Source of the DNA: Phycomyces nitens
Lineage: Eukaryota > Mucoromycota > Mucoromycetes > Mucorales > Phycomycetaceae
NCBI GenBank assembly: GCA_022702545.1
Contig: JAHRBC010000002.1
Span: 4,278,001-4,342,000 of the forward strand
Direction of reading: 5' to 3'
DNA length: 64,000 nt
Below, piece by piece: positions 1 through 64,000 of this stretch. Under the pieces are notes generated by a model, which saw only the letters and a program-made list of their open reading frames with translations, was not told where the DNA came from and did no database searches. How positions within the stretch are numbered: position 1 is the first letter of the stretch; each line of letters starts with the position of its first letter. A program made the position numbers and the translations under genes.

Positions 1-2456
1 GATATGCAGACCTTGTTACGACCATTTACAATGACGCTCTAACCAAAGGCATATTTCCTTCTTCTTGGAGCTCCACATGTCTGACACTTCTCCCGAAGAA
101 AGGGGACCTCTCCAGTCTTAAAAACTGGCGGCCTATTGCATTAATCAATGTGGACGCAAAAGTGTTTACCCGGATTCTGAATGCCCGTGTGATCCATGCC
201 TCAAACTCTCTTGTTAATCGCTATCAAACTGGCTTTGTGAAAGGACGGTTTATAGCAGACAATGGGCTTATGACCCGCATGGCCATGGAGCACGCTCAGC
301 ACACAACTGATACCTCAATCGGCCTGATGCTCGACCAGGAAAAAGCGTACGACCGCATACACCCTGAGTATCTGAGAAGAGTTCTTCAAAAATTTCGGTT
401 CCCTGACACAGTAGTAAACTGTATCTCACAGCTGTTTTTCTCCACCAGTATCTCTATCAATATTAATGGGTTTTTGTCATCTCCGATTGTGCAAAATCGA
501 GGTCTTTGGCAAGGTGATCCATTGTCTCCAGTTTTATTCAACCTTGCATTTGAACCATTGCTTTGCTGACTAGCTACCAATACCTCTCTTGCAGGCTTCA
601 GTCTCGCCATCAATGACCACAACGACCAAGTGCCACCACCTGTCAAATATTTGGCTTATGCAGACGACGTTTTGGTTTTTCTCAAGACACCCGCAGACCT
701 TGATATTCTACACAAACATTTGGATACCTACTCTAGGGCTTCAAATGCCCAGATTAATATGCACAAGACACAAGCATTTTCGTTATCCGGTGCTACACTT
801 CCCGAATGGCGTACACACCTCCAGACAAAACATATCACCTCATGGCACGATCGCACATCTTCCACAGCCCTCACATACTTGGGGTTTCCATTGCTCTCAT
901 CTATTACCCAAAGAGATAACTTTTGTACATCGCTCCTGAACAAGATTGACTCTGCTTGTAACATACATTCACAGTGATCACTCTCTGTTCTTGGCCGGTC
1001 TACGGTTGCAAATACCTTGATCCTCTCCCGAGTTTGGCATGTTCTTAGAGTTATAACAGTTCCACAAACTTTCTTTGACAAACTCAGATCTATTGTAGGC
1101 CGATTTCTCTGGCAAGGTATGTTTCCTATGACAAGCCTGTCATCCTTATGTTTTCCGAAACTACAAGGAGGCCTAGGAGTTTTGGACCCTCAGACCCAGC
1201 AGAAAGCTCTCACAATGAGGTGGCTGCAACCAATTCTTGACCAACAATCCTCGACATCATTTGTTACCCCTTGGATACAGCACTTCCTTGATCCACACAA
1301 GTTCTTTGGTGACTCTCGTCTCCCTTTGATCTTTCCAAGGCTGCGAAATCCAGAATTGCGGGCAAAAAATAGCTCTCTTTCCACCCTCATGTGTGCCATG
1401 GACTCTATACCACGAGATTTTTCTTTCCTCACACTGAGCTACTCCACTTGTCTCTCTCTTCAACTGCTCAATGTCATAACTTACACAGCTTCTTTGCAAC
1501 GTAATACCTCCGGTTGGAAACGTCTTAAAGTCTCTGATGCCTATATGTTTGACCTTGAACTACAAGCTATCCGCCCACGAACTCCAGCTGAACAGCACAT
1601 TCTGCCATATTTGATTGCAAAGCTGTTTCGAGACCTCGACAACAAATCTGCTGAACTCAAACCCTTTTTCTGGTGCACAACATTGCCCCCAAGCGACCAC
1701 CCTGAGCTACAACTGCCAGCCAATCCTCTTGTCGTTGACTGCCAACCTTTTGTTGCAGCCCTTCAAACTGGATGTAGACGCTTGATTGATTTCACAACAC
1801 AGCGATTCCGAGATATATGTCAAGACCACACTCGACCACCACTTGTTCCATTCCCTTTGCAACCAAAACAATGGCGTACCTTTTGGGCTTTCCCGATCCA
1901 CCACATCTCACGCAACATTTGGTATCGTGCCATATTGAACTCTCTGTCCTGTCAATACACCCTCCATAGCCGTGCTCCAGCTGTCTTTGTTACACCCAAT
2001 TGTCCCATTTGCATGTCTGAAGTAGACACTCTCTCACACTTCCTTTACCAGTGTCCACAAAAATGGACAGTATGGGAAACCGCTTGGAAAAAATACTTTG
2101 GACAGACCCCATCGATGAACGTCATTCATAAGGCACTCTTCTGTCTGGACCTACCTAAAAAGCCCCTTCCTTTTTTCCATGTACGCCCATGCCAAATTGT
2201 CAGCAGCATTATATTAATTCTATGGCGCACTCACTGGGGTATTACTTTTGATAATCTACCCTTTCACACTTCTTCAATTTATTCAAAAATAGACACTCTC
2301 GTTTCACAATTCTCTTCAGAACTAGATTTGACATAGACACTCATTTGTCTCTATCCTCTATTTCTCCTAAAAGCAAACAAAAACCCCAAAAACAATTGTG
2401 TTCCTTTCTTAACACACAATAAATATCAGGACTCGTTCCTCTCTACAAAAAAAAAA
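1..2456 (+). mobile_element. LINE (non-LTR retrotransposon), 5'-truncated by the window edge
   Basis: The element comprises the ORF2-type reverse transcriptase described separately, a short 3' untranslated stretch with AATAAA near 2418, and a terminal run of ten A at 2447-2456. The A-run joins directly to sequence of a TNP2 transposon remnant read on the other strand, so the LINE inserted there by its 3' end. The 5' end and the target-site duplication lie outside the window. Confidence 0.85.
3..2336 (+). pseudogene. LINE ORF2 reverse transcriptase with C-terminal zinc-binding domain, two in-frame stops
   Basis: The frame starting at base 3 is open into the window edge and carries classic non-LTR RT blocks: the WRPIAL block near 128-145, a GDPLSPVLFNLAFEP block near 510-560, and the catalytic YADDVLVF block near 658-681. 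Downstream come the thumb/connection region and a zf-RVT-type zinc-binding motif (CPIC...H...C, about 2005-2055). The gene ends at TAG 2334-2336. The same frame is interrupted only by TGA at 567-569 and 975-977; no frameshift is needed. In related elements Arg is usual at both places (established family knowledge), so both look like CGA to TGA changes. The endonuclease domain expected upstream is not in the window. The copy is almost certainly inactive. Confidence 0.85.
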
Positions 2457-2871
2457 TATTGGTGCAGTTAAACACATATAGATACTTTTCTAAGTTGGGA
2501 ATTTTTGATGATATCATCCTCGCATGTCTTCTCAAAGTCTGAGTAGAGACCATAACTGAACCTCTGCTATCAAGTGAGCAGATTGAACATCTGAAATTCA
2601 CTTTGTTATTATTATAGTTGAACACTTTTAGGTATTGATCTTTGTATAATTGGCAAGGAAAAGGGTTTATAATTATAGTTTATTTGTTGCTTTTTATAGT
2701 TAAAATGTAACAGACAAAAGGTACAATCTGCTCTGTACCCAATAGAATACTCTTTACATTATCATTGGCGCCAAAAATAAGAAAAGCTAGTTGAGTTGAA
2801 TTATTCTTAATTTTATATCAAATAATAATTAATTTTGCCAAAGATAGAAACAATAGATTTTTGTAGTGTAA
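2457..2871 (-). pseudogene. TNP2 transposon remnant: first exon and terminal region
   Basis: Read on the minus strand from about 2625 this encodes a CxxC...H zinc-finger-like start (RCSICSLDSRG then QTLRRHAR) that matches exon 1 of the TNP2 gene at 10047-10191 (QCSVCSLNVQG then QTARRHAD). The start codon position reads GTG, where the sibling copy has ATG. A GT donor-like site (GTATCT) lies near 2487. The LINE poly(A) joins about 30 bp further on, inside the presumed first intron; the rest of the transposase is missing. To the right, about 245 bp upstream of the exon, a possible element end reads CACTACAAAAATC on the minus strand, ending at about 2871. The distance from exon to end resembles that in the complete copies (195-580 bp). 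Confidence 0.6.
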
Positions 2872-2909
2872 AAAGGTATCTTTATTCCCTTTACTAAACT
2901 TCCTCACTT

Positions 2910-3861
2910 ATGGCCACCTCTGCCTTCACACTACTCTTCACTTCTTCTCCTTCACACTCCACCCTACTTCGCCTGGCCTTTCATTTCAAGGTGGTGGCCA
3001 CCAACCACCACACCCACCGTCTCAATATATCCTATCCCACAGTTAAAGCAACAATGCAGAGAGTGAAAAAAACCGGTACTGCCCTTGTTAAAAAATGTCA
3101 AGGAAGACCCTGTCTATTGAAAGATCGTGATATGAGATCTCTCAGTAACATTGTGTGCAAAGATCCAACCACAACATTAGATACCATTACTGATGAGATT
3201 CAGACATCATCAGGTGTTGCAATCAAGAGAGATGTCATTCAAAAGTACTTAACGAAACTTGGAATACAGTTATGTGTAGCTGCCAGAAAGCTTTATTGCT
3301 GGAAAGACATATCAAAAACTGCCTGAGGTTTGTAAATGAGGCTCGTCGTTGTAACCAGCAATGGAATTGAGTGATCTGGCATGATGAGTCCAGATTCATG
3401 TTTTTCCTAAGGGCTGGAAATGTTCGTGTGTGGCGCACAAATCAGCAGAAGTTCAGGAGAGGATATATTGTGCCAAAGGTTCAAGGTGGAGGGGGTTCAG
3501 TGATGGTATGGGGGTGTATTTGGCTGGAGGTGTGGGAAAGCTTATAATTGTTGATGGTATGCTAAATCAGTACAAGTACATAAGACTTTTAAAACGTGAT
3601 TTCATGCCCTGGTTTCGAAGTCTTAAGCAAAGGAAACATGGAGAATTCATTTTCCAAGAAGATAATGCACCTTGTCATAAGAGTTTGTTGGCTGAAGAGT
3701 ACAAAAAGAAGGTGAATCTTCCTGTTATGACATGGCCAGCAAACAGCCCTGACCTGAGCCCAATAGAGAACATATGGTCCTACTTGGAACATAAGTTGAG
3801 AGCCAGGAAGGTAAAGCCCACAAACAAATACTCTTTGGCTCGTGCACTGCAAGAAGAATGA
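2910..3861 (+). pseudogene. Tc1/mariner-type (DD34E) transposase, frameshifted
   Basis: An N-terminal helix-turn-helix part (2910-3326) is followed in other frames by WHDESRF near 3379, the first catalytic Asp, then EDNAPCHKS near 3659, the second Asp, and NSPDLSPIENIW near 3742, the DD34E-type Glu. Between 3320 and 3550 the coding frame changes at least twice and contains stops, so this is a decayed copy. Total length is near the usual 330-350 codons of Tc1 transposases. I could not find convincing terminal inverted repeats or TA duplications around it. It lies between the TNP2 remnant and CACTG element I. Confidence 0.75.
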
Positions 3862-3930
3862 AAATGAATACCCAAGAAAGTTGTAGAGTCCCATTGTATG
3901 TCAATGCCAAATCGGATTCAAGAACTAAAA

Positions 3931-4207
3931 AAAATCATGGATCTCATACCTATTATTAAACCTTCAAATAAATTGTATTTTTATATTGATATATATTATA
4001 TCTATCACTCATAATATTTTCAACCTTGTATCTATATTTTATTCTGATAAAAAGATGTAAAGAAGTTGTGCATTTTCATTGAAAAGTTTTGGAATTCTAA
4101 AAAAGCTACTGAATTAATTTAGGTCATGGTATATTATATTATCAGTGGTTTGCTTACCTGTGTGATTATCTATTCAGGCATGCGGATGATATTCTTAATA
4201 TATCTAA
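3931..4207. other. AT-rich spacer with one copy of an exon-like repeat
   Basis: No gene is seen. The last 78 bp (4130-4207) are a near copy of 5108-5187. Each copy contains, on the minus strand, a block of about 46 nt bounded by TTAG and GTAAG, which looks like a short exon. Confidence 0.5.
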
Positions 4208-4222
4208 CACTGGAAAAAGTAT

Positions 4223-4294
4223 ACGATTTTATGGTGGAGAAATATCTGTAGTATTAAAGTACCATCATCGATTTATTATTATTTCAATCTATAT
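4223..4294. repeat. Inverted repeat ATGGTGGAGAAATAT
   Basis: A 15-bp arm near 4231-4245 recurs as its perfect reverse complement near 4290, separated by roughly 45 bp. It sits just inside the candidate left end of element I and could be a subterminal binding site or hairpin. Confidence 0.6.
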
Positions 4295-4545
4295 TTCTCC
4301 ACCATACAAATATGAATGATACTATAGGGAATGACACCTGGTCTATCAGAGAAATAGGTCTTTAGTTCCACTTGAAAAACCTTTGATACCCCCCAACTTT
4401 TCTGTTATTAAAGAGGTCTAGTTTATTTTATATTTCGTGTCGAGTAAGCCTATTATTTATTGTATTTTGTGCCATATAAAGCTAATCGCAATATCGCGAT
4501 TTACAATCTATTCATATCCTTTACTTTTAACCTCAGTAACTCATC

Positions 4546-4690
4546 TCTTTAGGCTGAAAAGCAAAGGGAAATAGTGTCTTTAGACTGAAAAGCAAAGGGA
4601 AATAATGTCTTTAGACTGAAAAGCAAAGGGAAATAATGTCTTTTAGACTGAAAAGCAAAGGGAAATAATGTCTTTTAGACTGAAAAGCAC
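4546..4690. repeat. Tandem repeat, 31-32 bp unit, about 4.5 copies
   Basis: The unit reads approximately TTAGACTGAAAAGCAAAGGG followed by AAATAATGTCTT. Copies are nearly identical and differ mainly by one T in the TCTTT(T)AGA junction. It lies in the left arm of element I. No reading frame is associated. Confidence 0.85.
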
Positions 4691-5795
4691 CGTATCATAC
4701 GTTTACATACAAGCCTCATTTGTTGATTTTTAAAAAATAAATTGTTTTTTATTTATTTTTTATTTATTTAATATATATATTTCTAGATGAATGCTCTAAT
4801 CATATAATAATAATATATATGCTATTTCTAGAGTATTGTTTGATATTTTGCATCTAGCAAGACTAACAAGTTCCTACCAGATAGATATTGGGTACTGTCT
4901 TGGAGAAGAATGGTGCTATTTAATAGTAATAGGAGCAAAGATTAATTAAATAATTGTAATGGATCAAATTATTTGCTGTTGTACTTACAATGTTGATATC
5001 GTGAGTAGATGGACTACTTGATAGATTCATGAGAATATCTCAGCATATTAGCTGTCAGTTGAGATTGTCTAAGAATTGTAAAGTTATTAGTATTCTAGAT
5101 ATTCATATATACTATATTATCAGCGGTTTTCTTACCTGTGTGATTGTTTGTTCAGGCATGCGGATGAGATTCTTAATATATCTAATAGAGAATAGAACAT
5201 AGTTATATATGTATAAGTAAAGAGATATATATAATTTGTAATAATATAATAGCTTACCATAATGTTTGATTACAAGATTGAGTGACATGCAAAGCCGTGA
5301 TGACTGGAGGCATCAAGTCATTAGTAAAGAGAAGCTTTGAGCAAATATTATTTTATGTTATTAAACCATGTAAAATGACCAAAGAGAAGAAGCTTGTTGA
5401 TGATCTGTAAAGATAATGGCAAAATTATTAAGTAATTACATAAAATAATAAGAATAAAATAATTACCAGTATGTGTATAAGAGCAAGAGGCAAAAGAGAA
5501 AGAACAAAAAATAATTTGAGTTCCAAGGTGGTTTACCCCTAAAAAAAGTGCGGTCTCTAAAATCAATAATCCCAAAAACATAATATAATTGTCATTTTCA
5601 TTTTACAGTTAGACGCTTTATTTAATCAATAAAAGACACTAATTAGTTTTAAGCAAGTCATTGTAAAATATGATTATATATTGTAGAATAAACATCAGTA
5701 ACAGTTCACTATACTTCTTTACTTGTAAGAAACATTATAATATCATAAAGATAAAATATTAATAATTGTCATTTAAACATTTATTCATATAGAAA
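4691..5795. other. Left arm of element I without an evident gene on the plus strand
   Basis: AT-rich sequence with the second copy (5108-5187) of the exon-like repeat also found at 4130-4207. On the minus strand, exon-like blocks bounded by AG and GTAAG/GTAAT are visible, for example around 5258-5400 and 5140-5187, as in the left arms of elements II and III. No long frame is recognised. The 77-codon minus frame at 5348-5581 overlaps these blocks and is not convincing on its own. Confidence 0.4.
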
Positions 5796-7035
5796 ATGAA
5801 TAACTTTGACATCTCCAAAATCTCTACCAGTAGTCCTATCTATGCATCTATTATGCGTAGTGCTATGGCTAATGTCCAGAACAGTGAACTTACCACTGCA
5901 TCTACTTCGGCCACTGTAACAGCAGAAGAGACATCCAATTACCAGGATGATAATGAAATCCGTAGCTTGCTAAACTCGGCAAATATCAAGATGGATTCTC
6001 TTGAAAATCAAAACAAGACAATTGCAAGTGAAGTGGGTGATTGCAAGACGTCAATTTCGCAGCTTGAGAAGGTCATTGATAGACTTGTCACTGGCCAAAT
6101 CAGCATCAAGGATATTTTGTCTGGTGGAAATACTCCTGCAAGAACGATTGCAGTGGCCAGTTTGGTACCTTGGGGTGAGGAACCCTATGTTGTTGGAAAG
6201 AGATATCCAAAGATCTCAGTAAGTCTTGACTAGACATAAAATCAATAAGAAGAGTATCTAAAACCAATTTATAGAAATTAATCAATGGCTATATCAAGCA
6301 CCCAAACTTCACCAGTGACAACCCTGTCAAGATAATGAAGAATGATGCCAAGCAAGGGTGGTCCTTGACTAGCTACTACAACAGTAGCTATAACAATGCA
6401 CTGGCCATAAGGCTGATCACCTACTTGGGAAGACAAGAGGCAGGAAAGGCGATCCCTTTGAATGATCTTGCCAAAATGGTAAAAAACCATTTTGTCAACC
6501 AGGTGTGCCAGCGCCAGCAAACCCCAGAGGCTGCAGACAGAAAAAGACTTGCATGCAGAAGACGACAGTGAACTGTTACGGTAAGTTTATATTTTAATCA
6601 ATATAAAACTGTTATTTTCTTACACACTTAATATACAGATTCTTCATTGCCGAATCAAGGCATACAACAAGTACAGAGACCAGATTGACAGAGAGATGGG
6701 CAGAAAAAATTGCGACCATGCCCTCCAAAAGGAAACCATGTCTGAAGATGAGACTGATGGAGAAGATAAGGTAAAGGCCTTTCGCCCTAGCTGGAGAAGT
6801 GACAAGGTAATTATTTTAGCATAGTTTTTCATATTAAAATTCTATATCTTTTATTGATACACCTTATTATATTCAATAGCTCCAGACTTTTATAGATCTT
6901 GTTGATGATTTTGCTTCCCAGTCACTAAAGAAAAAGGGAAGCTCCATTTTGAAACGCGTCCGAGTAGTTCGTCAAAAGGATGTACCAAAGGATTTAGCAG
7001 TCCCATTGGCCGCGTGGACAATAAATAATGAATAA
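5796..7035 (+). pseudogene. CACTG-element accessory gene, copy I (four exons, one TGA)
   Basis: Exons are 5796-6218, 6275-6580, 6639-6806 and 6880-7035, joined by introns of 56-73 nt with GTAAGT/GTAATT donors and TAG/CAG acceptors; all introns are phase 0. The product would be about 350 residues. Exon 1 encodes a predicted coiled coil (SLENQNKTIASEVGDCKTSI). Exon 2 is 306 nt and basic. Exon 3 has MSEDETDGED followed by FRPSWRSDK. Exon 4 begins LQTFIDLVDDF. Codon 99 of exon 2 is TGA (6569-6571), where copies II and III both have CGT (Arg). I do not recognise the family. Position and conservation in three elements suggest a transposition cofactor, analogous to the second proteins of plant En/Spm elements; that is inference. 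The gene ends 85 bp from the convergent TNP2 gene. Confidence 0.75.
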
Positions 7036-7120
7036 ACTATCTATTTTATGTTTTATATTTTTTGGCTATCTTTTGCTGCAGATACTTTTGTGAGATAAGG
7101 ATAGGTAAAGATATTTATTT

Positions 7121-10100
7121 TTAAGCATATATTTTTCTAAGAACAGGAGCAACAATCATCTTAACATTTCCTGTCTCAGTTATATGCTCACCAATGGCAA
7201 CTGACAGCAAGATTCGGTGCACTGGCAAGATATTTTGATAATCCCCTCGGGCAAAGGCAAACTCATTCAACTCTATCCCTTCATCACTTCTTGTGTTCAG
7301 ACCAGATGACCTATACCATTTGACATAAGCAAAGGTATGATTGTCAGGTTGAAGAGTCTGGGGATTCACAAGCGAGTTGACAAACAAATACTGAATCTGA
7401 CCAGTAAAGGCACTTATACCATGGTCATTGTTCTCTTGGAAGATTGCCTGTATATATGACCCGCGGCGAACTGCACCATTGCTCCCTTTGTATATCTGGC
7501 CAAGCAAGTTGATCGATGGGAACTTCTGGATCATATTGTTGACAAAGACATTGCCGAACGAAGCTTGCTGGTAACTGCGAAGAGAATCATTGTCATAGGA
7601 GTCTCTGTAGAACTCAAGAAGATGCTCATACTCTTCTTCTACCATTCGTTCATATTGCCCTAGGGAAAGTGGGAAGGCCGACGAAGGAAGAGGTTCATTG
7701 CCTTTAATGTTGACAGTACTGAACTGCGCGGAATCAAGAAAGACTTTTAGGTCAAACCTAGGAGAAGCAACTTGGAAATATGGGGCGGTGGTGACAGTGG
7801 TGGTTGCAGTGGACGCATGGACAATTGGAGCAGGAGGAGGAGTAAACTCGACAAGTTCAGAAAGCAATGTAATATATGATGCATTTCCAATTACGGCTAT
7901 CATTCTACAAGCAATATCAACCTTGCAAGAGTCCTCAAGATATTTTTGCATGAACGTGGCCTCAAAGCCGTCTCTCTTGTTCGTCGTGTAGTTCTTCAGT
8001 ACACCATTGTACCTCTCGAAGCTGAAAAGCCAATAGCCATATACTGGCCCAAAGTTGACAATCGTCTCATGAAGATGCAGATGTAGATGCATGTTAGGTG
8101 AGATAAAATCTGCACCATACAAGTTCTGACATCCTTGTCCAAACAACTCCAAACAGAAATGGGCTTTGGCTAACTCATCTTCTGATATGCTGGGCTTGGA
8201 CAAGTATTGGCAGGCATTGACGAAGCACATCCAATTGTCAAGATTGTTCCTTGGCAACCGGTCTTTCAAGAGGACAGGCGAGTATACCAGGCACCAGGAC
8301 TTCCATTTGTCGGCCTTCATGAATGGGAAGTCCTTGCCAATCTTCTTCTTGAGGGTGCTCATATCTGGGGGAAGGACCATATTGTCAGCCTCTTGTTGCA
8401 TATCGGCCAAGTCTCTGTTGGTGATCAGACCAGCTGATCTCCACTTCTCCATCACTCGCTTCGAGGTTCCCAAGAAGAGGTTATGCATCGGGTCAATGAT
8501 GGTGCACTCGACTACATTAAAGTACTCAAGATTGTGGAGTTCTGACCAGCGGACTCCATTCTCCTTTTCCATCCTCTTTTGGTCTGCCTCACTCGATGCA
8601 CGCTTCCAGGCCAGGGCATCACGACGATTATCTGCTTTGGTTCGAGGCACCCACTCAGAAAAGACAAAACCAGAATAATCAACACCACCATTCCCTGGGA
8701 GATGGGAGAACTGGCGATTGCACTTGTGGCAGGCATTGGTGCTCATGTGGGACGTGAATCCGCATGTCTTGCGAGCAGCAGGAATGTCGCAGGCAACAAG
8801 AAAAAAAGCAGCACGGACAAGAGCACCAGAAGGACAGCGCACAGTAGGGATCACCACACCCACATACAAGGATTGGAGCTCGGCAACAAGAGGACGGAGG
8901 TAGTGATTGATCTCACTGGTCTTGGCTTCTTTTGGGCCAGGCATGAGGCCAACAAGAATGGTGTTCTCCTTCTTGTATTGTTCGTCTCATGGCAAGTTGT
9001 TTATGGACATGTAGATTGCCCCACAAGAGTAAGTAACCCCATCAAAAGGTTGAAACCAATCGATGTTTAGAGTCAACATGATTGATCGTTCATGAGCCAC
9101 GAATTGCTGACCATTGCTGTCTTCCAGATTGCTCCACTTGGCACCATCATAGACATCAAACATCATGCCTGCAACTTGCTGTCTATGTCTCCAGTGATTG
9201 ATACTGCTTTCGAATCCAGGGCAACAGAAGAGAACGGACAAGGCAGAAATCAAGGAGTTGTACATATACACCTTCTTTGGCAGTGCTACGTTTCTCGAAG
9301 GCTTGAAGAGATCGGCGCCACATATACCGCCAGAAAGTCTTCTGAAGTTGCAGCACTGGGGAACACCGTCAAACTCCATGTATGTCTTGTGGCACTCGCC
9401 ACACACCACGTAGCGCTGGACACCTTTGCAGACTTGGTTGAACCCTGTCATGGAGGAAAGACCACTCAAACTCAATGGCAGACGGAATGATTCGCCAAAG
9501 TGCACCAAAACCTCATTGAGGAACTTGATCAAAATTGCTCCTCCAGAGTTTACAACATATTTTGATATGAAAAAGGTGGCAAAGGCAGCAATGAAAGCAT
9601 GGGTGTTATCCGCTGGCATGTTGGAGGATGAGAATTGTTCTATTTGGGTTTTGTATATTAATATATGATATCTATGTTTTTCTTGTACTTTTACTAACCT
9701 TCAAATTCTTCAGCTTCATATTCAGAGCCTTCTATTGTATCAAGCTCAATGATATCCTCATCTTCATTTTCAGCTATAAACAAAAATTGGTAACAGACAC
9801 AGGTAAGTTTTCCATTGTTTTTTTTTTGGAGCAAAAAAGTAAATATTCAAGTGGCTGCAATTTATTATGCAATTTGAATAAAATTTTATACTTACATTCA
9901 ACATGAGCATCAACATCATGGACCTCGGCATCAATCTCCATGTTATTGTCATTCTCCATCTGAATTGCTTCAGCTGAAAATGCTATATTTTTTAAAATGT
10001 TTAATTACACTTTGAAATGCGAACAAATTATATATATATTACTTACAAGAAGCTGTCTGCATAAAATGTCTGACAAGATCGTTATCAGCATGTCTTCGTG

Positions 10101-10191
10101 CTGTTTGGGCAGATACTGCTACAAATCCTTGGACATTGAGAGAGCAGACTGAGCACTGGCATTGAACTTCGTTATTGAAAGTGTTGTACAT
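7121..10191 (-). pseudogene. tnp2: TNP2-type transposase, element I (four exons, one TGA)
   Basis: Read leftwards, the exons are 10047-10191, 9896-9982, 9699-9773 and 7121-9639. All introns are phase 1 with GT-AG ends, and the total of 2826 nt is divisible by three. Exon 1 encodes a CxCxxC...H zinc-finger-like domain. Exons 2-3 are acidic. Exon 4 holds the Transposase_21 (TNP2) region: DWFQPFDGVTYSCGAIY, then LVGLMPGPKE, then CDIPAARKT with a nearby CxxC, then IIDPMHNLFLGT. It ends with a DUF4218-like block (LHLHLHETI, GPVYGYWLFSFERYNG). One TGA at 8987-8989 interrupts NNLP-stop-DE, where both sibling copies have NNLPR. The gene stops at TAA beside position 7121. Apart from that nonsense codon it looks complete (about 941 residues). 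Confidence 0.88.
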
Positions 10192-10769
10192 ATTGTTTAA
10201 AGAGGTTATAGGATTGATATAAAGAAAAGTGGTTCAGGAACATAGTTTATTTTGCTTGTTTTATAGTTCAGGAACCATTTACATTACGTACATGCCGTTA
10301 TTATAAATATTAACAAATTCACTTAATGATTGTATTTGGAAATTGACATTATTTCATTTTAAATATATGACTATATACCAAGTAGTTGTTTTGTATATAC
10401 ATCTTTTAATAATATGATATCATGTCTATTTCTCCAACTCTTCATTAACCAAAGTACATTGTCATTAAAATATACTTTAACTAAATATATATTTCAAGTA
10501 GTCTCAGCTGCGCACTCTTGCCCATATTTGATAATTTATTTTCAACATCCCCAAGAATATTAATTTCGTGACCTTCAAAAGACAGAGAAAATATCGTAGT
10601 TGAATAATCAACAAAAATAAAGACATATTCTAATGTCCATCCAATAGAACTACCAAATATTCTTAACGCCATCTAAAGTGAGCAATCAAGAAAAGGGCTA
10701 ATCCAAGACCTATACTCCCCTCGTTTCAATTGATGTATTCAGAGTTGAAATCGGGTATTTTTTGCAGTG
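10192..10769. other. Right arm of element I, upstream of TNP2
   Basis: This is the presumed promoter and terminal region of the minus-strand TNP2 gene, with TA-rich tracts. A minus-strand frame at 10481-10672 (63 codons) has no recognisable similarity. The last 30 bp are the element end. Confidence 0.45.
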
Positions 10770-11798
10770 AGACCTAGGGTCAGGGAAGAGACTGGCCGGG
10801 CGGTGGATCATATTGTTATATAGCTCACTGGATTTGAAGACATGTGTGTCATGTTGGCTGCCTAAGTATAACAGTCTTATTAATACTGATAGTATTGCTA
10901 TCACTCAGTGTTGCTTACCTGGATGGCCAACATAGATCTTTGTAAATCTCTTTTTGTGGTCACAGACTGCCATGAGAGACATGGATGCATTTCCATGCCT
11001 ATCAAGCCAGCTGTTCCCAAACTTTGACGGCTTTTGGATTGATACCAGCTTTCCGTCAATGGCACCAATGCACCCATTCAGATGCCTGTTGCCTGTTTGC
11101 GAATGGACTGCAAACCCTGCCATGATTTTTTGGCAATCCTCAATCGTTTCTGGCCACTTGATAGTCAGATTGAGGAGGCTACTCATGATGCCATCCAAGA
11201 ATCTCTCGGTAAACCTATGGTATGAGGATTGGGGGATACCAAAGAACTCAGAAGCCAACTGATACCCCATATGGGTATTGCTTAGTCGCCAGAGGACAAC
11301 AGCAACTTGTTTCCAGACTAGACAGCTAAATCTGTTTCTCCCGTTTGATTTCTGGAAGGCAGGGTCTCTCTTCAAGGCATATATAATAAAGTCGAACGTA
11401 TGTCTGTTGACTCGGTAATGAGCCCGGAGGCTGTTTATTCCAGTGCCATCATCAAGATTGGGGTGACGATGGCTCCACCAAGTGCTGGTATATGGACCAG
11501 TAGATTCATTTTGATGGCCTTTTTCAATGAACAGAGAAGAGGCGCGGTAATAACTCAATTGAACATCAAAGGTCATTGGGTTGCTCAAAGCAAGGGTAGC
11601 CGTGTAAAAGTTGTGGACCATGACCTTGAGGCAGATAATATTAAGTTTTGATCTTCGAATTGAATCGGTAAGGTCGTCATCTTCAGGATCAGTGTTCATT
11701 TCTTGAGCATCAGAGTTCATTTTTTGAGCATCAGAGAGGAGCTGGTATAACTCGTCCAACTCTGCATAGATGAGGTTGATGAGGTTGTTGCTGATCAT
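10770..11798 (-). pseudogene. PIF/Harbinger (HARBI1-like) transposase, C-terminus removed
   Basis: Exon 1 (10919-11798) and exon 2 (10770-10861) are separated by a 57-nt intron (GTAAGC...CTTAG). The product is a DDE_Tnp_4-type nuclease: CIGAIDGK carries the first catalytic Asp, followed by NRHGNASMSLMAVCDH-like sequence (here DRHGNASM) and, across the splice, QHDTHVFKSSELY with the second Asp. Similarity stops at LFPDPRS, exactly where the CACTGC end of element I begins. The GD.AYPL block and catalytic Glu are missing. The N-terminal 110 residues include short repeats (AQKMNSDAQEMN) and an HTH-like segment. The start is the ATG at 11798. The gene is dead by truncation and probably interrupted by element I. 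Confidence 0.85.
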
Positions 11799-12208
11799 TT
11801 TTAAGAAGCTTGAAATAGAGAAAAGAGTAAAGTAATAAAATAATGAGAAATAAAAATGGGATTCTAGTATTGAAACTAATATTTACTAAAATGTCTAATT
11901 AATTACTATATATTTAGAATGTTGATATATAAATAAAGGCTAAAGAAATGAGCTGAGTAACATGTCAGTTTAGCAAGTATGTTTTAGATACATAACTTTT
12001 CTTTTTTAAACGTGTTTTATTTTATTTAGTAATTTGGCTTACACAACCCTTTTATATCAGTAAAAATAATACACAAACCCTTTTATATTGGTAAAAATAA
12101 TTATTTTTACCAATATATTTGGTAAAGTTTCTACTAAATATGGGCTTAATACCTACCATAATAATTAATTAATTTACTAAATTAAGATAATTTCCTTTTT
12201 TACATTTT
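11799..12208. other. Spacer upstream of Harbinger gene
   Basis: AT-rich; no gene. It contains a perfect 34-bp palindrome at 12084-12117, possibly part of the Harbinger terminal region, and at 12205-12208 the ATTT target duplication of solo LTR G copy 1. Confidence 0.6.
12084..12117. repeat. Perfect 34-bp palindrome
   Basis: Each half is TATATTGGTAAAAATAA, and the second half is its exact reverse complement with no spacer. A third, partial copy of TTATAT(C/T)(G/A)GTAAAAATAA lies 30-40 bp to the left. Confidence 0.9.
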
Positions 12209-12296
12209 GTCAGAGTTGACATTGGCAACCGAAATCGGCTCTTGATAGGCAACCAGTAATGGTTGACCTTGTTGGGTAAACGATCAAGACCTTGCC

Positions 12297-12915
12297 TGTT
12301 GTGGGTAGAAATAAACTTGGAAAGATACGAAAGAATTCGTGAGAACTTGTGTAGGGTGTTTATTCCAAAGAAAAAGGTTATGTTTCTACACAGAACTAAC
12401 TACTGATATTTATATGTTTTCTGATTTATAATTCAGTATATGCTTTGGTAATATTTATCACGATGAGTCATCTTCCAGGAGTATTGTCTTTCTGGAAAGA
12501 TCCAGAGAGACCTATTGATATGATACTTCTCCAGTCAGATCAGCCAGAGAGCTTTGGTAAAGAAGAGCATTTATGCTATTGGTAATATTTTAATATTCCG
12601 ACCCAGATACTCGGGTAATGTTTTTAGAATTATTAATTCATTGTAGTTGTAGTCTCTCAATCAAGTATTCATATAATCAACGAAATATGTAGATGGAATA
12701 TGATGATGCCATTAGATAAATATGTGTATATCTGTATATCCCATATTATGGTGATAACAATAATAATAATAAATAATAATCAATTATGTGTATGATGATC
12801 TGTGTATTGGATAATCTCATAAAGCCAGATCCGTTTGACTGGAATAGCTGAGGATATTATTTTATCCTTCAGTCTTACTCTCAGATTCAGCAGTGATCAA
12901 TACTCATTTACAACA
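12297..12915 (-). repeat. 3' LTR of chromovirus A
   Basis: 619 bp, TGTTGTGGG...TTTACAACA on the plus strand. It appears identical to 17979-18597. Confidence 0.93.
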
Positions 12916-13088
12916 TTATCCTCCACCAGATTCAACAATACCTTTTGTTGATTCGGCATAAAACATCTCATTTACTATTTCATGATCTGGCCAATTGCTT
13001 GTTTTATTCAAGTCAATCATGCACATAATTTTTTGTACTTTTTATGGAGATCTACACTGTAAACTCAGCTTCGTGGATTACGTGTTCA
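12916..13088 (-). other. 3' untranslated region of chromovirus A
   Basis: This is noncoding sequence between the gag-pol stop and the 3' LTR, with the presumed polypurine tract at its left end. Confidence 0.6.
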
Positions 13089-16000
13089 TTATTTTTGATT
13101 TTTGATTGCTCTTCTTTTGTGTAATCTTTCTTCTCTACTCAAAGTGGTAGGAAGCGTTCTTTTCTTGTGCTCATCGTTATTGTTACTTTTACCATTTAGT
13201 TTAGAGGTGTGAACTGTTTTCTTATTTGAGGATGCACTCTTGTTAATCAAGTCTTCGGCTCTCTCATTCTCTAAACGTTCCAACTCTCTAACTTTCTTCC
13301 AGTACTTTTGTACGATTGTGGAATCAGTAAAGTCTTCAGCCATTTGCCATGTATTGGCACGTTCGCCATAACCAGCCCATTTGACCAAATATTCCCGTTG
13401 ACCAGCAGTACCACGATGATCTCGAATGTCTTCAACTTCGTAGAGCTCATTCTCAATTGTTGATTCATCAATGGTGACCATCTTGAGTTCGGAGGGTGTA
13501 TAATTTCGGTGTAACAATTCACCTTGCTCATCCTTTAGCTCGTACGATCCTCCTTTATTCTTTCGAACCACTGTATATGGACCTTCATAAATAGGTGCCA
13601 ATTTGTTTGATCGATGTGGTAATCTGACCATTACGTGTGTTCCTTTGGGGATGTCGATTAGGATATTTTTATGATCATATTTCTTTTTCAATTCCTCATT
13701 AATCCTTAACACACGTTCGTTAATGGCAGGGAATATGATATTTTCCATATGATCAATCTGCTTCTCTAGCTCATCAATTGTCATTGTGGCTTTAGGAAGA
13801 GAGTGTTTTCCTTTGTCACTATACTCATCAGGTACATTGACTCTGCGAGCATACATTAATGAAAACGGTGCGCTTAGTGTCTTTTGAGGAATATGTCTAT
13901 TGATGCATAGCTGAACAATCGGCAGATAGTGACACCAGTCATTGCTGTTCGCTCTCATCATTTTACGTACAGTATTCTCTGCAATCTTTACACTAGCTTC
14001 AGCAATACCATTCCCTTGTGGATGATATGCCGTAGAATATCTCCTATCTATCCCAAGCTCTTTAGATAGGCTTGACATCAAAGAGTTTCTGAATTCCAGA
14101 CCATTGTCACTTTGCATTACTTTGGGAAAACCATAATCTCCAAAAATCTTTATCAATGCTTTAGCTATTGTTGTTGAGTTCTTGTTTGGCAGTGGTCTCA
14201 AGATCACATACTTGGAGCATACATCAACCAGAACCAACATGTACGTGTGTCCATCCTCTGATACAGGGAATTCACCGCATAAATCAATTGCAACATGATC
14301 AAATGGTCGGAATGCTACAACATTAGTCAATGGGTGATAGCCTCTCTTGCTAATATTGTGCTTCTGACATTCAGGGCAAGAACGGATAATCTCTTTAGCC
14401 TCTTCATATATATTAGTCCAGTGTAAGCCTTGTGAATGAAGATCATTCACTATAGCTTGACTTCCAAAGTGACCAAACGAATGTGCTTCTTTTAATAAGC
14501 CATTACGCTTTTCTTCAGGAGGTGACATATAGTCAGACGTCTCTGATACATTTTCGACGAGTTGCGTTGCAAGTACATTTAGCACTCTGTCTTTACTATA
14601 TTTTTTCTTTCGAACAATAACTCTACTTTTGGGTTGTAGGTTATCTGTTCTGATTTTTCTCAATCCATCATCCTCCACCAGCTTGTCACTATCCTCTGGA
14701 GGATACAAGCGGCTTAATAAATCAGGTAGCTTATTCAATAAGCCAGGAATATGGACCACCTTAAAATCAAAGTCAAGGAGTGTCTCAATCCAGCCAATCA
14801 TCATTGGATTAGCTATTTTTTGAGTATGGAGATAAATGAGTGCTCGATGATCAGTAAAAATAGTGAACTGTCGGCCCCATAGAAATGGACGGAATTTTTC
14901 AAGCGCCAAAACGACTGCATATAATTCTCTTTTAGTTGTGCTCCATCGTCGTTGCGATGGGCTCAATGAAGTTGATACAAAGCTGATATATTTATCGCGC
15001 CCTTGTTCATCTCGCTGAAACAATAAGCAGGCTGCTCCATAAAGGGATGCATCTGTGGCCACATACATTTCACGTGACATATCTGCGTAATGAAGAATCA
15101 AATCTTTGTGCAATATGTCTTTTAGAGCTTTAAAGCTTTGTGTCTGCTCATCTGTCCATTGATCAGATACATTCTTGGCATGACTTAACCGTGAAATAGG
15201 CTCAGCTACCTTTGAAATCATAGGAATATAATCTCTAAAGTAATTGATCAAACCCATGAATTGCTGAATCTGTTTCGCAGTTCTAGGAATAGGCCATTTG
15301 TCAACATTTGTCAACTTTCGCTTATCAACCTTGGTGCCTGTCTCATTGACGACAAAACCAAGCAATCTCACTGAATGTTGAAACCAGACACATTTTTCTG
15401 AGTTCAGGATCAACTTCGCGGATGACAATTTCTCAATAACTAGTTTGACATCTTTGACATGCTGTTCAAATGTTTCACTGGCAACGATACAATCATCAAC
15501 AAAATTCTGTACACAGTCAATCTTATCAAATAAAGTAGCCATGACATGTTGAAATTGTGAAGTAAGCATCTTTAAGCCAAAACAGCCTTTAATAAAGCTA
15601 TATTGTTGCCCATCTAAATGAGTAAATGTCAATTTATGTACATCCTCGGGTGCAACTTTGAAACGATGATACGCATTGGATAAGTCAAGTGTGGTAAAGA
15701 ATTTCTTTCCACTCAAGTTTTGGAATATTGTTTGGATTTTTGGAATTGGGTAATTGAATGTGGGAGGTAGGATCTGATTCAACAATCTTACGTCCAAACA
15801 CACTCTATGACTAACAATCTCACCAGCTTTGTTTCTCTTTGGAACAAGCAACATTGGACTGTTAAAGGAAGTGTTGGTCTTGGACTTTACAATAGTTCCT
15901 GTCTCAAGCCATTCTTTTACTTGCTTGTCAAGTGTTGGTCTTAGAGCGTGCGGTATGGGATACTGCCGTCTGTAAGCCGTAGCACCTTCCTTAGTGGGTA

Positions 16001-17960
16001 AACGAATAATAGATTCTGATAAAGGACAGTATGACTCAACGGGGATATTCTTATTCTCCTCCAAGGCTTCTTTAATAGAGCTCATAAATTCTGCTCGTTG
16101 CTGTGCTGTGCCAGCCGGCGAATTATCAGGTTCAAACTTTTTCTCTTTATCGATATTCAGGTTTTCATAAATGGCGGCATAGTCTTTTGCATTATCTGAA
16201 TGGACATATTCGCCTTCGATATCATATGCAACATTAATTAATCCAATATTCATTTTTGCCAAGATATCTCTTCCAAGGAGGATATCGAAATTGAAACCCA
16301 TATTAAACTCTAACACCTCTGGTGCATGTTTAAAGGTAATGCCATTTATATATTTAAAATTCAAAGGATCAGTTTTTCCTAATCTCTTTGTACTACTATT
16401 CTTGGACAGAAAGTTAAAGGAACCAATTGAAGCATTTATTTTTGTTATTTGTAAATTGTTATTTAAACATTTCAAATTTATAAAAGTGCGGGAACTGCCT
16501 GTATCGATCATCCCAATGAGCTTCTGGTTCTCTATAATGATTGGAGTTGTAAGATTAAATGCATCATTAGCTTTAATTCTTCTCTCAATTCTGTCAAGTA
16601 GATACTTACATTCAAACGATATCTCTTCCATGTCTTCATCAATCCTGTCCTGGATTGCCTTGAGCGTCTGCTCAGACTTATCCTTCGCGGGAGACTGGGA
16701 TACCATTAGAATCGGCTCATTGTTCTTGCTCTTGCAGACATGACCGTGGTGGTAGTTTTCACCACAACGTCTGCATGGATTGCGACTGTTGAGACTACTG
16801 GCTTTGTTCTTGCAGTTTATCAAGGTAAAACATTTACTAGACTCATGGGTAGGATTCTTCCCATGGTGCGAGCAGAAAAATGTTTTCTCATGCTTTGTAA
16901 TCTTGCTGGTGTGGTGGTGTGGCTTCTTTCTGGGATGGTCCTCATATTTCTTCTCAGGTTGCCCATGGGCACCAGGAATCAAACGGGTTGCCTCAGCATA
17001 GAGCCTATTGTCATCCCCAAGGATGTCTCTGCCAATCTGCGTGATCTGCTCCACAGTCCACTCACGCTTTGCTTCCCCATTGGGAGAGCGAGCCATGGTA
17101 ACTTTTATCAACGTTTGCACTGACAAGGCCAACGAAGCAAGGAAGCGATCAGCGATACGAGGATCATCTTTGTTTAGACCAGCATTGTATACCGCTCGGA
17201 GGAACTTCTTGGAGTAATCACCGATTGACTCAGTGTTCTTCATTACCATTGTAAAGACCTGGTCTGTAAATCGTCGAGACACCAGGCTGGAACCATGTCT
17301 TTCGTTGAAGCACGATTTCGCCGATTTCCAACTGTTACACTTCTTGAGATCCGTCTCTACCCATCCATCATCTGTATGAGGCAAGCAGAGCGGCAGGAAT
17401 TTCATCCAAACTTTTTCGATGTCCAAGGATGAAGACTCGATTACATTCTCAAAGGTACGTAGGAAATGTCCAACTGATTCAAACACCTCTTCACTTGGGA
17501 AGGGCTTTATGATACTAGCAGCCAATTGGAATTTGGGGAGATCTCTTCGGTTGAGAGTCAACCCTCCTCCACAGCCAGCTCTCTCTGTGTTCGCACCAGG
17601 AGAGGCAAGCATCTCACTGCACTTTTCAAGGCTTGCAATAGCCAATCTTGTGCGCTCGATCCTGCGGAGTGCATCATCAGCTGCTTGCTCATTGTTTGCT
17701 ACATGAGCAGCGCTGAAGGCCTCAATGTGATTGCCCAATTCGGCCTTAAGAGCGGCCACACAGGAGGAAGCAGTAGCTGCTTCTCTACCAACAGAAGGGA
17801 AACCAGAACCAGAAACAGAACCAAAACCAGGGGCAGCATCCGGACACAGGACAGGTGCACTCAAGTCAGAGAAAAGTTCATCCGCAGACATGGGGGACAA
17901 GGTAGCCTCCTCAGGAACAGTGGTCAAACCAGCGGGGAACAAGTCAGCAGGAGAGTTCAT
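13089..17960 (-). CDS. Gag-Pol polyprotein with chromodomain, chromovirus A
   Basis: A single 1623-residue frame begins 18 nt inside the 5' LTR. Domains in order: capsid-like Gag; CCHC knuckle CRRCGENYHHGHVC (about 392-405); aspartic protease with DTGSS (about 485); reverse transcriptase with the catalytic pair in FVDD (about 820), instead of the commoner YLDD; RNase H with ATDAS (about 967); integrase with an HHCC finger ending CPEC (about 1195) and DDE residues in DVCSKY, QSDNGLEF and YHPQGNGIAE; and a chromodomain (YLVKWAGYGERANTW, about 1505-1560) that in related elements binds histone marks and steers integration. Gag and Pol share one frame, so no frameshift signal is needed. I see no missing catalytic residue, and the identical LTRs suggest recent mobility. 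Confidence 0.95.
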   Translation of the reverse strand: MNSPADLFPAGLTTVPEEATLSPMSADELFSDLSAPVLCPDAAPGFGSVSGSGFPSVGREAATASSCVAALKAELGNHIEAFSAAHVANNEQAADDALRRIERTRLAIASLEKCSEMLASPGANTERAGCGGGLTLNRRDLPKFQLAASIIKPFPSEEVFESVGHFLRTFENVIESSSLDIEKVWMKFLPLCLPHTDDGWVETDLKKCNSWKSAKSCFNERHGSSLVSRRFTDQVFTMVMKNTESIGDYSKKFLRAVYNAGLNKDDPRIADRFLASLALSVQTLIKVTMARSPNGEAKREWTVEQITQIGRDILGDDNRLYAEATRLIPGAHGQPEKKYEDHPRKKPHHHTSKITKHEKTFFCSHHGKNPTHESSKCFTLINCKNKASSLNSRNPCRRCGENYHHGHVCKSKNNEPILMVSQSPAKDKSEQTLKAIQDRIDEDMEEISFECKYLLDRIERRIKANDAFNLTTPIIIENQKLIGMIDTGSSRTFINLKCLNNNLQITKINASIGSFNFLSKNSSTKRLGKTDPLNFKYINGITFKHAPEVLEFNMGFNFDILLGRDILAKMNIGLINVAYDIEGEYVHSDNAKDYAAIYENLNIDKEKKFEPDNSPAGTAQQRAEFMSSIKEALEENKNIPVESYCPLSESIIRLPTKEGATAYRRQYPIPHALRPTLDKQVKEWLETGTIVKSKTNTSFNSPMLLVPKRNKAGEIVSHRVCLDVRLLNQILPPTFNYPIPKIQTIFQNLSGKKFFTTLDLSNAYHRFKVAPEDVHKLTFTHLDGQQYSFIKGCFGLKMLTSQFQHVMATLFDKIDCVQNFVDDCIVASETFEQHVKDVKLVIEKLSSAKLILNSEKCVWFQHSVRLLGFVVNETGTKVDKRKLTNVDKWPIPRTAKQIQQFMGLINYFRDYIPMISKVAEPISRLSHAKNVSDQWTDEQTQSFKALKDILHKDLILHYADMSREMYVATDASLYGAACLLFQRDEQGRDKYISFVSTSLSPSQRRWSTTKRELYAVVLALEKFRPFLWGRQFTIFTDHRALIYLHTQKIANPMMIGWIETLLDFDFKVVHIPGLLNKLPDLLSRLYPPEDSDKLVEDDGLRKIRTDNLQPKSRVIVRKKKYSKDRVLNVLATQLVENVSETSDYMSPPEEKRNGLLKEAHSFGHFGSQAIVNDLHSQGLHWTNIYEEAKEIIRSCPECQKHNISKRGYHPLTNVVAFRPFDHVAIDLCGEFPVSEDGHTYMLVLVDVCSKYVILRPLPNKNSTTIAKALIKIFGDYGFPKVMQSDNGLEFRNSLMSSLSKELGIDRRYSTAYHPQGNGIAEASVKIAENTVRKMMRANSNDWCHYLPIVQLCINRHIPQKTLSAPFSLMYARRVNVPDEYSDKGKHSLPKATMTIDELEKQIDHMENIIFPAINERVLRINEELKKKYDHKNILIDIPKGTHVMVRLPHRSNKLAPIYEGPYTVVRKNKGGSYELKDEQGELLHRNYTPSELKMVTIDESTIENELYEVEDIRDHRGTAGQREYLVKWAGYGERANTWQMAEDFTDSTIVQKYWKKVRELERLENERAEDLINKSASSNKKTVHTSKLNGKSNNNDEHKKRTLPTTLSREERLHKRRAIKNQK

Positions 17961-17978
17961 TGTAGTTCACGAAAAAAA

Positions 17979-18597
17979 TGTTGTGGGTAGAAATAAACTT
18001 GGAAAGATACGAAAGAATTCGTGAGAACTTGTGTAGGGTGTTTATTCCAAAGAAAAAGGTTATGTTTCTACACAGAACTAACTACTGATATTTATATGTT
18101 TTCTGATTTATAATTCAGTATATGCTTTGGTAATATTTATCACGATGAGTCATCTTCCAGGAGTATTGTCTTTCTGGAAAGATCCAGAGAGACCTATTGA
18201 TATGATACTTCTCCAGTCAGATCAGCCAGAGAGCTTTGGTAAAGAAGAGCATTTATGCTATTGGTAATATTTTAATATTCCGACCCAGATACTCGGGTAA
18301 TGTTTTTAGAATTATTAATTCATTGTAGTTGTAGTCTCTCAATCAAGTATTCATATAATCAACGAAATATGTAGATGGAATATGATGATGCCATTAGATA
18401 AATATGTGTATATCTGTATATCCCATATTATGGTGATAACAATAATAATAATAAATAATAATCAATTATGTGTATGATGATCTGTGTATTGGATAATCTC
18501 ATAAAGCCAGATCCGTTTGACTGGAATAGCTGAGGATATTATTTTATCCTTCAGTCTTACTCTCAGATTCAGCAGTGATCAATACTCATTTACAACA
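17979..18597 (-). repeat. 5' LTR of chromovirus A
   Basis: 619 bp. Transcription is expected leftwards. The right flank repeats the TTGCC duplication and continues into solo LTR G copy 1. Confidence 0.93.
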
Positions 18598-19204
18598 TTG
18601 CCGATTGGTTTCCCTATATATGTTTCTAAATGTCTCAAGTGTCTTAGATTGTGAATATCTCTTAAGTATATTCTACTGGACAATAGCCATCTAAGACATA
18701 TTAACGTAGCTATACATTTAGCCATAAATCTAATTACATTTTGTATAAATAGTAAAAGGATTTGTATCAATAAAAAGCCATCTATCGATTACCAAAAAAC
18801 TATTCTTTGAACTTGACGATCCCCAGTGGTATTGATTCTGCGACTTAGATATCAACTTTTTTACATACTTTTCAAAAGCCTAAGACTTTTGCAAAAATAA
18901 AGCTATCAAAAATCTGAGCCACGCGTTCGATAGCCATGGTAGTTATTAATGTATCCCACGGCTTCATTTTTAATTAAATGGTTTAAAAAAAAGCCTTAGT
19001 GTTTTAAAAATGTCCTGGTATGAGACAATTACATAGCGGAGATCATAATTTTCATGAAATTGAAACAGGCTGAAAGGTTATTGTCGGAAATTTAATTGTT
19101 TTTTTGTAGGATGTCGGAAATTTAAAAAAAATATGAGAGAAAAATGGGTCACGTGTTTGTGACTGTGTATTTAGGTTTTTAAGAAACTGCAAGTTAGTCA
19201 GTCA

Positions 19205-19285
19205 AATGCTTTTTGAGGTTGCTCTGAACGGTTAGAGCATGTGACAGCCAGTACCCGGGCCCCTAGTTCGATTCTGCATGGAATT
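19205..19285 (+). ncRNA. tRNA-like sequence (SINE head or tRNA pseudogene)
   Basis: A GCTCTGAACGGTTAGAGC segment fits an A box with a D-arm, GTTCGATTC about 30 nt downstream fits a B box, and a run of eight or more T follows near 19288. The acceptor and T stems do not pair well, so a functional tRNA is unlikely. A tRNA-derived SINE or pseudogene is the simplest reading. The paralogous flank at 20234-20400 lacks it. Confidence 0.4.
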
Positions 19286-19362
19286 TTTTTTTGTGATAAT
19301 CCTCTGAAAGTAGTATTGTATTTCCTGTTGGCATTCTCCTCCTATTACAATAATTTTCATTT

Positions 19363-19656
19363 TGTCAAGTCTCTACTGCATGCATCTTGCTAATGCTTGA
19401 CTTGGATAAGTTTTGCAATAGATCACCAACAACTAGAAAGTTTAGGATAAATAGGAATATAGAGAGTTGAATGCTTTTTATTATTACAAATTGTTGTAGT
19501 ATTTATATAGATTTTATAAGTGAAACTATCTAAACTAATTACTTTTTACTTAAGACACATTGATTATCTCTTTATGAGAGGCGATGAGAATATGTCTTGG
19601 TTTTACAAAAAGGGAAACCAATCGGTATAACATTGAGAACATATGTTAAAAGCATT
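19363..19656 (-). repeat. Truncated LTR of family C
   Basis: On the minus strand this matches the LTR of Gypsy C (35960-36306) with scattered differences, from its end (TTGACA) inward. The first 45-50 bp of the LTR are missing beyond about 19656. It is an old fragment, older than Gypsy C itself, whose LTRs are identical. Confidence 0.85.
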
Positions 19657-20829
19657 CACAATTAGATATAATGTGCTCGGACTTTTATTTCAACTTTTTC
19701 ACATACTTTTTCAAAAGCCTAAGACTTTTGCAAAAATGAAGTTCTAAAAAATCTGAGCCGCGCGTTTGATAGCCATAGTATCGTTTAATGTATCCCGCGG
19801 CTTTGTTTTCAATTAAAAAGCTTTAACAAAAAGTCTTAGTGTTTTAAAGATTTGCTAGGTACATTCGGACTTTTATTTCAACTTTTTCACGTACTTTTTC
19901 AAAAGCCTAAGACTTTTGCAAAAATGAAGTTATAAAAAATCTGAGCCACGCGTTTGATAGCCATAGTATCATTTAATGTATCCCGTGGCTTCGTTTTCAA
20001 TTAAAAAGCTTTAACAAAAAGTCTTAGTGTTTTAAAGATTTGCAAGGTACATTCGGACTTTTATTTCAACTTTTTCACGTACTTTTTCAAAAGCCTAAGA
20101 CTTTTGCAAAAATGAAGTTCTAAAAAATCTGAGCCGCGCGTTTGATAGCCATAGTATCATTTAATGTATCCCGCGGCTTCGTTTTCAATTAAAAAGCTTT
20201 AACAAAAAGTCTTAGTGTTTTAAAGATTTGCTAGTAAGAGACAATTATATAGCGGAGATCATAATTGTCATGAAGTAGAGGCAGATGGAAGGGCTATTGT
20301 CGGATTTTTAAAAAAGTCGAGAAAAAAGCAAGTCAAATATAGGTGACTTTGTATTTTTGTACCTGATAAACTGCAAATTAATCAAACAAAGGTTTAATAC
20401 ATAAATTCTATACACCTTTAAAGAACTTACAAAAATGTCTCACCCTACTAAGAGATCAAGAGTCGCGAAGAACTTTACTAGAGGAGAATCTCACCAATTC
20501 ATTAGCACCTCAGAGACAGTCAGTGATGACTTGATCAACTTGAATGAGCAAGACAATGACGAAAATACTTTGGAAGACCGAGATATTCAGGGCATTACAG
20601 AAGATATTACTTCGGCTGTATATGCTACTCACTTGTTGAAATGGCATGAAGGAGCTGATAGTTCTCTTCGAGGCTCCTACCAGAAAAACTCGAGAACAAC
20701 AAAATGGAGAAAAAAGAAAGCAGAGAAAGACAAGATGGACTATCAAGGAAGCTATCGTCTCACAGACAAAGGCTTCACAATCCAGAAAAAGCAGAGTCAA
20801 AACAATGACCACTGCAAAAACTGTGGGGT

Positions 20830-21480
20830 AAAACCATGTATATAACCAGAAATAAATAGGGGAAAAGTTTAGGTTTTCAGGGGAGAACAGAATACTACGA
20901 GTATGGGAGTAAGCAAGGTTTCTCCTGGGCTCAAAGTCGAATCTCATACAGGTGCAAAGTTGAAAACTTTTGGGAGAGTAGGGTTCGTTAGCTTTTTCTG
21001 CATATAGATTTTTGGTGTTTACCAGATTTTTGTGCTTAAAACTATGTTTTTAGTGTAATAGATTATGTGTTTATAAATTGAAAAGACGATTACACACAGC
21101 AAATAAAGTTGGGGAGAAGCTGGCTTTCTCCATGGTATCAAGGATATCCTCAAGCAATTAACCAATCATCGAATACTATTACTGTGCAATCAAGCATAGA
21201 ATGATCCCCCCATTGTTTTATACCCCGTACTTATTAGGTTTATGGTTTATATTTGTGTTTATTGGAAAGAATAGAATGGCTCTGTACACAAGCTCTAATA
21301 CTATTACTGTTTATCCTTGCCGCTTCTACCGGCCTACTTGATACTACTTGGATCGGGTGCTTCACTACTGAACAATACCTGAAAATAGGGACCGACGGCG
21401 ATTTGGGTGGTTGCGGCAGTATTCTAATACAATAAAAGTTATATTAGTGACATATATTCAAGAGTGCGGGTGTTGTTCAA
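20830..21480. other. Left terminal arm of element II
   Basis: No gene is seen on the plus strand. The block around 21262-21530 is related to 50055-50320 in element III (shared GAAAGAATAGAATG and TTACATTG(T/C)AAG(G/A)GATGG). The same order in two otherwise diverged elements implies a conserved function of this arm. Confidence 0.5.
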
Positions 21481-23004
21481 GATGCGAGGTATTTTATACT
21501 TACATTGTAAGGGATGGATAAGAACGGACAAAGTGGGGCTGAGTTGTGCAGCATGGCATGGCATCTTGTATGATTAGATTGACTAGAGATGGGGTAAAGT
21601 AAATTAGTATGGGTGAATTGGGTAATAGAATAATCGATTTACATACCAGAAACAGAGTTGACAATTAAGTAGAGGGATGTTACGTGATGACCAACAATAG
21701 ATTCTTATTAAGAGTATAGAACAATATTAGTAAATAGCCAGAATAATATTATGGAAAGAGATAAAGACCAAGAAAAGGCATTACCATTATGATAACCAGT
21801 CGTAGATGATGAAGGGGCCAGATGGGGTGGACAGTGATGGCGGCGGTCTATAGTAGAATAAGAAACGTTAAAGGAGAAAATAGTTTGACACGAAGAGTTT
21901 TTACCAAGCCACCAATGACGATACCATATAATAGACCGTTTGAGTAGAGGAGGTCTATAAGATAAAAAGAGAGAATCAGAATAGTGTTATGGAAAGTATA
22001 AAGACTAAGAGACAGCATTACCGTTATGATAACAGTTGAGGATGATGGGGAAGCCAGATGGGGTGATTGATGGCGGCGGTCTATAGTAGAATAAGAAACG
22101 TTAGAGGATAAAATAGTTTGACACGAAAATATTTTTTACCAAGCCACCAATGACGATACCATATAATAGACCGTTTGAGTAGAGGAGATCTATAATATAA
22201 AAAGAGAGAATCAGAATAGTGTTATGGAAAGTAGAAAGACTAAGAGACAGCATTACCATTATGATAACAGTTGAGGATGATGGGGGAGCCAGATGGGGTG
22301 ATTGATGGCGGCGGTCTATAGTAGAATAAGAAACGTTAAAGGGGAAAATTATTTGACACGATTTTTTACCATGCCACTGATGACCATACCATATAATAGG
22401 CGTGTGAACAGAATATGTCTATAAAATAAAAAGAGAGAATAACAATAATATTATAGAAAAGTATAGACCAAGAAATGGCATTACCATTATGATAACCAGT
22501 TGTAGATGATGGAAGAGACGGACAGGGTGTGATGGGGGTGACCCAAGTAGAATAAACAACGTTAGAGAAAAAAAAAGTTTGACACCAAAAGGTTCTTTTT
22601 TACCATGACACTGATGACGATACCAATATAATAGACTGTGTGAGTGGCGGAAGGCTATAAGATAAAAAGAGAGGATCAGAATAATATTATAAAAAATATA
22701 AAGACCAAAAAAAGATATTACCATTATGATTACAATCGTACATGAAGGAAGAGGTAGATGGGGTGATTGGTGGTGTGGTCTACAATAAAATAAGCAACGT
22801 TAGAATAGAAAATCGTTTGACACAAAAAGATTTTTTTAGCCCAATATTGATGATTGAACCATATAATAAAGCTGTGTGAGTTGAGGAGGTCTATAAAATA
22901 AAAAAAGAGAGTCAGGATAATTTGCGAGATGCTAAAGGCACATTCAACTGACCACAGATTGTTTGGATGAGCAATGCAGGCAGGATGTATTGGAATGAGC
23001 GCAT
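21481..23004 (-). repeat. Array of ~240-bp modules with exon-like blocks, element II left arm
   Basis: About five copies of a 235-240-bp module span roughly 21710-22925. On the minus strand each has a block of about 50 nt (ACCTCCTCTACTCAAACGG...) and one of about 63 nt (ACCGCCGCCATCACTGTCC...), each preceded by a pyrimidine-rich stretch ending TATAG and followed by GTAAAA or GTAATG. A possible first exon with ATG lies at 23004 (reads MRSFQYILPALLIQTIC, signal-peptide-like). Two further splice-bounded blocks lie between 21500 and 21710. Block lengths sum to 113 nt per module, so a frame is not kept through the array; a spliced noncoding RNA or a decayed gene is as likely as a protein. Confidence 0.5.
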
Positions 23005-23421
23005 GTTTATAAAGAAGCCGCCGATTTTTTAGTGTAAAGAGGTGTAAAAAAGAAAGAAAAAATGGGCCCGGATATAGGAAACGAGGGAAAGGAAAAAAGA
23101 GCAAAAAGAAAAGAATACAAGGATATATAATTTGAAACAGAGACAGAATAGGTGTAATGGATAGAATCTAAAAACAAATGGAGCCATTCATTAGTGTGTA
23201 CAAGAAGTGTTTGGATCCGCTCATCAAACTCTTTTTTTATAAATACTCTGTATTTTATATTCTCAAAGGCCTGTTCACACACAACACACCCTTCTGCTTC
23301 CCAAAACCTTTCAATAAAACAAATATCAATTGTATGTATAAGACATTACATATTTTATATGAGATCCCATGAAATAAAGACAATTAACAATTGAAAATTA
23401 TTATTTGATATTTTGTAGATT
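23005..23421. other. Intergenic region between left-arm unit and accessory gene II
   Basis: No gene is seen. It probably holds divergent promoters. A possible 5' UTR intron acceptor (TTTTGTAG) lies 3 bp before the accessory-gene ATG. Confidence 0.4.
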
Positions 23422-24689
23422 ATGGCAAACAGACGTGCAATTGCTCCTCGAACAACCGACGAGTTCAGGGAATTGATGGACAGATTGACCAGTGTGGAGG
23501 CTGGTTTGTCCAATGTGACTGGAGAGGTGCGTTCTGTTGGCACCAGGCTAGCCACTATGGACACCAGGCTTGGTGTTATCATCCAAGATGGTGCCAGTAC
23601 CATTGCCATCTTGGATGGTTTTGGAAATGTCCCTGGGGCAACTTCTTCTGCCCCCGTTGCTGCTGCTTCCGTTGCTGCTGCCCCCATTGTTGCTGCCCTC
23701 ATTGTTGCTGCTCCCGTTGCTGCTGCTCCTCTCTCCCCCACTGTGGTTGCACTTGCTGCGTTTGAAGCTCCTCAAATGCAGGAAACCAACCGCGCGTATG
23801 TGAGTATATACTATTGAAATATATTGCTAGTCTAATACCTTCTAAAAATATATTAGGGTTTCATCAGACGCTACCTGAAGACCCAAAACTTCAGGTCCAA
23901 CAACCCAGACTTGGTTGAGGCTAACAACCGAAAGCCTAGCTGGAGAACGGACGTGGCCTTTAACGAGAGTCCCAACAAAGAGTTGGTACTCGAGATAATG
24001 GCCTATCTCCAGCCAAGGTTTCTCGAGTCTGGGTTGAGGTACCCTGACCTCCGCCAGTATATATACACCAACTTCAATGGAAGGCGGACTCAGGAGAAGA
24101 AGTCTTTTGAGAAGCGAGCAGAAGCGAATGCTCGCTCAAGAAGAAATGGCCGTCAGGCGGACGTGAGTTATTATTTTTATTATGAAAAGGATTCCTATTA
24201 ACTCAATTGACAATCATATATTTCATCAGCATCTCACTCGCCGCCGGGAGGCATACTCCAATAACAAGGCGGCGATTGACCAAGAAATGGACCGGGACTG
24301 CAGCAATCTCATCCAAAAGGCAGCAATGTCTGAGGGTGAGTCTGACGATGAGGGGAGCGATGCTTCGTTTGGGCGTCGCATCCTCACTGCGCGCCCAAGC
24401 TGGCGAAGCGACGAGGTAAATAAATTCGCAAAGAATATTGTTTATTATTTTTATAGAATACTAATGAATATTTTAGTTCAATCATTTCCTTGAACTCGTC
24501 GATGACTACGTGCTTGCCGGCTTGGGAACAAGACATCGTCAGATGCTTCGTCGAAAGTTTGGCCGCGTTGACGAAGTAGCAGTCCTGGAGGGAATGGTCC
24601 CTCCCCGCCTGAATGGGCCATTAGAAATTAAAAAATTTAAAAAAATAAAAAAAACCTCATCTTTGCTCCTCTCATGCACTCAATCCTAA
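23422..24689 (+). CDS. CACTG-element accessory protein, copy II (four exons)
   Basis: Exons are 23422-23799, 23857-24162, 24230-24415 and 24477-24689. All introns are phase 0 with GTGAGT/GTAAAT donors and TAG/CAG acceptors. The product is about 359 residues and is uninterrupted. Exon 1 begins with a predicted coiled coil (LMDRLTSVEAGLSNVTGEV) and then an Ala/Val/Pro stretch from a GTTGCTGCT-type repeat. Exon 2 (306 nt) encodes the conserved domain with FNESPNKELVLEI and a basic end. Exon 3 encodes AMSEGESDDEGSD then RPSWRSDE. Exon 4 encodes FNHFLELVDDYV and a Lys-rich tail. I do not recognise the family. A DNA-binding or transposase-partner role is inferred from the basic exon 2 and its constant pairing with TNP2. 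Confidence 0.82.
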
Positions 24690-24774
24690 AGACTCATTCA
24701 AATCCTATACTTGTTTATTTTATTCTGGTATGCAATCTTGTTTAAAAATGAGTAAAGACATATTTTATTAAAAC

Positions 24775-27700
24775 TTAAGCATATATTTTTTTAGGTAAAG
24801 GGATAACCAGTATCTTCTTTACATTATTTTGGGTCATATGTTCAGCCAGTGCTACTTCTAACAGAATGCGATGTACAGGCACAATACTGTGGTAGTTGGC
24901 TGGAGAAAATTGTGGCCTACAAATGTCAACACTTTCATGTTCTCTTGTACGCTCGGAATCAAAGACAAACCAGCGAACGTACGCGAAAACATGTTGCTTA
25001 TTGTGATGACGATTTAGTCGGCCATGAGACATAGGGGGCATAGACCGGGAATGGACAAACATATATTGAATCTCGCCTGTGTACGCAGTCGGATTTTCGT
25101 CGTCATTTCCAGAGAACAGAGCTTGAACATAAGAACCATGACTGACAGTACCCTTCTTGCCTTTGTATGACTGGCCAAGGAGATCGATAGACGCGATCTT
25201 GCATATTTGGTTGTCAACAAAATACGGCGAAGATGAGGCATGTCAGTAATCCACTAAATCTGGCTTTGCATATACGAGCTTATAGTGTTCCAAGAGATAG
25301 GGATATTCAAGGTCGTTCATTGATTCATACGGTTTCATAGAGAGTGGCAACGCAGAAGGAGGGAGAGGTTCGTTGCCTTTGATAGAGAGTGGATTCATAG
25401 AGGATTGCATAAATGCTCTCAACCGGAAAGGGCCTTGAGACATGGCATAGGAGGGGGCATAGGAGGAGGCATGGGAGGAGGCATGGGATGGGGCATAGGA
25501 TGGGGCATAGGAGGAGGAGGTAAGCTTGGACATAAAGGGGCGGAAGGGGGTTTGACTGGGACATTGAAGAACAGAAGATACATAATCGCCCTTGTATGCA
25601 TCATTAATAAAGTTCTTCATGTAGGTGGACTCAAAGCCATCTCGTCTGTTGGTCTTGATGTTTTTTAACAATCCATTGTATCTCTCAAATGAAAACAGCC
25701 AATAACCGTACACTGGTCCAAAATCACGAATAATGGTATGAAGATGAAGGTGTAGGTGCATGTTACAAGTGAGAAGATTCGCAGGATATAGGGACTGACA
25801 TCTTCGACCGAACGTTTCCAGGAAATCGTGGGCATCGGTTGCCTCGGAAAACGAGATTGCTGGCTTGACCAAAAGGCGGCAGGCATCAACGAAGCTGATC
25901 CAGTTGTTGAAGTTGTCAGGAGGGAGCACACCTTTCAACAGGACTGGAGAGTATACGAGGACCCAGGACTTCCACTCGTCTGCTTTCATGTAGGAAAAGC
26001 CTTTTCCGATCTTGCCTTTGAGGACAGCATAATCGGCCGGCAGAACCATAGACTCGGCAGTCTTTTGCATGGCAGCAAGATCACGGTCTGTGATCAGGCC
26101 ATTGTCAATCCACCTCTCGACCATTCGCTTGGCCGTACCCAAGAAGAGATTGTGCATGGGATCAATGATCGTGCAGCGAACAACGTCAAAGTATCCAAGG
26201 CGATGCAACTGGGACCATCGAACGCCATTTTCGATTTCCAGCTGATGCCTTTCTGAGGGCGTACTGGCACTCTTCCACACCTCAGCATGCAACCGATTTT
26301 CGACACCACTGCGAAGGGACCACTGTGCAGAGTCGAAGCCACGAAAGTCAACGCTGTTTGTTCCGTCCAAACGAGAGAAACCACGACTACACTTGAAGCA
26401 TGCATGGGTGCTGTTGTGGGAAGTAAACCCACTCGTCTTTCTGGCAGCTGGAATGTCGCACGCCACCATAAACAACGCAGCACGGACGGTAACACCTGAT
26501 GAACACTCGGCAGTTCGCATCTTCACACCAACGTACAGCTCTTCCAAATCGTCCACCAACGGCTTGAGATAGTGGTTGATCTCGTCAGATTTTGGTTCCT
26601 TGGGCCCAGGCATAAGTCCAACAAGAATGATGTTCTCTGCCTTGAATCGCTCAGCCCTAGGAAGATTGTTGACGGCCAAGTAGATCGCACCACAGGAATA
26701 GGTCACCCCATCGAACGGCTGGAACCAGTCAACGTTCAATGTCAGCATGAGAGAACGTGGGTCTTGGACGAAAGAAACACCATTCGAGTCCTTGAGCTCC
26801 TTCCACATGGCGCCGTCGTACACATCGCACATCGTGTCTTCTACCTTCAGCTCCTTGTTCCAATGGCGGATTCTTGCTTCGAAATCTGGGCGGAGGAAAA
26901 ACACTCTCAATGCCTGCTTGACAGAATGGTAGTTGTATTGGCGTCTGGCTACCAAAGCACCTGATGATGACACCTTCATCAACTGGGAATTGCAAGAGGA
27001 ACGTGCTCCTGGCTTCTGGAAATCGCACCGAAGGGGAACAGACCCAGCTTCCTCGTACACCTTGTGACAATCCTGGCACACAACAGATTTCCTTATTCCT
27101 TGGGACATGGCTGAAAATCCTGTCATGCGCTGCAGACCAAGCAGGCTTGTGGGCAGTTGGAAATCTTGATCATAGATTGTCAAGAGCTTGTTGACAAACT
27201 CGATCAAGACAACGGCGCCCTTGTCAACCACATAACGGGATGCAAACAGGACAACAGAAATGGCGATGAACCTGTGCACTGGGTTTTCAGGCATTTGGGG
27301 GGAGGCAAAAGGATCTATTTTAAAATGGAAAATATTAACACCCAATTTTTTAGGCTTTTTCTCTATTTAACACTGACCTTCACCATCCAACTCCTCAACT
27401 TCGATCTCTTCCAAATCGCCCTCGTCGTCATCATCACCACCGTCCATCTCATTCTCATCGGCATCGGCATCAGCATCGGCATTAGTCTCATTGTCAGCAC
27501 CAATTTCGCCATGATCGGCAAAAGGATCGGCTTCCAAAAACGGCGAGTTCTCCTGATCACCAAGTACATCTGAGGACCCGACTTTATGGAACAAGGTAGC
27601 CAGATATAGAATATAGTAGTTATTTAGTTTCTATTGCTATGCCAATAAATAATCCTTACGTTCAAAATCAACATCTATCATATTGCGTTGAGAGGAGATT

Positions 27701-27902
27701 TCTAGTAAAATATATTATGATACAATTCATAGAGTGTTTACAAAAGTAACTTGCCCCTTTCGCAATTTTCAAGACGCTCTAATCTTGCTCTCTTTGCATG
27801 ACGTTGAGCAGTCAGTTTCTGGACAAGACTGTAACCATTCTTGCTTGTACTGCATCTAGGGCAAAAGCACTTCTCATTGTAGACATCGGAAGTAGAAGAC
27901 AT
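24775..27902 (-). pseudogene. tnp2: TNP2-type transposase, element II (four exons, one TGA)
   Basis: Read leftwards, the exons are 27755-27902, 27660-27701, 27378-27581 and 24775-27314; total 2934 nt, divisible by three, all introns phase 1. The first intron has a GC donor (GCAAGT) instead of GT. Exon 1 has the zinc-finger-like CFCPRC...H. Exon 3 is very acidic (Asp/Ala and Asp/Glu repeats). Exon 4 carries the Transposase_21 blocks (DWFQPFDGVTYSCGAIY, LVGLMPGPKEPK, IIDPMHNLFLGTAKRM) and the DUF4218-like GPVYGYWLFSFERYNG. A Ser/Tyr/Ala/Pro repeat is encoded by GGAGGAGGCAT-type tandem repeats near 25440-25520. A single TGA at 25243-25245 interrupts DY-stop-HA. The gap to the convergent accessory gene is 85 bp, the same as in element I. 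Confidence 0.88.
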
Positions 27903-28144
27903 GGTATTTGTGTATTGAAGTTTAAACAAAAAGGAAACAAGTGTTACATATGCTTTATTTGCTACGGTTTTATAAGAGTATAAAAATATTATCTCCTGTT
28001 CTTTATATCCGAGCCAATTAAATACAATAAAACAATATTTTCAAGGTGATCACAAAAAAACGTGTTGAGTTGCAAATTTGCTTCAGCTTTCTCCACGTTC
28101 TCAGTTAACTGTGCACAGTAGAATAGCCCACCATTTTCCCAGTG
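27903..28144. other. Right arm of element II
   Basis: TNP2 upstream region and terminal repeat; no gene. Confidence 0.5.
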
Positions 28145-29866
28145 GACGCAATTGGCTCCAGCGCTTTACTGGATAAACTTGACACCATCAAGCTCGCCCA
28201 CAAAGATATTGTAAATGAGCTGAAGCCATTTACTTGCACTGGTGTTTCTTCTCGGCCAGTAAATGCATTTGAGTTTTGCAAACTCAAATCAGTTGAAAGC
28301 TATCTCAGACATAGACTATCAGGCCACAAGATGATAGAGTCTTCCGAGAAAGCATCAATGGAAGTATGGTTCCATGCAAACACATACCGTCCGGCCATGA
28401 TCCGAAAATATGCAAATGAGTATATTGATTTCCGATCAATTGCATTGCATCAGCAAGGAAAGCATGCCAAGCGTCCTTCTTTGTTTTCTGACAAGGACAT
28501 GAAAGAAGAGATCTGCAACTGGATCCAGAGCCAGAAGCCTGAGAGACGAAGCGCACTTTCGGTGAAGAAATACGTTGATGAGTATATTTTCCCGGAGTAT
28601 CTCGGCTTCCCTGGAAATGTTTCCACAGCAACAATATGAAAGTATCTTCATGAATGGGGATATATATTTCGTAACAACAGCAAAGACATCTACTATGATG
28701 GTCATGAACGCCAAGATGTTGTCGAATACCGCCAGATATGGGCCAAAAGAATGATGGAGTATAAGACCAAGATGATTGGTTTTTCTGGCAAAAATATGGA
28801 GATTGAGACGAAACCACAGCTTTCGACTGATGAAGTAGAATACGTCCTTGTCACACATGATGAGTCGACTTTCTATTCAAATGATGGAAAAGAAGCAATG
28901 TGGCTAGTTGAGAACGAAAACCCAATTCGTAAAAAGGGGCCTGGCATGTCACTAATGATCAGTGAGTTCAAATGTGCATGCCATGGAACAATGGTTGAAG
29001 GTAGATCCTCATCAAGAGAGATCTTTCATCCTGGAGCAGATAGACAAGGATACTGGACCAGTGATCATATGCTGAGACAGCTCAATGATGTGATCCCTCT
29101 TTTTGAGGCGATTCATCCAGAGTCTACAGCTGTCTTTATCTTCGATCAAAGTACCAACCACAAGGCATTCAGCCAGAATGCTTTGATTGCTACTAAGATC
29201 ACTTTAAATGATAAAGAGGTCAGCAAAGACGATCCTTGTGTCCTGAGAGACACTACTTTCCGCCGTGGCGATGAAGAAATAGTACAATCAATGTATTATG
29301 AAAAGGACGAGTGGTTTGTCAAGAAGAGTGGACAGTGGGTGAAGAAGATGGTGAAGTACGTGAAGGGTGTCCATACTATCCTACAAGAGCGTGGTCTGTG
29401 GCTGGAGAAGGATCCGAGAAATCCAACGAAGAAGTGGAAGTTGGATTGTAAGAAAGACAATCTTCCCGAAGATAGAAGATGCTGCGCCCACCATTTCTTG
29501 GCTTCTCAACCAGATTTTCTGGGCCAAAAAACAGCATTGTGTGAAACTGTCGAGGGCTCCGGTCATATATTCGAGCTATACCCCAAGTTCCATTGTGAAT
29601 GCAATTGGATCGAGAGGTATTGGGGTGCAGCAAAATGCCAAGCTCGCCTTCAATGCGATTATAGCTACAAGTCCCTGGATAGCAATATCCATACTTTCCT
29701 CGACCATGCCGGAGATATTGCTCACATAAGACGATACTATAACCGCTCATGGCGCTATATTGAGGCTTATAGTCAAGACCTCAATGTAAATGAAGCCCAT
29801 GAAGTGGTAAAGAAGTTTACATCCAAAAGATACACTTCTCATCGCCGTGATGAAGGCAAAGAATAG

Positions 29867-30145
29867 ATTTTCTTTTTGCTTCTTATATTTTCATTTTCAT
29901 TTTTATTTAATTTTTATTATCTCTGTACTCAACTTTTAATCTTTATTTTCTCCAACTTTTTTTTATAAAATATATATTTCTTACACATCAGATCACAAAA
30001 TCATGATGATCTAATTACTACATGACATTACAATTTTTTTTTCCTGTATGTCGGATTTTAAATATATATTTTTTACTCGCGGAGTTTTATCAAACGAAAT
30101 TGAAACACATACGAAACAAGTCAATAGTTAAAGCTAAATGCACCA
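29867..30145. other. Right arm of the DDE transposon
   Basis: AT-rich. It contains GTCGGATTTTAAA near 30050, resembling GTCGGATTTTTAAA near 20301 in the left arm but in the same orientation. No gene is seen. Confidence 0.45.
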
Positions 30146-30236
30146 TACAAGTGCCAGAAAAGAAATACCAGATCGATACCTGACAATTTTATAAAAAAAA
30201 GTGAAGAACACCTTAAGTCAAGCATTAGCAAGATAC

Positions 30237-30612
30237 TGTCAAGTCTCGATCTGGTATTTCTTTTCTGGCACTTGTAACTAAGTTGCAGAATCAATACCAC
30301 TGGGGATCGTCAAGTTTAGAGAATAGTTTTTAGGTAATAGATAGATGCTTTTTATTGATACAAATCCTTTTACTATTTATACAAAATATAATCGGATTTA
30401 AGGCTAAATGTATAGCTACGTTAATATGTCTTAGATGATGATTGTCCAGTAGGATATACTGACAAGATATTCGCAATCTAAGACATTTGAGACATTTTCC
30501 AAAACATATGCAAGAAGACCAATCGGCAAGGTCTGAGTGTTTACCCAACAAGGTTAACCATTACTGGTTACCTATTAAGAGCCGATTTCGGTCACCGATG
30601 TCAACTCTGACA
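30237..30612 (-). repeat. Solo LTR, family G copy 2
   Basis: 376 bp, on the minus strand TGTCAGAGTTGACA...GACTTGACA. It is flanked by the 4-bp duplication ATAC (30233-30236, 30613-30616). It sits inside a remnant of LTR C: the joined flanks (AAGTCAAGCATTAGCAAG / ATAC / ACCCAGTCGAGACTTGAC) match the LTR C terminus. Confidence 0.85.
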
Positions 30613-30653
30613 ATACACCCAGTCGAGACTTGACAACTTGACAGATAGCCTAG

Positions 30654-30965
30654 TGTCGTTCCTGATCTGGGATGGTCTTCCTTTTACTATAACAAAGCCA
30701 AAAGGTCAATCCCACTGGGGAAACAGGAGTATACGTAAAATCAAAGAGAGGATAAAAGATACCTTTTTATTGTTATGACTTTGGTTATCTTATATAGTTT
30801 TCTAACTAATACTGCGCATTATCCGCAGTAGCTATTATATGATATTTTAATAAAAGAAGAGACATTGTACTGCGGTTAATGCTCAGGACGATGTTACTGC
30901 GCGTAAAGAAGTACTGCGGTTAATCATCTTCAGGTTTTACGGATTCATCAAAATAATGTCCGACA
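30654..30965 (-). repeat. 3' LTR of Gypsy B
   Basis: 312 bp, TGTCGTTCC...TGTCCGACA on the plus strand, with repeated ACTGCGGTTAAT motifs near its right side. Confidence 0.92.
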
Positions 30966-33900
30966 TCACCCCCTCCCGAAACTGTTGATAGTCCTCGATC
31001 AACCACAAAGGAATCCACAAGGGAAAACGGCAAGGCAGAAGAGGCATCCAAGGCAAGGTCACGACGCATCTGGGCACGGGCAGGGGTTGGATGATACCAT
31101 GTCTTCTTAAAGTCATCAGATTTAGCAATCTTGAGGCGATCGGCATGGACCCAGGAAGTATAAGGCACACCTTCCATAGTAGTCAACTTGTATATGTTCT
31201 TGTCAAAGTTCTTGTCAACAACAATGTACGGCCCCATCCAGTTGTATTCCAGGCCAAACTTGTTCTCATGTCGCAGCAACAAGTGTTCACCAATTGCAAA
31301 CTGGTGCGGTTTCATAATAGAGTCCCATCTTTCCTTGTCTTGTTGACTGTTTACGGCTACTCGAGCATCAGCATCCATGCGAGCTTGTTGAAGCTTACGA
31401 AGAAAAGGGATAGCGCCGTCAGAAATCATTGTGGGATCGTTGGGGATAGACATGTCCATGAATGGGCGCAAGGGGTCACCTGGAAGACGAGGTTTGCGAC
31501 CATAGGTCAGGAAGAACGGGCTGAAACCAGTGGTTCGGTGCTTTCTAATTCTGCAGGCCCAAAGGGCAGTTTCCAAATATTCGTCCCAACGATTGATTGC
31601 TCCATGCACATACTTACGCAACATCTGTTTGAGTATGCCATTCAGTCTTTCGCACTTTCCATTAGTTCTTGGATGGAACGCCGAAGTCAGTTTGTGATGC
31701 AGCTTGATTTTCTTGATATAGAAACTCAGGATATGGGACATGAAATTGGCACCACGGTCAGTAAGAATTTCATTTGGGCACCCAAAGCGCATCACAATTT
31801 CTTCATACAGGAAGTTTGCAATTGCTTCGCCAGTAGCGGCAGGGACAGCACGAGCAATGGGCCAATTGGTGGCATAGTCAACAGCAACCAGAATCCAGCA
31901 ATTTCCATTCACAGTGTTTGGGAGCTCACCAATGAAGTCCAGATGCCAGCGAGAGAAAGCAGGGGGAATATCCAATGGTTCCATAGGAGCATGGTGTATG
32001 TTACGTTCAGCGTTTGATGCAAGTTGACACTGAGGGCACTTGCCAAGCCACTCCTGGATCTGGCTTCTCATTCCTGGCCACCACCAACGCTTCTTCATCA
32101 AGTCGTATATGGTTACTTCGCCAGCATGTCCAAAACCATTGTGAAAACTGTTAACGAGGTCGGCACGTTTTGCAAACAAGGCAAAACGGATTTCTTGTAC
32201 TGTATCACCAATCTTGACCAGGCGGAAAACTTTCTGATCATGAACCACGAACTTGTTGCGTTGTTTGTGTAGTAAATCCTTTATATCTTCAGGCCATTCA
32301 CTCTCGGTGCGAGCATAGAACTTTGGCCAATCGGATGTCTGGGAGTCAGGAACTATATACAGGTATTCCGGTTCCATTGATTCGATTAAGGACGCATCAC
32401 ATTCTGAGCCATCAAGACGAGAGAGCACATCGGGAACACCATTTTCCTTTCCTGGTTTGTATTGAATGATCGGATCATACAACTCAAATTCAGCGATCCA
32501 TCGAACTAGACGTGGTGTTGGCTTAACCTGGCTACGGAAATACTTGAGTGGTAAATGATCCGTATATACCGTGAATGGTTTTCCTTCAATCATGCACCGC
32601 CAGGTACGCAAGGCGTGCAGAATACCAAGTAGTTCTCGTTCTTGGGCTGGGTATGACCGTTCTGCATTGGATAGTTTCTTTGATTCAAATGCCAAAGGCT
32701 TCCAGATTCCTTCATCGTCTTCTTGCATCAGCACAGCACTGACACCAAAATCCGAGGCATCTGTCTCGATGCGGAAAGGCTTGTCCATGTTAGGGGCTAG
32801 AAGTACCGGTGCAGAGCTCAGCTTGTCCTTGAGGATGTCAAAACTGGTTTGACACGTGTCTGTCCACACAACTGGGCGCCTTTTTGGTCCTGTGCCTTTG
32901 GTTAAGTCGGTTAGTGGTGAGGCAATTCCTGCAAATCCAGGGATGAATCGTCGGTAATGTTGTGCTAGACCAATGAACTGGTGGACTTCTTGTACATTGG
33001 TGGGTGGCGTCCATTCTTGTACTGTCTTCACTTTATCAGGCGACGGGAGGATACCTTGAGCCGATACATTAAACCCAAGGAAAGTTAGTTCCTTCTTATT
33101 GAATTCACATTTCTTGAAATTGGCAATTAGTTTGGCTTCACGTAGTTGGTTGAGTACATGTCGCACATGTTCCTCATGCTCGGTAGGGGTCTTGCTGAAA
33201 ATTAAGATATCGTCCAAGTAAACCAGCGCAAACTTATCCAAGCAATCTCCTAGAACTTTGTTCATGAGATGCTGGAAAGTTGGTGGAGCATTAGTGAGAC
33301 CGAAAGGAAGGACCAGGAACTCGTATTGACCATATCGGGTGTTGAATGCTGTCTTGGGCACATCTGATTCTTGAATCTTCACTTGGTGGTAACCGCTTCT
33401 TAGGTCTAGACTAGTGAAGTGATTGGCTCCATGTAGTCGTTCTAAACATTCGTCAATGCGGGGCAGTGGGTGATTGTTTCGTACGGTGACCTTGTTCAGG
33501 GCACGGTAGTCAACACACATACGCATTTCGCCATTCTTCTTCTTTACAAACAATATTGGAGCACCCCATGGAGACGAGCTAGGACGGATAAGACCTAGGT
33601 CTAGGAGTTCCTTTAATTGTTTCTTGAGTTCGTCGAGTTCTCTGGGGCTCATCTTGAAGGGTGGTTTGTTGACAGGGTAGGCATCTCCGGTATTTATAAC
33701 ATGCTGAACATCACGGTTTGGGGGTAAACCGGGCAAACCGTCCTGAAAAACGTCGTCGAACTCCTTGACCAACTTCATCCACTGTTCATCATTGGTTGTT
33801 TCTTTTGGTGATTTTATGTGCAACAAGAAACATTCAGCCTCCTCCCTCCTAGACAGTTTCTGGACTTGCTTTGCCGAGATGAGGTAGGCAAGGTGTGGTT

Positions 33901-34474
33901 TCATCGGACGAGTTCCATGTGGGCGTAGGACAATTTCTTGACCATCTTTACGGAGAATCCAATGATCATGGTGCCAATCAGGAATTGGTTTCGCTTGCTG
34001 CAACCAGGTGCGTCCAAGAATCAAGTCAAATTTTGTAGGGAACACAAAAGCGTCGACAGTATTTGCATAACCATTAAGGGATAGAGGAAGTGTAGCTTTT
34101 TGATTAATTCGAATACTGTGTCCACCAGCAGTTTCAACAGATCGGCCAGGAATTGATGTCACATGTGTTGCCAAGTGGACGATCTGTGGTGACACATAGT
34201 TGGCACTGGCACCACTGTCAATAAGAACCAGGATTTGTTGTCCGTTGAGTGTAGCAGCGTATAATGGCAAGTCAGTATCTACAGCGGCATGAAGATCTTC
34301 CAAGAAGGTTTGGTCGGCTGTGAGACAGGGATCACAGATCTCCTCAGTGATTGTCTTAGGTTTCTTATTGATAACATTTTTGTACTGGTCAAAAGTGTCT
34401 TTATTATTCAATTGTTCAATAGGCTCATTATTAATACTGGCCTGTGGGGAGGAATTTTCTTCCATTGTACACAA
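30920..34474 (-). CDS. Pol polyprotein of Gypsy B (protease, RT, RNase H, integrase)
   Basis: About 1180 residues; the first in-frame ATG is at about 34465. Protease [11 protein letters not shown] (about residue 90); RT with YLDDILIF (about 420); RNase H IETDASDFGV (about 570); integrase zinc finger ending CPQC (about 810), then VAVDYATNW, LTDRGANF and GKCERLNG supplying the DDE residues. No chromodomain is seen, unlike element A. The frame is +1 relative to gag, and the two overlap by 44 nt, so expression would need a +1 shift or an internal start. The closely related Gypsy C has gag and pol in one frame, so the B arrangement may instead be an indel. All catalytic motifs are present. The stop (TAA) lies inside the 3' LTR. 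Confidence 0.9.
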   Translation of the reverse strand: MCTMEENSSPQASINNEPIEQLNNKDTFDQYKNVINKKPKTITEEICDPCLTADQTFLEDLHAAVDTDLPLYAATLNGQQILVLIDSGASANYVSPQIVHLATHVTSIPGRSVETAGGHSIRINQKATLPLSLNGYANTVDAFVFPTKFDLILGRTWLQQAKPIPDWHHDHWILRKDGQEIVLRPHGTRPMKPHLAYLISAKQVQKLSRREEAECFLLHIKSPKETTNDEQWMKLVKEFDDVFQDGLPGLPPNRDVQHVINTGDAYPVNKPPFKMSPRELDELKKQLKELLDLGLIRPSSSPWGAPILFVKKKNGEMRMCVDYRALNKVTVRNNHPLPRIDECLERLHGANHFTSLDLRSGYHQVKIQESDVPKTAFNTRYGQYEFLVLPFGLTNAPPTFQHLMNKVLGDCLDKFALVYLDDILIFSKTPTEHEEHVRHVLNQLREAKLIANFKKCEFNKKELTFLGFNVSAQGILPSPDKVKTVQEWTPPTNVQEVHQFIGLAQHYRRFIPGFAGIASPLTDLTKGTGPKRRPVVWTDTCQTSFDILKDKLSSAPVLLAPNMDKPFRIETDASDFGVSAVLMQEDDEGIWKPLAFESKKLSNAERSYPAQERELLGILHALRTWRCMIEGKPFTVYTDHLPLKYFRSQVKPTPRLVRWIAEFELYDPIIQYKPGKENGVPDVLSRLDGSECDASLIESMEPEYLYIVPDSQTSDWPKFYARTESEWPEDIKDLLHKQRNKFVVHDQKVFRLVKIGDTVQEIRFALFAKRADLVNSFHNGFGHAGEVTIYDLMKKRWWWPGMRSQIQEWLGKCPQCQLASNAERNIHHAPMEPLDIPPAFSRWHLDFIGELPNTVNGNCWILVAVDYATNWPIARAVPAATGEAIANFLYEEIVMRFGCPNEILTDRGANFMSHILSFYIKKIKLHHKLTSAFHPRTNGKCERLNGILKQMLRKYVHGAINRWDEYLETALWACRIRKHRTTGFSPFFLTYGRKPRLPGDPLRPFMDMSIPNDPTMISDGAIPFLRKLQQARMDADARVAVNSQQDKERWDSIMKPHQFAIGEHLLLRHENKFGLEYNWMGPYIVVDKNFDKNIYKLTTMEGVPYTSWVHADRLKIAKSDDFKKTWYHPTPARAQMRRDLALDASSALPFSLVDSFVVDRGLSTVSGGGDVGHYFDESVKPEDD

Positions 34475-35618
34475 CCGACCTCCCGTTACGGTTGTGTTTC
34501 ACGAAAATCCTGCTTTTTCGGTGTTCTTCATCCAGTTGCTTGATCACAGCTAGGCGTTGACGGCAGTTTCGCTTGATATGTCCCGTCTTTCCACACCAGT
34601 GGCATGTTGCTGTAGATCGATTGGGCGCCTGACGAGGTTGGTATCCATTGCGGCGTCCATTTATTGCATCCAACTCCATGGGCTCGGGTCCGGGGTACTG
34701 TGCATATTGTTGCTGGTACGGCTGTTGGTACTGTGGCTGGTATTGCTGTGGCTGTGGCATCGGTGCGTAGTAATCTTGGCGTCCAATCTGTAGTCCACTG
34801 GCATATGCTAGTGCTATGTTACAAGCATCGTCCACATCAACAGGTCGAGCAGCAAGAACATTTCCACAAACACTTGGATGTAGTCCGCGGACAAACTTGT
34901 CCAATGCTTCCTCGCCATTCATTCCGGGCAGTTCCAATTGTATATCCTGGAAGGCATCAATGTATTCTGCCACGGACCCAGTTTGGTACAGCCTGGCAAG
35001 ACGATCACGGGCAGTTTGAAGAGAGTAGACCGGGCGGAATTCTCCAGACAGGGCAAGTTTGAAGCTTTCCCAAGTAGTTGGGTGGTTGTCCTTAAGTTCC
35101 ATGCGTCTCCACCATGTGTCTGCTCGTTCTCGGAGGAGGTTGACTGCGAATTCGCAAGCTCTGGTCGGGGTAAAATGGTAGTAGGTCGTGTAACGTTCAA
35201 CTGCACGAAGCCAACCATCTACTGCTGCGGCAGAGCGTTCTCCTCTAAAACAATCGGGTTGCTTTATGCGTTCTGCTCGCGAGTCTTGTTGGGCAGTAAT
35301 GGCTTTCATTGCCTTGGCCACGGCTGCTGCAATGGCTTCGGCAGTAACTGTAACCGGTGGAGGGGTCATTTGTTCGGGTTGTTTATTCTTTCCTGTAAGT
35401 GTTGCGGCAAGATGTTGGGCAAGTTCGGACCACTTTTCTTCTCGTGCAGGAGTATTCTTAAGTCTTTGTTCTTCGGGTATGTGGGGTACACGCCTGTTCC
35501 TCTTGTAGTCGGTTACTAGTTCACTGGGTAACAAGTTCTGGACTCGTTCTTCAATCTCGAACTGGCTAAGTGTTTTATTGTCAGATGTCTTTTGGTGTCT
35601 TTCAACCGGATCCATCAA
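34431..35618 (-). CDS. Gag of Gypsy B
   Basis: 395 residues with a retrotransposon_gag-like core (ADTWWRRMEL...WESFKLAL..EFRPV) and one CCHC knuckle, CHWCGKTGHIKRNC (about 339-352), near the C-terminus. A Gln/Tyr/Pro-rich segment precedes the knuckle. It starts at the ATG 37 nt inside the 5' LTR and stops at TAA, overlapping pol in another frame. Confidence 0.88.
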   Translation of the reverse strand: MMDPVERHQKTSDNKTLSQFEIEERVQNLLPSELVTDYKRNRRVPHIPEEQRLKNTPAREEKWSELAQHLAATLTGKNKQPEQMTPPPVTVTAEAIAAAVAKAMKAITAQQDSRAERIKQPDCFRGERSAAAVDGWLRAVERYTTYYHFTPTRACEFAVNLLRERADTWWRRMELKDNHPTTWESFKLALSGEFRPVYSLQTARDRLARLYQTGSVAEYIDAFQDIQLELPGMNGEEALDKFVRGLHPSVCGNVLAARPVDVDDACNIALAYASGLQIGRQDYYAPMPQPQQYQPQYQQPYQQQYAQYPGPEPMELDAINGRRNGYQPRQAPNRSTATCHWCGKTGHIKRNCRQRLAVIKQLDEEHRKSRIFVKHNRNGRSVVYNGRKFLPTGQY

Positions 35619-35654
35619 AGTTTCTTAGGAGGAAAAATAGCTTCAGCTACCAAT

Positions 35655-35959
35655 TGTCGTTCCTGATCTGGGATGGTCTTCCTTTTACTATAACAAAGCC
35701 AAAAGGTCAATCCCACTGGGGAAACAGGAGTATACGTAAAATCAAAGAGAGGATAAAAGATATCTTTTTATTGTTATGACTTTGGTTATCTTATATAGTT
35801 TTCTAACTAATACTGCGCATTATCCGCAGTAGCTATTATATGATATTTTAATAAAAGAAGAGACATTGTACTGCGGTTAATGCTCAGGACGATGTTACTG
35901 CGCGTAAAGAAGTACTGCGGTTAATCATCTTCAGGTTTTACGGATTCATCAAAATAATG
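35655..35959 (-). repeat. 5' LTR of Gypsy B, interrupted by Gypsy C
   Basis: 305 bp here; the last 7 bp (TCCGACA) are at 41364-41370, beyond Gypsy C. Confidence 0.92.
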
Positions 35960-36306
35960 TGTCAGAGTTGACATAGCGAATAATAACCCAGATAATCAGG
36001 TACCCAATCGGTAATGCTTTTAACATATGTCCTCAATGTTATACCGATTGGTTCCCCTTTTTGTAAAACCAAGACATATTCTCATCGCCTCTCATAAAGA
36101 GATAACCAATGTGTCTTGAGTAAAGAGTAATTAGTTTAGATAGTTTCACTCATAAAATCTGTATAAATACTACAACGATTTGTAACAATAAAAAGGATTG
36201 AATTCTCTATATTCCTATTTATCCTAAACGTCCTAGTTGGTGGTGATCTATTGCAAAACTTATCTAAGTCAAGCATTAGCAAGATACACCCAGTCGAGAC
36301 TTGACA
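35960..36306 (+). repeat. 5' LTR of Gypsy C
   Basis: 347 bp, TGTCAGAGTTGACATAGCG...GACTTGACA. It contains TATAAATAC and AATAAAAAGG, plausible promoter and polyadenylation signals. Confidence 0.92.
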
Positions 36307-36318
36307 ATTGGTAGCTGA

Positions 36319-39300
36319 ATGAACAATTCCTCCGACCATACTGTTATCCCGTTTGATTTACTCAAGAAATTCGAAATCGAAGAGAAAGTCCTTGCACTTC
36401 TCCCTGCCCATCTGAAAGAAGGTTTTTCTGCCTCCCGCTGTGTTCCTGTTGTCCCTGCCGAACAACGCCTGGAATTGACCCCGTCCCAAGAATCAGCCTT
36501 TGATATACACGCCCGCGCTACTGCTACTCGTTGGATTAGGCGCGCCGATCCCAATTTGATTTCCCTTGAAACATCCCCGCAACACGCACCCACTCCCATG
36601 CTTCCCCCTGGTACACCCGAGAACCCCATCGGTTCCACTGATATGGCTGCTATGATCGAAGCCATGACTCTGGCTTTCCAAAAAGCCATGACCACCAAGG
36701 CCCCTGTCCGCCGTGCCAAGGAGCCTGAGGTTTACGCCGGTGAGCGTTCTGCCACCGCCATCGATGGCTGGCTTCTGTTCCATTGAACGCTATGCTGCCA
36801 TTACGTCTCTCCCCGATGCCCAATGGACCACATATGCTGTTACCTTGCTTCGTGGTCGTGCTGACACTTGGTGGCGTCGCATCGAAGACTCTGACTACAC
36901 CACCGAGTCTTGGGCCACGTTTAAAGAACGTCTCAACCGTGAATTCCGCCCTGTCCAGTCTGCACGCCAAGCCCGTGCCCGTATGGCCGCCCTGCGCCAG
37001 ACCTCGTCTGTGGAGGTTTTTGTCGATGCCTTCTATGACATCAAGTTGGAGATCCCCGGAATGACTGATGATGAAGCTGTCGACCGTTTTACCAACGGTC
37101 TCCGCAATGATGTTCGTTCCCACGTGGTCACAAAGGACCCTTTTGACCTTGAAGATGCTGTCCGTGCTGCCTTAGCCTTTGACAGTGCCCGCCGCCCCGC
37201 CCAATCTGCTCCTCGCATGGTTGTTCCCGACTACTCGCACAACGATGGTCCCACACCAATGGACCTCGATGCTATGGAGGGGAGGGGGTTTGGTAGATCA
37301 AACTACCAACCCCGCTCGTCGCAACGCAATGGTCAAAGCTCCTCACAGGGTTCCAGCCAAGGAGACCGCAAGTGTTTTTGGTGTGGCAAGTCAGGCCATA
37401 TCCGCCGTAACTGCCGAGAGCGCATATCTGCCTTCCGCCGTCTAGACGAGGACCGCATGCGTAGCATGAACCGCAACAGTCCCGAGCAGTTGCAATACCA
37501 TGACGAAAATCAAGAATCTAGGGATGTAATTAATAACAAAGTAGATGTAAACTATAAAGAACATGTTAATAAAGATCTTCCTTCCCAGTATACTATTGTC
37601 CCCGAGGTGGTAACCAAGAGCAATGTTGAGAATAGTGAAATTGATAGCCAAGACTTGGTACACCTAGACCAGTTAAATGCTTCAATTAGCACAGACCTCC
37701 CCCTGTACAAAGCCGTTAGCCATGAAAGAACCCTACAAGTCCTGATTGACAGTGGCGCAAGCGCCAATTATGTGACACCAGAGACAGCTGAACTGGCCGA
37801 AACGGTAATCCCAGTCCAAGGCCGTGAAGTAGAAACCGCCAATGGACATCGCACCCGCATTAGCCGTAAGGTCATCATGTCAATCTCCCTTAACGGTTAT
37901 CAAGATACCGTAGAGGCCTTTGTTTTTCCCATGAAGTTTGACATGATCCTTGGCCGTACTTGGTTACAGCAAGCTAAGCCTGTTCCAGATTGGAACACCG
38001 ACAGTTGGACACTGAGACAAGCGGATAAGACTTTTTCCTTGATGCCGCACACCACACAGACCACTCCCTCGTGCTTGAATTATCTGATATCGCACAAGCA
38101 AGCAAGCAAGTTGACAGGAAAAGATGGTACTGATAGCTTCTTGCTATACATGAAAGAAGACGTGGAGAAGGTGTTTGCCGAAGCTGGTTGGGAAAACCTG
38201 GTGCAAGAGTTCCCCGATGTGTTTAAAGACGAGTTGCCTGGCCTGCCTCCCGATCGTAACGTAAGACATGTCATTGACACGGAAGGCGCCAGACCAATCA
38301 ACAGGCCGCCATTTAAGATGAGTCCTCTGGAGCTGGACGAGCTGAAGCGTCAGCTGAAAGAGTTACTCGACCTGAAGTTGATCCGACCAAGTGCTTCTCC
38401 CTGGGGTGCCCCAGTACTGTTTGTAAAGAAGAAGGACGGTGCAATGCGCATGTGCATCGACTACCGCGCGCTCAACAAGTTGACAGTCCGCAACAACCAC
38501 CCTCTTCCCCGAATCGACGAATGCCTGGAGCGCCTACGTGGTTCCGCCCACTTCACAAGTCTTGACCTCAAGAGCGGGTACCACCAAGTGCGCATCCAAC
38601 CATCTGATGTTCCGAAACGGCATTCAATACCCGTTATGGTCAGTACGAGTTTCTGGTTCTCCCTTTTGGCTTGACCAATGCACCGCCCACGTTCCAAAGT
38701 CTGATGAACCGAGTACTCGGTGATTGCCTGGATGACTTTGCTTTGGTCTACTTGGATGACATCCTCATCTTCAGTAAGACAGAGTCTGATCACAAGCAAC
38801 ACGTCCGCCATGTCCTGAAGCTACTCCAAGAAGCGAAACTAGTCGCCAACCTCAAGAAATGCGAGTTCAATAAGAAGGAATTGATCTTTGTGGGTTTCCA
38901 GATCTCCGCCCAGGGAATCCTTCCTGCCCCCCACAAGGTCAAAGCAGTGAAAGACTGGCCTGTGCCCACCAATGTGCAAGAAGTCCGCCAGTTCTGTGGT
39001 TTGGCCCAACACTACCGCCGATTCATCCCAGGTTATGCGAGCATGGCGTCACCGCTGACCGACCTTACCAAGGGCACTGGCGCCAAGCGAAGATCAATTG
39101 TCTGGACGAAAGAATGCCAGGACAGCTTTGAGCTGATTAAGGAGAAGCTGATTTCCCCACCAGTCCTGCAGGCGCCCGATGTGCACAGGCCGTACAAGAT
39201 CGAAACAGATGCATCCGACTTTGGTGTAGGCGCCGTTTTACTGCAAGAAGGTGATGATGGTTCATGGCACCCGTTGGCATTCGAATCCAAGAAGTTCTCC

Positions 39301-41067
39301 AGAGCAGAGCGATCCTATCCGGCTCAGGAGCGCGAACTTCTTGGCATTATACATGCACTTCGGACCTGGAGATGTCTGATTGATGGCCGCCCGTATACTG
39401 TATTCTCGGATCACTTGCCATTGAAGTATTTCCATGCACAGATCACACCGACACCACGCCTCGTTCGTTGGATTGCCGAGCTTGAGCTGTACGCCCCAGA
39501 TATACAATACAAGCCCGGTAAAGAAAACGACGTGCCCGATGCTTTGTCCCGCTGTGGTGGTCCAGAAAGTAACTGTGATCCTGAGTCCCTGGAACCCGAG
39601 TACTTATACGCCACGCCGCTTACCCATGCCTCAGATTGGCCGTCATTTTATGCCTTTAGACCCGAGCTAGTCCCTCAAGAAGCTCGTGGTATCGTTGAGA
39701 AGAACCGCGCCCAATTTGTTGTCCGCAGTGGCAAGGTGTTCCGTAAGGTGAAGATCAATGAGACGGAGTCGAAAGATGTGCCTTTCCTCCCTTTTGCCCG
39801 CCGAGCCGATACAATCCAGAATTACCACAATGGATTTGGCCACTCAGGATTCACAACAATGGTCGATCTCTTCAAGTCCCGTCACTGGTGGCCAACCATG
39901 CGTACAGATATCAAGGAATGGCTGAGCACTTGTCCAGAATGCCAGCTGAACGCAAGAAAAGATGGTAATCACCATGATGAGATGCATCCCCTGAAGGTCC
40001 CTGGTGCATTCCAGCGTTGGCACCTCGATTTTGTTGGCCGACTCCCCACCACGCAAAAAGGCAATCGTTGGTTGCTAGTCGCAGTAGACTACACAACGAA
40101 TTGGCCAATTGCACGCGCTGTACCGGTGGCATCCGCTGAAGCTGTGGCCGACTTCATCCATGAAGAGATTGTGATGCGTTTTGGTTGTCCTGCCGAAATT
40201 TTGACCGACCGTGGTGCAAATTTCACCAGTAAGCTTGTTGCCTCTTACCTCGCCCGCCTAAAAGTGACCCACCGCCTGACCTCTGCTTTTCATCCAAGAA
40301 CCAATGGAAAATGCGAGCGTCTAAATGGTACCATTAAGCAAATGATCCGCAAGTACACTAATGGTGCCATCCATCGCTGGGACATGTTCATACCCGCTGC
40401 TATTTGGGCCTGCCGCATCCGCACTCATGCCACCACTGGGTTTAGCCCCTTTTTCCTGACTTATGGCCGTAATCCTGTCCTGCCTGGTGACACCATGGAA
40501 CCTTATATCGACAAAGCCGTTTCCGAAGACCCGCGTGATTTTGCCGAGGCTCGAGCTCAAGAACTGGAAAAACTTGATGATGCTCGCCTTGCTGCAGAAC
40601 TCCGGTTGTCTCTCGCCAGTGACAAGGACAAGGTGCGATGGGACGCAGCCATGAAAGCCATTTCTTTTGAGCTAGGTGACCATGTTAAGCTCACTCACGA
40701 AGGTCGTTTTGGTTTGGAACCCAAGTTCAAGGGTCCATTCATCATAGTCAACAAGAACACGGAGTATGGTACCTACAAGTTGGAAACTCTTAGTGGTGAG
40801 CCTCTCGCGTCCTGGGTTCATGTTGACCGCCTCTATCCCGTTTGCGGTGATGTCTCTGACACACCCTGGTATGACCCCACTGCTTCTCGTGCCGCTTGGC
40901 GTGCTGCTATGCGCCTCACCAATTCTGATGTCCCCAACGATGCTGTCGATCCTGTATCCCCATCTTCCGATGATAGTGCTCGAGGACGATCACAAAGCCA
41001 GGAGGGGGGTAATGTCAGAGTTGACATAGCGAATAATAACCCAGATAATCAGGTACCCAATCGGTAA
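36319..41067 (+). pseudogene. Gag-Pol of Gypsy C, two single-base frameshifts
   Basis: The start ATG at 36319 opens the Gag N-terminus, which leaves frame near 36773 (after DGWL) through a one-base gain. Gag then continues to the CCHC knuckle [14 protein letters not shown] (near 37375) and, without a frame change, into protease ([10 protein letters not shown], near 37742) and RT. Near 38614, in an A-run after SDVPK, one base appears to be missing. The second half continues from the RT core with YLDDILIF (near 38748), RNase H (IETDASDFGV), integrase HHCC (near 39830-39945) and DDE (VAVDY, LTDRGANF, GKCERLNG), and stops at TAA 41065-41067 inside the LTR. No chromodomain is seen. With identical LTRs the lesions are either very recent or assembly errors in homopolymers. 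Confidence 0.88.
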
Positions 41068-41359
41068 TGCTTTTAACATATGTCCTCAATGTTATACCGA
41101 TTGGTTCCCCTTTTTGTAAAACCAAGACATATTCTCATCGCCTCTCATAAAGAGATAACCAATGTGTCTTGAGTAAAGAGTAATTAGTTTAGATAGTTTC
41201 ACTCATAAAATCTGTATAAATACTACAACGATTTGTAACAATAAAAAGGATTGAATTCTCTATATTCCTATTTATCCTAAACGTCCTAGTTGGTGGTGAT
41301 CTATTGCAAAACTTATCTAAGTCAAGCATTAGCAAGATACACCCAGTCGAGACTTGACA
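41013..41359 (+). repeat. 3' LTR of Gypsy C
   Basis: 347 bp, apparently identical to 35960-36306. Confidence 0.92.
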
Positions 41360-41438
41360 AATGTCCGACACTAGATCAGAAACAACAATAGCATTAGAAG
41401 AACAACCCAGATCCAAAATTACAATCTGAAAAAGATAA

Positions 41439-41510
41439 GGGCTTCTCCGGGAATCGAACCCGGGACCTCTCGCACCCTAAGCGAGAATTATACCACTAAA
41501 CCAAGAAGCC
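41439..41510 (-). tRNA. tRNA-Pro (anticodon AGG)
   Basis: Read on the minus strand the 72-nt gene starts GGCTTCTTGG. It has a D arm with TAGTGGTA (A box), an anticodon stem TCTCGC/GCGAGA around the loop TTAGGGT, a T arm with GGTTCGATTCC (B box), and an acceptor end AGAAGCC plus C. All stems pair. A run of five T follows six bases beyond the 3' end (pol III terminator). No intron. This is the only evident host gene in the window, and it is flanked on both sides by LTR elements. Confidence 0.96.
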
Positions 41511-42429
41511 TATGTATATTGACACGGGTGTTGTAGTTTTTTCAGCTTCGCCCACTTTCGCAAGCAACGTCATCCTTTTCCAGACTGCCTTGCCAGAAAG
41601 AGTGACGTCGTGTCCAGTCAATATGGCGACGTCACTCATATCGCATCGCAAGTCACTTTTTACCCATATACCTCTTTACACTTCCATCTTTATCTCCCAT
41701 TATCTGCATTTCAATTATCATTCTTGTGTCCACCTTTTGTCATCTATCTCATTTTCTCTTTCCCCATGTTCCTGTCTGTGCGCATTTATCCTTATCTTCA
41801 CTCTACATTTTTCTCACATATCTATATTTTCTTTATCATTATTGTCACCCATTTTTACATTATCATCCTTACTGCACATCTTGTTTTCTCATATTTTCAT
41901 ATCTCTGTCTTGTCTTATCATTTTACATTTTACACAATCTCTCATTATCCGTATCCATTATCTCATATTACTGTTCTATTTTTCGTTCTCACACCCATTT
42001 TCTATAATCCATTATTAATCAATTCATAATTATCTACAAAAGTAATATTTTACGAAGTCTATATAAGAGACTAAAAATTCAATCAATAAAATTATCAGTT
42101 ACCTCTCTCTTAATTTCCGTCCCTGAACTAGTGAATTGTCTTGTATAGAAATTCCTAGTCATACCTGTGCCAAGATTGATTTTTCTTTTCATCCAATTCC
42201 CTTTTCCGTCCAAATCTGTATCTTCCCAGTACCTTGCTGTCAACTTTAGTAATTGTCCTGAGTGAAATTATCTAGTTCCCCTCTCCTATTATATCTCTTC
42301 CTCCCTGTTTCCATTGCTGTCAAGAATATATTCAACTGTCCCGAGCGAAGTTATATATCTCTATCCATATTTTCACCTTTTCTTTCTCTTGTCCGTTTCT
42401 TGTTGTCCAAATTTCGGTTTCACTACGGC

Positions 42430-42600
42430 GGAAAAAACGGTAGCTAACTACCGTTTTGGTAGCATTACTACTGTTTTTTCCCACCAAAAAAACGGTAGTA
42501 AAGACTCTGTATAAGGCGATTTCGGTAGCTGTTACCGTTTTTTTAGTGCGAAAAAAAAGGGTAGTTATGACGCAGGAATAGGCACAGCTACCGTTTTTTT
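42430..42600. repeat. Left subterminal ACGGTAG/CTACCG motif cluster
   Basis: At least six copies of ACGGTAG or its complement lie within about 170 bp, several as inverted pairs (CGGTAGCTAACTACCG). Such arrays bind the TNPA-type protein in plant En/Spm elements (family knowledge). Confidence 0.75.
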
Positions 42601-42842
42601 TATCCAACCAAAATCGTTTCTTTATATACTATAGCCTCTCTTTTATATTACTTTATATACTAGCACCCATTCTTTTTTTACTGCCATTTATTTGAAATAA
42701 TGGTTTATTTTTTATTATAATTTCGATTTATTTCAAATAATATTAAAATATATATAATAATAATATAGAAACATACCAAAAGCAAATACTATTTAATATT
42801 ATAAAACGTATATGGTACAAACCTTTTACTCAAGCTATACAC

Positions 42843-43325
42843 GATGCCAACAACATGTTGTTATGACTTGGATGGCCTTTGGTCTTCACCGATTGCTATA
42901 AAAATATTGTGGTCAGAGAATGAAGCAATCAAATAAACCGAGCTTATTATTTTGGATAGCATACCAGTATACGTTGTGCTTGTCAATCGACGTGCCAAGC
43001 ATCTTGTTATGGATCACTGTCATGACTTGGATAGCACCTTTGGTCTTCATCGATTGCTATAAAAATATTGTGGTCAGAGAATGAAGCAATCAAATAAACC
43101 GAATATAATGTTTTGGGTAGCATACCAGTATATATTGTGCTTGTTAATCAGCGTGCCGAGCATCTTGTTGTGGATCACTGTCATGACTTGGAAGGCCTTT
43201 GGTCTTCATCAATTGCTATAAAGATATCGTGGTCAGAGAATGAAGCGATCAAATAAACCGAGCATATTGTTTTTGATAGCATACCAGTATATATTGTGCT
43301 TGTTAATCGGTATACCAAGCATCTC
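42843..43325. repeat. Tandem repeat, ~152-bp unit, three copies
   Basis: Each unit contains CATGACTTGGA, CTTTGGTCTTCA, GTGGTCAGAGAATGAAGC and ATAGCATACCAGTAT in that order, with 5-10% differences between copies. It is noncoding. Confidence 0.85.
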
Positions 43326-43589
43326 TTGAATTAATGCCACTATATGGAACGTACAGATGTAAATACTAGATGCAGTAGAAGGAGAGTAGAGAATGCGGAA
43401 TATGATTAATTAAAGAGTGTAAACATATTATAATATTCTTACCATAGAAAATATATTGCTGTAAAGTCAGCTCATAAGATTTAAAACTAATTCGAATATA
43501 ATGGTAGTTGGCAGAATGAGTACATCATTAAGAAAACAATATGCATATTCTACAGAGATTCCCAGGTAGGGAGGTGGGGAACGACAAAC

Positions 43590-44000
43590 TTTAGTGTAAT
43601 ATAGCTGTAAAAAATTTTCACCTTTTTTTAGTGTCTGAAAAATTATGAGATGAGTGTTTCATTCCTTGATTAAAGATAGCAGAGCTGAAGATATGGTATA
43701 CAAGATTCCAATCGGATGTTTATGTCATTGACAACCTTACATAAGGGAGGGTCATTTAGTTTTACTTCAAAAAAGTAGAGCAAAGAAAAGAAAAGAAATA
43801 TAAACTAACCTCGGCATAATACAGCTATAAAAAAATTTCATTTTTTTTGGTGCTTGAAAAAGGGCGAGATGTGTGTTTCATTCCTAGATTAAAAACAACA
43901 GAGCTGAAGATGTGGTATACAAGATTCCAATCGGGCATTTATTAAGGTGGCAATCTTACGTGATGGAGGGTTATTCGATTTTATTTCAAAGGAGAGGACC
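43590..44000. repeat. Direct repeat of ~190 bp, two copies about 220 bp apart
   Basis: Copies near 43590-43775 and 43812-44000 share GTATACAAGATTCCAATCGG and TTTCATTCCT(T/A)GATTAAA. AT-rich spacer follows to about 44400 with no gene. Confidence 0.75.
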
Positions 44001-44675
44001 AAAGCAAAGATAAAACAGCTAAAGGAAAAGAGGAAAAGAAAAAGTGCGCTAAAACATATACTAAAAATATGAGAGAACCAATAAGAGCAGCCTAAAGAAT
44101 ATTAAAGACTTAGTCTGTTTCTCTTTGATGAAGGCTCATTGCTCATTCCTAGTGGTGTAAACCTATATCAAACAGTAGAAATATTATATTAATATTAAAT
44201 TGAGAATAGATGAGCAACAAAAAAGCTCTAACTTACAGTACATCTGTCATGATTGGTGATTCAGCCTCGTCATCTGTTTGAAATACCTCATCTTCTGAAA
44301 GAAAAGAACTGGTTGCTCCTTCCTGCTATAACATAATAAAAATATTGTATTAATTATAATGTATATTCAAATGTTTGTTAATTAATAAACTTGCCTGGCT
44401 GTTCTCTGCCATTTCTCTCTTATGAGTCTGGTTTGCACTCTTAAAGGTATCTTGAAGAATATTCTTGGCACACCACATTCTTTTGCACTTGTAAATGTGG
44501 AGTGCTATTGTCCTAGCCGTGCCTCACTGGCCACAATCATTGATGACAGGTACGTTGATTTTGTCATCATTGACCAAGAAGTGTCTTTGCTGCTATTGCT
44601 ATTATTAGTCAAATAATCTCTTACCTACCCATAGAAAAAGTAATTAGAGTATACTCCAAGCTTATCACGTCAAAC

Positions 44676-45681
44676 TTGAAGGGCGGTAGAAATGCCAGTT
44701 TGCTTGTTGAGCGCTTTGCTGTTCATAGCTTTGTCAGTTCAGCAAACAGCTCTCAGAATTATCCTAGTACAAGTCAGCCGTCCACATATAATGAAGCAAG
44801 TTTCTTAGATCTTCCAGATTGTGTAAGTGCTGCCCAGCTATGGGAGCCATTCAACTGACATGCCAGCTTGAATGATGATGACGTGGAAGGTGTCAGCAGC
44901 CCTGTTGTCAAGAATACTTTGGCAAAGTACTATGTGCGAAACAGTGGTATGAACAGTATTGAACTTGATGACCCAACGATTGTTGTTGCTTCTCGTCTTT
45001 GGAAAAATTCAACTGTGCATGCTTCATGAATGTACCGAAGAATAAAAATGAGACCAGACGTGGCAATCATCATGTGATGTTTACCTGTCTGTACAGAAAG
45101 TGAGTATTGGTATTAGTCAAAATACAAAATAGAGATCACTCGCATTTTTTATATTTTTATCTAGCCGTCACAATATAACTATTCAAAGCTGGTTTGTTGG
45201 CACCGTGGAATTTTATTTCGAGCATAAAGAGGTTGATGGCACACCGCACTTTCTGGCATTCGTTGAAGTGATGAAAGAGCATGGTACAGCAGCCCATGAC
45301 TCATCTGTGCCAATCGTAATACGGCGGTCACACAGCTCAACTAGACAAACAACCCAGTCAAAATATGCCATTATCAATGTGGATGACATTCAGCATCAAG
45401 TTGGGCTCATCCAGTACCCTCCGAGTAGTAATCAGTTCTTTATCATTGCACCATATTACGTGTTTAATGACAATCTGCGTGTGACCATGAGTAACCTTGC
45501 CACTTTATTAGCCATTTTATTTGGTATTGATATTTATAAGGAAAGAAAAAAGAAAAAGAAAATTTTTATAATGTCAAAAACAAAAAAATTGTTTCAAAAA
45601 ACGGTAGTTATGCTACCGTTTTGTTCACACAGGGAAAAATTATTTTTCTCAAGAATGCTCAACATCTTTAACACCAAATAA
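44676..45681 (+). pseudogene. TNP2-like C-terminal remnant of the CACTA element
   Basis: Two exon-like pieces (about 44676-45101 and 45166-45681) are joined across a GTGAGT...TATCTAG intron. The second encodes GTVEFYFEHKEVDGTPHF and FLAFVEVMKEHG, comparable to the region near the end of the CACTG-family TNP2 proteins (QYLF...HVFAFVKWF). A TGA at 44856-44858 and at least one frameshift near 45000 break the first piece. The catalytic part of TNP2 is absent, so the element cannot be autonomous. A further short frame at 44422-44616 is of unclear origin. Confidence 0.5.
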
Positions 45682-45895
45682 AATGCTCATTTCAATAAAC
45701 AAGGTTGCCTAAAAATTTACAGACCCTTTCTATGGTACTACAACTACCTCATTGTCAGATGAAAAGACATTCCATGCGACTTTTATGAATCGGGATCGAT
45801 GACATTACCTTTCAACCACAATCTGCGGAGATAAAGTGCTCTAAAATCATAAAAAACGGTAGTTATGCTACCGTTTTTGGCACAGCTACCGGTCC
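45598..45895. repeat. Right subterminal ACGGTAG motif cluster
   Basis: Two copies of ACGGTAGTTATGCTACCGT (near 45600 and 45850) and a terminal CAGCTACCGG mirror the left cluster. Confidence 0.75.
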
Positions 45896-46847
45896 TTCCG
45901 CCGTAGTGTTTCTACCCCCGTTATTGTCTATCTCTATCGCACCATCGTTATTGTCAACGAGTGGTATTTAATTTATTATATTTTCTGACTCGTTTTCACA
46001 TCACAACAAACTCAACACGCGTCAATATTGTGACACGTGTGTTGTGGACAGGTTCGGTTTCGACCATGAAGCCGGACCAAGGGCCCGGAAAAGGCCTAGG
46101 AGGGGTCGGAGGCCGGACCAGTCCGAAGAAGAAGTCCGAGCCGAGTAAGGATGGCTGATCCCCGAGTTTCTTTATTTCTCTTTCTTTTCAATTTTTCTTT
46201 ATTTTATTTTATCACATTTTATTATTTCCTTTTTTATACTCTTTCCTTTTATATTTCCTTTGTGAATCCTTTCTCACTTTCTTGCAGGATTGCACCATTC
46301 TGTACTTCTTTAGTTTATTTCCCCTACTTCTTTGTCTTACCCTTTTCTTTACTATGTTATAGTATTTTTTTTATTATATTTTTCCTTTGGCCTTGATGGC
46401 ATCATTTTATTATTTTATTATTTCATTTTTCGGTTATTCTTTTAGTTATTTTCTTCGTCTATAAAAGACATTCTTTTCTAATGAAATAAAGATCATCAGT
46501 CAGTTTTACGATCAATTTTACGGTTATTTTATTCTTTTGAGTTTAAGCTCTCGATCTCTGAAGAGCAGTTATATTTTGCCCGGTCATTTTGGGGATATTT
46601 CTGTTGAGTTTCGTTAGTCTTTTACTGGTTCTTTCATTGTTTCTTTTATATATTTTATTTGTCGCCTGTGGTGATCCAGCCTTATCAGTGTATATTTTAC
46701 ATATACAAAAGCTATAAGTGCAGATTAGCTGAGAGCTAATAAAGTACGATAAAGGAATTATAGCAATGCATCAGAATAATAGTAACACAGACGTGGAGCT
46801 CAGAAGCTTATCATATATAATATCTTAAGGTGGTAAAAGACCACATA

Positions 46848-48457
46848 CAGTAGGTGGATAAAGGGTTCGCATGTTTATATATTATTTATTAGTCTTATAA
46901 TATCTCTATGAATATGCATCATATTAGCATAAAACAAAAAGTATTTGAAAGATATTTTTTAGGTGTATATTTATTATAAATTTTATAAGCGGAGATTCAA
47001 AACATATTGAGATAAATAAATACAAAGATTTTTATTACATGCGAACCCTTTTGCCACTTTTATTAATATTTAGTATTTTTGCCTTTTGCCTTAATTACTG
47101 CTTCAACTCTTGCTGGCATTGTATCTATATACTTTTTACAAATATCCTGCGTGATATTGTTCCATTCTTTATCACATCTTTCCCAAAGTTCATGTACTCC
47201 TTTAGCCTTCAAAGAGTATAAAGAAAGTTGCAACTTTAAATGATGCCAAAGATGCTCAATTGGGTTCAGGTCTGGGGATTGGGCTGGCCAAGGGAGTACT
47301 TGCAATTCCATATCACTGATGTACTGTTTGGTTGTCTTGGCTGTGTGTTTTGGGTCATTATCATGCTGAAAAATGATATTTTGCTTATCAAAACCATAGA
47401 AATCTATAGTTTCTTTCAGGTTATCTTCAAGTATATCACAGTAAACTTTGCTTGTCATGAGTTCTTGTATGTGACAACCATATCCAATGCCTTCATAAGT
47501 CATACATCCCCACATCATCAAACTGCCTCCTCCATGTTTTACAGTTAAATCAAGATGATGGTCTTGTAGTGGGTCATCTGGCCTTTTCCAATGATATTTT
47601 ACTCCATCAGATCCCCAAATATTGATTTTGGTCTCATCTGAGAATATAATACGTTTCCAATCATGAATAGTCCAGTGTCAATGCTCTAAAGCCCATTTAA
47701 GTCTTGCTTGTCGATTTTTCTCTGATATCATTGGCTTCTTCTTTTTAATTGCTGCTCTGAAACCAAGTGCCTTCAGGGTCTTGCAAACAGTAGAATAGTC
47801 AAGCTGCAGTCCCTCTTGATCCAATTTCATATGTGCTTCTTTGGCAGTTTGTATTTCACCAGTTACAAATTGTCTTACTAACAGGCACCTTCTGACTTAG
47901 GAAATTTTTGCAATTCGGCCACCAATAGAGATTTTTTCAGTGATCTTCATCTTCTTTTTATACTTGGATACAGTTCCAGCAGAGATAGAAAGGTTCTTGG
48001 AAATTTTCTTGACAGAGGCACCACTTTGAAGCTGACTTTGGATAGAATTTCTGAGAGAAAGAGGTAGAATTTTCATTTTAAAAGAAACAAGGAATAATAT
48101 GAAAATAAAAATAAAAACTTAGTCATTTATATATTTTTTTGTTTTATATTCCGATTATATGACTCATTTTGACTATTATATGTGACTTTGAACGATTTAT
48201 AACCAAAAGTCACAGAGAAATAATTTATTTTCTACTAATTTATCCAAAGTGGAAAAAGGGTTCGCATACTTTTCAAAAATTTGTCTGAGTTTTATTAAAT
48301 CAATATTTATTCTCAGCCGTTGATATTTTTATATGTGGTAGTTTTATATATAATGCATATAAAACATTTTGTTTTATATGAAAATATTAAAAATTGAAAG
48401 AGTACTATCAAAATATATATTTTTAATAGAACATGCAAACCCTTTTTCCACCTACTG
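46848..48457 (-). mobile_element. Tc1-like transposon inside LTR D
   Basis: The element is 1610 bp with terminal repeats CAGTAGGTGG(A/T)... (outer 28 bp with two or three mismatches) and TA on both sides (46846-46847, 48458-48459). The core motif GTGGAAAAAGGGTTCGCATG occurs four times: at both outer ends and, inverted relative to them, at the inner edge of each ~210-bp arm (47038-47058, 48248-48269). Confidence 0.9.
47063..48076 (-). pseudogene. Tc1 transposase (DD34E), two in-frame stops
   Basis: The 338-codon frame from the ATG at 48076 is continuous except for TAA at 47897-47899 and TGA at 47678-47680. The N-terminal part is a helix-turn-helix (PLSLRNSIQSQLQSGASVKK). Catalytic residues are in FSDETKI (first Asp), FQHDNDPKHTA (second Asp) and SPDLNPIEHLW (Glu, 34 residues on). 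The length matches the family. The TGA lies in LEH-stop-HWT, where Arg or Lys would fit. Confidence 0.88.
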
Positions 48458-48647
48458 TATATAAGGAAGTCAAAGAGTTAGTGCAACAGCACATTGAAAG
48501 AGTATATAAAGAACGGCACATTTTGTATCTTAATAAAGACAAGCTTATAGACAGTCTCAAAGTATTTCTTATTGTCTATTTTCTACCATTCCATTATTTT
48601 TTCCCCGTGAATTATAACATTTTTTACTTTGAATTCGTTCTAAAAAC

Positions 48648-49629
48648 ATGTCTTCCCAATCTGTCGAGAACTCCCCCGCCGAATTTGGTTTCGTCTCTCC
48701 TCTGGTCCCCAACTCTGTTGACCACCCGGATACCAATGTAGAAATGTCCATCTCAGGTGAGAACGCTCCTGCCTCTGTCCTGTCTACTAGCAAAGAGACA
48801 GACATTCTCTTCAACTTCAACATGGAAGCCACTGCTGAGTTCCTCCTGGAGTCAGCCAAAGAAGATTTGAGAAGGAAGAAGAGCACTTACTATGCTCTTC
48901 TTGGCAACTACTTGGCCGCGTCCAAGGCGGATCCCTCGTCGGAGGCCACTAAGGCCGCCTCAGCCAGCCGCAAGGAGGCCGAAGAACTGTTTCTTGAGGC
49001 CGACAACATCTTGAAGGTGCTCAAGGCCTCCAACGCTCCCGCCGATGCTCCCCAGGACAAGAAGAGCACGTTGGTTCCCAACAACCTCCCGTTCCTCCAA
49101 CTGAAATCCGAGTCTTTCCAGGTCAAGGCCAACAAAGATGTGTTTGACTCGGTGTATGACTTCTGCCAAGAATTCACCACGGTTCTGGAAACCCACTCCC
49201 TGTCATTAGACGACAGCTGGGAGAGATTGCTTCCTCCTTGTTTGAACAAAGAGGAGCGATCATGGTTTGAAGACAAACTGAAGGGTAAGCAGTACAAGTG
49301 GAAGAAGGCTGAGAGCCTTCTATTGGATCACTACGACACTCCTTTCCGAAAGTTTATGAACATGGGCCGGGTCTGGTGCATGAAACAGGGCAAAGATGAG
49401 TCTGCTCGTTCCTTTGGAGCGAAATTTCAGAAATTTTGTAGACAGGCTGGTCTTGAAGATGGTGTCCAGTTGGTTCTCTGCTTCTTGTGGAATTTGAGAC
49501 CGGAAGTCCGGAAGGGATGCTTTATCCCTATCTCTGCCAACTATGGCACCAGAATGCCCACGAAGATCCAGGACATCATAGACTTGGTAAGTACAGTATC
49601 GAGTGACTCTTCTGTGCTACTACAAAATC
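48648..49629 (+). CDS. Gag of Gypsy D, N-terminal part (5' of the element III insertion)
   Basis: From the ATG at 48648 the frame encodes an acidic/Ser-rich N-terminus and a capsid-like region (VFDSVYDFCQEFTTVLE, then DSWERLLPPCLNKEERSW, then DESARSFGAKFQKFCRQAGL) clearly related to Gag of chromovirus A (VFESVGHFLRTFENVIE, LPLCL). The coding sequence of the host stops at 49629, at ...LQN. The next codons up to the apparent stop at 49647-49649 belong to the end of element III. The remainder continues in frame at 55912. Confidence 0.85.
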
Positions 49630-49658
49630 CACTGGAAAAACGGGCTTGATTACCAGTG

Positions 49659-50337
49659 TGGAAAGATAAGTAAACAATAGTGTAATTACCTGAATTATGA
49701 TAGACTCTACATATAATTCCGCTTGAGAACAACCTGGTCTTAGCTGCTAGCAGTATGTCGTGATAATTGCTAGCATAATTATTGAAAGAGGTGCTGCAGC
49801 TGAGGTCCAGTAGCACTTTCGGCGGGTATATCTAATTAGGTTATGGGGGGATTAAGCATTTAAATGTGCGGTTCCGTTTTGAAAGAATCTATTTTGAGAG
49901 AATAACACTGTAGTATTTTACATCTTTACTACACTTTTTTCATCCTCATAGTGTAGTATTTAATCTTCTTTATTCTTCTTGACCAATAATATATCACCCA
50001 TTATTTGATTTCCCGTTTATAATTGATTGGTAATGTTTTACGTTTTTATTTTTATTAGAAAGAATAGAATGTTTCTAGGTTTAGGGTCTACTATTACGCC
50101 TATTCCTATGGCCTAGCCGTTTCTACCCGGTTGCCTGCTGCTATTTGGATGGAATATTTTTCTACATAAAAAATACCTGCAAAAATATGAATATCCAGTG
50201 ATTTTTTGGGCTGTGGGAGTGTTCTGTAAAAGATAAAGAAGTGTTATTGATATGGGGTACAAAGAGAAAATTTTTGTGTGTCAAAAGATACTTACATTGC
50301 AAGAGATGGGCAAGAGTGCGCAAAGGGGACTTGAATT
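49659..50337. other. Left terminal arm of element III
   Basis: No gene is seen. It contains the inverted pair GTAGTATTTTACATC / GTGTAGTATTTAATC around 49910-49960, and a block (50055-50320) related to the left arm of element II. Confidence 0.5.
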
Positions 50338-50847
50338 TTAAGGCTGGATGGGCTGTGTGGTGGGTTTTACTATAAAAAAGGGAATAAAAATTAATATGGG
50401 TGAACAGAGTGATGATATATTTAATTTACATACCAGGAGCCGAATGGGTTATCAAAGTAGGGGGTATGGTGTGCAAAGGAAGACCAAGTGAGTCTATAAA
50501 GCACATAATAATAATTATTAATAAATAGTCTGAATAATATTTTGGATAAGCAAAAGAGATTTATAAAGAATATTACCTTTATGATTACAATCACGAATGA
50601 TGGAGGAGGCCGATGGCGTGAATAGAAAGGGCAGTCTACAATGGAATAGAGTCAGAGAGGGAACAAGTATGATTGAAAGAAAATTTTTTACCTGGTGCCG
50701 ATGACATCCTTACATAAGTTGTTTGGCCAATCTAAGAGAGAAAGTGAAAATAATTTTTATCAAGATGATGATACCAGTGAATGCGGCCAGTGAGTATTTG
50801 TCTAGATGGCCATTGTGGAAAGGATGAGTTGCAATGGGAGCGCACAT
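50338..50847 (-). other. Candidate five-exon micro-exon gene in the left arm of element III
   Basis: On the minus strand five blocks, 50775-50847, 50692-50731, 50577-50635, 50434-50493 and 50338-50369, are each separated by GT-AG bounded gaps with pyrimidine-rich acceptors ending TTAG/ATAG/GTAG. Joined, they give 264 nt: ATG, 87 codons without a stop, then TAA. The product is Pro/Thr/His-rich (starts MCAPIATHPFHNGHLDKYS) with no family I recognise. Block sequence and order resemble the repeated modules of element II. Coding status is uncertain; a spliced noncoding RNA is possible. Confidence 0.42.
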
Positions 50848-51143
50848 CTATGAAAAAGAGATTAATTTGTGTGTATAAAGAGGTATAAAAAATGTCTTAC
50901 CAGAGAAAGGCGCCAATATCAAAAAGCAAGGAAAAGGAAAAATAAAGGGAACCAAAAAAAGGAGAGAGTCTGAAAAAATTTTCACCTTTGAAGCATGCTG
51001 CGGAAAGCATGATGGATTGAGCCCAAAAACAATATCAAGGCCGATTTGCATCTCAGTGCTTCAAGACAATAGAGGAACATCTTTATAGTCATTCAAAATG
51101 CCTATATATAATGACCTTTTTGATATTCAACCTCTCTTACCTT

Positions 51144-51181
51144 TACACACACACACACACACACTTACTCACTCACTCACC
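51144..51181. repeat. Microsatellite (AC)n followed by ACTC repeats
   Basis: About ten AC dinucleotides followed by TTACTCACTCACTCACC, in the 5' region of accessory gene III. Confidence 0.9.
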
Positions 51182-51276
51182 CAAACAGTTTTTGTATGTA
51201 TATGGTATTTATTTTTATTTCAATTGAACAAAAACTAATAATTATAATCGAAATATACTTTACCATATTCTAGAAA

Positions 51277-52448
51277 ATGGTTAACCAAAGAAGAACAATT
51301 GCTCCTCGTCCCACTCCTGCTGGTCCTGCTCCTGCTCCTGCTCCTGCTCCTGACATGGAACAGATTATGGCAAAGCTTTCCGAGATGGAAGGCAAAATGA
51401 CAAACGTCGAAGTGCAAGTGGGGTCTGTAAAGGCTCAACTCAACGTTGTTGTGGCTGGTAATGCTTCAGCCATTAGAGCAATCGGTGCATTGGGTAGTGC
51501 CCATAACACTGCTCTTGTCAACTCTCCTGCCATTCCTGTTGCACCTGTTGCTCTTCTACCAGTTGTGCCAACCAAGCAGACAAACAACGATGTCTATGTA
51601 AGTAGCAAATTATATAGTATGTTATCAATTCATTATCTCATATACTGTGTCAGACGGCAATTCGCAAATTTATGTGGAAGCCAAAGTTTTCGTCGAGAAT
51701 AGCTGCAGAGATGTTGGCAAACAATAATAAGCCAAAGTGGAATACAAACGTTCCTTTCAACCAAAGTCCAAACAAGGAGTTAGTTGTTAGGATCCTCAAC
51801 TACTTGGAGCCCAAGTTTGAGAGCAAGGGAATGAGGAGAAGCGATCTGTACAAGAATCTTCACACCAACTTCAGGAGCCAAAGTTCCAGAGACAAGAAGT
51901 CTTCTTCGGAGAAAGCTGCCGTGAACACTCGTTCAAGAAGGGCAAACCGTGCAGGCGAGGTAAGATATACTTTAAATAACTAATAAATATTTAATATCAA
52001 AGAAACAGTATTAACTGAGAATTTTAGAGCCTTTCTCGGCGCTTGAATGCTTACCTTGACAATGAGGACACAATCAATGAGATGATGGGCAAAGATTGTG
52101 CCAACATGATAATAAAGGAGGCAATGTCCGAGGGTGAATCTGACATAGAGACATCTGAAAGTGGTACCAAACGTGTCATCCGTACTGTTCGCCCAGGATG
52201 GAGAAGTGATGAGGTAAATAATAATAAGGCAATAACTGGGTTACGTGTCTGAATTGTTATATAAAATATTAATACTTGTATTTCAGTTTAATAGACTCAT
52301 CACTATTGTTGACTCTCATGTCCTTGATGGAATGGGTTTGCATTCCCATCAATTCTTGCCTCGGGTTTTTAAGAGTGTGTCAAACTCAGCGGCCCCAAAT
52401 GACGTGGTTTCCCGCCTCCCACAGTGGGCTTTTAGAAACGATGTATAA
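51277..52448 (+). CDS. CACTG-element accessory protein, copy III (four exons)
   Basis: Exons are 51277-51597, 51654-51959, 52028-52213 and 52287-52448. All introns are phase 0 with GTAAGT/GTAAGA/GTAAAT donors and CAG/TAG acceptors; about 323 residues, uninterrupted. Exon 1 encodes a Pro/Ala repeat (GPAPAPAPAPD) and a predicted coiled coil (ILAKLSEMEGKMTNVEV-like, here IMAKLSEMEGK). Exon 2 (306 nt) has FNQSPNKELVVRI and a basic end. Exon 3 (186 nt, the same as copy II) has AMSEGESDIE and RPGWRSDE. Exon 4 starts FNRLITIVD. Strict conservation of exon sizes argues for selection on the protein. Function is unknown; a transposase partner is inferred. Confidence 0.82.
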
Positions 52449-52577
52449 ATAAAGTTGTTGTTTATATTTTCTCACCCACTTCCCCAAGAACGTAATACCG
52501 TCAATATATATAAAGTATATTTTTTGGTGCCTTAATTTTGGTTATCTTTAAAAGAAGAAGATATTTTTTATTTTATA

Positions 52578-55500
52578 TTAGGTGCAGATTTTTTTGGGAA
52601 GAGGGATGACGAGCATTGTTTTCCTATTAGTTCGAGTGATTTGCTGTCCAATGGCAACTTCTAACAAAATCCTATGCACTGGAAGAATACTGTTCAAGTC
52701 ATCTGGAGAATGCCTTGGGAGATACACCTCAACACCTTCATTCTCTCGCGTTCTATCACAGGTTGTGACAAACCATTTAACAAATGCGAAAACATGTTGA
52801 TTGTCATGAACCATGCGAGTCGGGTGGAGATCATCAACTGGTGGTGGCACGAACTTGTGTGTAAAGAGATACTGAATCTGGCCTGTATATGCATTTACAA
52901 CGTCCTCATTGCTGCCAACAAACAGTGCTTGTATAAACGACCCTCCATTTCCTTGTCTGTTTGAACCGCGATATACTTGGCCAAGTAAGTTGATGGACTT
53001 CAACTTTGTGATCTCGTTATCAACAAAGGAAAACGGGGAGAAGGCGTGCTGATAGCTGGTAAGACTGGGAAGGTCATAAGCATGCTTATAATAATCCAGC
53101 AAATGTGGATAATCGATATCACCAATTAATGTTTTCATTCCAACTTGCAGAGGAAAAGCCGAAGGAGGAAGAGGCTCGTTACCCTTTGCAGAATCCATTG
53201 TGGTCAGAGAAGCATTTACAAAATCTTGCAAGTTGAACTGAGGATGATTGATTGGCGAAGTTGTGGCTGGAAGTGTGGGTGTAGATACGAGCTTGGCAAA
53301 GACAGAAGAGAATGGGATCTTACTGGAGTATCCAAGGACTGCTTGCACATAATCGGCCTTGTATGCTTCTTCTACGAAATTCCTCATGCAAGTTGCCTCA
53401 AAACTATCCTTTCTGTTAGTGCTCACGTTCTTTAGCAAACCGTTGTATCGCTCGAACCCAAAGAGCCAATAGCCATACACTGGTCCAAAATCACGAATGG
53501 TCTCGCGAAGATGGAGGTGCAGATGCATATTGCAGGTGAGGACACTAGGAGGGTAAAGACGCTCGCACTTTTGACAGAATTTTTCAAGGTAGTCATGGGC
53601 ATCGTCAAGTTCTTCAAATGATAGGGATGGCTTTACAAGGAGACGGCAGGCATCGACAAAGTCCATCCAGTTTCTGAACTTGTCATCATTGAGAACATCT
53701 TTCAACAAGACGGGAGAGTACACCAGCACCCAGGACTTCCATTCGTCAGCTTTCATAAATGAAAATCCCTTTCCAATTTTCGCTGTTAATGAAGTGTATG
53801 AAGCTGGCAGGATCATTGTCTTGGCGATTTGCTCCATGTCATTAAGTTGTCCATTATTAATATCGCCACCAGCGATCCACTTGTCCACCATCCTCTTCGC
53901 CGTACCCAAGAATAAGTTGTGCATGGGATCAATGATCGTTCCACGTACTAGATCAAAGTATCCAAGGCGATGCAACTGCGACCATCAAACACCATTTTCG
54001 ACCTCCAGCTGATGCCTTTCTGAGGGCGTACTTGCACTCTTCCACACCTCAGCATGCACCCTGTTTTCCACACCATTACGAATAGACCACTGCGAATAGT
54101 CGAAACCACGGAAATCCACACTGCTTGTCCCAGCAAGACGACTGAATTGACGGCTGCATTTGTAGCAGGCGTTAGTGCTATTGTGGGACGTAAATCCGCT
54201 TGTTTTTCTGGCTGCTGGAATATCACATGCCACCATAAGGAGTGCAGCATGGACAGTTGTTCCAGATCCACATTCAAAGGTTGGAATCGTCATTCCAACG
54301 TACAACTGCTCAAGGTCATCCACCAACGGCTTGAGATAGTTGTTGATCTCATAAGATTTGGGTTCCTTTGGTCCAGGCATTAACCCAACCAAGATGACAT
54401 TCTCTGGTTGGAATCTTTCATCTCTGGGCAAGTTGTTGATTGCCAAATATATAGCACCAGAGGAGTGTGTTACACCATCGAATGGCTGAAACCAGTCGAT
54501 GTTTAGAGTCAACAGAAGAGAACGAGGGCGGGCAACAAATGAAAGACCATCACTGTCTTTCAACTCCTTCCACATCTTGCCATCGTAAATGTCGCACATG
54601 GTGTCTGTCACCTTCAGCTCGTCGTTCCAGACGCCGATCTTCTGCTCGAAACCAGGACGAAGAAAGAGAACCTTGAGTGCATCTTTGATGGACTGATACA
54701 CAAAGATTTTCTTTGGCACCATGGCACCAGATGTCGACTTCTTTGTCAGCTCACAGTTACAAGTTATATTTGCGCCTATTTTCACAGAGCTGCAGAGAGG
54801 GGGAACGGAAATAGATTCTTCGTATATTTGATGACAATCTGGACATGACACGAATCGTTTGATATCTTTGGTGATATCACTAAAACCCGTCATCTTCTGA
54901 AGACCAGCAAGACTTGTTGGGAGCTGAAAGTCTTGTCCGTAGACTGTCAAGAGCTCATTGACAAACTGGATCAATACAACGGCGCCCTTGTTGACTGCAT
55001 AACGGGATGCAAAAAGAACAACGAAAATGGCAATGGCCCTGTGCACTGGATTTTCGGGCATACCAGGAGCACCAAAGGGTTCTGTTTTAAAAAAGGAAAA
55101 TTATTAACACTCAATTTTGGCATGCTTCTTTATGATAGTTATTCAATACTGACCTTCGCCGTTGAACTCCTCAACATCAATCTCCTCGACATCACTCTCC
55201 ACATTGTCGCCATTGTTGCTGTCATTGACAATCTCGGTGTCATCGCAATTGACCTCATTGTCAACCAAATCATCGTCAGACATCGGGACGGAATCCAAAA
55301 AAGGTAGGTTGGCCTGACCGCCCATTGTTTCCATGGATTCAGATTCAAACATCGGGATTGCTACAAATATGGAATAGATTAGTTTATTGCCCTTAAACTG
55401 GTTTTCAAATAAATATTTTTTACCCTCAACATCAACATCCATAATGACACTTTGTGTGCCTGAGGTTCAATTAAAGAATAATGGTTATTATTGTGCAGTA

Positions 55501-55665
55501 AATATAAAATTAATACATACTACTCTCAGTTCGTCCAGCCTCTTCAATTCTTGCTCTTTTGGCATGACACTGATAATTGCGTCTGGATACCATAGAGAAC
55601 CCTTCTTGGTTACCATTGCATTTGTTACAGTAACAGGCAGTGTTATTTTGGGAAGCAGAAGACAT
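52578..55665 (-). pseudogene. tnp2: TNP2-type transposase, element III (four exons, one TGA)
   Basis: Read leftwards, the exons are 55521-55665, 55424-55459, 55154-55360 and 52578-55081; total 2892 nt, divisible by three, all introns phase 1. Exon 1 (145 nt, as in element I) has CYCNKC...H. Exons 2-3 are acidic. Exon 4 has DWFQPFDGVTHSSGAIY, LVGLMPGPKEPK, IIDPMHNLFLGTAKRM and the DUF4218-like GPVYGYWLFGFERYNG. The only lesion is TGA at 53985-53987 in ENGV-stop-WSQL, where copies I and II both have Arg (CGG/CGA). The stop is TAA. The convergent accessory gene ends 129 bp away. Confidence 0.9.
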
Positions 55666-55878
55666 ATTTTGTGTGATTCGATTGTAAGATAAAAAAGGAA
55701 ACAAGTGCTTCATATGTTTTATTTGCTGTCAATTTATAGACAAAAAAAAACTATTGTATTTTACTTGTTTGCCCGAACCAATAGGATCTGTTAAAAAGTC
55801 TTTTTTTATTTGAATAAAAAAAATCTTCTGAGTTGAAAAAAAGGCCTATATTTCCTACACCTTCAAGTACTCTTGGTG
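55666..55878. other. Right arm of element III
   Basis: TNP2 upstream region, without a gene, ending in the terminal repeat at 55879-55907. Confidence 0.5.
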
Positions 55879-55911
55879 CACTAGTAATCCAGCCCATTTT
55901 TCCAGTGAATC

Positions 55912-57073
55912 CTAGTGAGACCAGGGAAGTAGAAGCTTGGAACTCGTACGCGAAGGCAAATGGAGGAAATGGTTCCTCCGCTGGAGTGTACAAGGGCAAG
56001 AAGAGGTCTTTGGCAGGTAGTGAGAGTGCTCAGAAGCACAAGAAGTCTTCCTGGGACTTCAAGAAGGCGATAAAAGCGAATGTTTGCTTTTCTTGCAAGG
56101 CTCCCTGGGAGAAGGGACACTCGTGTCCCGAAAAGAAAATTTACAGTAGGGCAAAGGTGTCCAGAATGGCAGTCCGTTCTGCTGCGAGTGCAGCCACTGT
56201 AAAACCTGTGGCGAAAGAGGATAGTTCCTCTTCGAAGTGGTTCAAGGAGAGCGAAGATGGATCGAGTGCCCTGGCCAAGATGGCCTTGGATTGTAAGTAC
56301 AAACAAAATGGGATGATTATTAAGAAAGATTTTAATAACATGAGCTCTAACATCACTTTTCCGATTCTTGCAAATAATTCTATTAGAACCACTTCTCTGT
56401 TGGACTGTGGTGCCACGTTCAGTTCCGTGGATGAGAAATTTTGCTTGGAGAAGAATCTCCTCATAAACCATATAACCCACATAAATAAAGAATTCGTGAA
56501 TAAGAATAATGTCCATAAATTTTTTATACGTCTAGCTGATAGTAATACTTATATCAAGAGAATTGGTACTTGTGTTATAAGTGTTACTTGCAATGGTAAG
56601 ACCATTAAGCGAGAGTTTGAAGTAATGAATTTAACTAATAATCACGAATATGACTTCAGTATTGGTACTGATTGTATGTCACTTCTTGGTATTGGTATCT
56701 ATGGTTTACCTTTATCATATGATGACAAGGATTCAAGTGAGGAACGTAAAGAAGCAGATAGACGTTTCAATAACAAGAGTGACCTGCTTGAATCCATAGA
56801 AAGAGAAAATGAACAAAAGGAAAATAATCCGGCTGTCAGTCCCAAACAGTTTGAGGAAGCCGTGAATTATATCCAAAAGTTCATAGATGAAAATCAGTCT
56901 ATTCCTACAGGCGTGTTTTGCACAATACCTGAGAGTGTTGTTTGTCTGGATACTCCAGAAAATGCTACAGCATTCAGAAGCCCTTATCCCATACCTTTCA
57001 AGATGCAAGAAATAGTGGATAAGCAAGTGAAAGAATGGCTTGAAAATGGCATAGTTGAAAGAGCGTCAGCAAA
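55912..57073 (+). pseudogene. Gag-Pol of Gypsy D, continuation (late Gag, protease, start of RT)
   Basis: In frame with 48648-49629. Cys/His residues follow near 56080 (CFSCKAPWEKGHSC, a CCHC knuckle with one extra residue), then a protease with LLDCGATFSS (near 56400, DCG instead of the usual DTG/DSG), and the start of RT (SPYPIPFKMQEIVDKQVKEWLENGI), similar to chromovirus A. The frame is cut at ...ERASAN at 57073/57074, where CACTG element IV begins. The remaining RT, RNase H and integrase are not found in the window. The apparent extension to 57119 is element IV and LTR F sequence. Confidence 0.82.
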
Positions 57074-57109
57074 CACTGCAAAAATACCCCCGATTCCCAT
57101 ATGTGATAG

Positions 57110-57381
57110 TGATACGTAACTCTTTGTTTATTATAAAAATAAAAACCAACTGAAGAAACAGTTAGATAAAAATAAAGATAAAATACTATGGATTTCCTAC
57201 CGAAATAGAGATCGTTGGTTATGAAAGATTTGATGAGAATACGTATGAAAGTTAAGAAGGGTGAAGAAAAGAGGAAAGTTAAAAGTTGACTAAAATATAT
57301 ATTGTGTGTAAATTGAAATATTGGATTTGGTAATCCTGGCAATCGTTGTACCAAATGGTAATACTGCGTATAACCATTTCA
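57110..57381 (-). repeat. 3' LTR of Gypsy F
   Basis: 272 bp, TGATACGTAAC...AACCATTTCA on the plus strand. Confidence 0.93.
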
Positions 57382-60300
57382 TCTTCCCCTCAATATCGTA
57401 GCGGAAGGTACGTCAAGACGTTCCTTGAAGCGACGCATGTTAGACTTATTTACTCTTCTTTTAAGTAACCTGCCATTCATATCTGCGAGTTGATATGTGC
57501 TATTTCCGAAACCAGCGATTACTGTGTACACTTCTGGTTTATAATTGGAGTCCATTTTACTACTCTTATTAGGTCTGACTCGAACGACCTTTGTACCGGG
57601 CGTAAAATTGTCTTCTTCGATGGGGTGATCGGGATAATCTTGAGGACTATCTTCATTCTGGATGGCTCTATTCTGGAGTTGGTTCAACCTTTCAAACCCA
57701 AGAGAACGGCCAAAACTCTGGAGTACATCTTGTCTGTATGAACGGGGTGCTTGACCAAAAAGCAGTTCAAACGGGGAGACTCTCATTACTTCATGGGCTT
57801 TAGTACGATAGGAGTATAACACTGCTGGTAAATGGAGGTCCCAATCCTCAGGTTGTTCATACGCTAGTTTCTTGATAGATCTTGTTAACGTGCCATTCAT
57901 CTTCTCGACCATTCCGTTTGTCTGAGGGTGGTACGGTGAAGAGAATTTGTGATGAGTTTTTACCAAAGCGAGAAAAGTCTCAACCATCTCGTTATCAAAG
58001 TGTCGACCATTATCTGAGAGCAAATGAGTTGGCGGACCAAACTGACAGAAAATATTCTCATAGAGAAAATTGGCAACGGTGGCAGCATCGGCCTTTTCGG
58101 TGGCTAACGCAATGGGCCATCTGGTAAAGTGTTCAACCGCAACCAATACGTAACTGTTTCCTCTTGATGAGCACGGAAACGGACCGACAAAGTCAATGGA
58201 AAATTGTTCAAATAGACGGGTTACTGGTACTGAACCTAGAGCAGGACGTTTGGAGAGCGGCGCAAACAACTGACATTCTTTGCATGTTTGAATATATTCA
58301 CGCAATTCATCGAATGCATGCGGCCACCAATATTCAAAGTACAGCCGTGCCCAAGATGCATGTTGCCCATAATGTCCGTGACCGTCATGTACTTCCCTGA
58401 GTACCTTATTGCGTTCATCGATGAAGGGTACTCGAAGAAATCTCATGCCAACTTGTCTGTAAAGTCGATCATCCTGTAATTTGTAACGGAAAGCACAATG
58501 TCTGGTCTTCTGGTCCACCTGCTCTGAACCGGGGTGGTGTAGGTAAAAGAATATGTCACATAGCCACTTCTCATACTGACTTTCTTCTAGGAGAAGGTGT
58601 TCATACAATGCCTCCAGTGCATCCTCGCCATCTGAATCTCCTATTTGCTCTGGGAGAGGATACCGAGACAATGCATCAGCGACTACACTGGTCTTCCCTG
58701 GTATGTGAATCACATTGAATCGAAATTCTTGGGTTGCGAGAACCCATCGCTGCAACCTTTGATTCGGGTCGGTCTTGGAAAACAGGTAACTGACTGCGGA
58801 ATTGTCGGTATACAAGGTAAAGGGTTTGTCAAAGAGATATTTGCGCAGTTTCTTGAATGCGTGAATCACAGCTAGCAGTTCTTTCTCTACTGTCGGGTAC
58901 TTCACTTCTGAAGGCTGTAACTTTCTCGAGAGGAAACATATCGGGCGTTCTCCTTCCTCGTCTTCTAGTTGCGATAATACCGCCCCTATGCCAATGTCCG
59001 AGGCATCAGTGTATAGCCTATACGGGATTTCAGGATCTGGATAACGCAACGTTGTTGCGTTCATCATTGCTTGCTTGAGGTTTTGAAAGGATCGCTCACA
59101 CAAATCTGTCCAGTGAAACTCCACGCTTTTTTAAGCAACTCATTCATAGGGCTAGCTATGTCACTGAAAGACTGAATATGTCTGCGGTAAAATCCGCAAA
59201 GATTTACAAAGGCACGGATTCCTGTCTCATTGGTGGGTCTTGGGAAATCAAGTATCTTGTTGATTTTTGCAGGCAACGGCTTGATACCATTTGGGGAGAC
59301 ATTGAACCCCAACAGATCGATGTCTGATCTTGCTAAGAAACATTTGTTCGCATTGAGTTTCATATTGACCTCGTCCATTCTCTTGAAAACTTGTCTCAAA
59401 TGTTCTAGATGCTCGTCAAAGGAGCCAGAGTAAACGGTGACATCGTCTATATAGGCAACTGCAAACTTTTCCAAAAATGGGAGCATGGCCAAATGGATAG
59501 CCCGGGAAAAGGTGCTTGGACCGTTCTGAATACCAAAAGGCATGACTCGGTAAGAGTAATTGCCCCACGGAGTGGCTATCGTCAACTTGGGTATGGATGA
59601 TTCTTCTACTGCGATTTGGTGAAATCCTTTAAGCATATCCAATGCTGAATACATTTGTGCACCTCCGAGAGCTTCTAACAAGTCTGGTATTGTTGGGAGC
59701 GGCCAAGTGTCTCTGACAGTGACCTTATTTAGGTCTTGGAATTGGGTGACTAGACGTCTGTCCCCAGTCTTCTTCTTTACGTATCTGCACGGGAAACTCC
59801 ATCCGCCGTGCTTGGAATTATGAGGTGAGTAAGTGTTTGGAATGAGAATACCGTTCAGAACCATTGCTTCCAAATCTTGTTTCAAATATTCCCTTTCTGC
59901 TTGTGATAGTAATGAGTAAGGTCTACGATAAATGGGTTTTGCCTCTCCAGTGTCAATATGTAATTTGACTAGATCTGTTTGAGTGAGATGTTCATAGTCC
60001 ACACCAAAGCAATTTTCATTTTCGATGACCAACTTAAGGAGCTCTTTCTTTTGATGCGTTGACAATAGCAAATTTTCATTGATTGATTGTGGTAACTTTC
60101 CAAGGCGATCTTTTGAATTGGTTGCAGACGGGACTTCCTCCTCGTCATCAGAAGCAATCACCAGGAAAAGGTCTTCGTTTTCTTCTTTGCTTTCCTCAAT
60201 TTCAGAGCTATCTTGAGTCGGTTCCTTATAATTTTGGGGCTCATAATGTACTTCACAGGGTGTAACACCTGTATCTGTACGGATATACCAAAAGTGGGTA

Positions 60301-62255
60301 GTCCAGTCTGTTCCAATACGCAAGTGGTGCAAACCAAGACGGCCAATGAGGAAATCATACTTGTTGCCTACGTCCAGGCAGAGTGCACGGAACTTGATAG
60401 TACTTATATTACCGACATTGATCTCTAGGTCCAAAGCGACGCCATGTGGCTTGGTAAAGGTTCCGTCTCCAAGCATCAGCTCGCGTGAAGCTTCTCCTAA
60501 ATGTGTGATACCCAGTCGACGGACAAAGTCCAAACTGATGATGCACGGGGTACACCCTCCATCGAGAATCATCTTGCAAGGTACTCCATTGACGAATCCG
60601 TTGGTTCTAGGGGCTCCATTGCCTTGTGGTATAACTGGACCCACATCGTACTCGTCCCAAGGATCATCAACCAACATGTTTACTGGAGGAACAGAGCCAA
60701 ACACTGGTTGGATTGTCTTTTTGTGAGGTTTGGTTAACACGCTTTTAATTTGGGTTCGTGCCGTGGCAGATATTTCGGCTATCTGTGCAAGTGACATACT
60801 ATACACTGGGCGATTGACCAGTTCACCCATACTCAATGGGGGATTTGCGATCCTGAAAGGTTGCGAATTTCGGACAGGTCGCACTTCCTTCATAACAATG
60901 TCTTCAGAAACTGGAATGGTAGTCTGAACGTTCTGAGGTTGACTGCGGATCACCGTTGCACCCAGAACAGTTTCTGCTGGTACACTAATTTTATTTTTGT
61001 GCTTGGGTTTTTCTTGAGATCTGGGGCCACTGCTCTTGCCAAACGTTACCCCGGATCGGGTAGTTTTGTGAGTTATGGGTTTGACTGTCTTGACTCCAAG
61101 AAGCTTGTCCTTATCATCTTGGATTTTGGTATTTGGACGGTCAGCAATAAGACACTCATCATATTCCTCTATGATCATCGCGGCAGCCGCACTTTTCTTT
61201 TTTGGCTGGTACTTATCACAGTCGAAGTACTTATGGTTCTCGTTGCCACAAAGCTTACAAGGTTTGGGGCACTCAGAGGCTGGATGAGAAGTATCTTTGC
61301 AATTATAACATGAAAATGGCTTTTTGGTCTGGGGCACTGATTTTGTTTGTACTGCTTTGGATACTTCGCCTAAGAGCAATGACATCTCTTTGATACCTTT
61401 GACCAACAGCTCGATATCGTCAGGAGAACCTTTGCTCTGGGAACCTTTAGACTTGGTTTGGTTCTCTTTATTCTTGGAAACTTTGGAATCAGGCTTATCA
61501 ATTTTGCCCTTCTTTGAGCTCTTTTGCTTTTTAGGTTTTTCTTCTTCATCAGAACTGGAGCTCGAGGACTCATTGTCAGATGAACTAGATGATGGCGATT
61601 CTTCAGATGATTCTGATTCTGACTCGTCGTCGGACTCGCTGTTTCGTTTGAGAATTTTATAGGCTTCTTTGAGTGTATCAGGACGTTCACTTCGCATTAT
61701 GCTTCTCAAGCTTCTTGATTTGATACCGCCAATGAATTTCTTTATGAACCCTCGTTCAGATATGGTAAGTTCCGCCAAGTCTTCAGGATTTCGGGTTACT
61801 TGACTTGTTTCACGAACAACCGGGGGTACTTTGTTATCTGTTGCTTTCTGATGATGTTCTTCCTCATCCTCAGAATCCAAGTCTTGTTCTGCTCGGCGAA
61901 CTAGTCGAAGACGTTCCTTCTCATACTGCTTGCGTAATTTCTCGAAACGTTCAATGAACTTGCGGGGTGATTCTTTTCGCTTCATTTTAAAAGAAAGAAT
62001 ACGGCTGACGACCTTGAGAAGATTAGGTTTCTTGCCAAACTCGTCCATAAAGCTTTCTTTAAATTCTTTCCAGTCATTGAAGTCTTGATCGACTACCCAG
62101 TTATAAGCCCTTCCTTGGAGCCAGCTTTCTACATATTGAAGCTTGTCCGAGTCGTTCCACTTGTTGAACTTGGCACTCTGTTCAAATTTACGGAGCCACA
62201 GTTCAGGATCTTTACCCTTCTTGAACTCCGGGCACTTAATCATTATAGAAGCCAT
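57379..62255 (-). pseudogene. Gag-Pol of Gypsy F, one -1 frame change
   Basis: The first frame (62255-59064, 1063 codons) holds Gag, an acidic Ser-rich linker, two zinc knuckles (CYNCKDTSHPASEC and CKLCGNENHKYFDC), a protease with LDGGCTP (DGG instead of DTG) and RT with YIDDVTVY. The second frame (59124-57379) holds RNase H (YTDASDIGIGAV), the integrase finger ending CKEC, DDE residues (VAVEHFTRW with Glu following the usual Asp position, LSDNGRHF, NGMVEKMNG) and a C-terminal domain without a chromodomain. The switch happens at an A6 run (CTTAAAAAAGC, near 59128) in the -1 direction. A programmed slip at that place would be unusual, so a lost A is more likely. The stop is TGA. Confidence 0.88.
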
Positions 62256-62351
62256 GGAGTTAAAGATCGAGCCGATACGAATTATTGTTCCTTTTGGTAT
62301 GATTTTAGACTTGCAGGCTAATAATTTCGGTTCTGGCAGAAGGCACCAAAA

Positions 62352-62623
62352 TGATACGTAACTCTTTGTTTATTATAAAAATAAAAACCAACTGAAGAAA
62401 CAGTTAGATAAAAATAAAGATAAAATACTATGGATTTCCTACCGAAATAGAGATCGTTGGTTATGAAAGATTTGATGAGAATACGTATGAAAGTTAAGAA
62501 GGGTGAAGAAAAGAGGAAAGTTAAAAGTTGACTAAAATATATATTGTGTGTAAATTGAAATATTGGATTTGGTAATCCTGGCAATCGTTGTACCAAATGG
62601 TAATACTGCGTATAACCATTTCA
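62352..62623 (-). repeat. 5' LTR of Gypsy F
   Basis: 272 bp, apparently identical to 57110-57381. Confidence 0.93.
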
Positions 62624-62627
62624 ATAG

Positions 62628-64000
62628 TATGTAAAATTCCGAGTGAAATAAAAAACAAATTCTAGAATTAAATTGAAATGTTATCTTGCATATATAAAAA
62701 ACAACACATATAAGATAATGAAGTAATTCGGTGGATATAAAGCTCTGCTTTTGGACGTGTAGGCTTGTTAAACTCAAGAGTGTACAGAACTATAACTGAA
62801 AGTGTTATCTTATTTCTTTTTAGTCAAACGTTACATGAATTATTTTTTCAATATCAATAAAAAAATCTATTTTTTAATAGATCAAGATGCAAACTTTTCG
62901 ACTATTTTCTGCAAACTATTCACCTATTTTCTAAAGGACGTATATTTATTGGTTGTTTAATCCGTTTGACACTTTAAACACTTTCAATTGGGGGTTTATT
63001 TTATACTTCTTTATAAATAGGCCATGGAAAATAGTTTATGAATAGATTTTTATTGATAAAATATTTTTCTCATAATATACAGCCTAGTAATTTGGTCTAG
63101 ATTCATGGCTATAGCTATATTGATACTAATTTTTTTTTACCTTTTGAAACACGGGTAGAGAGAATGACTGATTCATTGACTATCATCTTGAATAACTGGA
63201 AAAGTAGTTGCTCAAACAGAGTAGACAACTAAGACTTTGAGACCGAATTTTCAGGTATACCAAACAGTATCTCAAGATAGATAATGATATAACAATCAAA
63301 AAAGGTGTACGCGTAATAGAAAAGATATCTATATTTTTCTGTTAGAAAAGCAATAGGAATGACTGATTACTTACCAAGACAAACTGGTTTGTTGGATATT
63401 CCATGTCTTTGTTAAAACGCGGCAATTTTCTTTGATAAAAAGGCTGATAGTAAAGACAGAATATATTAGTATTAATAGTGATAAAATATTCGAACATACC
63501 AAGTACATTCCGTCCATTCGACTTCATCATTGTCATCTTTGGCCATTGCGATTGAAAGGAGTTGTTTTGAATCTACAAGATGAAGATTACTGATTAGCAA
63601 CAGCAATAAAAAATAGTGCGCCCATTTACCTTTTTCTTGTGCAAGCTTGAATAAAAGTGACTATAGGACACCTTTTAGATAATTGAAAAGATGTTAAAGA
63701 TTATCTTTAATTGCGTGAAAAATTTTCAAGTACTTACCAGAGAGTATAAAGGAAGCAAAAAGTAAAAAGAGAGAGAAAAAGGGAAAATCGGGAAAAAAGA
63801 ATCCATATGCATTTTTAGATTATAGTAAGCCCTAATAAATTATGAGAATAAAGGGATTATGAAAACTGTGTACCCAAGACTCTTTTTTTTTACTGTACTC
63901 CAGATATATTTTTTAAAGATATAAATACAGTCTTTTATATATATATATAATACTATTGTTCTTATTTGACACTATACCTTATACTGCAAATTATAATGTA
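62628..64000. other. Left arm of element IV after Gypsy F
   Basis: AT-rich. No plus-strand gene is seen. On the minus strand, 63495-63585 reads as an exon starting ATGGCCAAAGATGAC and ending at GTATGT, followed by a block at about 63376-63443 ending at GTAAGT; an upstream block ends at GTAAATGG near 63630. The joined frame is open for about 38 codons and then meets a stop, so a gene is only suggested. Confidence 0.35.

Follow-up and report, generated by a model that had tools for sequence, protein, structure and literature searches.

A CACTG-ended lineage of CACTA/EnSpm-like transposons in Phycomyces nitens with a convergent partner gene encoding a putative DNA-binding cofactor

Introduction

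Maize En/Spm has short terminal inverted repeats and generates 3-bp target duplications, two features that recur in the elements described here. The dependence of CACTA transposases on second proteins is described as known mainly from plants (PMC1636069). For SmTRC1, a second protein resembling TnpA has been proposed, and matches in Rhizopus oryzae are reported (PMC1636069). Here, we analyze a 64,000-nt stretch of the Phycomyces nitens genome ("the window"), in which a TNP2 transposase gene repeatedly faces a second gene, hereafter the partner. We find that the partner is kept with TNP2 across the element families that we examined, and we consider it probable that it encodes a TnpA-like DNA-binding cofactor.

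Results

A sequence-only reading of the window had described three diverged copies of one element, each with a forward-strand partner gene facing a reverse-strand TNP2 gene. All three were found, with the two genes tail to tail (Table 1), and the gene coordinates confirm gaps of 85, 85, and 129 bp between the convergent stop codons. The four-exon structure proposed for the partner is borne out by computed models for copies II and III, and by eye for copy I, which has no computed model. The four-exon structure proposed for TNP2 is consistent with what copy III displays. Likewise, the left arms of copies II and III are indeed related. Removal of exactly 4 bp at the copy III insertion restores the Gypsy reading frame that it interrupts, and the partner protein of this copy is 95% identical to the Mucor saturninus protein P0001. 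None of the three copies has an intact TNP2. Two further members had been suspected. The end at 57074 does belong to another element, of the D family, but this element is split by a Gypsy retrotransposon and resumes at 62624, with partner matches beginning ~90 bp beyond the end of the window. The presumed remnant at 2457-2871, by contrast, could not be upheld as a family member, as comparison with the 19 element sequences gave no match there at E 1e-3.

Table 1. Element copies and genes in the window (positions counted from its first base)
Feature	Position	Strand	Length	Observations
Copy I, B-family element	4208..10769		6562 bp	No target duplication found; from ends and family alignment
Copy I partner gene	5796..7035	+		Four exons, by eye; apparent in-frame stop near end of exon 2
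Copy I TNP2 main exon	7121..9700	-		Transposase_21; DUF4218 below cut-off; one premature stop
Copy II element	20810..28144		7335 bp	3-bp target duplication GAC
Copy II partner gene	23422..24689	+		Four exons; C-terminus unlike those of relatives
Copy II TNP2 main exon	24775..27366	-		One premature stop
Copy III, A-family element	49630..55907		6278 bp	Within Gypsy reading frame; 4-bp duplication AATC
Copy III left arm	49660..51100	-		Small exons; spliced-looking unit, candidate only
Copy III partner gene	51277..52448	+		Exons 51277-51597, 51654-51959, 52028-52213, 52287-52448; open, 324 aa
Copy III TNP2 gene	52578..55665	-		Main exon 52578-55100, one premature stop; three small upstream exons by eye
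D-family element, left end, bases 1-37	57074..57110	+		Split by Gypsy retrotransposon
Same D-family element, continuation	62624..64000	+		Left arm 96% identical to D_L020

As for the transposase, each of the three copies in the window has a Transposase_21 domain (best E 7e-23), with a weaker DUF4218 match that stays below cut-off. Genome-wide, there are 785 TNP2 candidates; the 150 that were scored all exceed the cut-off, and 69 of them retain an open frame of at least 800 aa. The second D, the E, and the C(2)C and H(3)H that lie between them are kept in 11/11 elements, and the first D in 9; it is replaced by N in A_L010 and G_L022, where TNP2 also contains premature stops. By its domain and its catalytic and zinc-type motifs, TNP2 is thus assigned to CACTA/EnSpm, and together with the ends and target duplications described below, this upholds the proposed CACTA-like lineage.

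The termini fit the 5'-CAC...GTG-3' pattern of CACTA/EnSpm (CMC), with CACTG in place of the literal CACTA pentamer of the plant type. In the whole 49-Mb genome, exact matches to CACTGSAAAAA number 1,281 against 75 for the reversed pattern, while the window holds 14 occurrences with at most one mismatch (4.8 expected). CACTG(G/C) is found at both ends of 19/19 elements, most of which were selected by that motif. The longer end sequence CACTG(G/C)AAAAA put forward for the window copies holds, except at the right end of copy II, which has one mismatch (CACTGGGAAAA). The 3- to 4-bp target duplications that had been predicted extend to the genome sample: 12/19 elements have 3 bp, copy III has 4 bp, and 6 have none. 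Movement has been recent, since copy III and element L013 are 98-100% identical over their full length at different sites with different duplications. We detected no subterminal repeat arrays beyond short local repeats when exact 9-mers were counted in the 500 bp at both ends. Specifically, no 9-mer occurs three times or more in 5/8 elements, and few do in B, C, and E, the local repeat of the B element being a 31-bp tandem repeat. One locus considered as an element without either gene, L016, was set aside: it looks like a deletion derivative of the B family that has taken up an insertion of another Transposase_21 element.

The partner, judged by its four exons and its pattern of substitution, is a real gene, and it belongs to no Pfam family. 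Exon 2 measures 306 bp in five of the six modeled families (A, C, D, G, and II) and 305 in F, and the models of L009 and L015 are identical, letter for letter, to the M. saturninus proteins P0001 and P0003. The ratio dN/dS could be computed for 9 of 12 pairs and is 0.26-0.46 in these; two of the remaining pairs are saturated, and the third, between two C copies, has two amino acid changes and zero silent ones. In the predicted protein, an N-terminal coiled coil is followed by a helical core that is basic and comes mostly from exon 2 (which in L009 specifies 23 K+R vs. 8 D+E), and then by a C-terminal β-α-β module whose acidic plus WRSDE motif is nearly invariant. In the AlphaFold model (mean pLDDT 83), the coiled coil spans residues 25-72 and the helical core residues 98-227. 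Searches against Pfam, DNA-binding families included, gave no match near cut-off, and Foldseek searches of the PDB and viral libraries gave none at E 0.001; the best PDB sequence match is fibritin (E 0.07). A missing fold match does not by itself mean a new fold. A BEN domain, suggested by the exon 2 pattern, was discarded, being absent from the Pfam results and from the Foldseek matches listed.

Protein database searches found relatives of the partner only in M. saturninus and Phycomyces. Could these elements simply belong to a common EnSpm family that is already in the catalogues, with a second reading frame left undescribed in the literature? EnSpm elements are reported in all the Mucorales sequenced in one study (PMC7928374), and plant CACTA elements have been described with two reading frames (PMC8978399). 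We nevertheless give this idea little credence, because no Pfam family covers the partner and homologues in public records go by names such as hypothetical or uncharacterized, two of them (P0002 and P0013) with the truncated UniRef label "Homeodoma." As for that label, the Pfam homeodomain matched none of the 24 alignment members at E 1 and is not among the Foldseek matches listed. Our literature search, which was limited and is therefore a weak negative, found no published description of the gene. Since public records call them hypothetical proteins, partner copies can pass as host genes.

The association of the two genes, measured in one genome, is close in both directions, as the sequence-only reading would have it. 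A convergent partner accompanies 37/40 sampled TNP2 copies, the other 3 also lacking the end of TNP2 that adjoins it, and a convergent TNP2 accompanies 18/20 partner copies, with none seen in the stretch read for the other 2. Every element family examined has kept the partner. Public annotation holds the pair under consecutive locus tags both in M. saturninus (INT47_005588/005589) and in Phycomyces (PHYBLDRAFT_171282/171283). Trees built in the same single genome for the two proteins have the well-supported groups {A,C,II}, {D,G}, and {F,(B,E)} in common, and their identities correlate modestly across eight families (Mantel rho 0.35, p 0.04). In Mantel tests on this genome, left terminal-repeat identity (positions 12-31) tracks partner identity (rho 0.54, p 0.006), whereas the right repeat is more closely tied to TNP2 (rho 0.60, p 0.002) than to the partner (rho 0.27, p 0.09). 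The earlier claim that the lineage has its own co-evolving cofactor thus stands for co-evolution, on linkage and tree agreement, while the cofactor role is one that we infer. Joint divergence fits two proteins that work together at the same ends.

Nevertheless, the two genes do not form one fixed unit along their whole length. In a result that the earlier reading had not foreseen, the C-terminal region of TNP2 differs among copies that have the partner in common: A_III and A_L009 have partner, arms, and ends in common, yet in the 3' region of TNP2 the two are no more than 67-74% alike. In addition, one partner-like gene lies between ARG5,6 and Nas2, its exons 1-3 open and a homopolymer in its exon 4, with neither transposase nor element ends, which makes it a candidate for domestication. 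Both observations would suit a partner that is a mere passenger, dispensable for transposition and carried for some other benefit to the element or host. A passenger, however, should vanish from some families, and the presence of the partner in each family examined, the mostly purifying selection, and the agreeing trees make this explanation quite improbable.

As an alternative to aiding cutting, the partner could be an anti-silencing factor that binds element DNA against host CpG methylation, for which VANC of VANDAL elements provides an analogue. TNPA is reported to reactivate a methylated promoter (PMC1636069). Per site, transitions are more frequent at CpG than at other positions in 7/7 copy pairs (~7-fold to >100-fold), and in 4/7 pairs more than half of all differences are CpG transitions (e.g., 14/18 for A_III vs. 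L013). This excess is the mark expected of cytosine methylation. CpG depletion, on the other hand, is not clearly special to the elements: five of them have 0.48-0.74 of the expected CpG, but the host stretch L089 is similar, with 0.64 (0.76 in its ARG5,6 part). We regard anti-silencing instead of a cofactor role as unlikely, and the two roles are compatible with each other. The premature TNP2 stop of copy III also occurs in other copies (7 of 61 with one TNP2 motif), and it may reflect either a defective copy spread by helper transposase or repeated CpG mutation.

Finally, the left arms may hold a third gene. Donor-like sites, summed over eight family representatives, number 48 on the minus strand and 15 on the plus strand (~21 expected), with no excess in C and II alone (3 vs. 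2.3 and 3 vs. 3.3 expected). The longest spliced frame beats 40/40 shuffles in four of ten arms (A_III, A_L010, II, and D_L020), while in the other six it is reached by 1 to 17 of the 40. The proteins predicted for A_III and A_L010 differ, however, and between C and II the reading frame is interrupted by small indels, so that the third gene stays putative. Rfam gave a single snoRNA match in the copy III left arm, far under cut-off.

Discussion

By their domain, motifs, ends, duplications, and recent copies, the elements are CACTA/EnSpm (CMC) DNA transposons that move by cut and paste. A DDE-type TNP2 acts at CACTG ends, and insertion leaves duplications of 3, sometimes 4, bp. In the account that we hold probable, the partner is a putative TnpA-like DNA-binding cofactor encoded by a separate gene, its relatives having no recognized family. 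It would oligomerize, likely as plant TnpA does, and may bind sites particular to its family, located in the left arm or the inner terminal repeat, thereby bringing the ends and TNP2 together or controlling the element promoter. The basic charge, the predicted coiled coil, the agreeing trees, and the left repeat that tracks the partner speak for this account. Counting against it are the missing match to any DNA-binding family or fold, the 9-mer count without repeat arrays like those of plant CACTA, the closer tie of the right repeat to TNP2, the modest partner-TNP2 correlation, and the C pair with no silent change. To judge by the trees, the divergence of the two proteins has probably run in parallel ever since the sampled families last shared an ancestor. 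A bolder version, which we advance only tentatively and rate somewhat below an even chance, is that the partner founds a new element-encoded family of DNA-binding or anti-silencing proteins, which would be widespread in a Mucorales CACTA lineage and have a fold that the PDB does not yet contain. On at least one occasion the host would have domesticated it as a regulator (the ARG5,6-Nas2 gene), and the left arm of the elements may hold a divergent third unit that is spliced.

These elements are of interest because they form a high-copy fungal lineage in which about ten families of one genome encode the second protein in a gene of its own that can be aligned. Together with the natural differences in the C-terminal region of TNP2, this makes the division of labor between the two proteins in reading the ends directly testable. 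The standalone gene, in turn, may be a host takeover of a transposon cofactor rather than of a transposase.

How does this lineage compare with described systems? Like PIF/Harbinger with Nuwa, it would be a DNA transposon encoding two proteins, one of them a separate DNA-binding protein (putative in our case), but its transposase is of another superfamily, and Nuwa has a recognized Myb/SANT domain (PMC12730594). With fungal EnSpm, Plavaka, and ESTA of the CMCT clade (Kojima 2025), it has in common C(2)C, H(3-4)H, CAC...GTG termini, and the 3-bp duplications of EnSpm (PMC12730594). The extra gene described for CMCT elements there is a TET/JBP dioxygenase, to which our orphan partner is unrelated, and the word Mucor is absent from the main text of that paper (PMC12730594). 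With SmTRC1 and the animal and fungal CACTA elements (TRC), it has Transposase_21 and the kind of host in common; however, SmTRC-PrA is reported to arise by alternative splicing and to be absent from other species, whereas the partner is a conserved separate gene (PMC1636069). Like maize En/Spm, with its TnpA and TnpD, these elements combine a Transposase_21 transposase with a second element-encoded protein. They differ from it in their CACTG ends, in showing no clear subterminal repeat arrays by 9-mer counting, and in a partner without a Pfam match. Moreover, TnpA and TnpD are splice products of one transcription unit (PMC1636069), whereas here the two proteins are encoded by two convergent genes.

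Element ends and the transposase

The sequence-only reading had placed three two-gene, CACTA-like elements in the window (copies I, II and III), and the same positions were recovered, as were the gaps of 85, 85 and 129 bp that it gave between the stop codons of the convergent genes. CACTG-type terminal motifs with at most one mismatch occur 14 times in the window against 4.8 expected by chance, and across the genome searched (48.98 Mb in 11 contigs) the exact motif occurs 1281 times, compared with 75 for the reversed pattern. The target duplications of 3–4 bp proposed by that reading were also found: among 19 elements with both ends, duplications are 3 bp long in 12, 4 bp in one and absent in six. 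The 4-bp case is copy III, and the Gypsy reading frame that it breaks is restored on removing exactly 4 bp.

The minus-strand gene of the elements (TNP2) matches the Pfam family Transposase_21, with a weaker match, below cut-off, to DUF4218. Genome-wide there are 785 TNP2 candidates; all 150 that were scored lie above cut-off, and 69 of them have an open frame of at least 800 aa. All 11 elements compared retain the second D, the C(2)C and H(3)H motifs and the final E; nine retain the first D. Relatives (1264 matches) extend, among the best 120 listed, to Rhizopus, Circinella, lancelet and fish. A second, divergent Transposase_21 element is apparently inserted in a deletion derivative of family B (families being labeled A–H and II; copy I belongs to B and copy III to A).

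The window also has other insertions, some of them nested. One Gypsy retrotransposon sits 37 bp inside a D-family element, which is itself within another Gypsy reading frame. Three LTR retrotransposons have terminal repeats 99–100% identical over the 300 bp compared, and are therefore recent insertions.

Coordinates of elements, genes and repeats
Feature	Position	Strand	Remarks
Copy I	window 4208-10769		family B
Copy II	window 20810-28144		family II
Copy III	window 49630-55907		family A
Left-arm unit, spliced-looking	window 49660-51100	minus	small exons
Left-arm unit, spliced-looking	window 20830-23400	minus	small exons
Left-arm unit, spliced-looking	L015 left arm	minus	small exons
Standalone partner-like gene	L089 2985-3982 = C1:723,684-724,681	minus	D-family partner search
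Divergent Transposase_21 element	L016 2552-5025
Gypsy in D-family element	window 57110-62623		matching 272-bp terminal repeats; 5-bp duplication ATAGT
LTR retrotransposon	window 12297-18278
LTR retrotransposon	window 30649-35949
LTR retrotransposon	window 35960-41312
tRNA gene	window 41439-41510	minus	Rfam; ~130 bp from listed end of Gypsy terminal repeat
188-bp tandem repeat	window 18838-20240		three adjoining copies, two 96% identical to the first; a fourth diverged (65%)

A convergent partner gene accompanies TNP2

How often TNP2 and its tail-to-tail partner occur together, a count that the sequence-only reading had proposed, was scored in this genome in both directions. We read ~1.1 kb at the expected partner end of 40 of the 150 scored TNP2 copies (38 spaced roughly four rows apart, with two extra), and 37 have the partner on the opposite strand. 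The other three (L039, L053 and L060) lack both the partner and the end of TNP2, and are therefore cut or interrupted copies. Conversely, a convergent TNP2 lies beside 18 of 20 partner copies picked by hand (17 from family A, three from another family), in one case with a TNP2 match of just 67 aa; no TNP2 was present in the 0.7 kb read at the remaining two (L080 and L082). Since both samples were drawn from the best-scoring rows, degraded copies are under-represented in them. The two genes also bear consecutive public locus tags in Mucor saturninus (INT47_005588 and 005589, on a 5281-bp contig) and in Phycomyces (PHYBLDRAFT_171282 and 171283).

Gene models of the partner, available for families A, C, D, F, G and II, have four exons separated by three short introns; exons of the B, E and H copies were read by eye or by similarity. 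Exon 2 has the same length, 306 bp, in five of the modeled families (A, C, D, G and II) and is 305 bp long in F. No Pfam family matched the protein, and two large protein database searches (9 and 11 matches, the former scoring only the 7997 candidates with most words in common) returned relatives from M. saturninus, Phycomyces blakesleeanus and P. nitens only. The partner may be confined to a sub-clade or have diverged past detection. Proteins of {A,C,II} are only 23–28% alike to those of {D,G}. Two gene models (L009 and L015) are letter-for-letter identical to M. saturninus proteins P0001 and P0003, which places the source organism at or very near that species. Partner dN/dS is 0.26–0.46 in 9 of 12 pairs; two of the others are saturated, and the last (two C copies) has two amino-acid changes and zero silent.

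The left arm may carry a further unit. Its minus strand has small spliced-looking exons and a polyadenylation-like signal common to A, C and II, laid out in copy II in 235-bp tandem units. Donor-like sites show a minus-strand excess summed over families, with none in C and II alone. It is only a candidate coding unit.

Co-divergence and apparent exchange

The tree comparison suggested by the sequence-only reading came out in favor of it: in 11 elements, partner and TNP2-core trees agree, at support >0.9, on the split of {A,C,II} from the rest and on the groups {D,G}, {B,E} and {F,(B,E)}; they differ in the poorly supported order within {A,C,II}. Identities of the two proteins correlate modestly (rho 0.35, p 0.04, 8 families), the partner evolving faster (39–47% identity where the TNP2 core has 77–78%). 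The left terminal repeat correlates with partner identity (rho 0.54) and the right with TNP2 (rho 0.60), which, resting on 8 families, hints at a division of labor between the ends.

Two family A elements, copy III and that of L009, are 90–99% alike over most of their length, but in a ~600-bp stretch of the TNP2 3' end (element coordinates about 3000–3650) the likeness drops to 67–74%. This looks like an exchange of the TNP2 C-terminal region with partner and ends left in place. Patches resembling this divergence are also present in D copies.

Decay of the copies

In all seven copy pairs compared (from L009–L024 and the window), transitions per site are ~7-fold to >100-fold commoner at CpG than elsewhere, the mark that would be expected of cytosine methylation. 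CpG transitions make up the majority of differences in four pairs (14 of 18 between copy III and L013, for example, and 24 of 29 for one pair of C copies); in the A and D pairs, which are more diverged, they are the minority. CpG stands at 0.48–0.74 of expected in five elements and at 0.64–0.76 in a host stretch, so the element level alone tells little. A premature stop interrupts TNP2 in each of the three window copies, and among 61 copies that carry one TNP2 motif, seven share the stop of copy III. The partner of copy I has an apparent premature stop too.

A standalone partner-like gene

A D-family partner query also matched at C1:723.7 kb, outside the element clusters, in a gap between listed exact end motifs that runs from C1:539,689 to C1:889,423. 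The surrounding 7 kb (L089) has no TNP2 match or element-end motif, and the gene lies between ARG5,6 (acetylglutamate kinase/reductase) and a gene for a Nas2 proteasome chaperone. Exons 1–3 have the lengths of family D (372, 306 and 213 bp), and all their 297 codons are open despite synonymous sites near or at saturation. For exons 2–3, dN/dS is 0.10 and 0.11 in the two comparisons, out of four, that give a finite dS (2.4–2.6), and for exons 1–3 it is 0.24–0.26, values that are rough at such high dS. Compared with the elements, exon 4 has an apparent frameshift in a homopolymer of A; this may reflect a true change or a mistake in the assembly. Other genome matches are 39–68% identical, and the relatives from the two protein searches include no separate public protein for this gene. 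We interpret this gene as a probable domesticated partner copy.

Comparison with known systems

As judged by sequence, these elements combine a CACTA-type transposase, recent copies and a conserved convergent partner, mostly under purifying selection, for which the tree matches the TNP2 tree. As a kind, second proteins of CACTA elements are already known. As far as we have seen, the form of this one is new, an orphan gene of its own that is convergent with TNP2, and so are its occurrence in almost every copy sampled and in two genera of Mucorales, and the existence of a standalone copy; within the limited set of titles, abstract openings and passages covered, none describes this partner. The catalytic, C(2)C and H(3)H motifs of TNP2 are those given for EnSpm and its relatives (PMC12730594), and maize TnpA provides a model of a DNA-binding helper or regulator (PMC1636069). 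By analogy with TnpA, the partner would bind element DNA and help or regulate TNP2.
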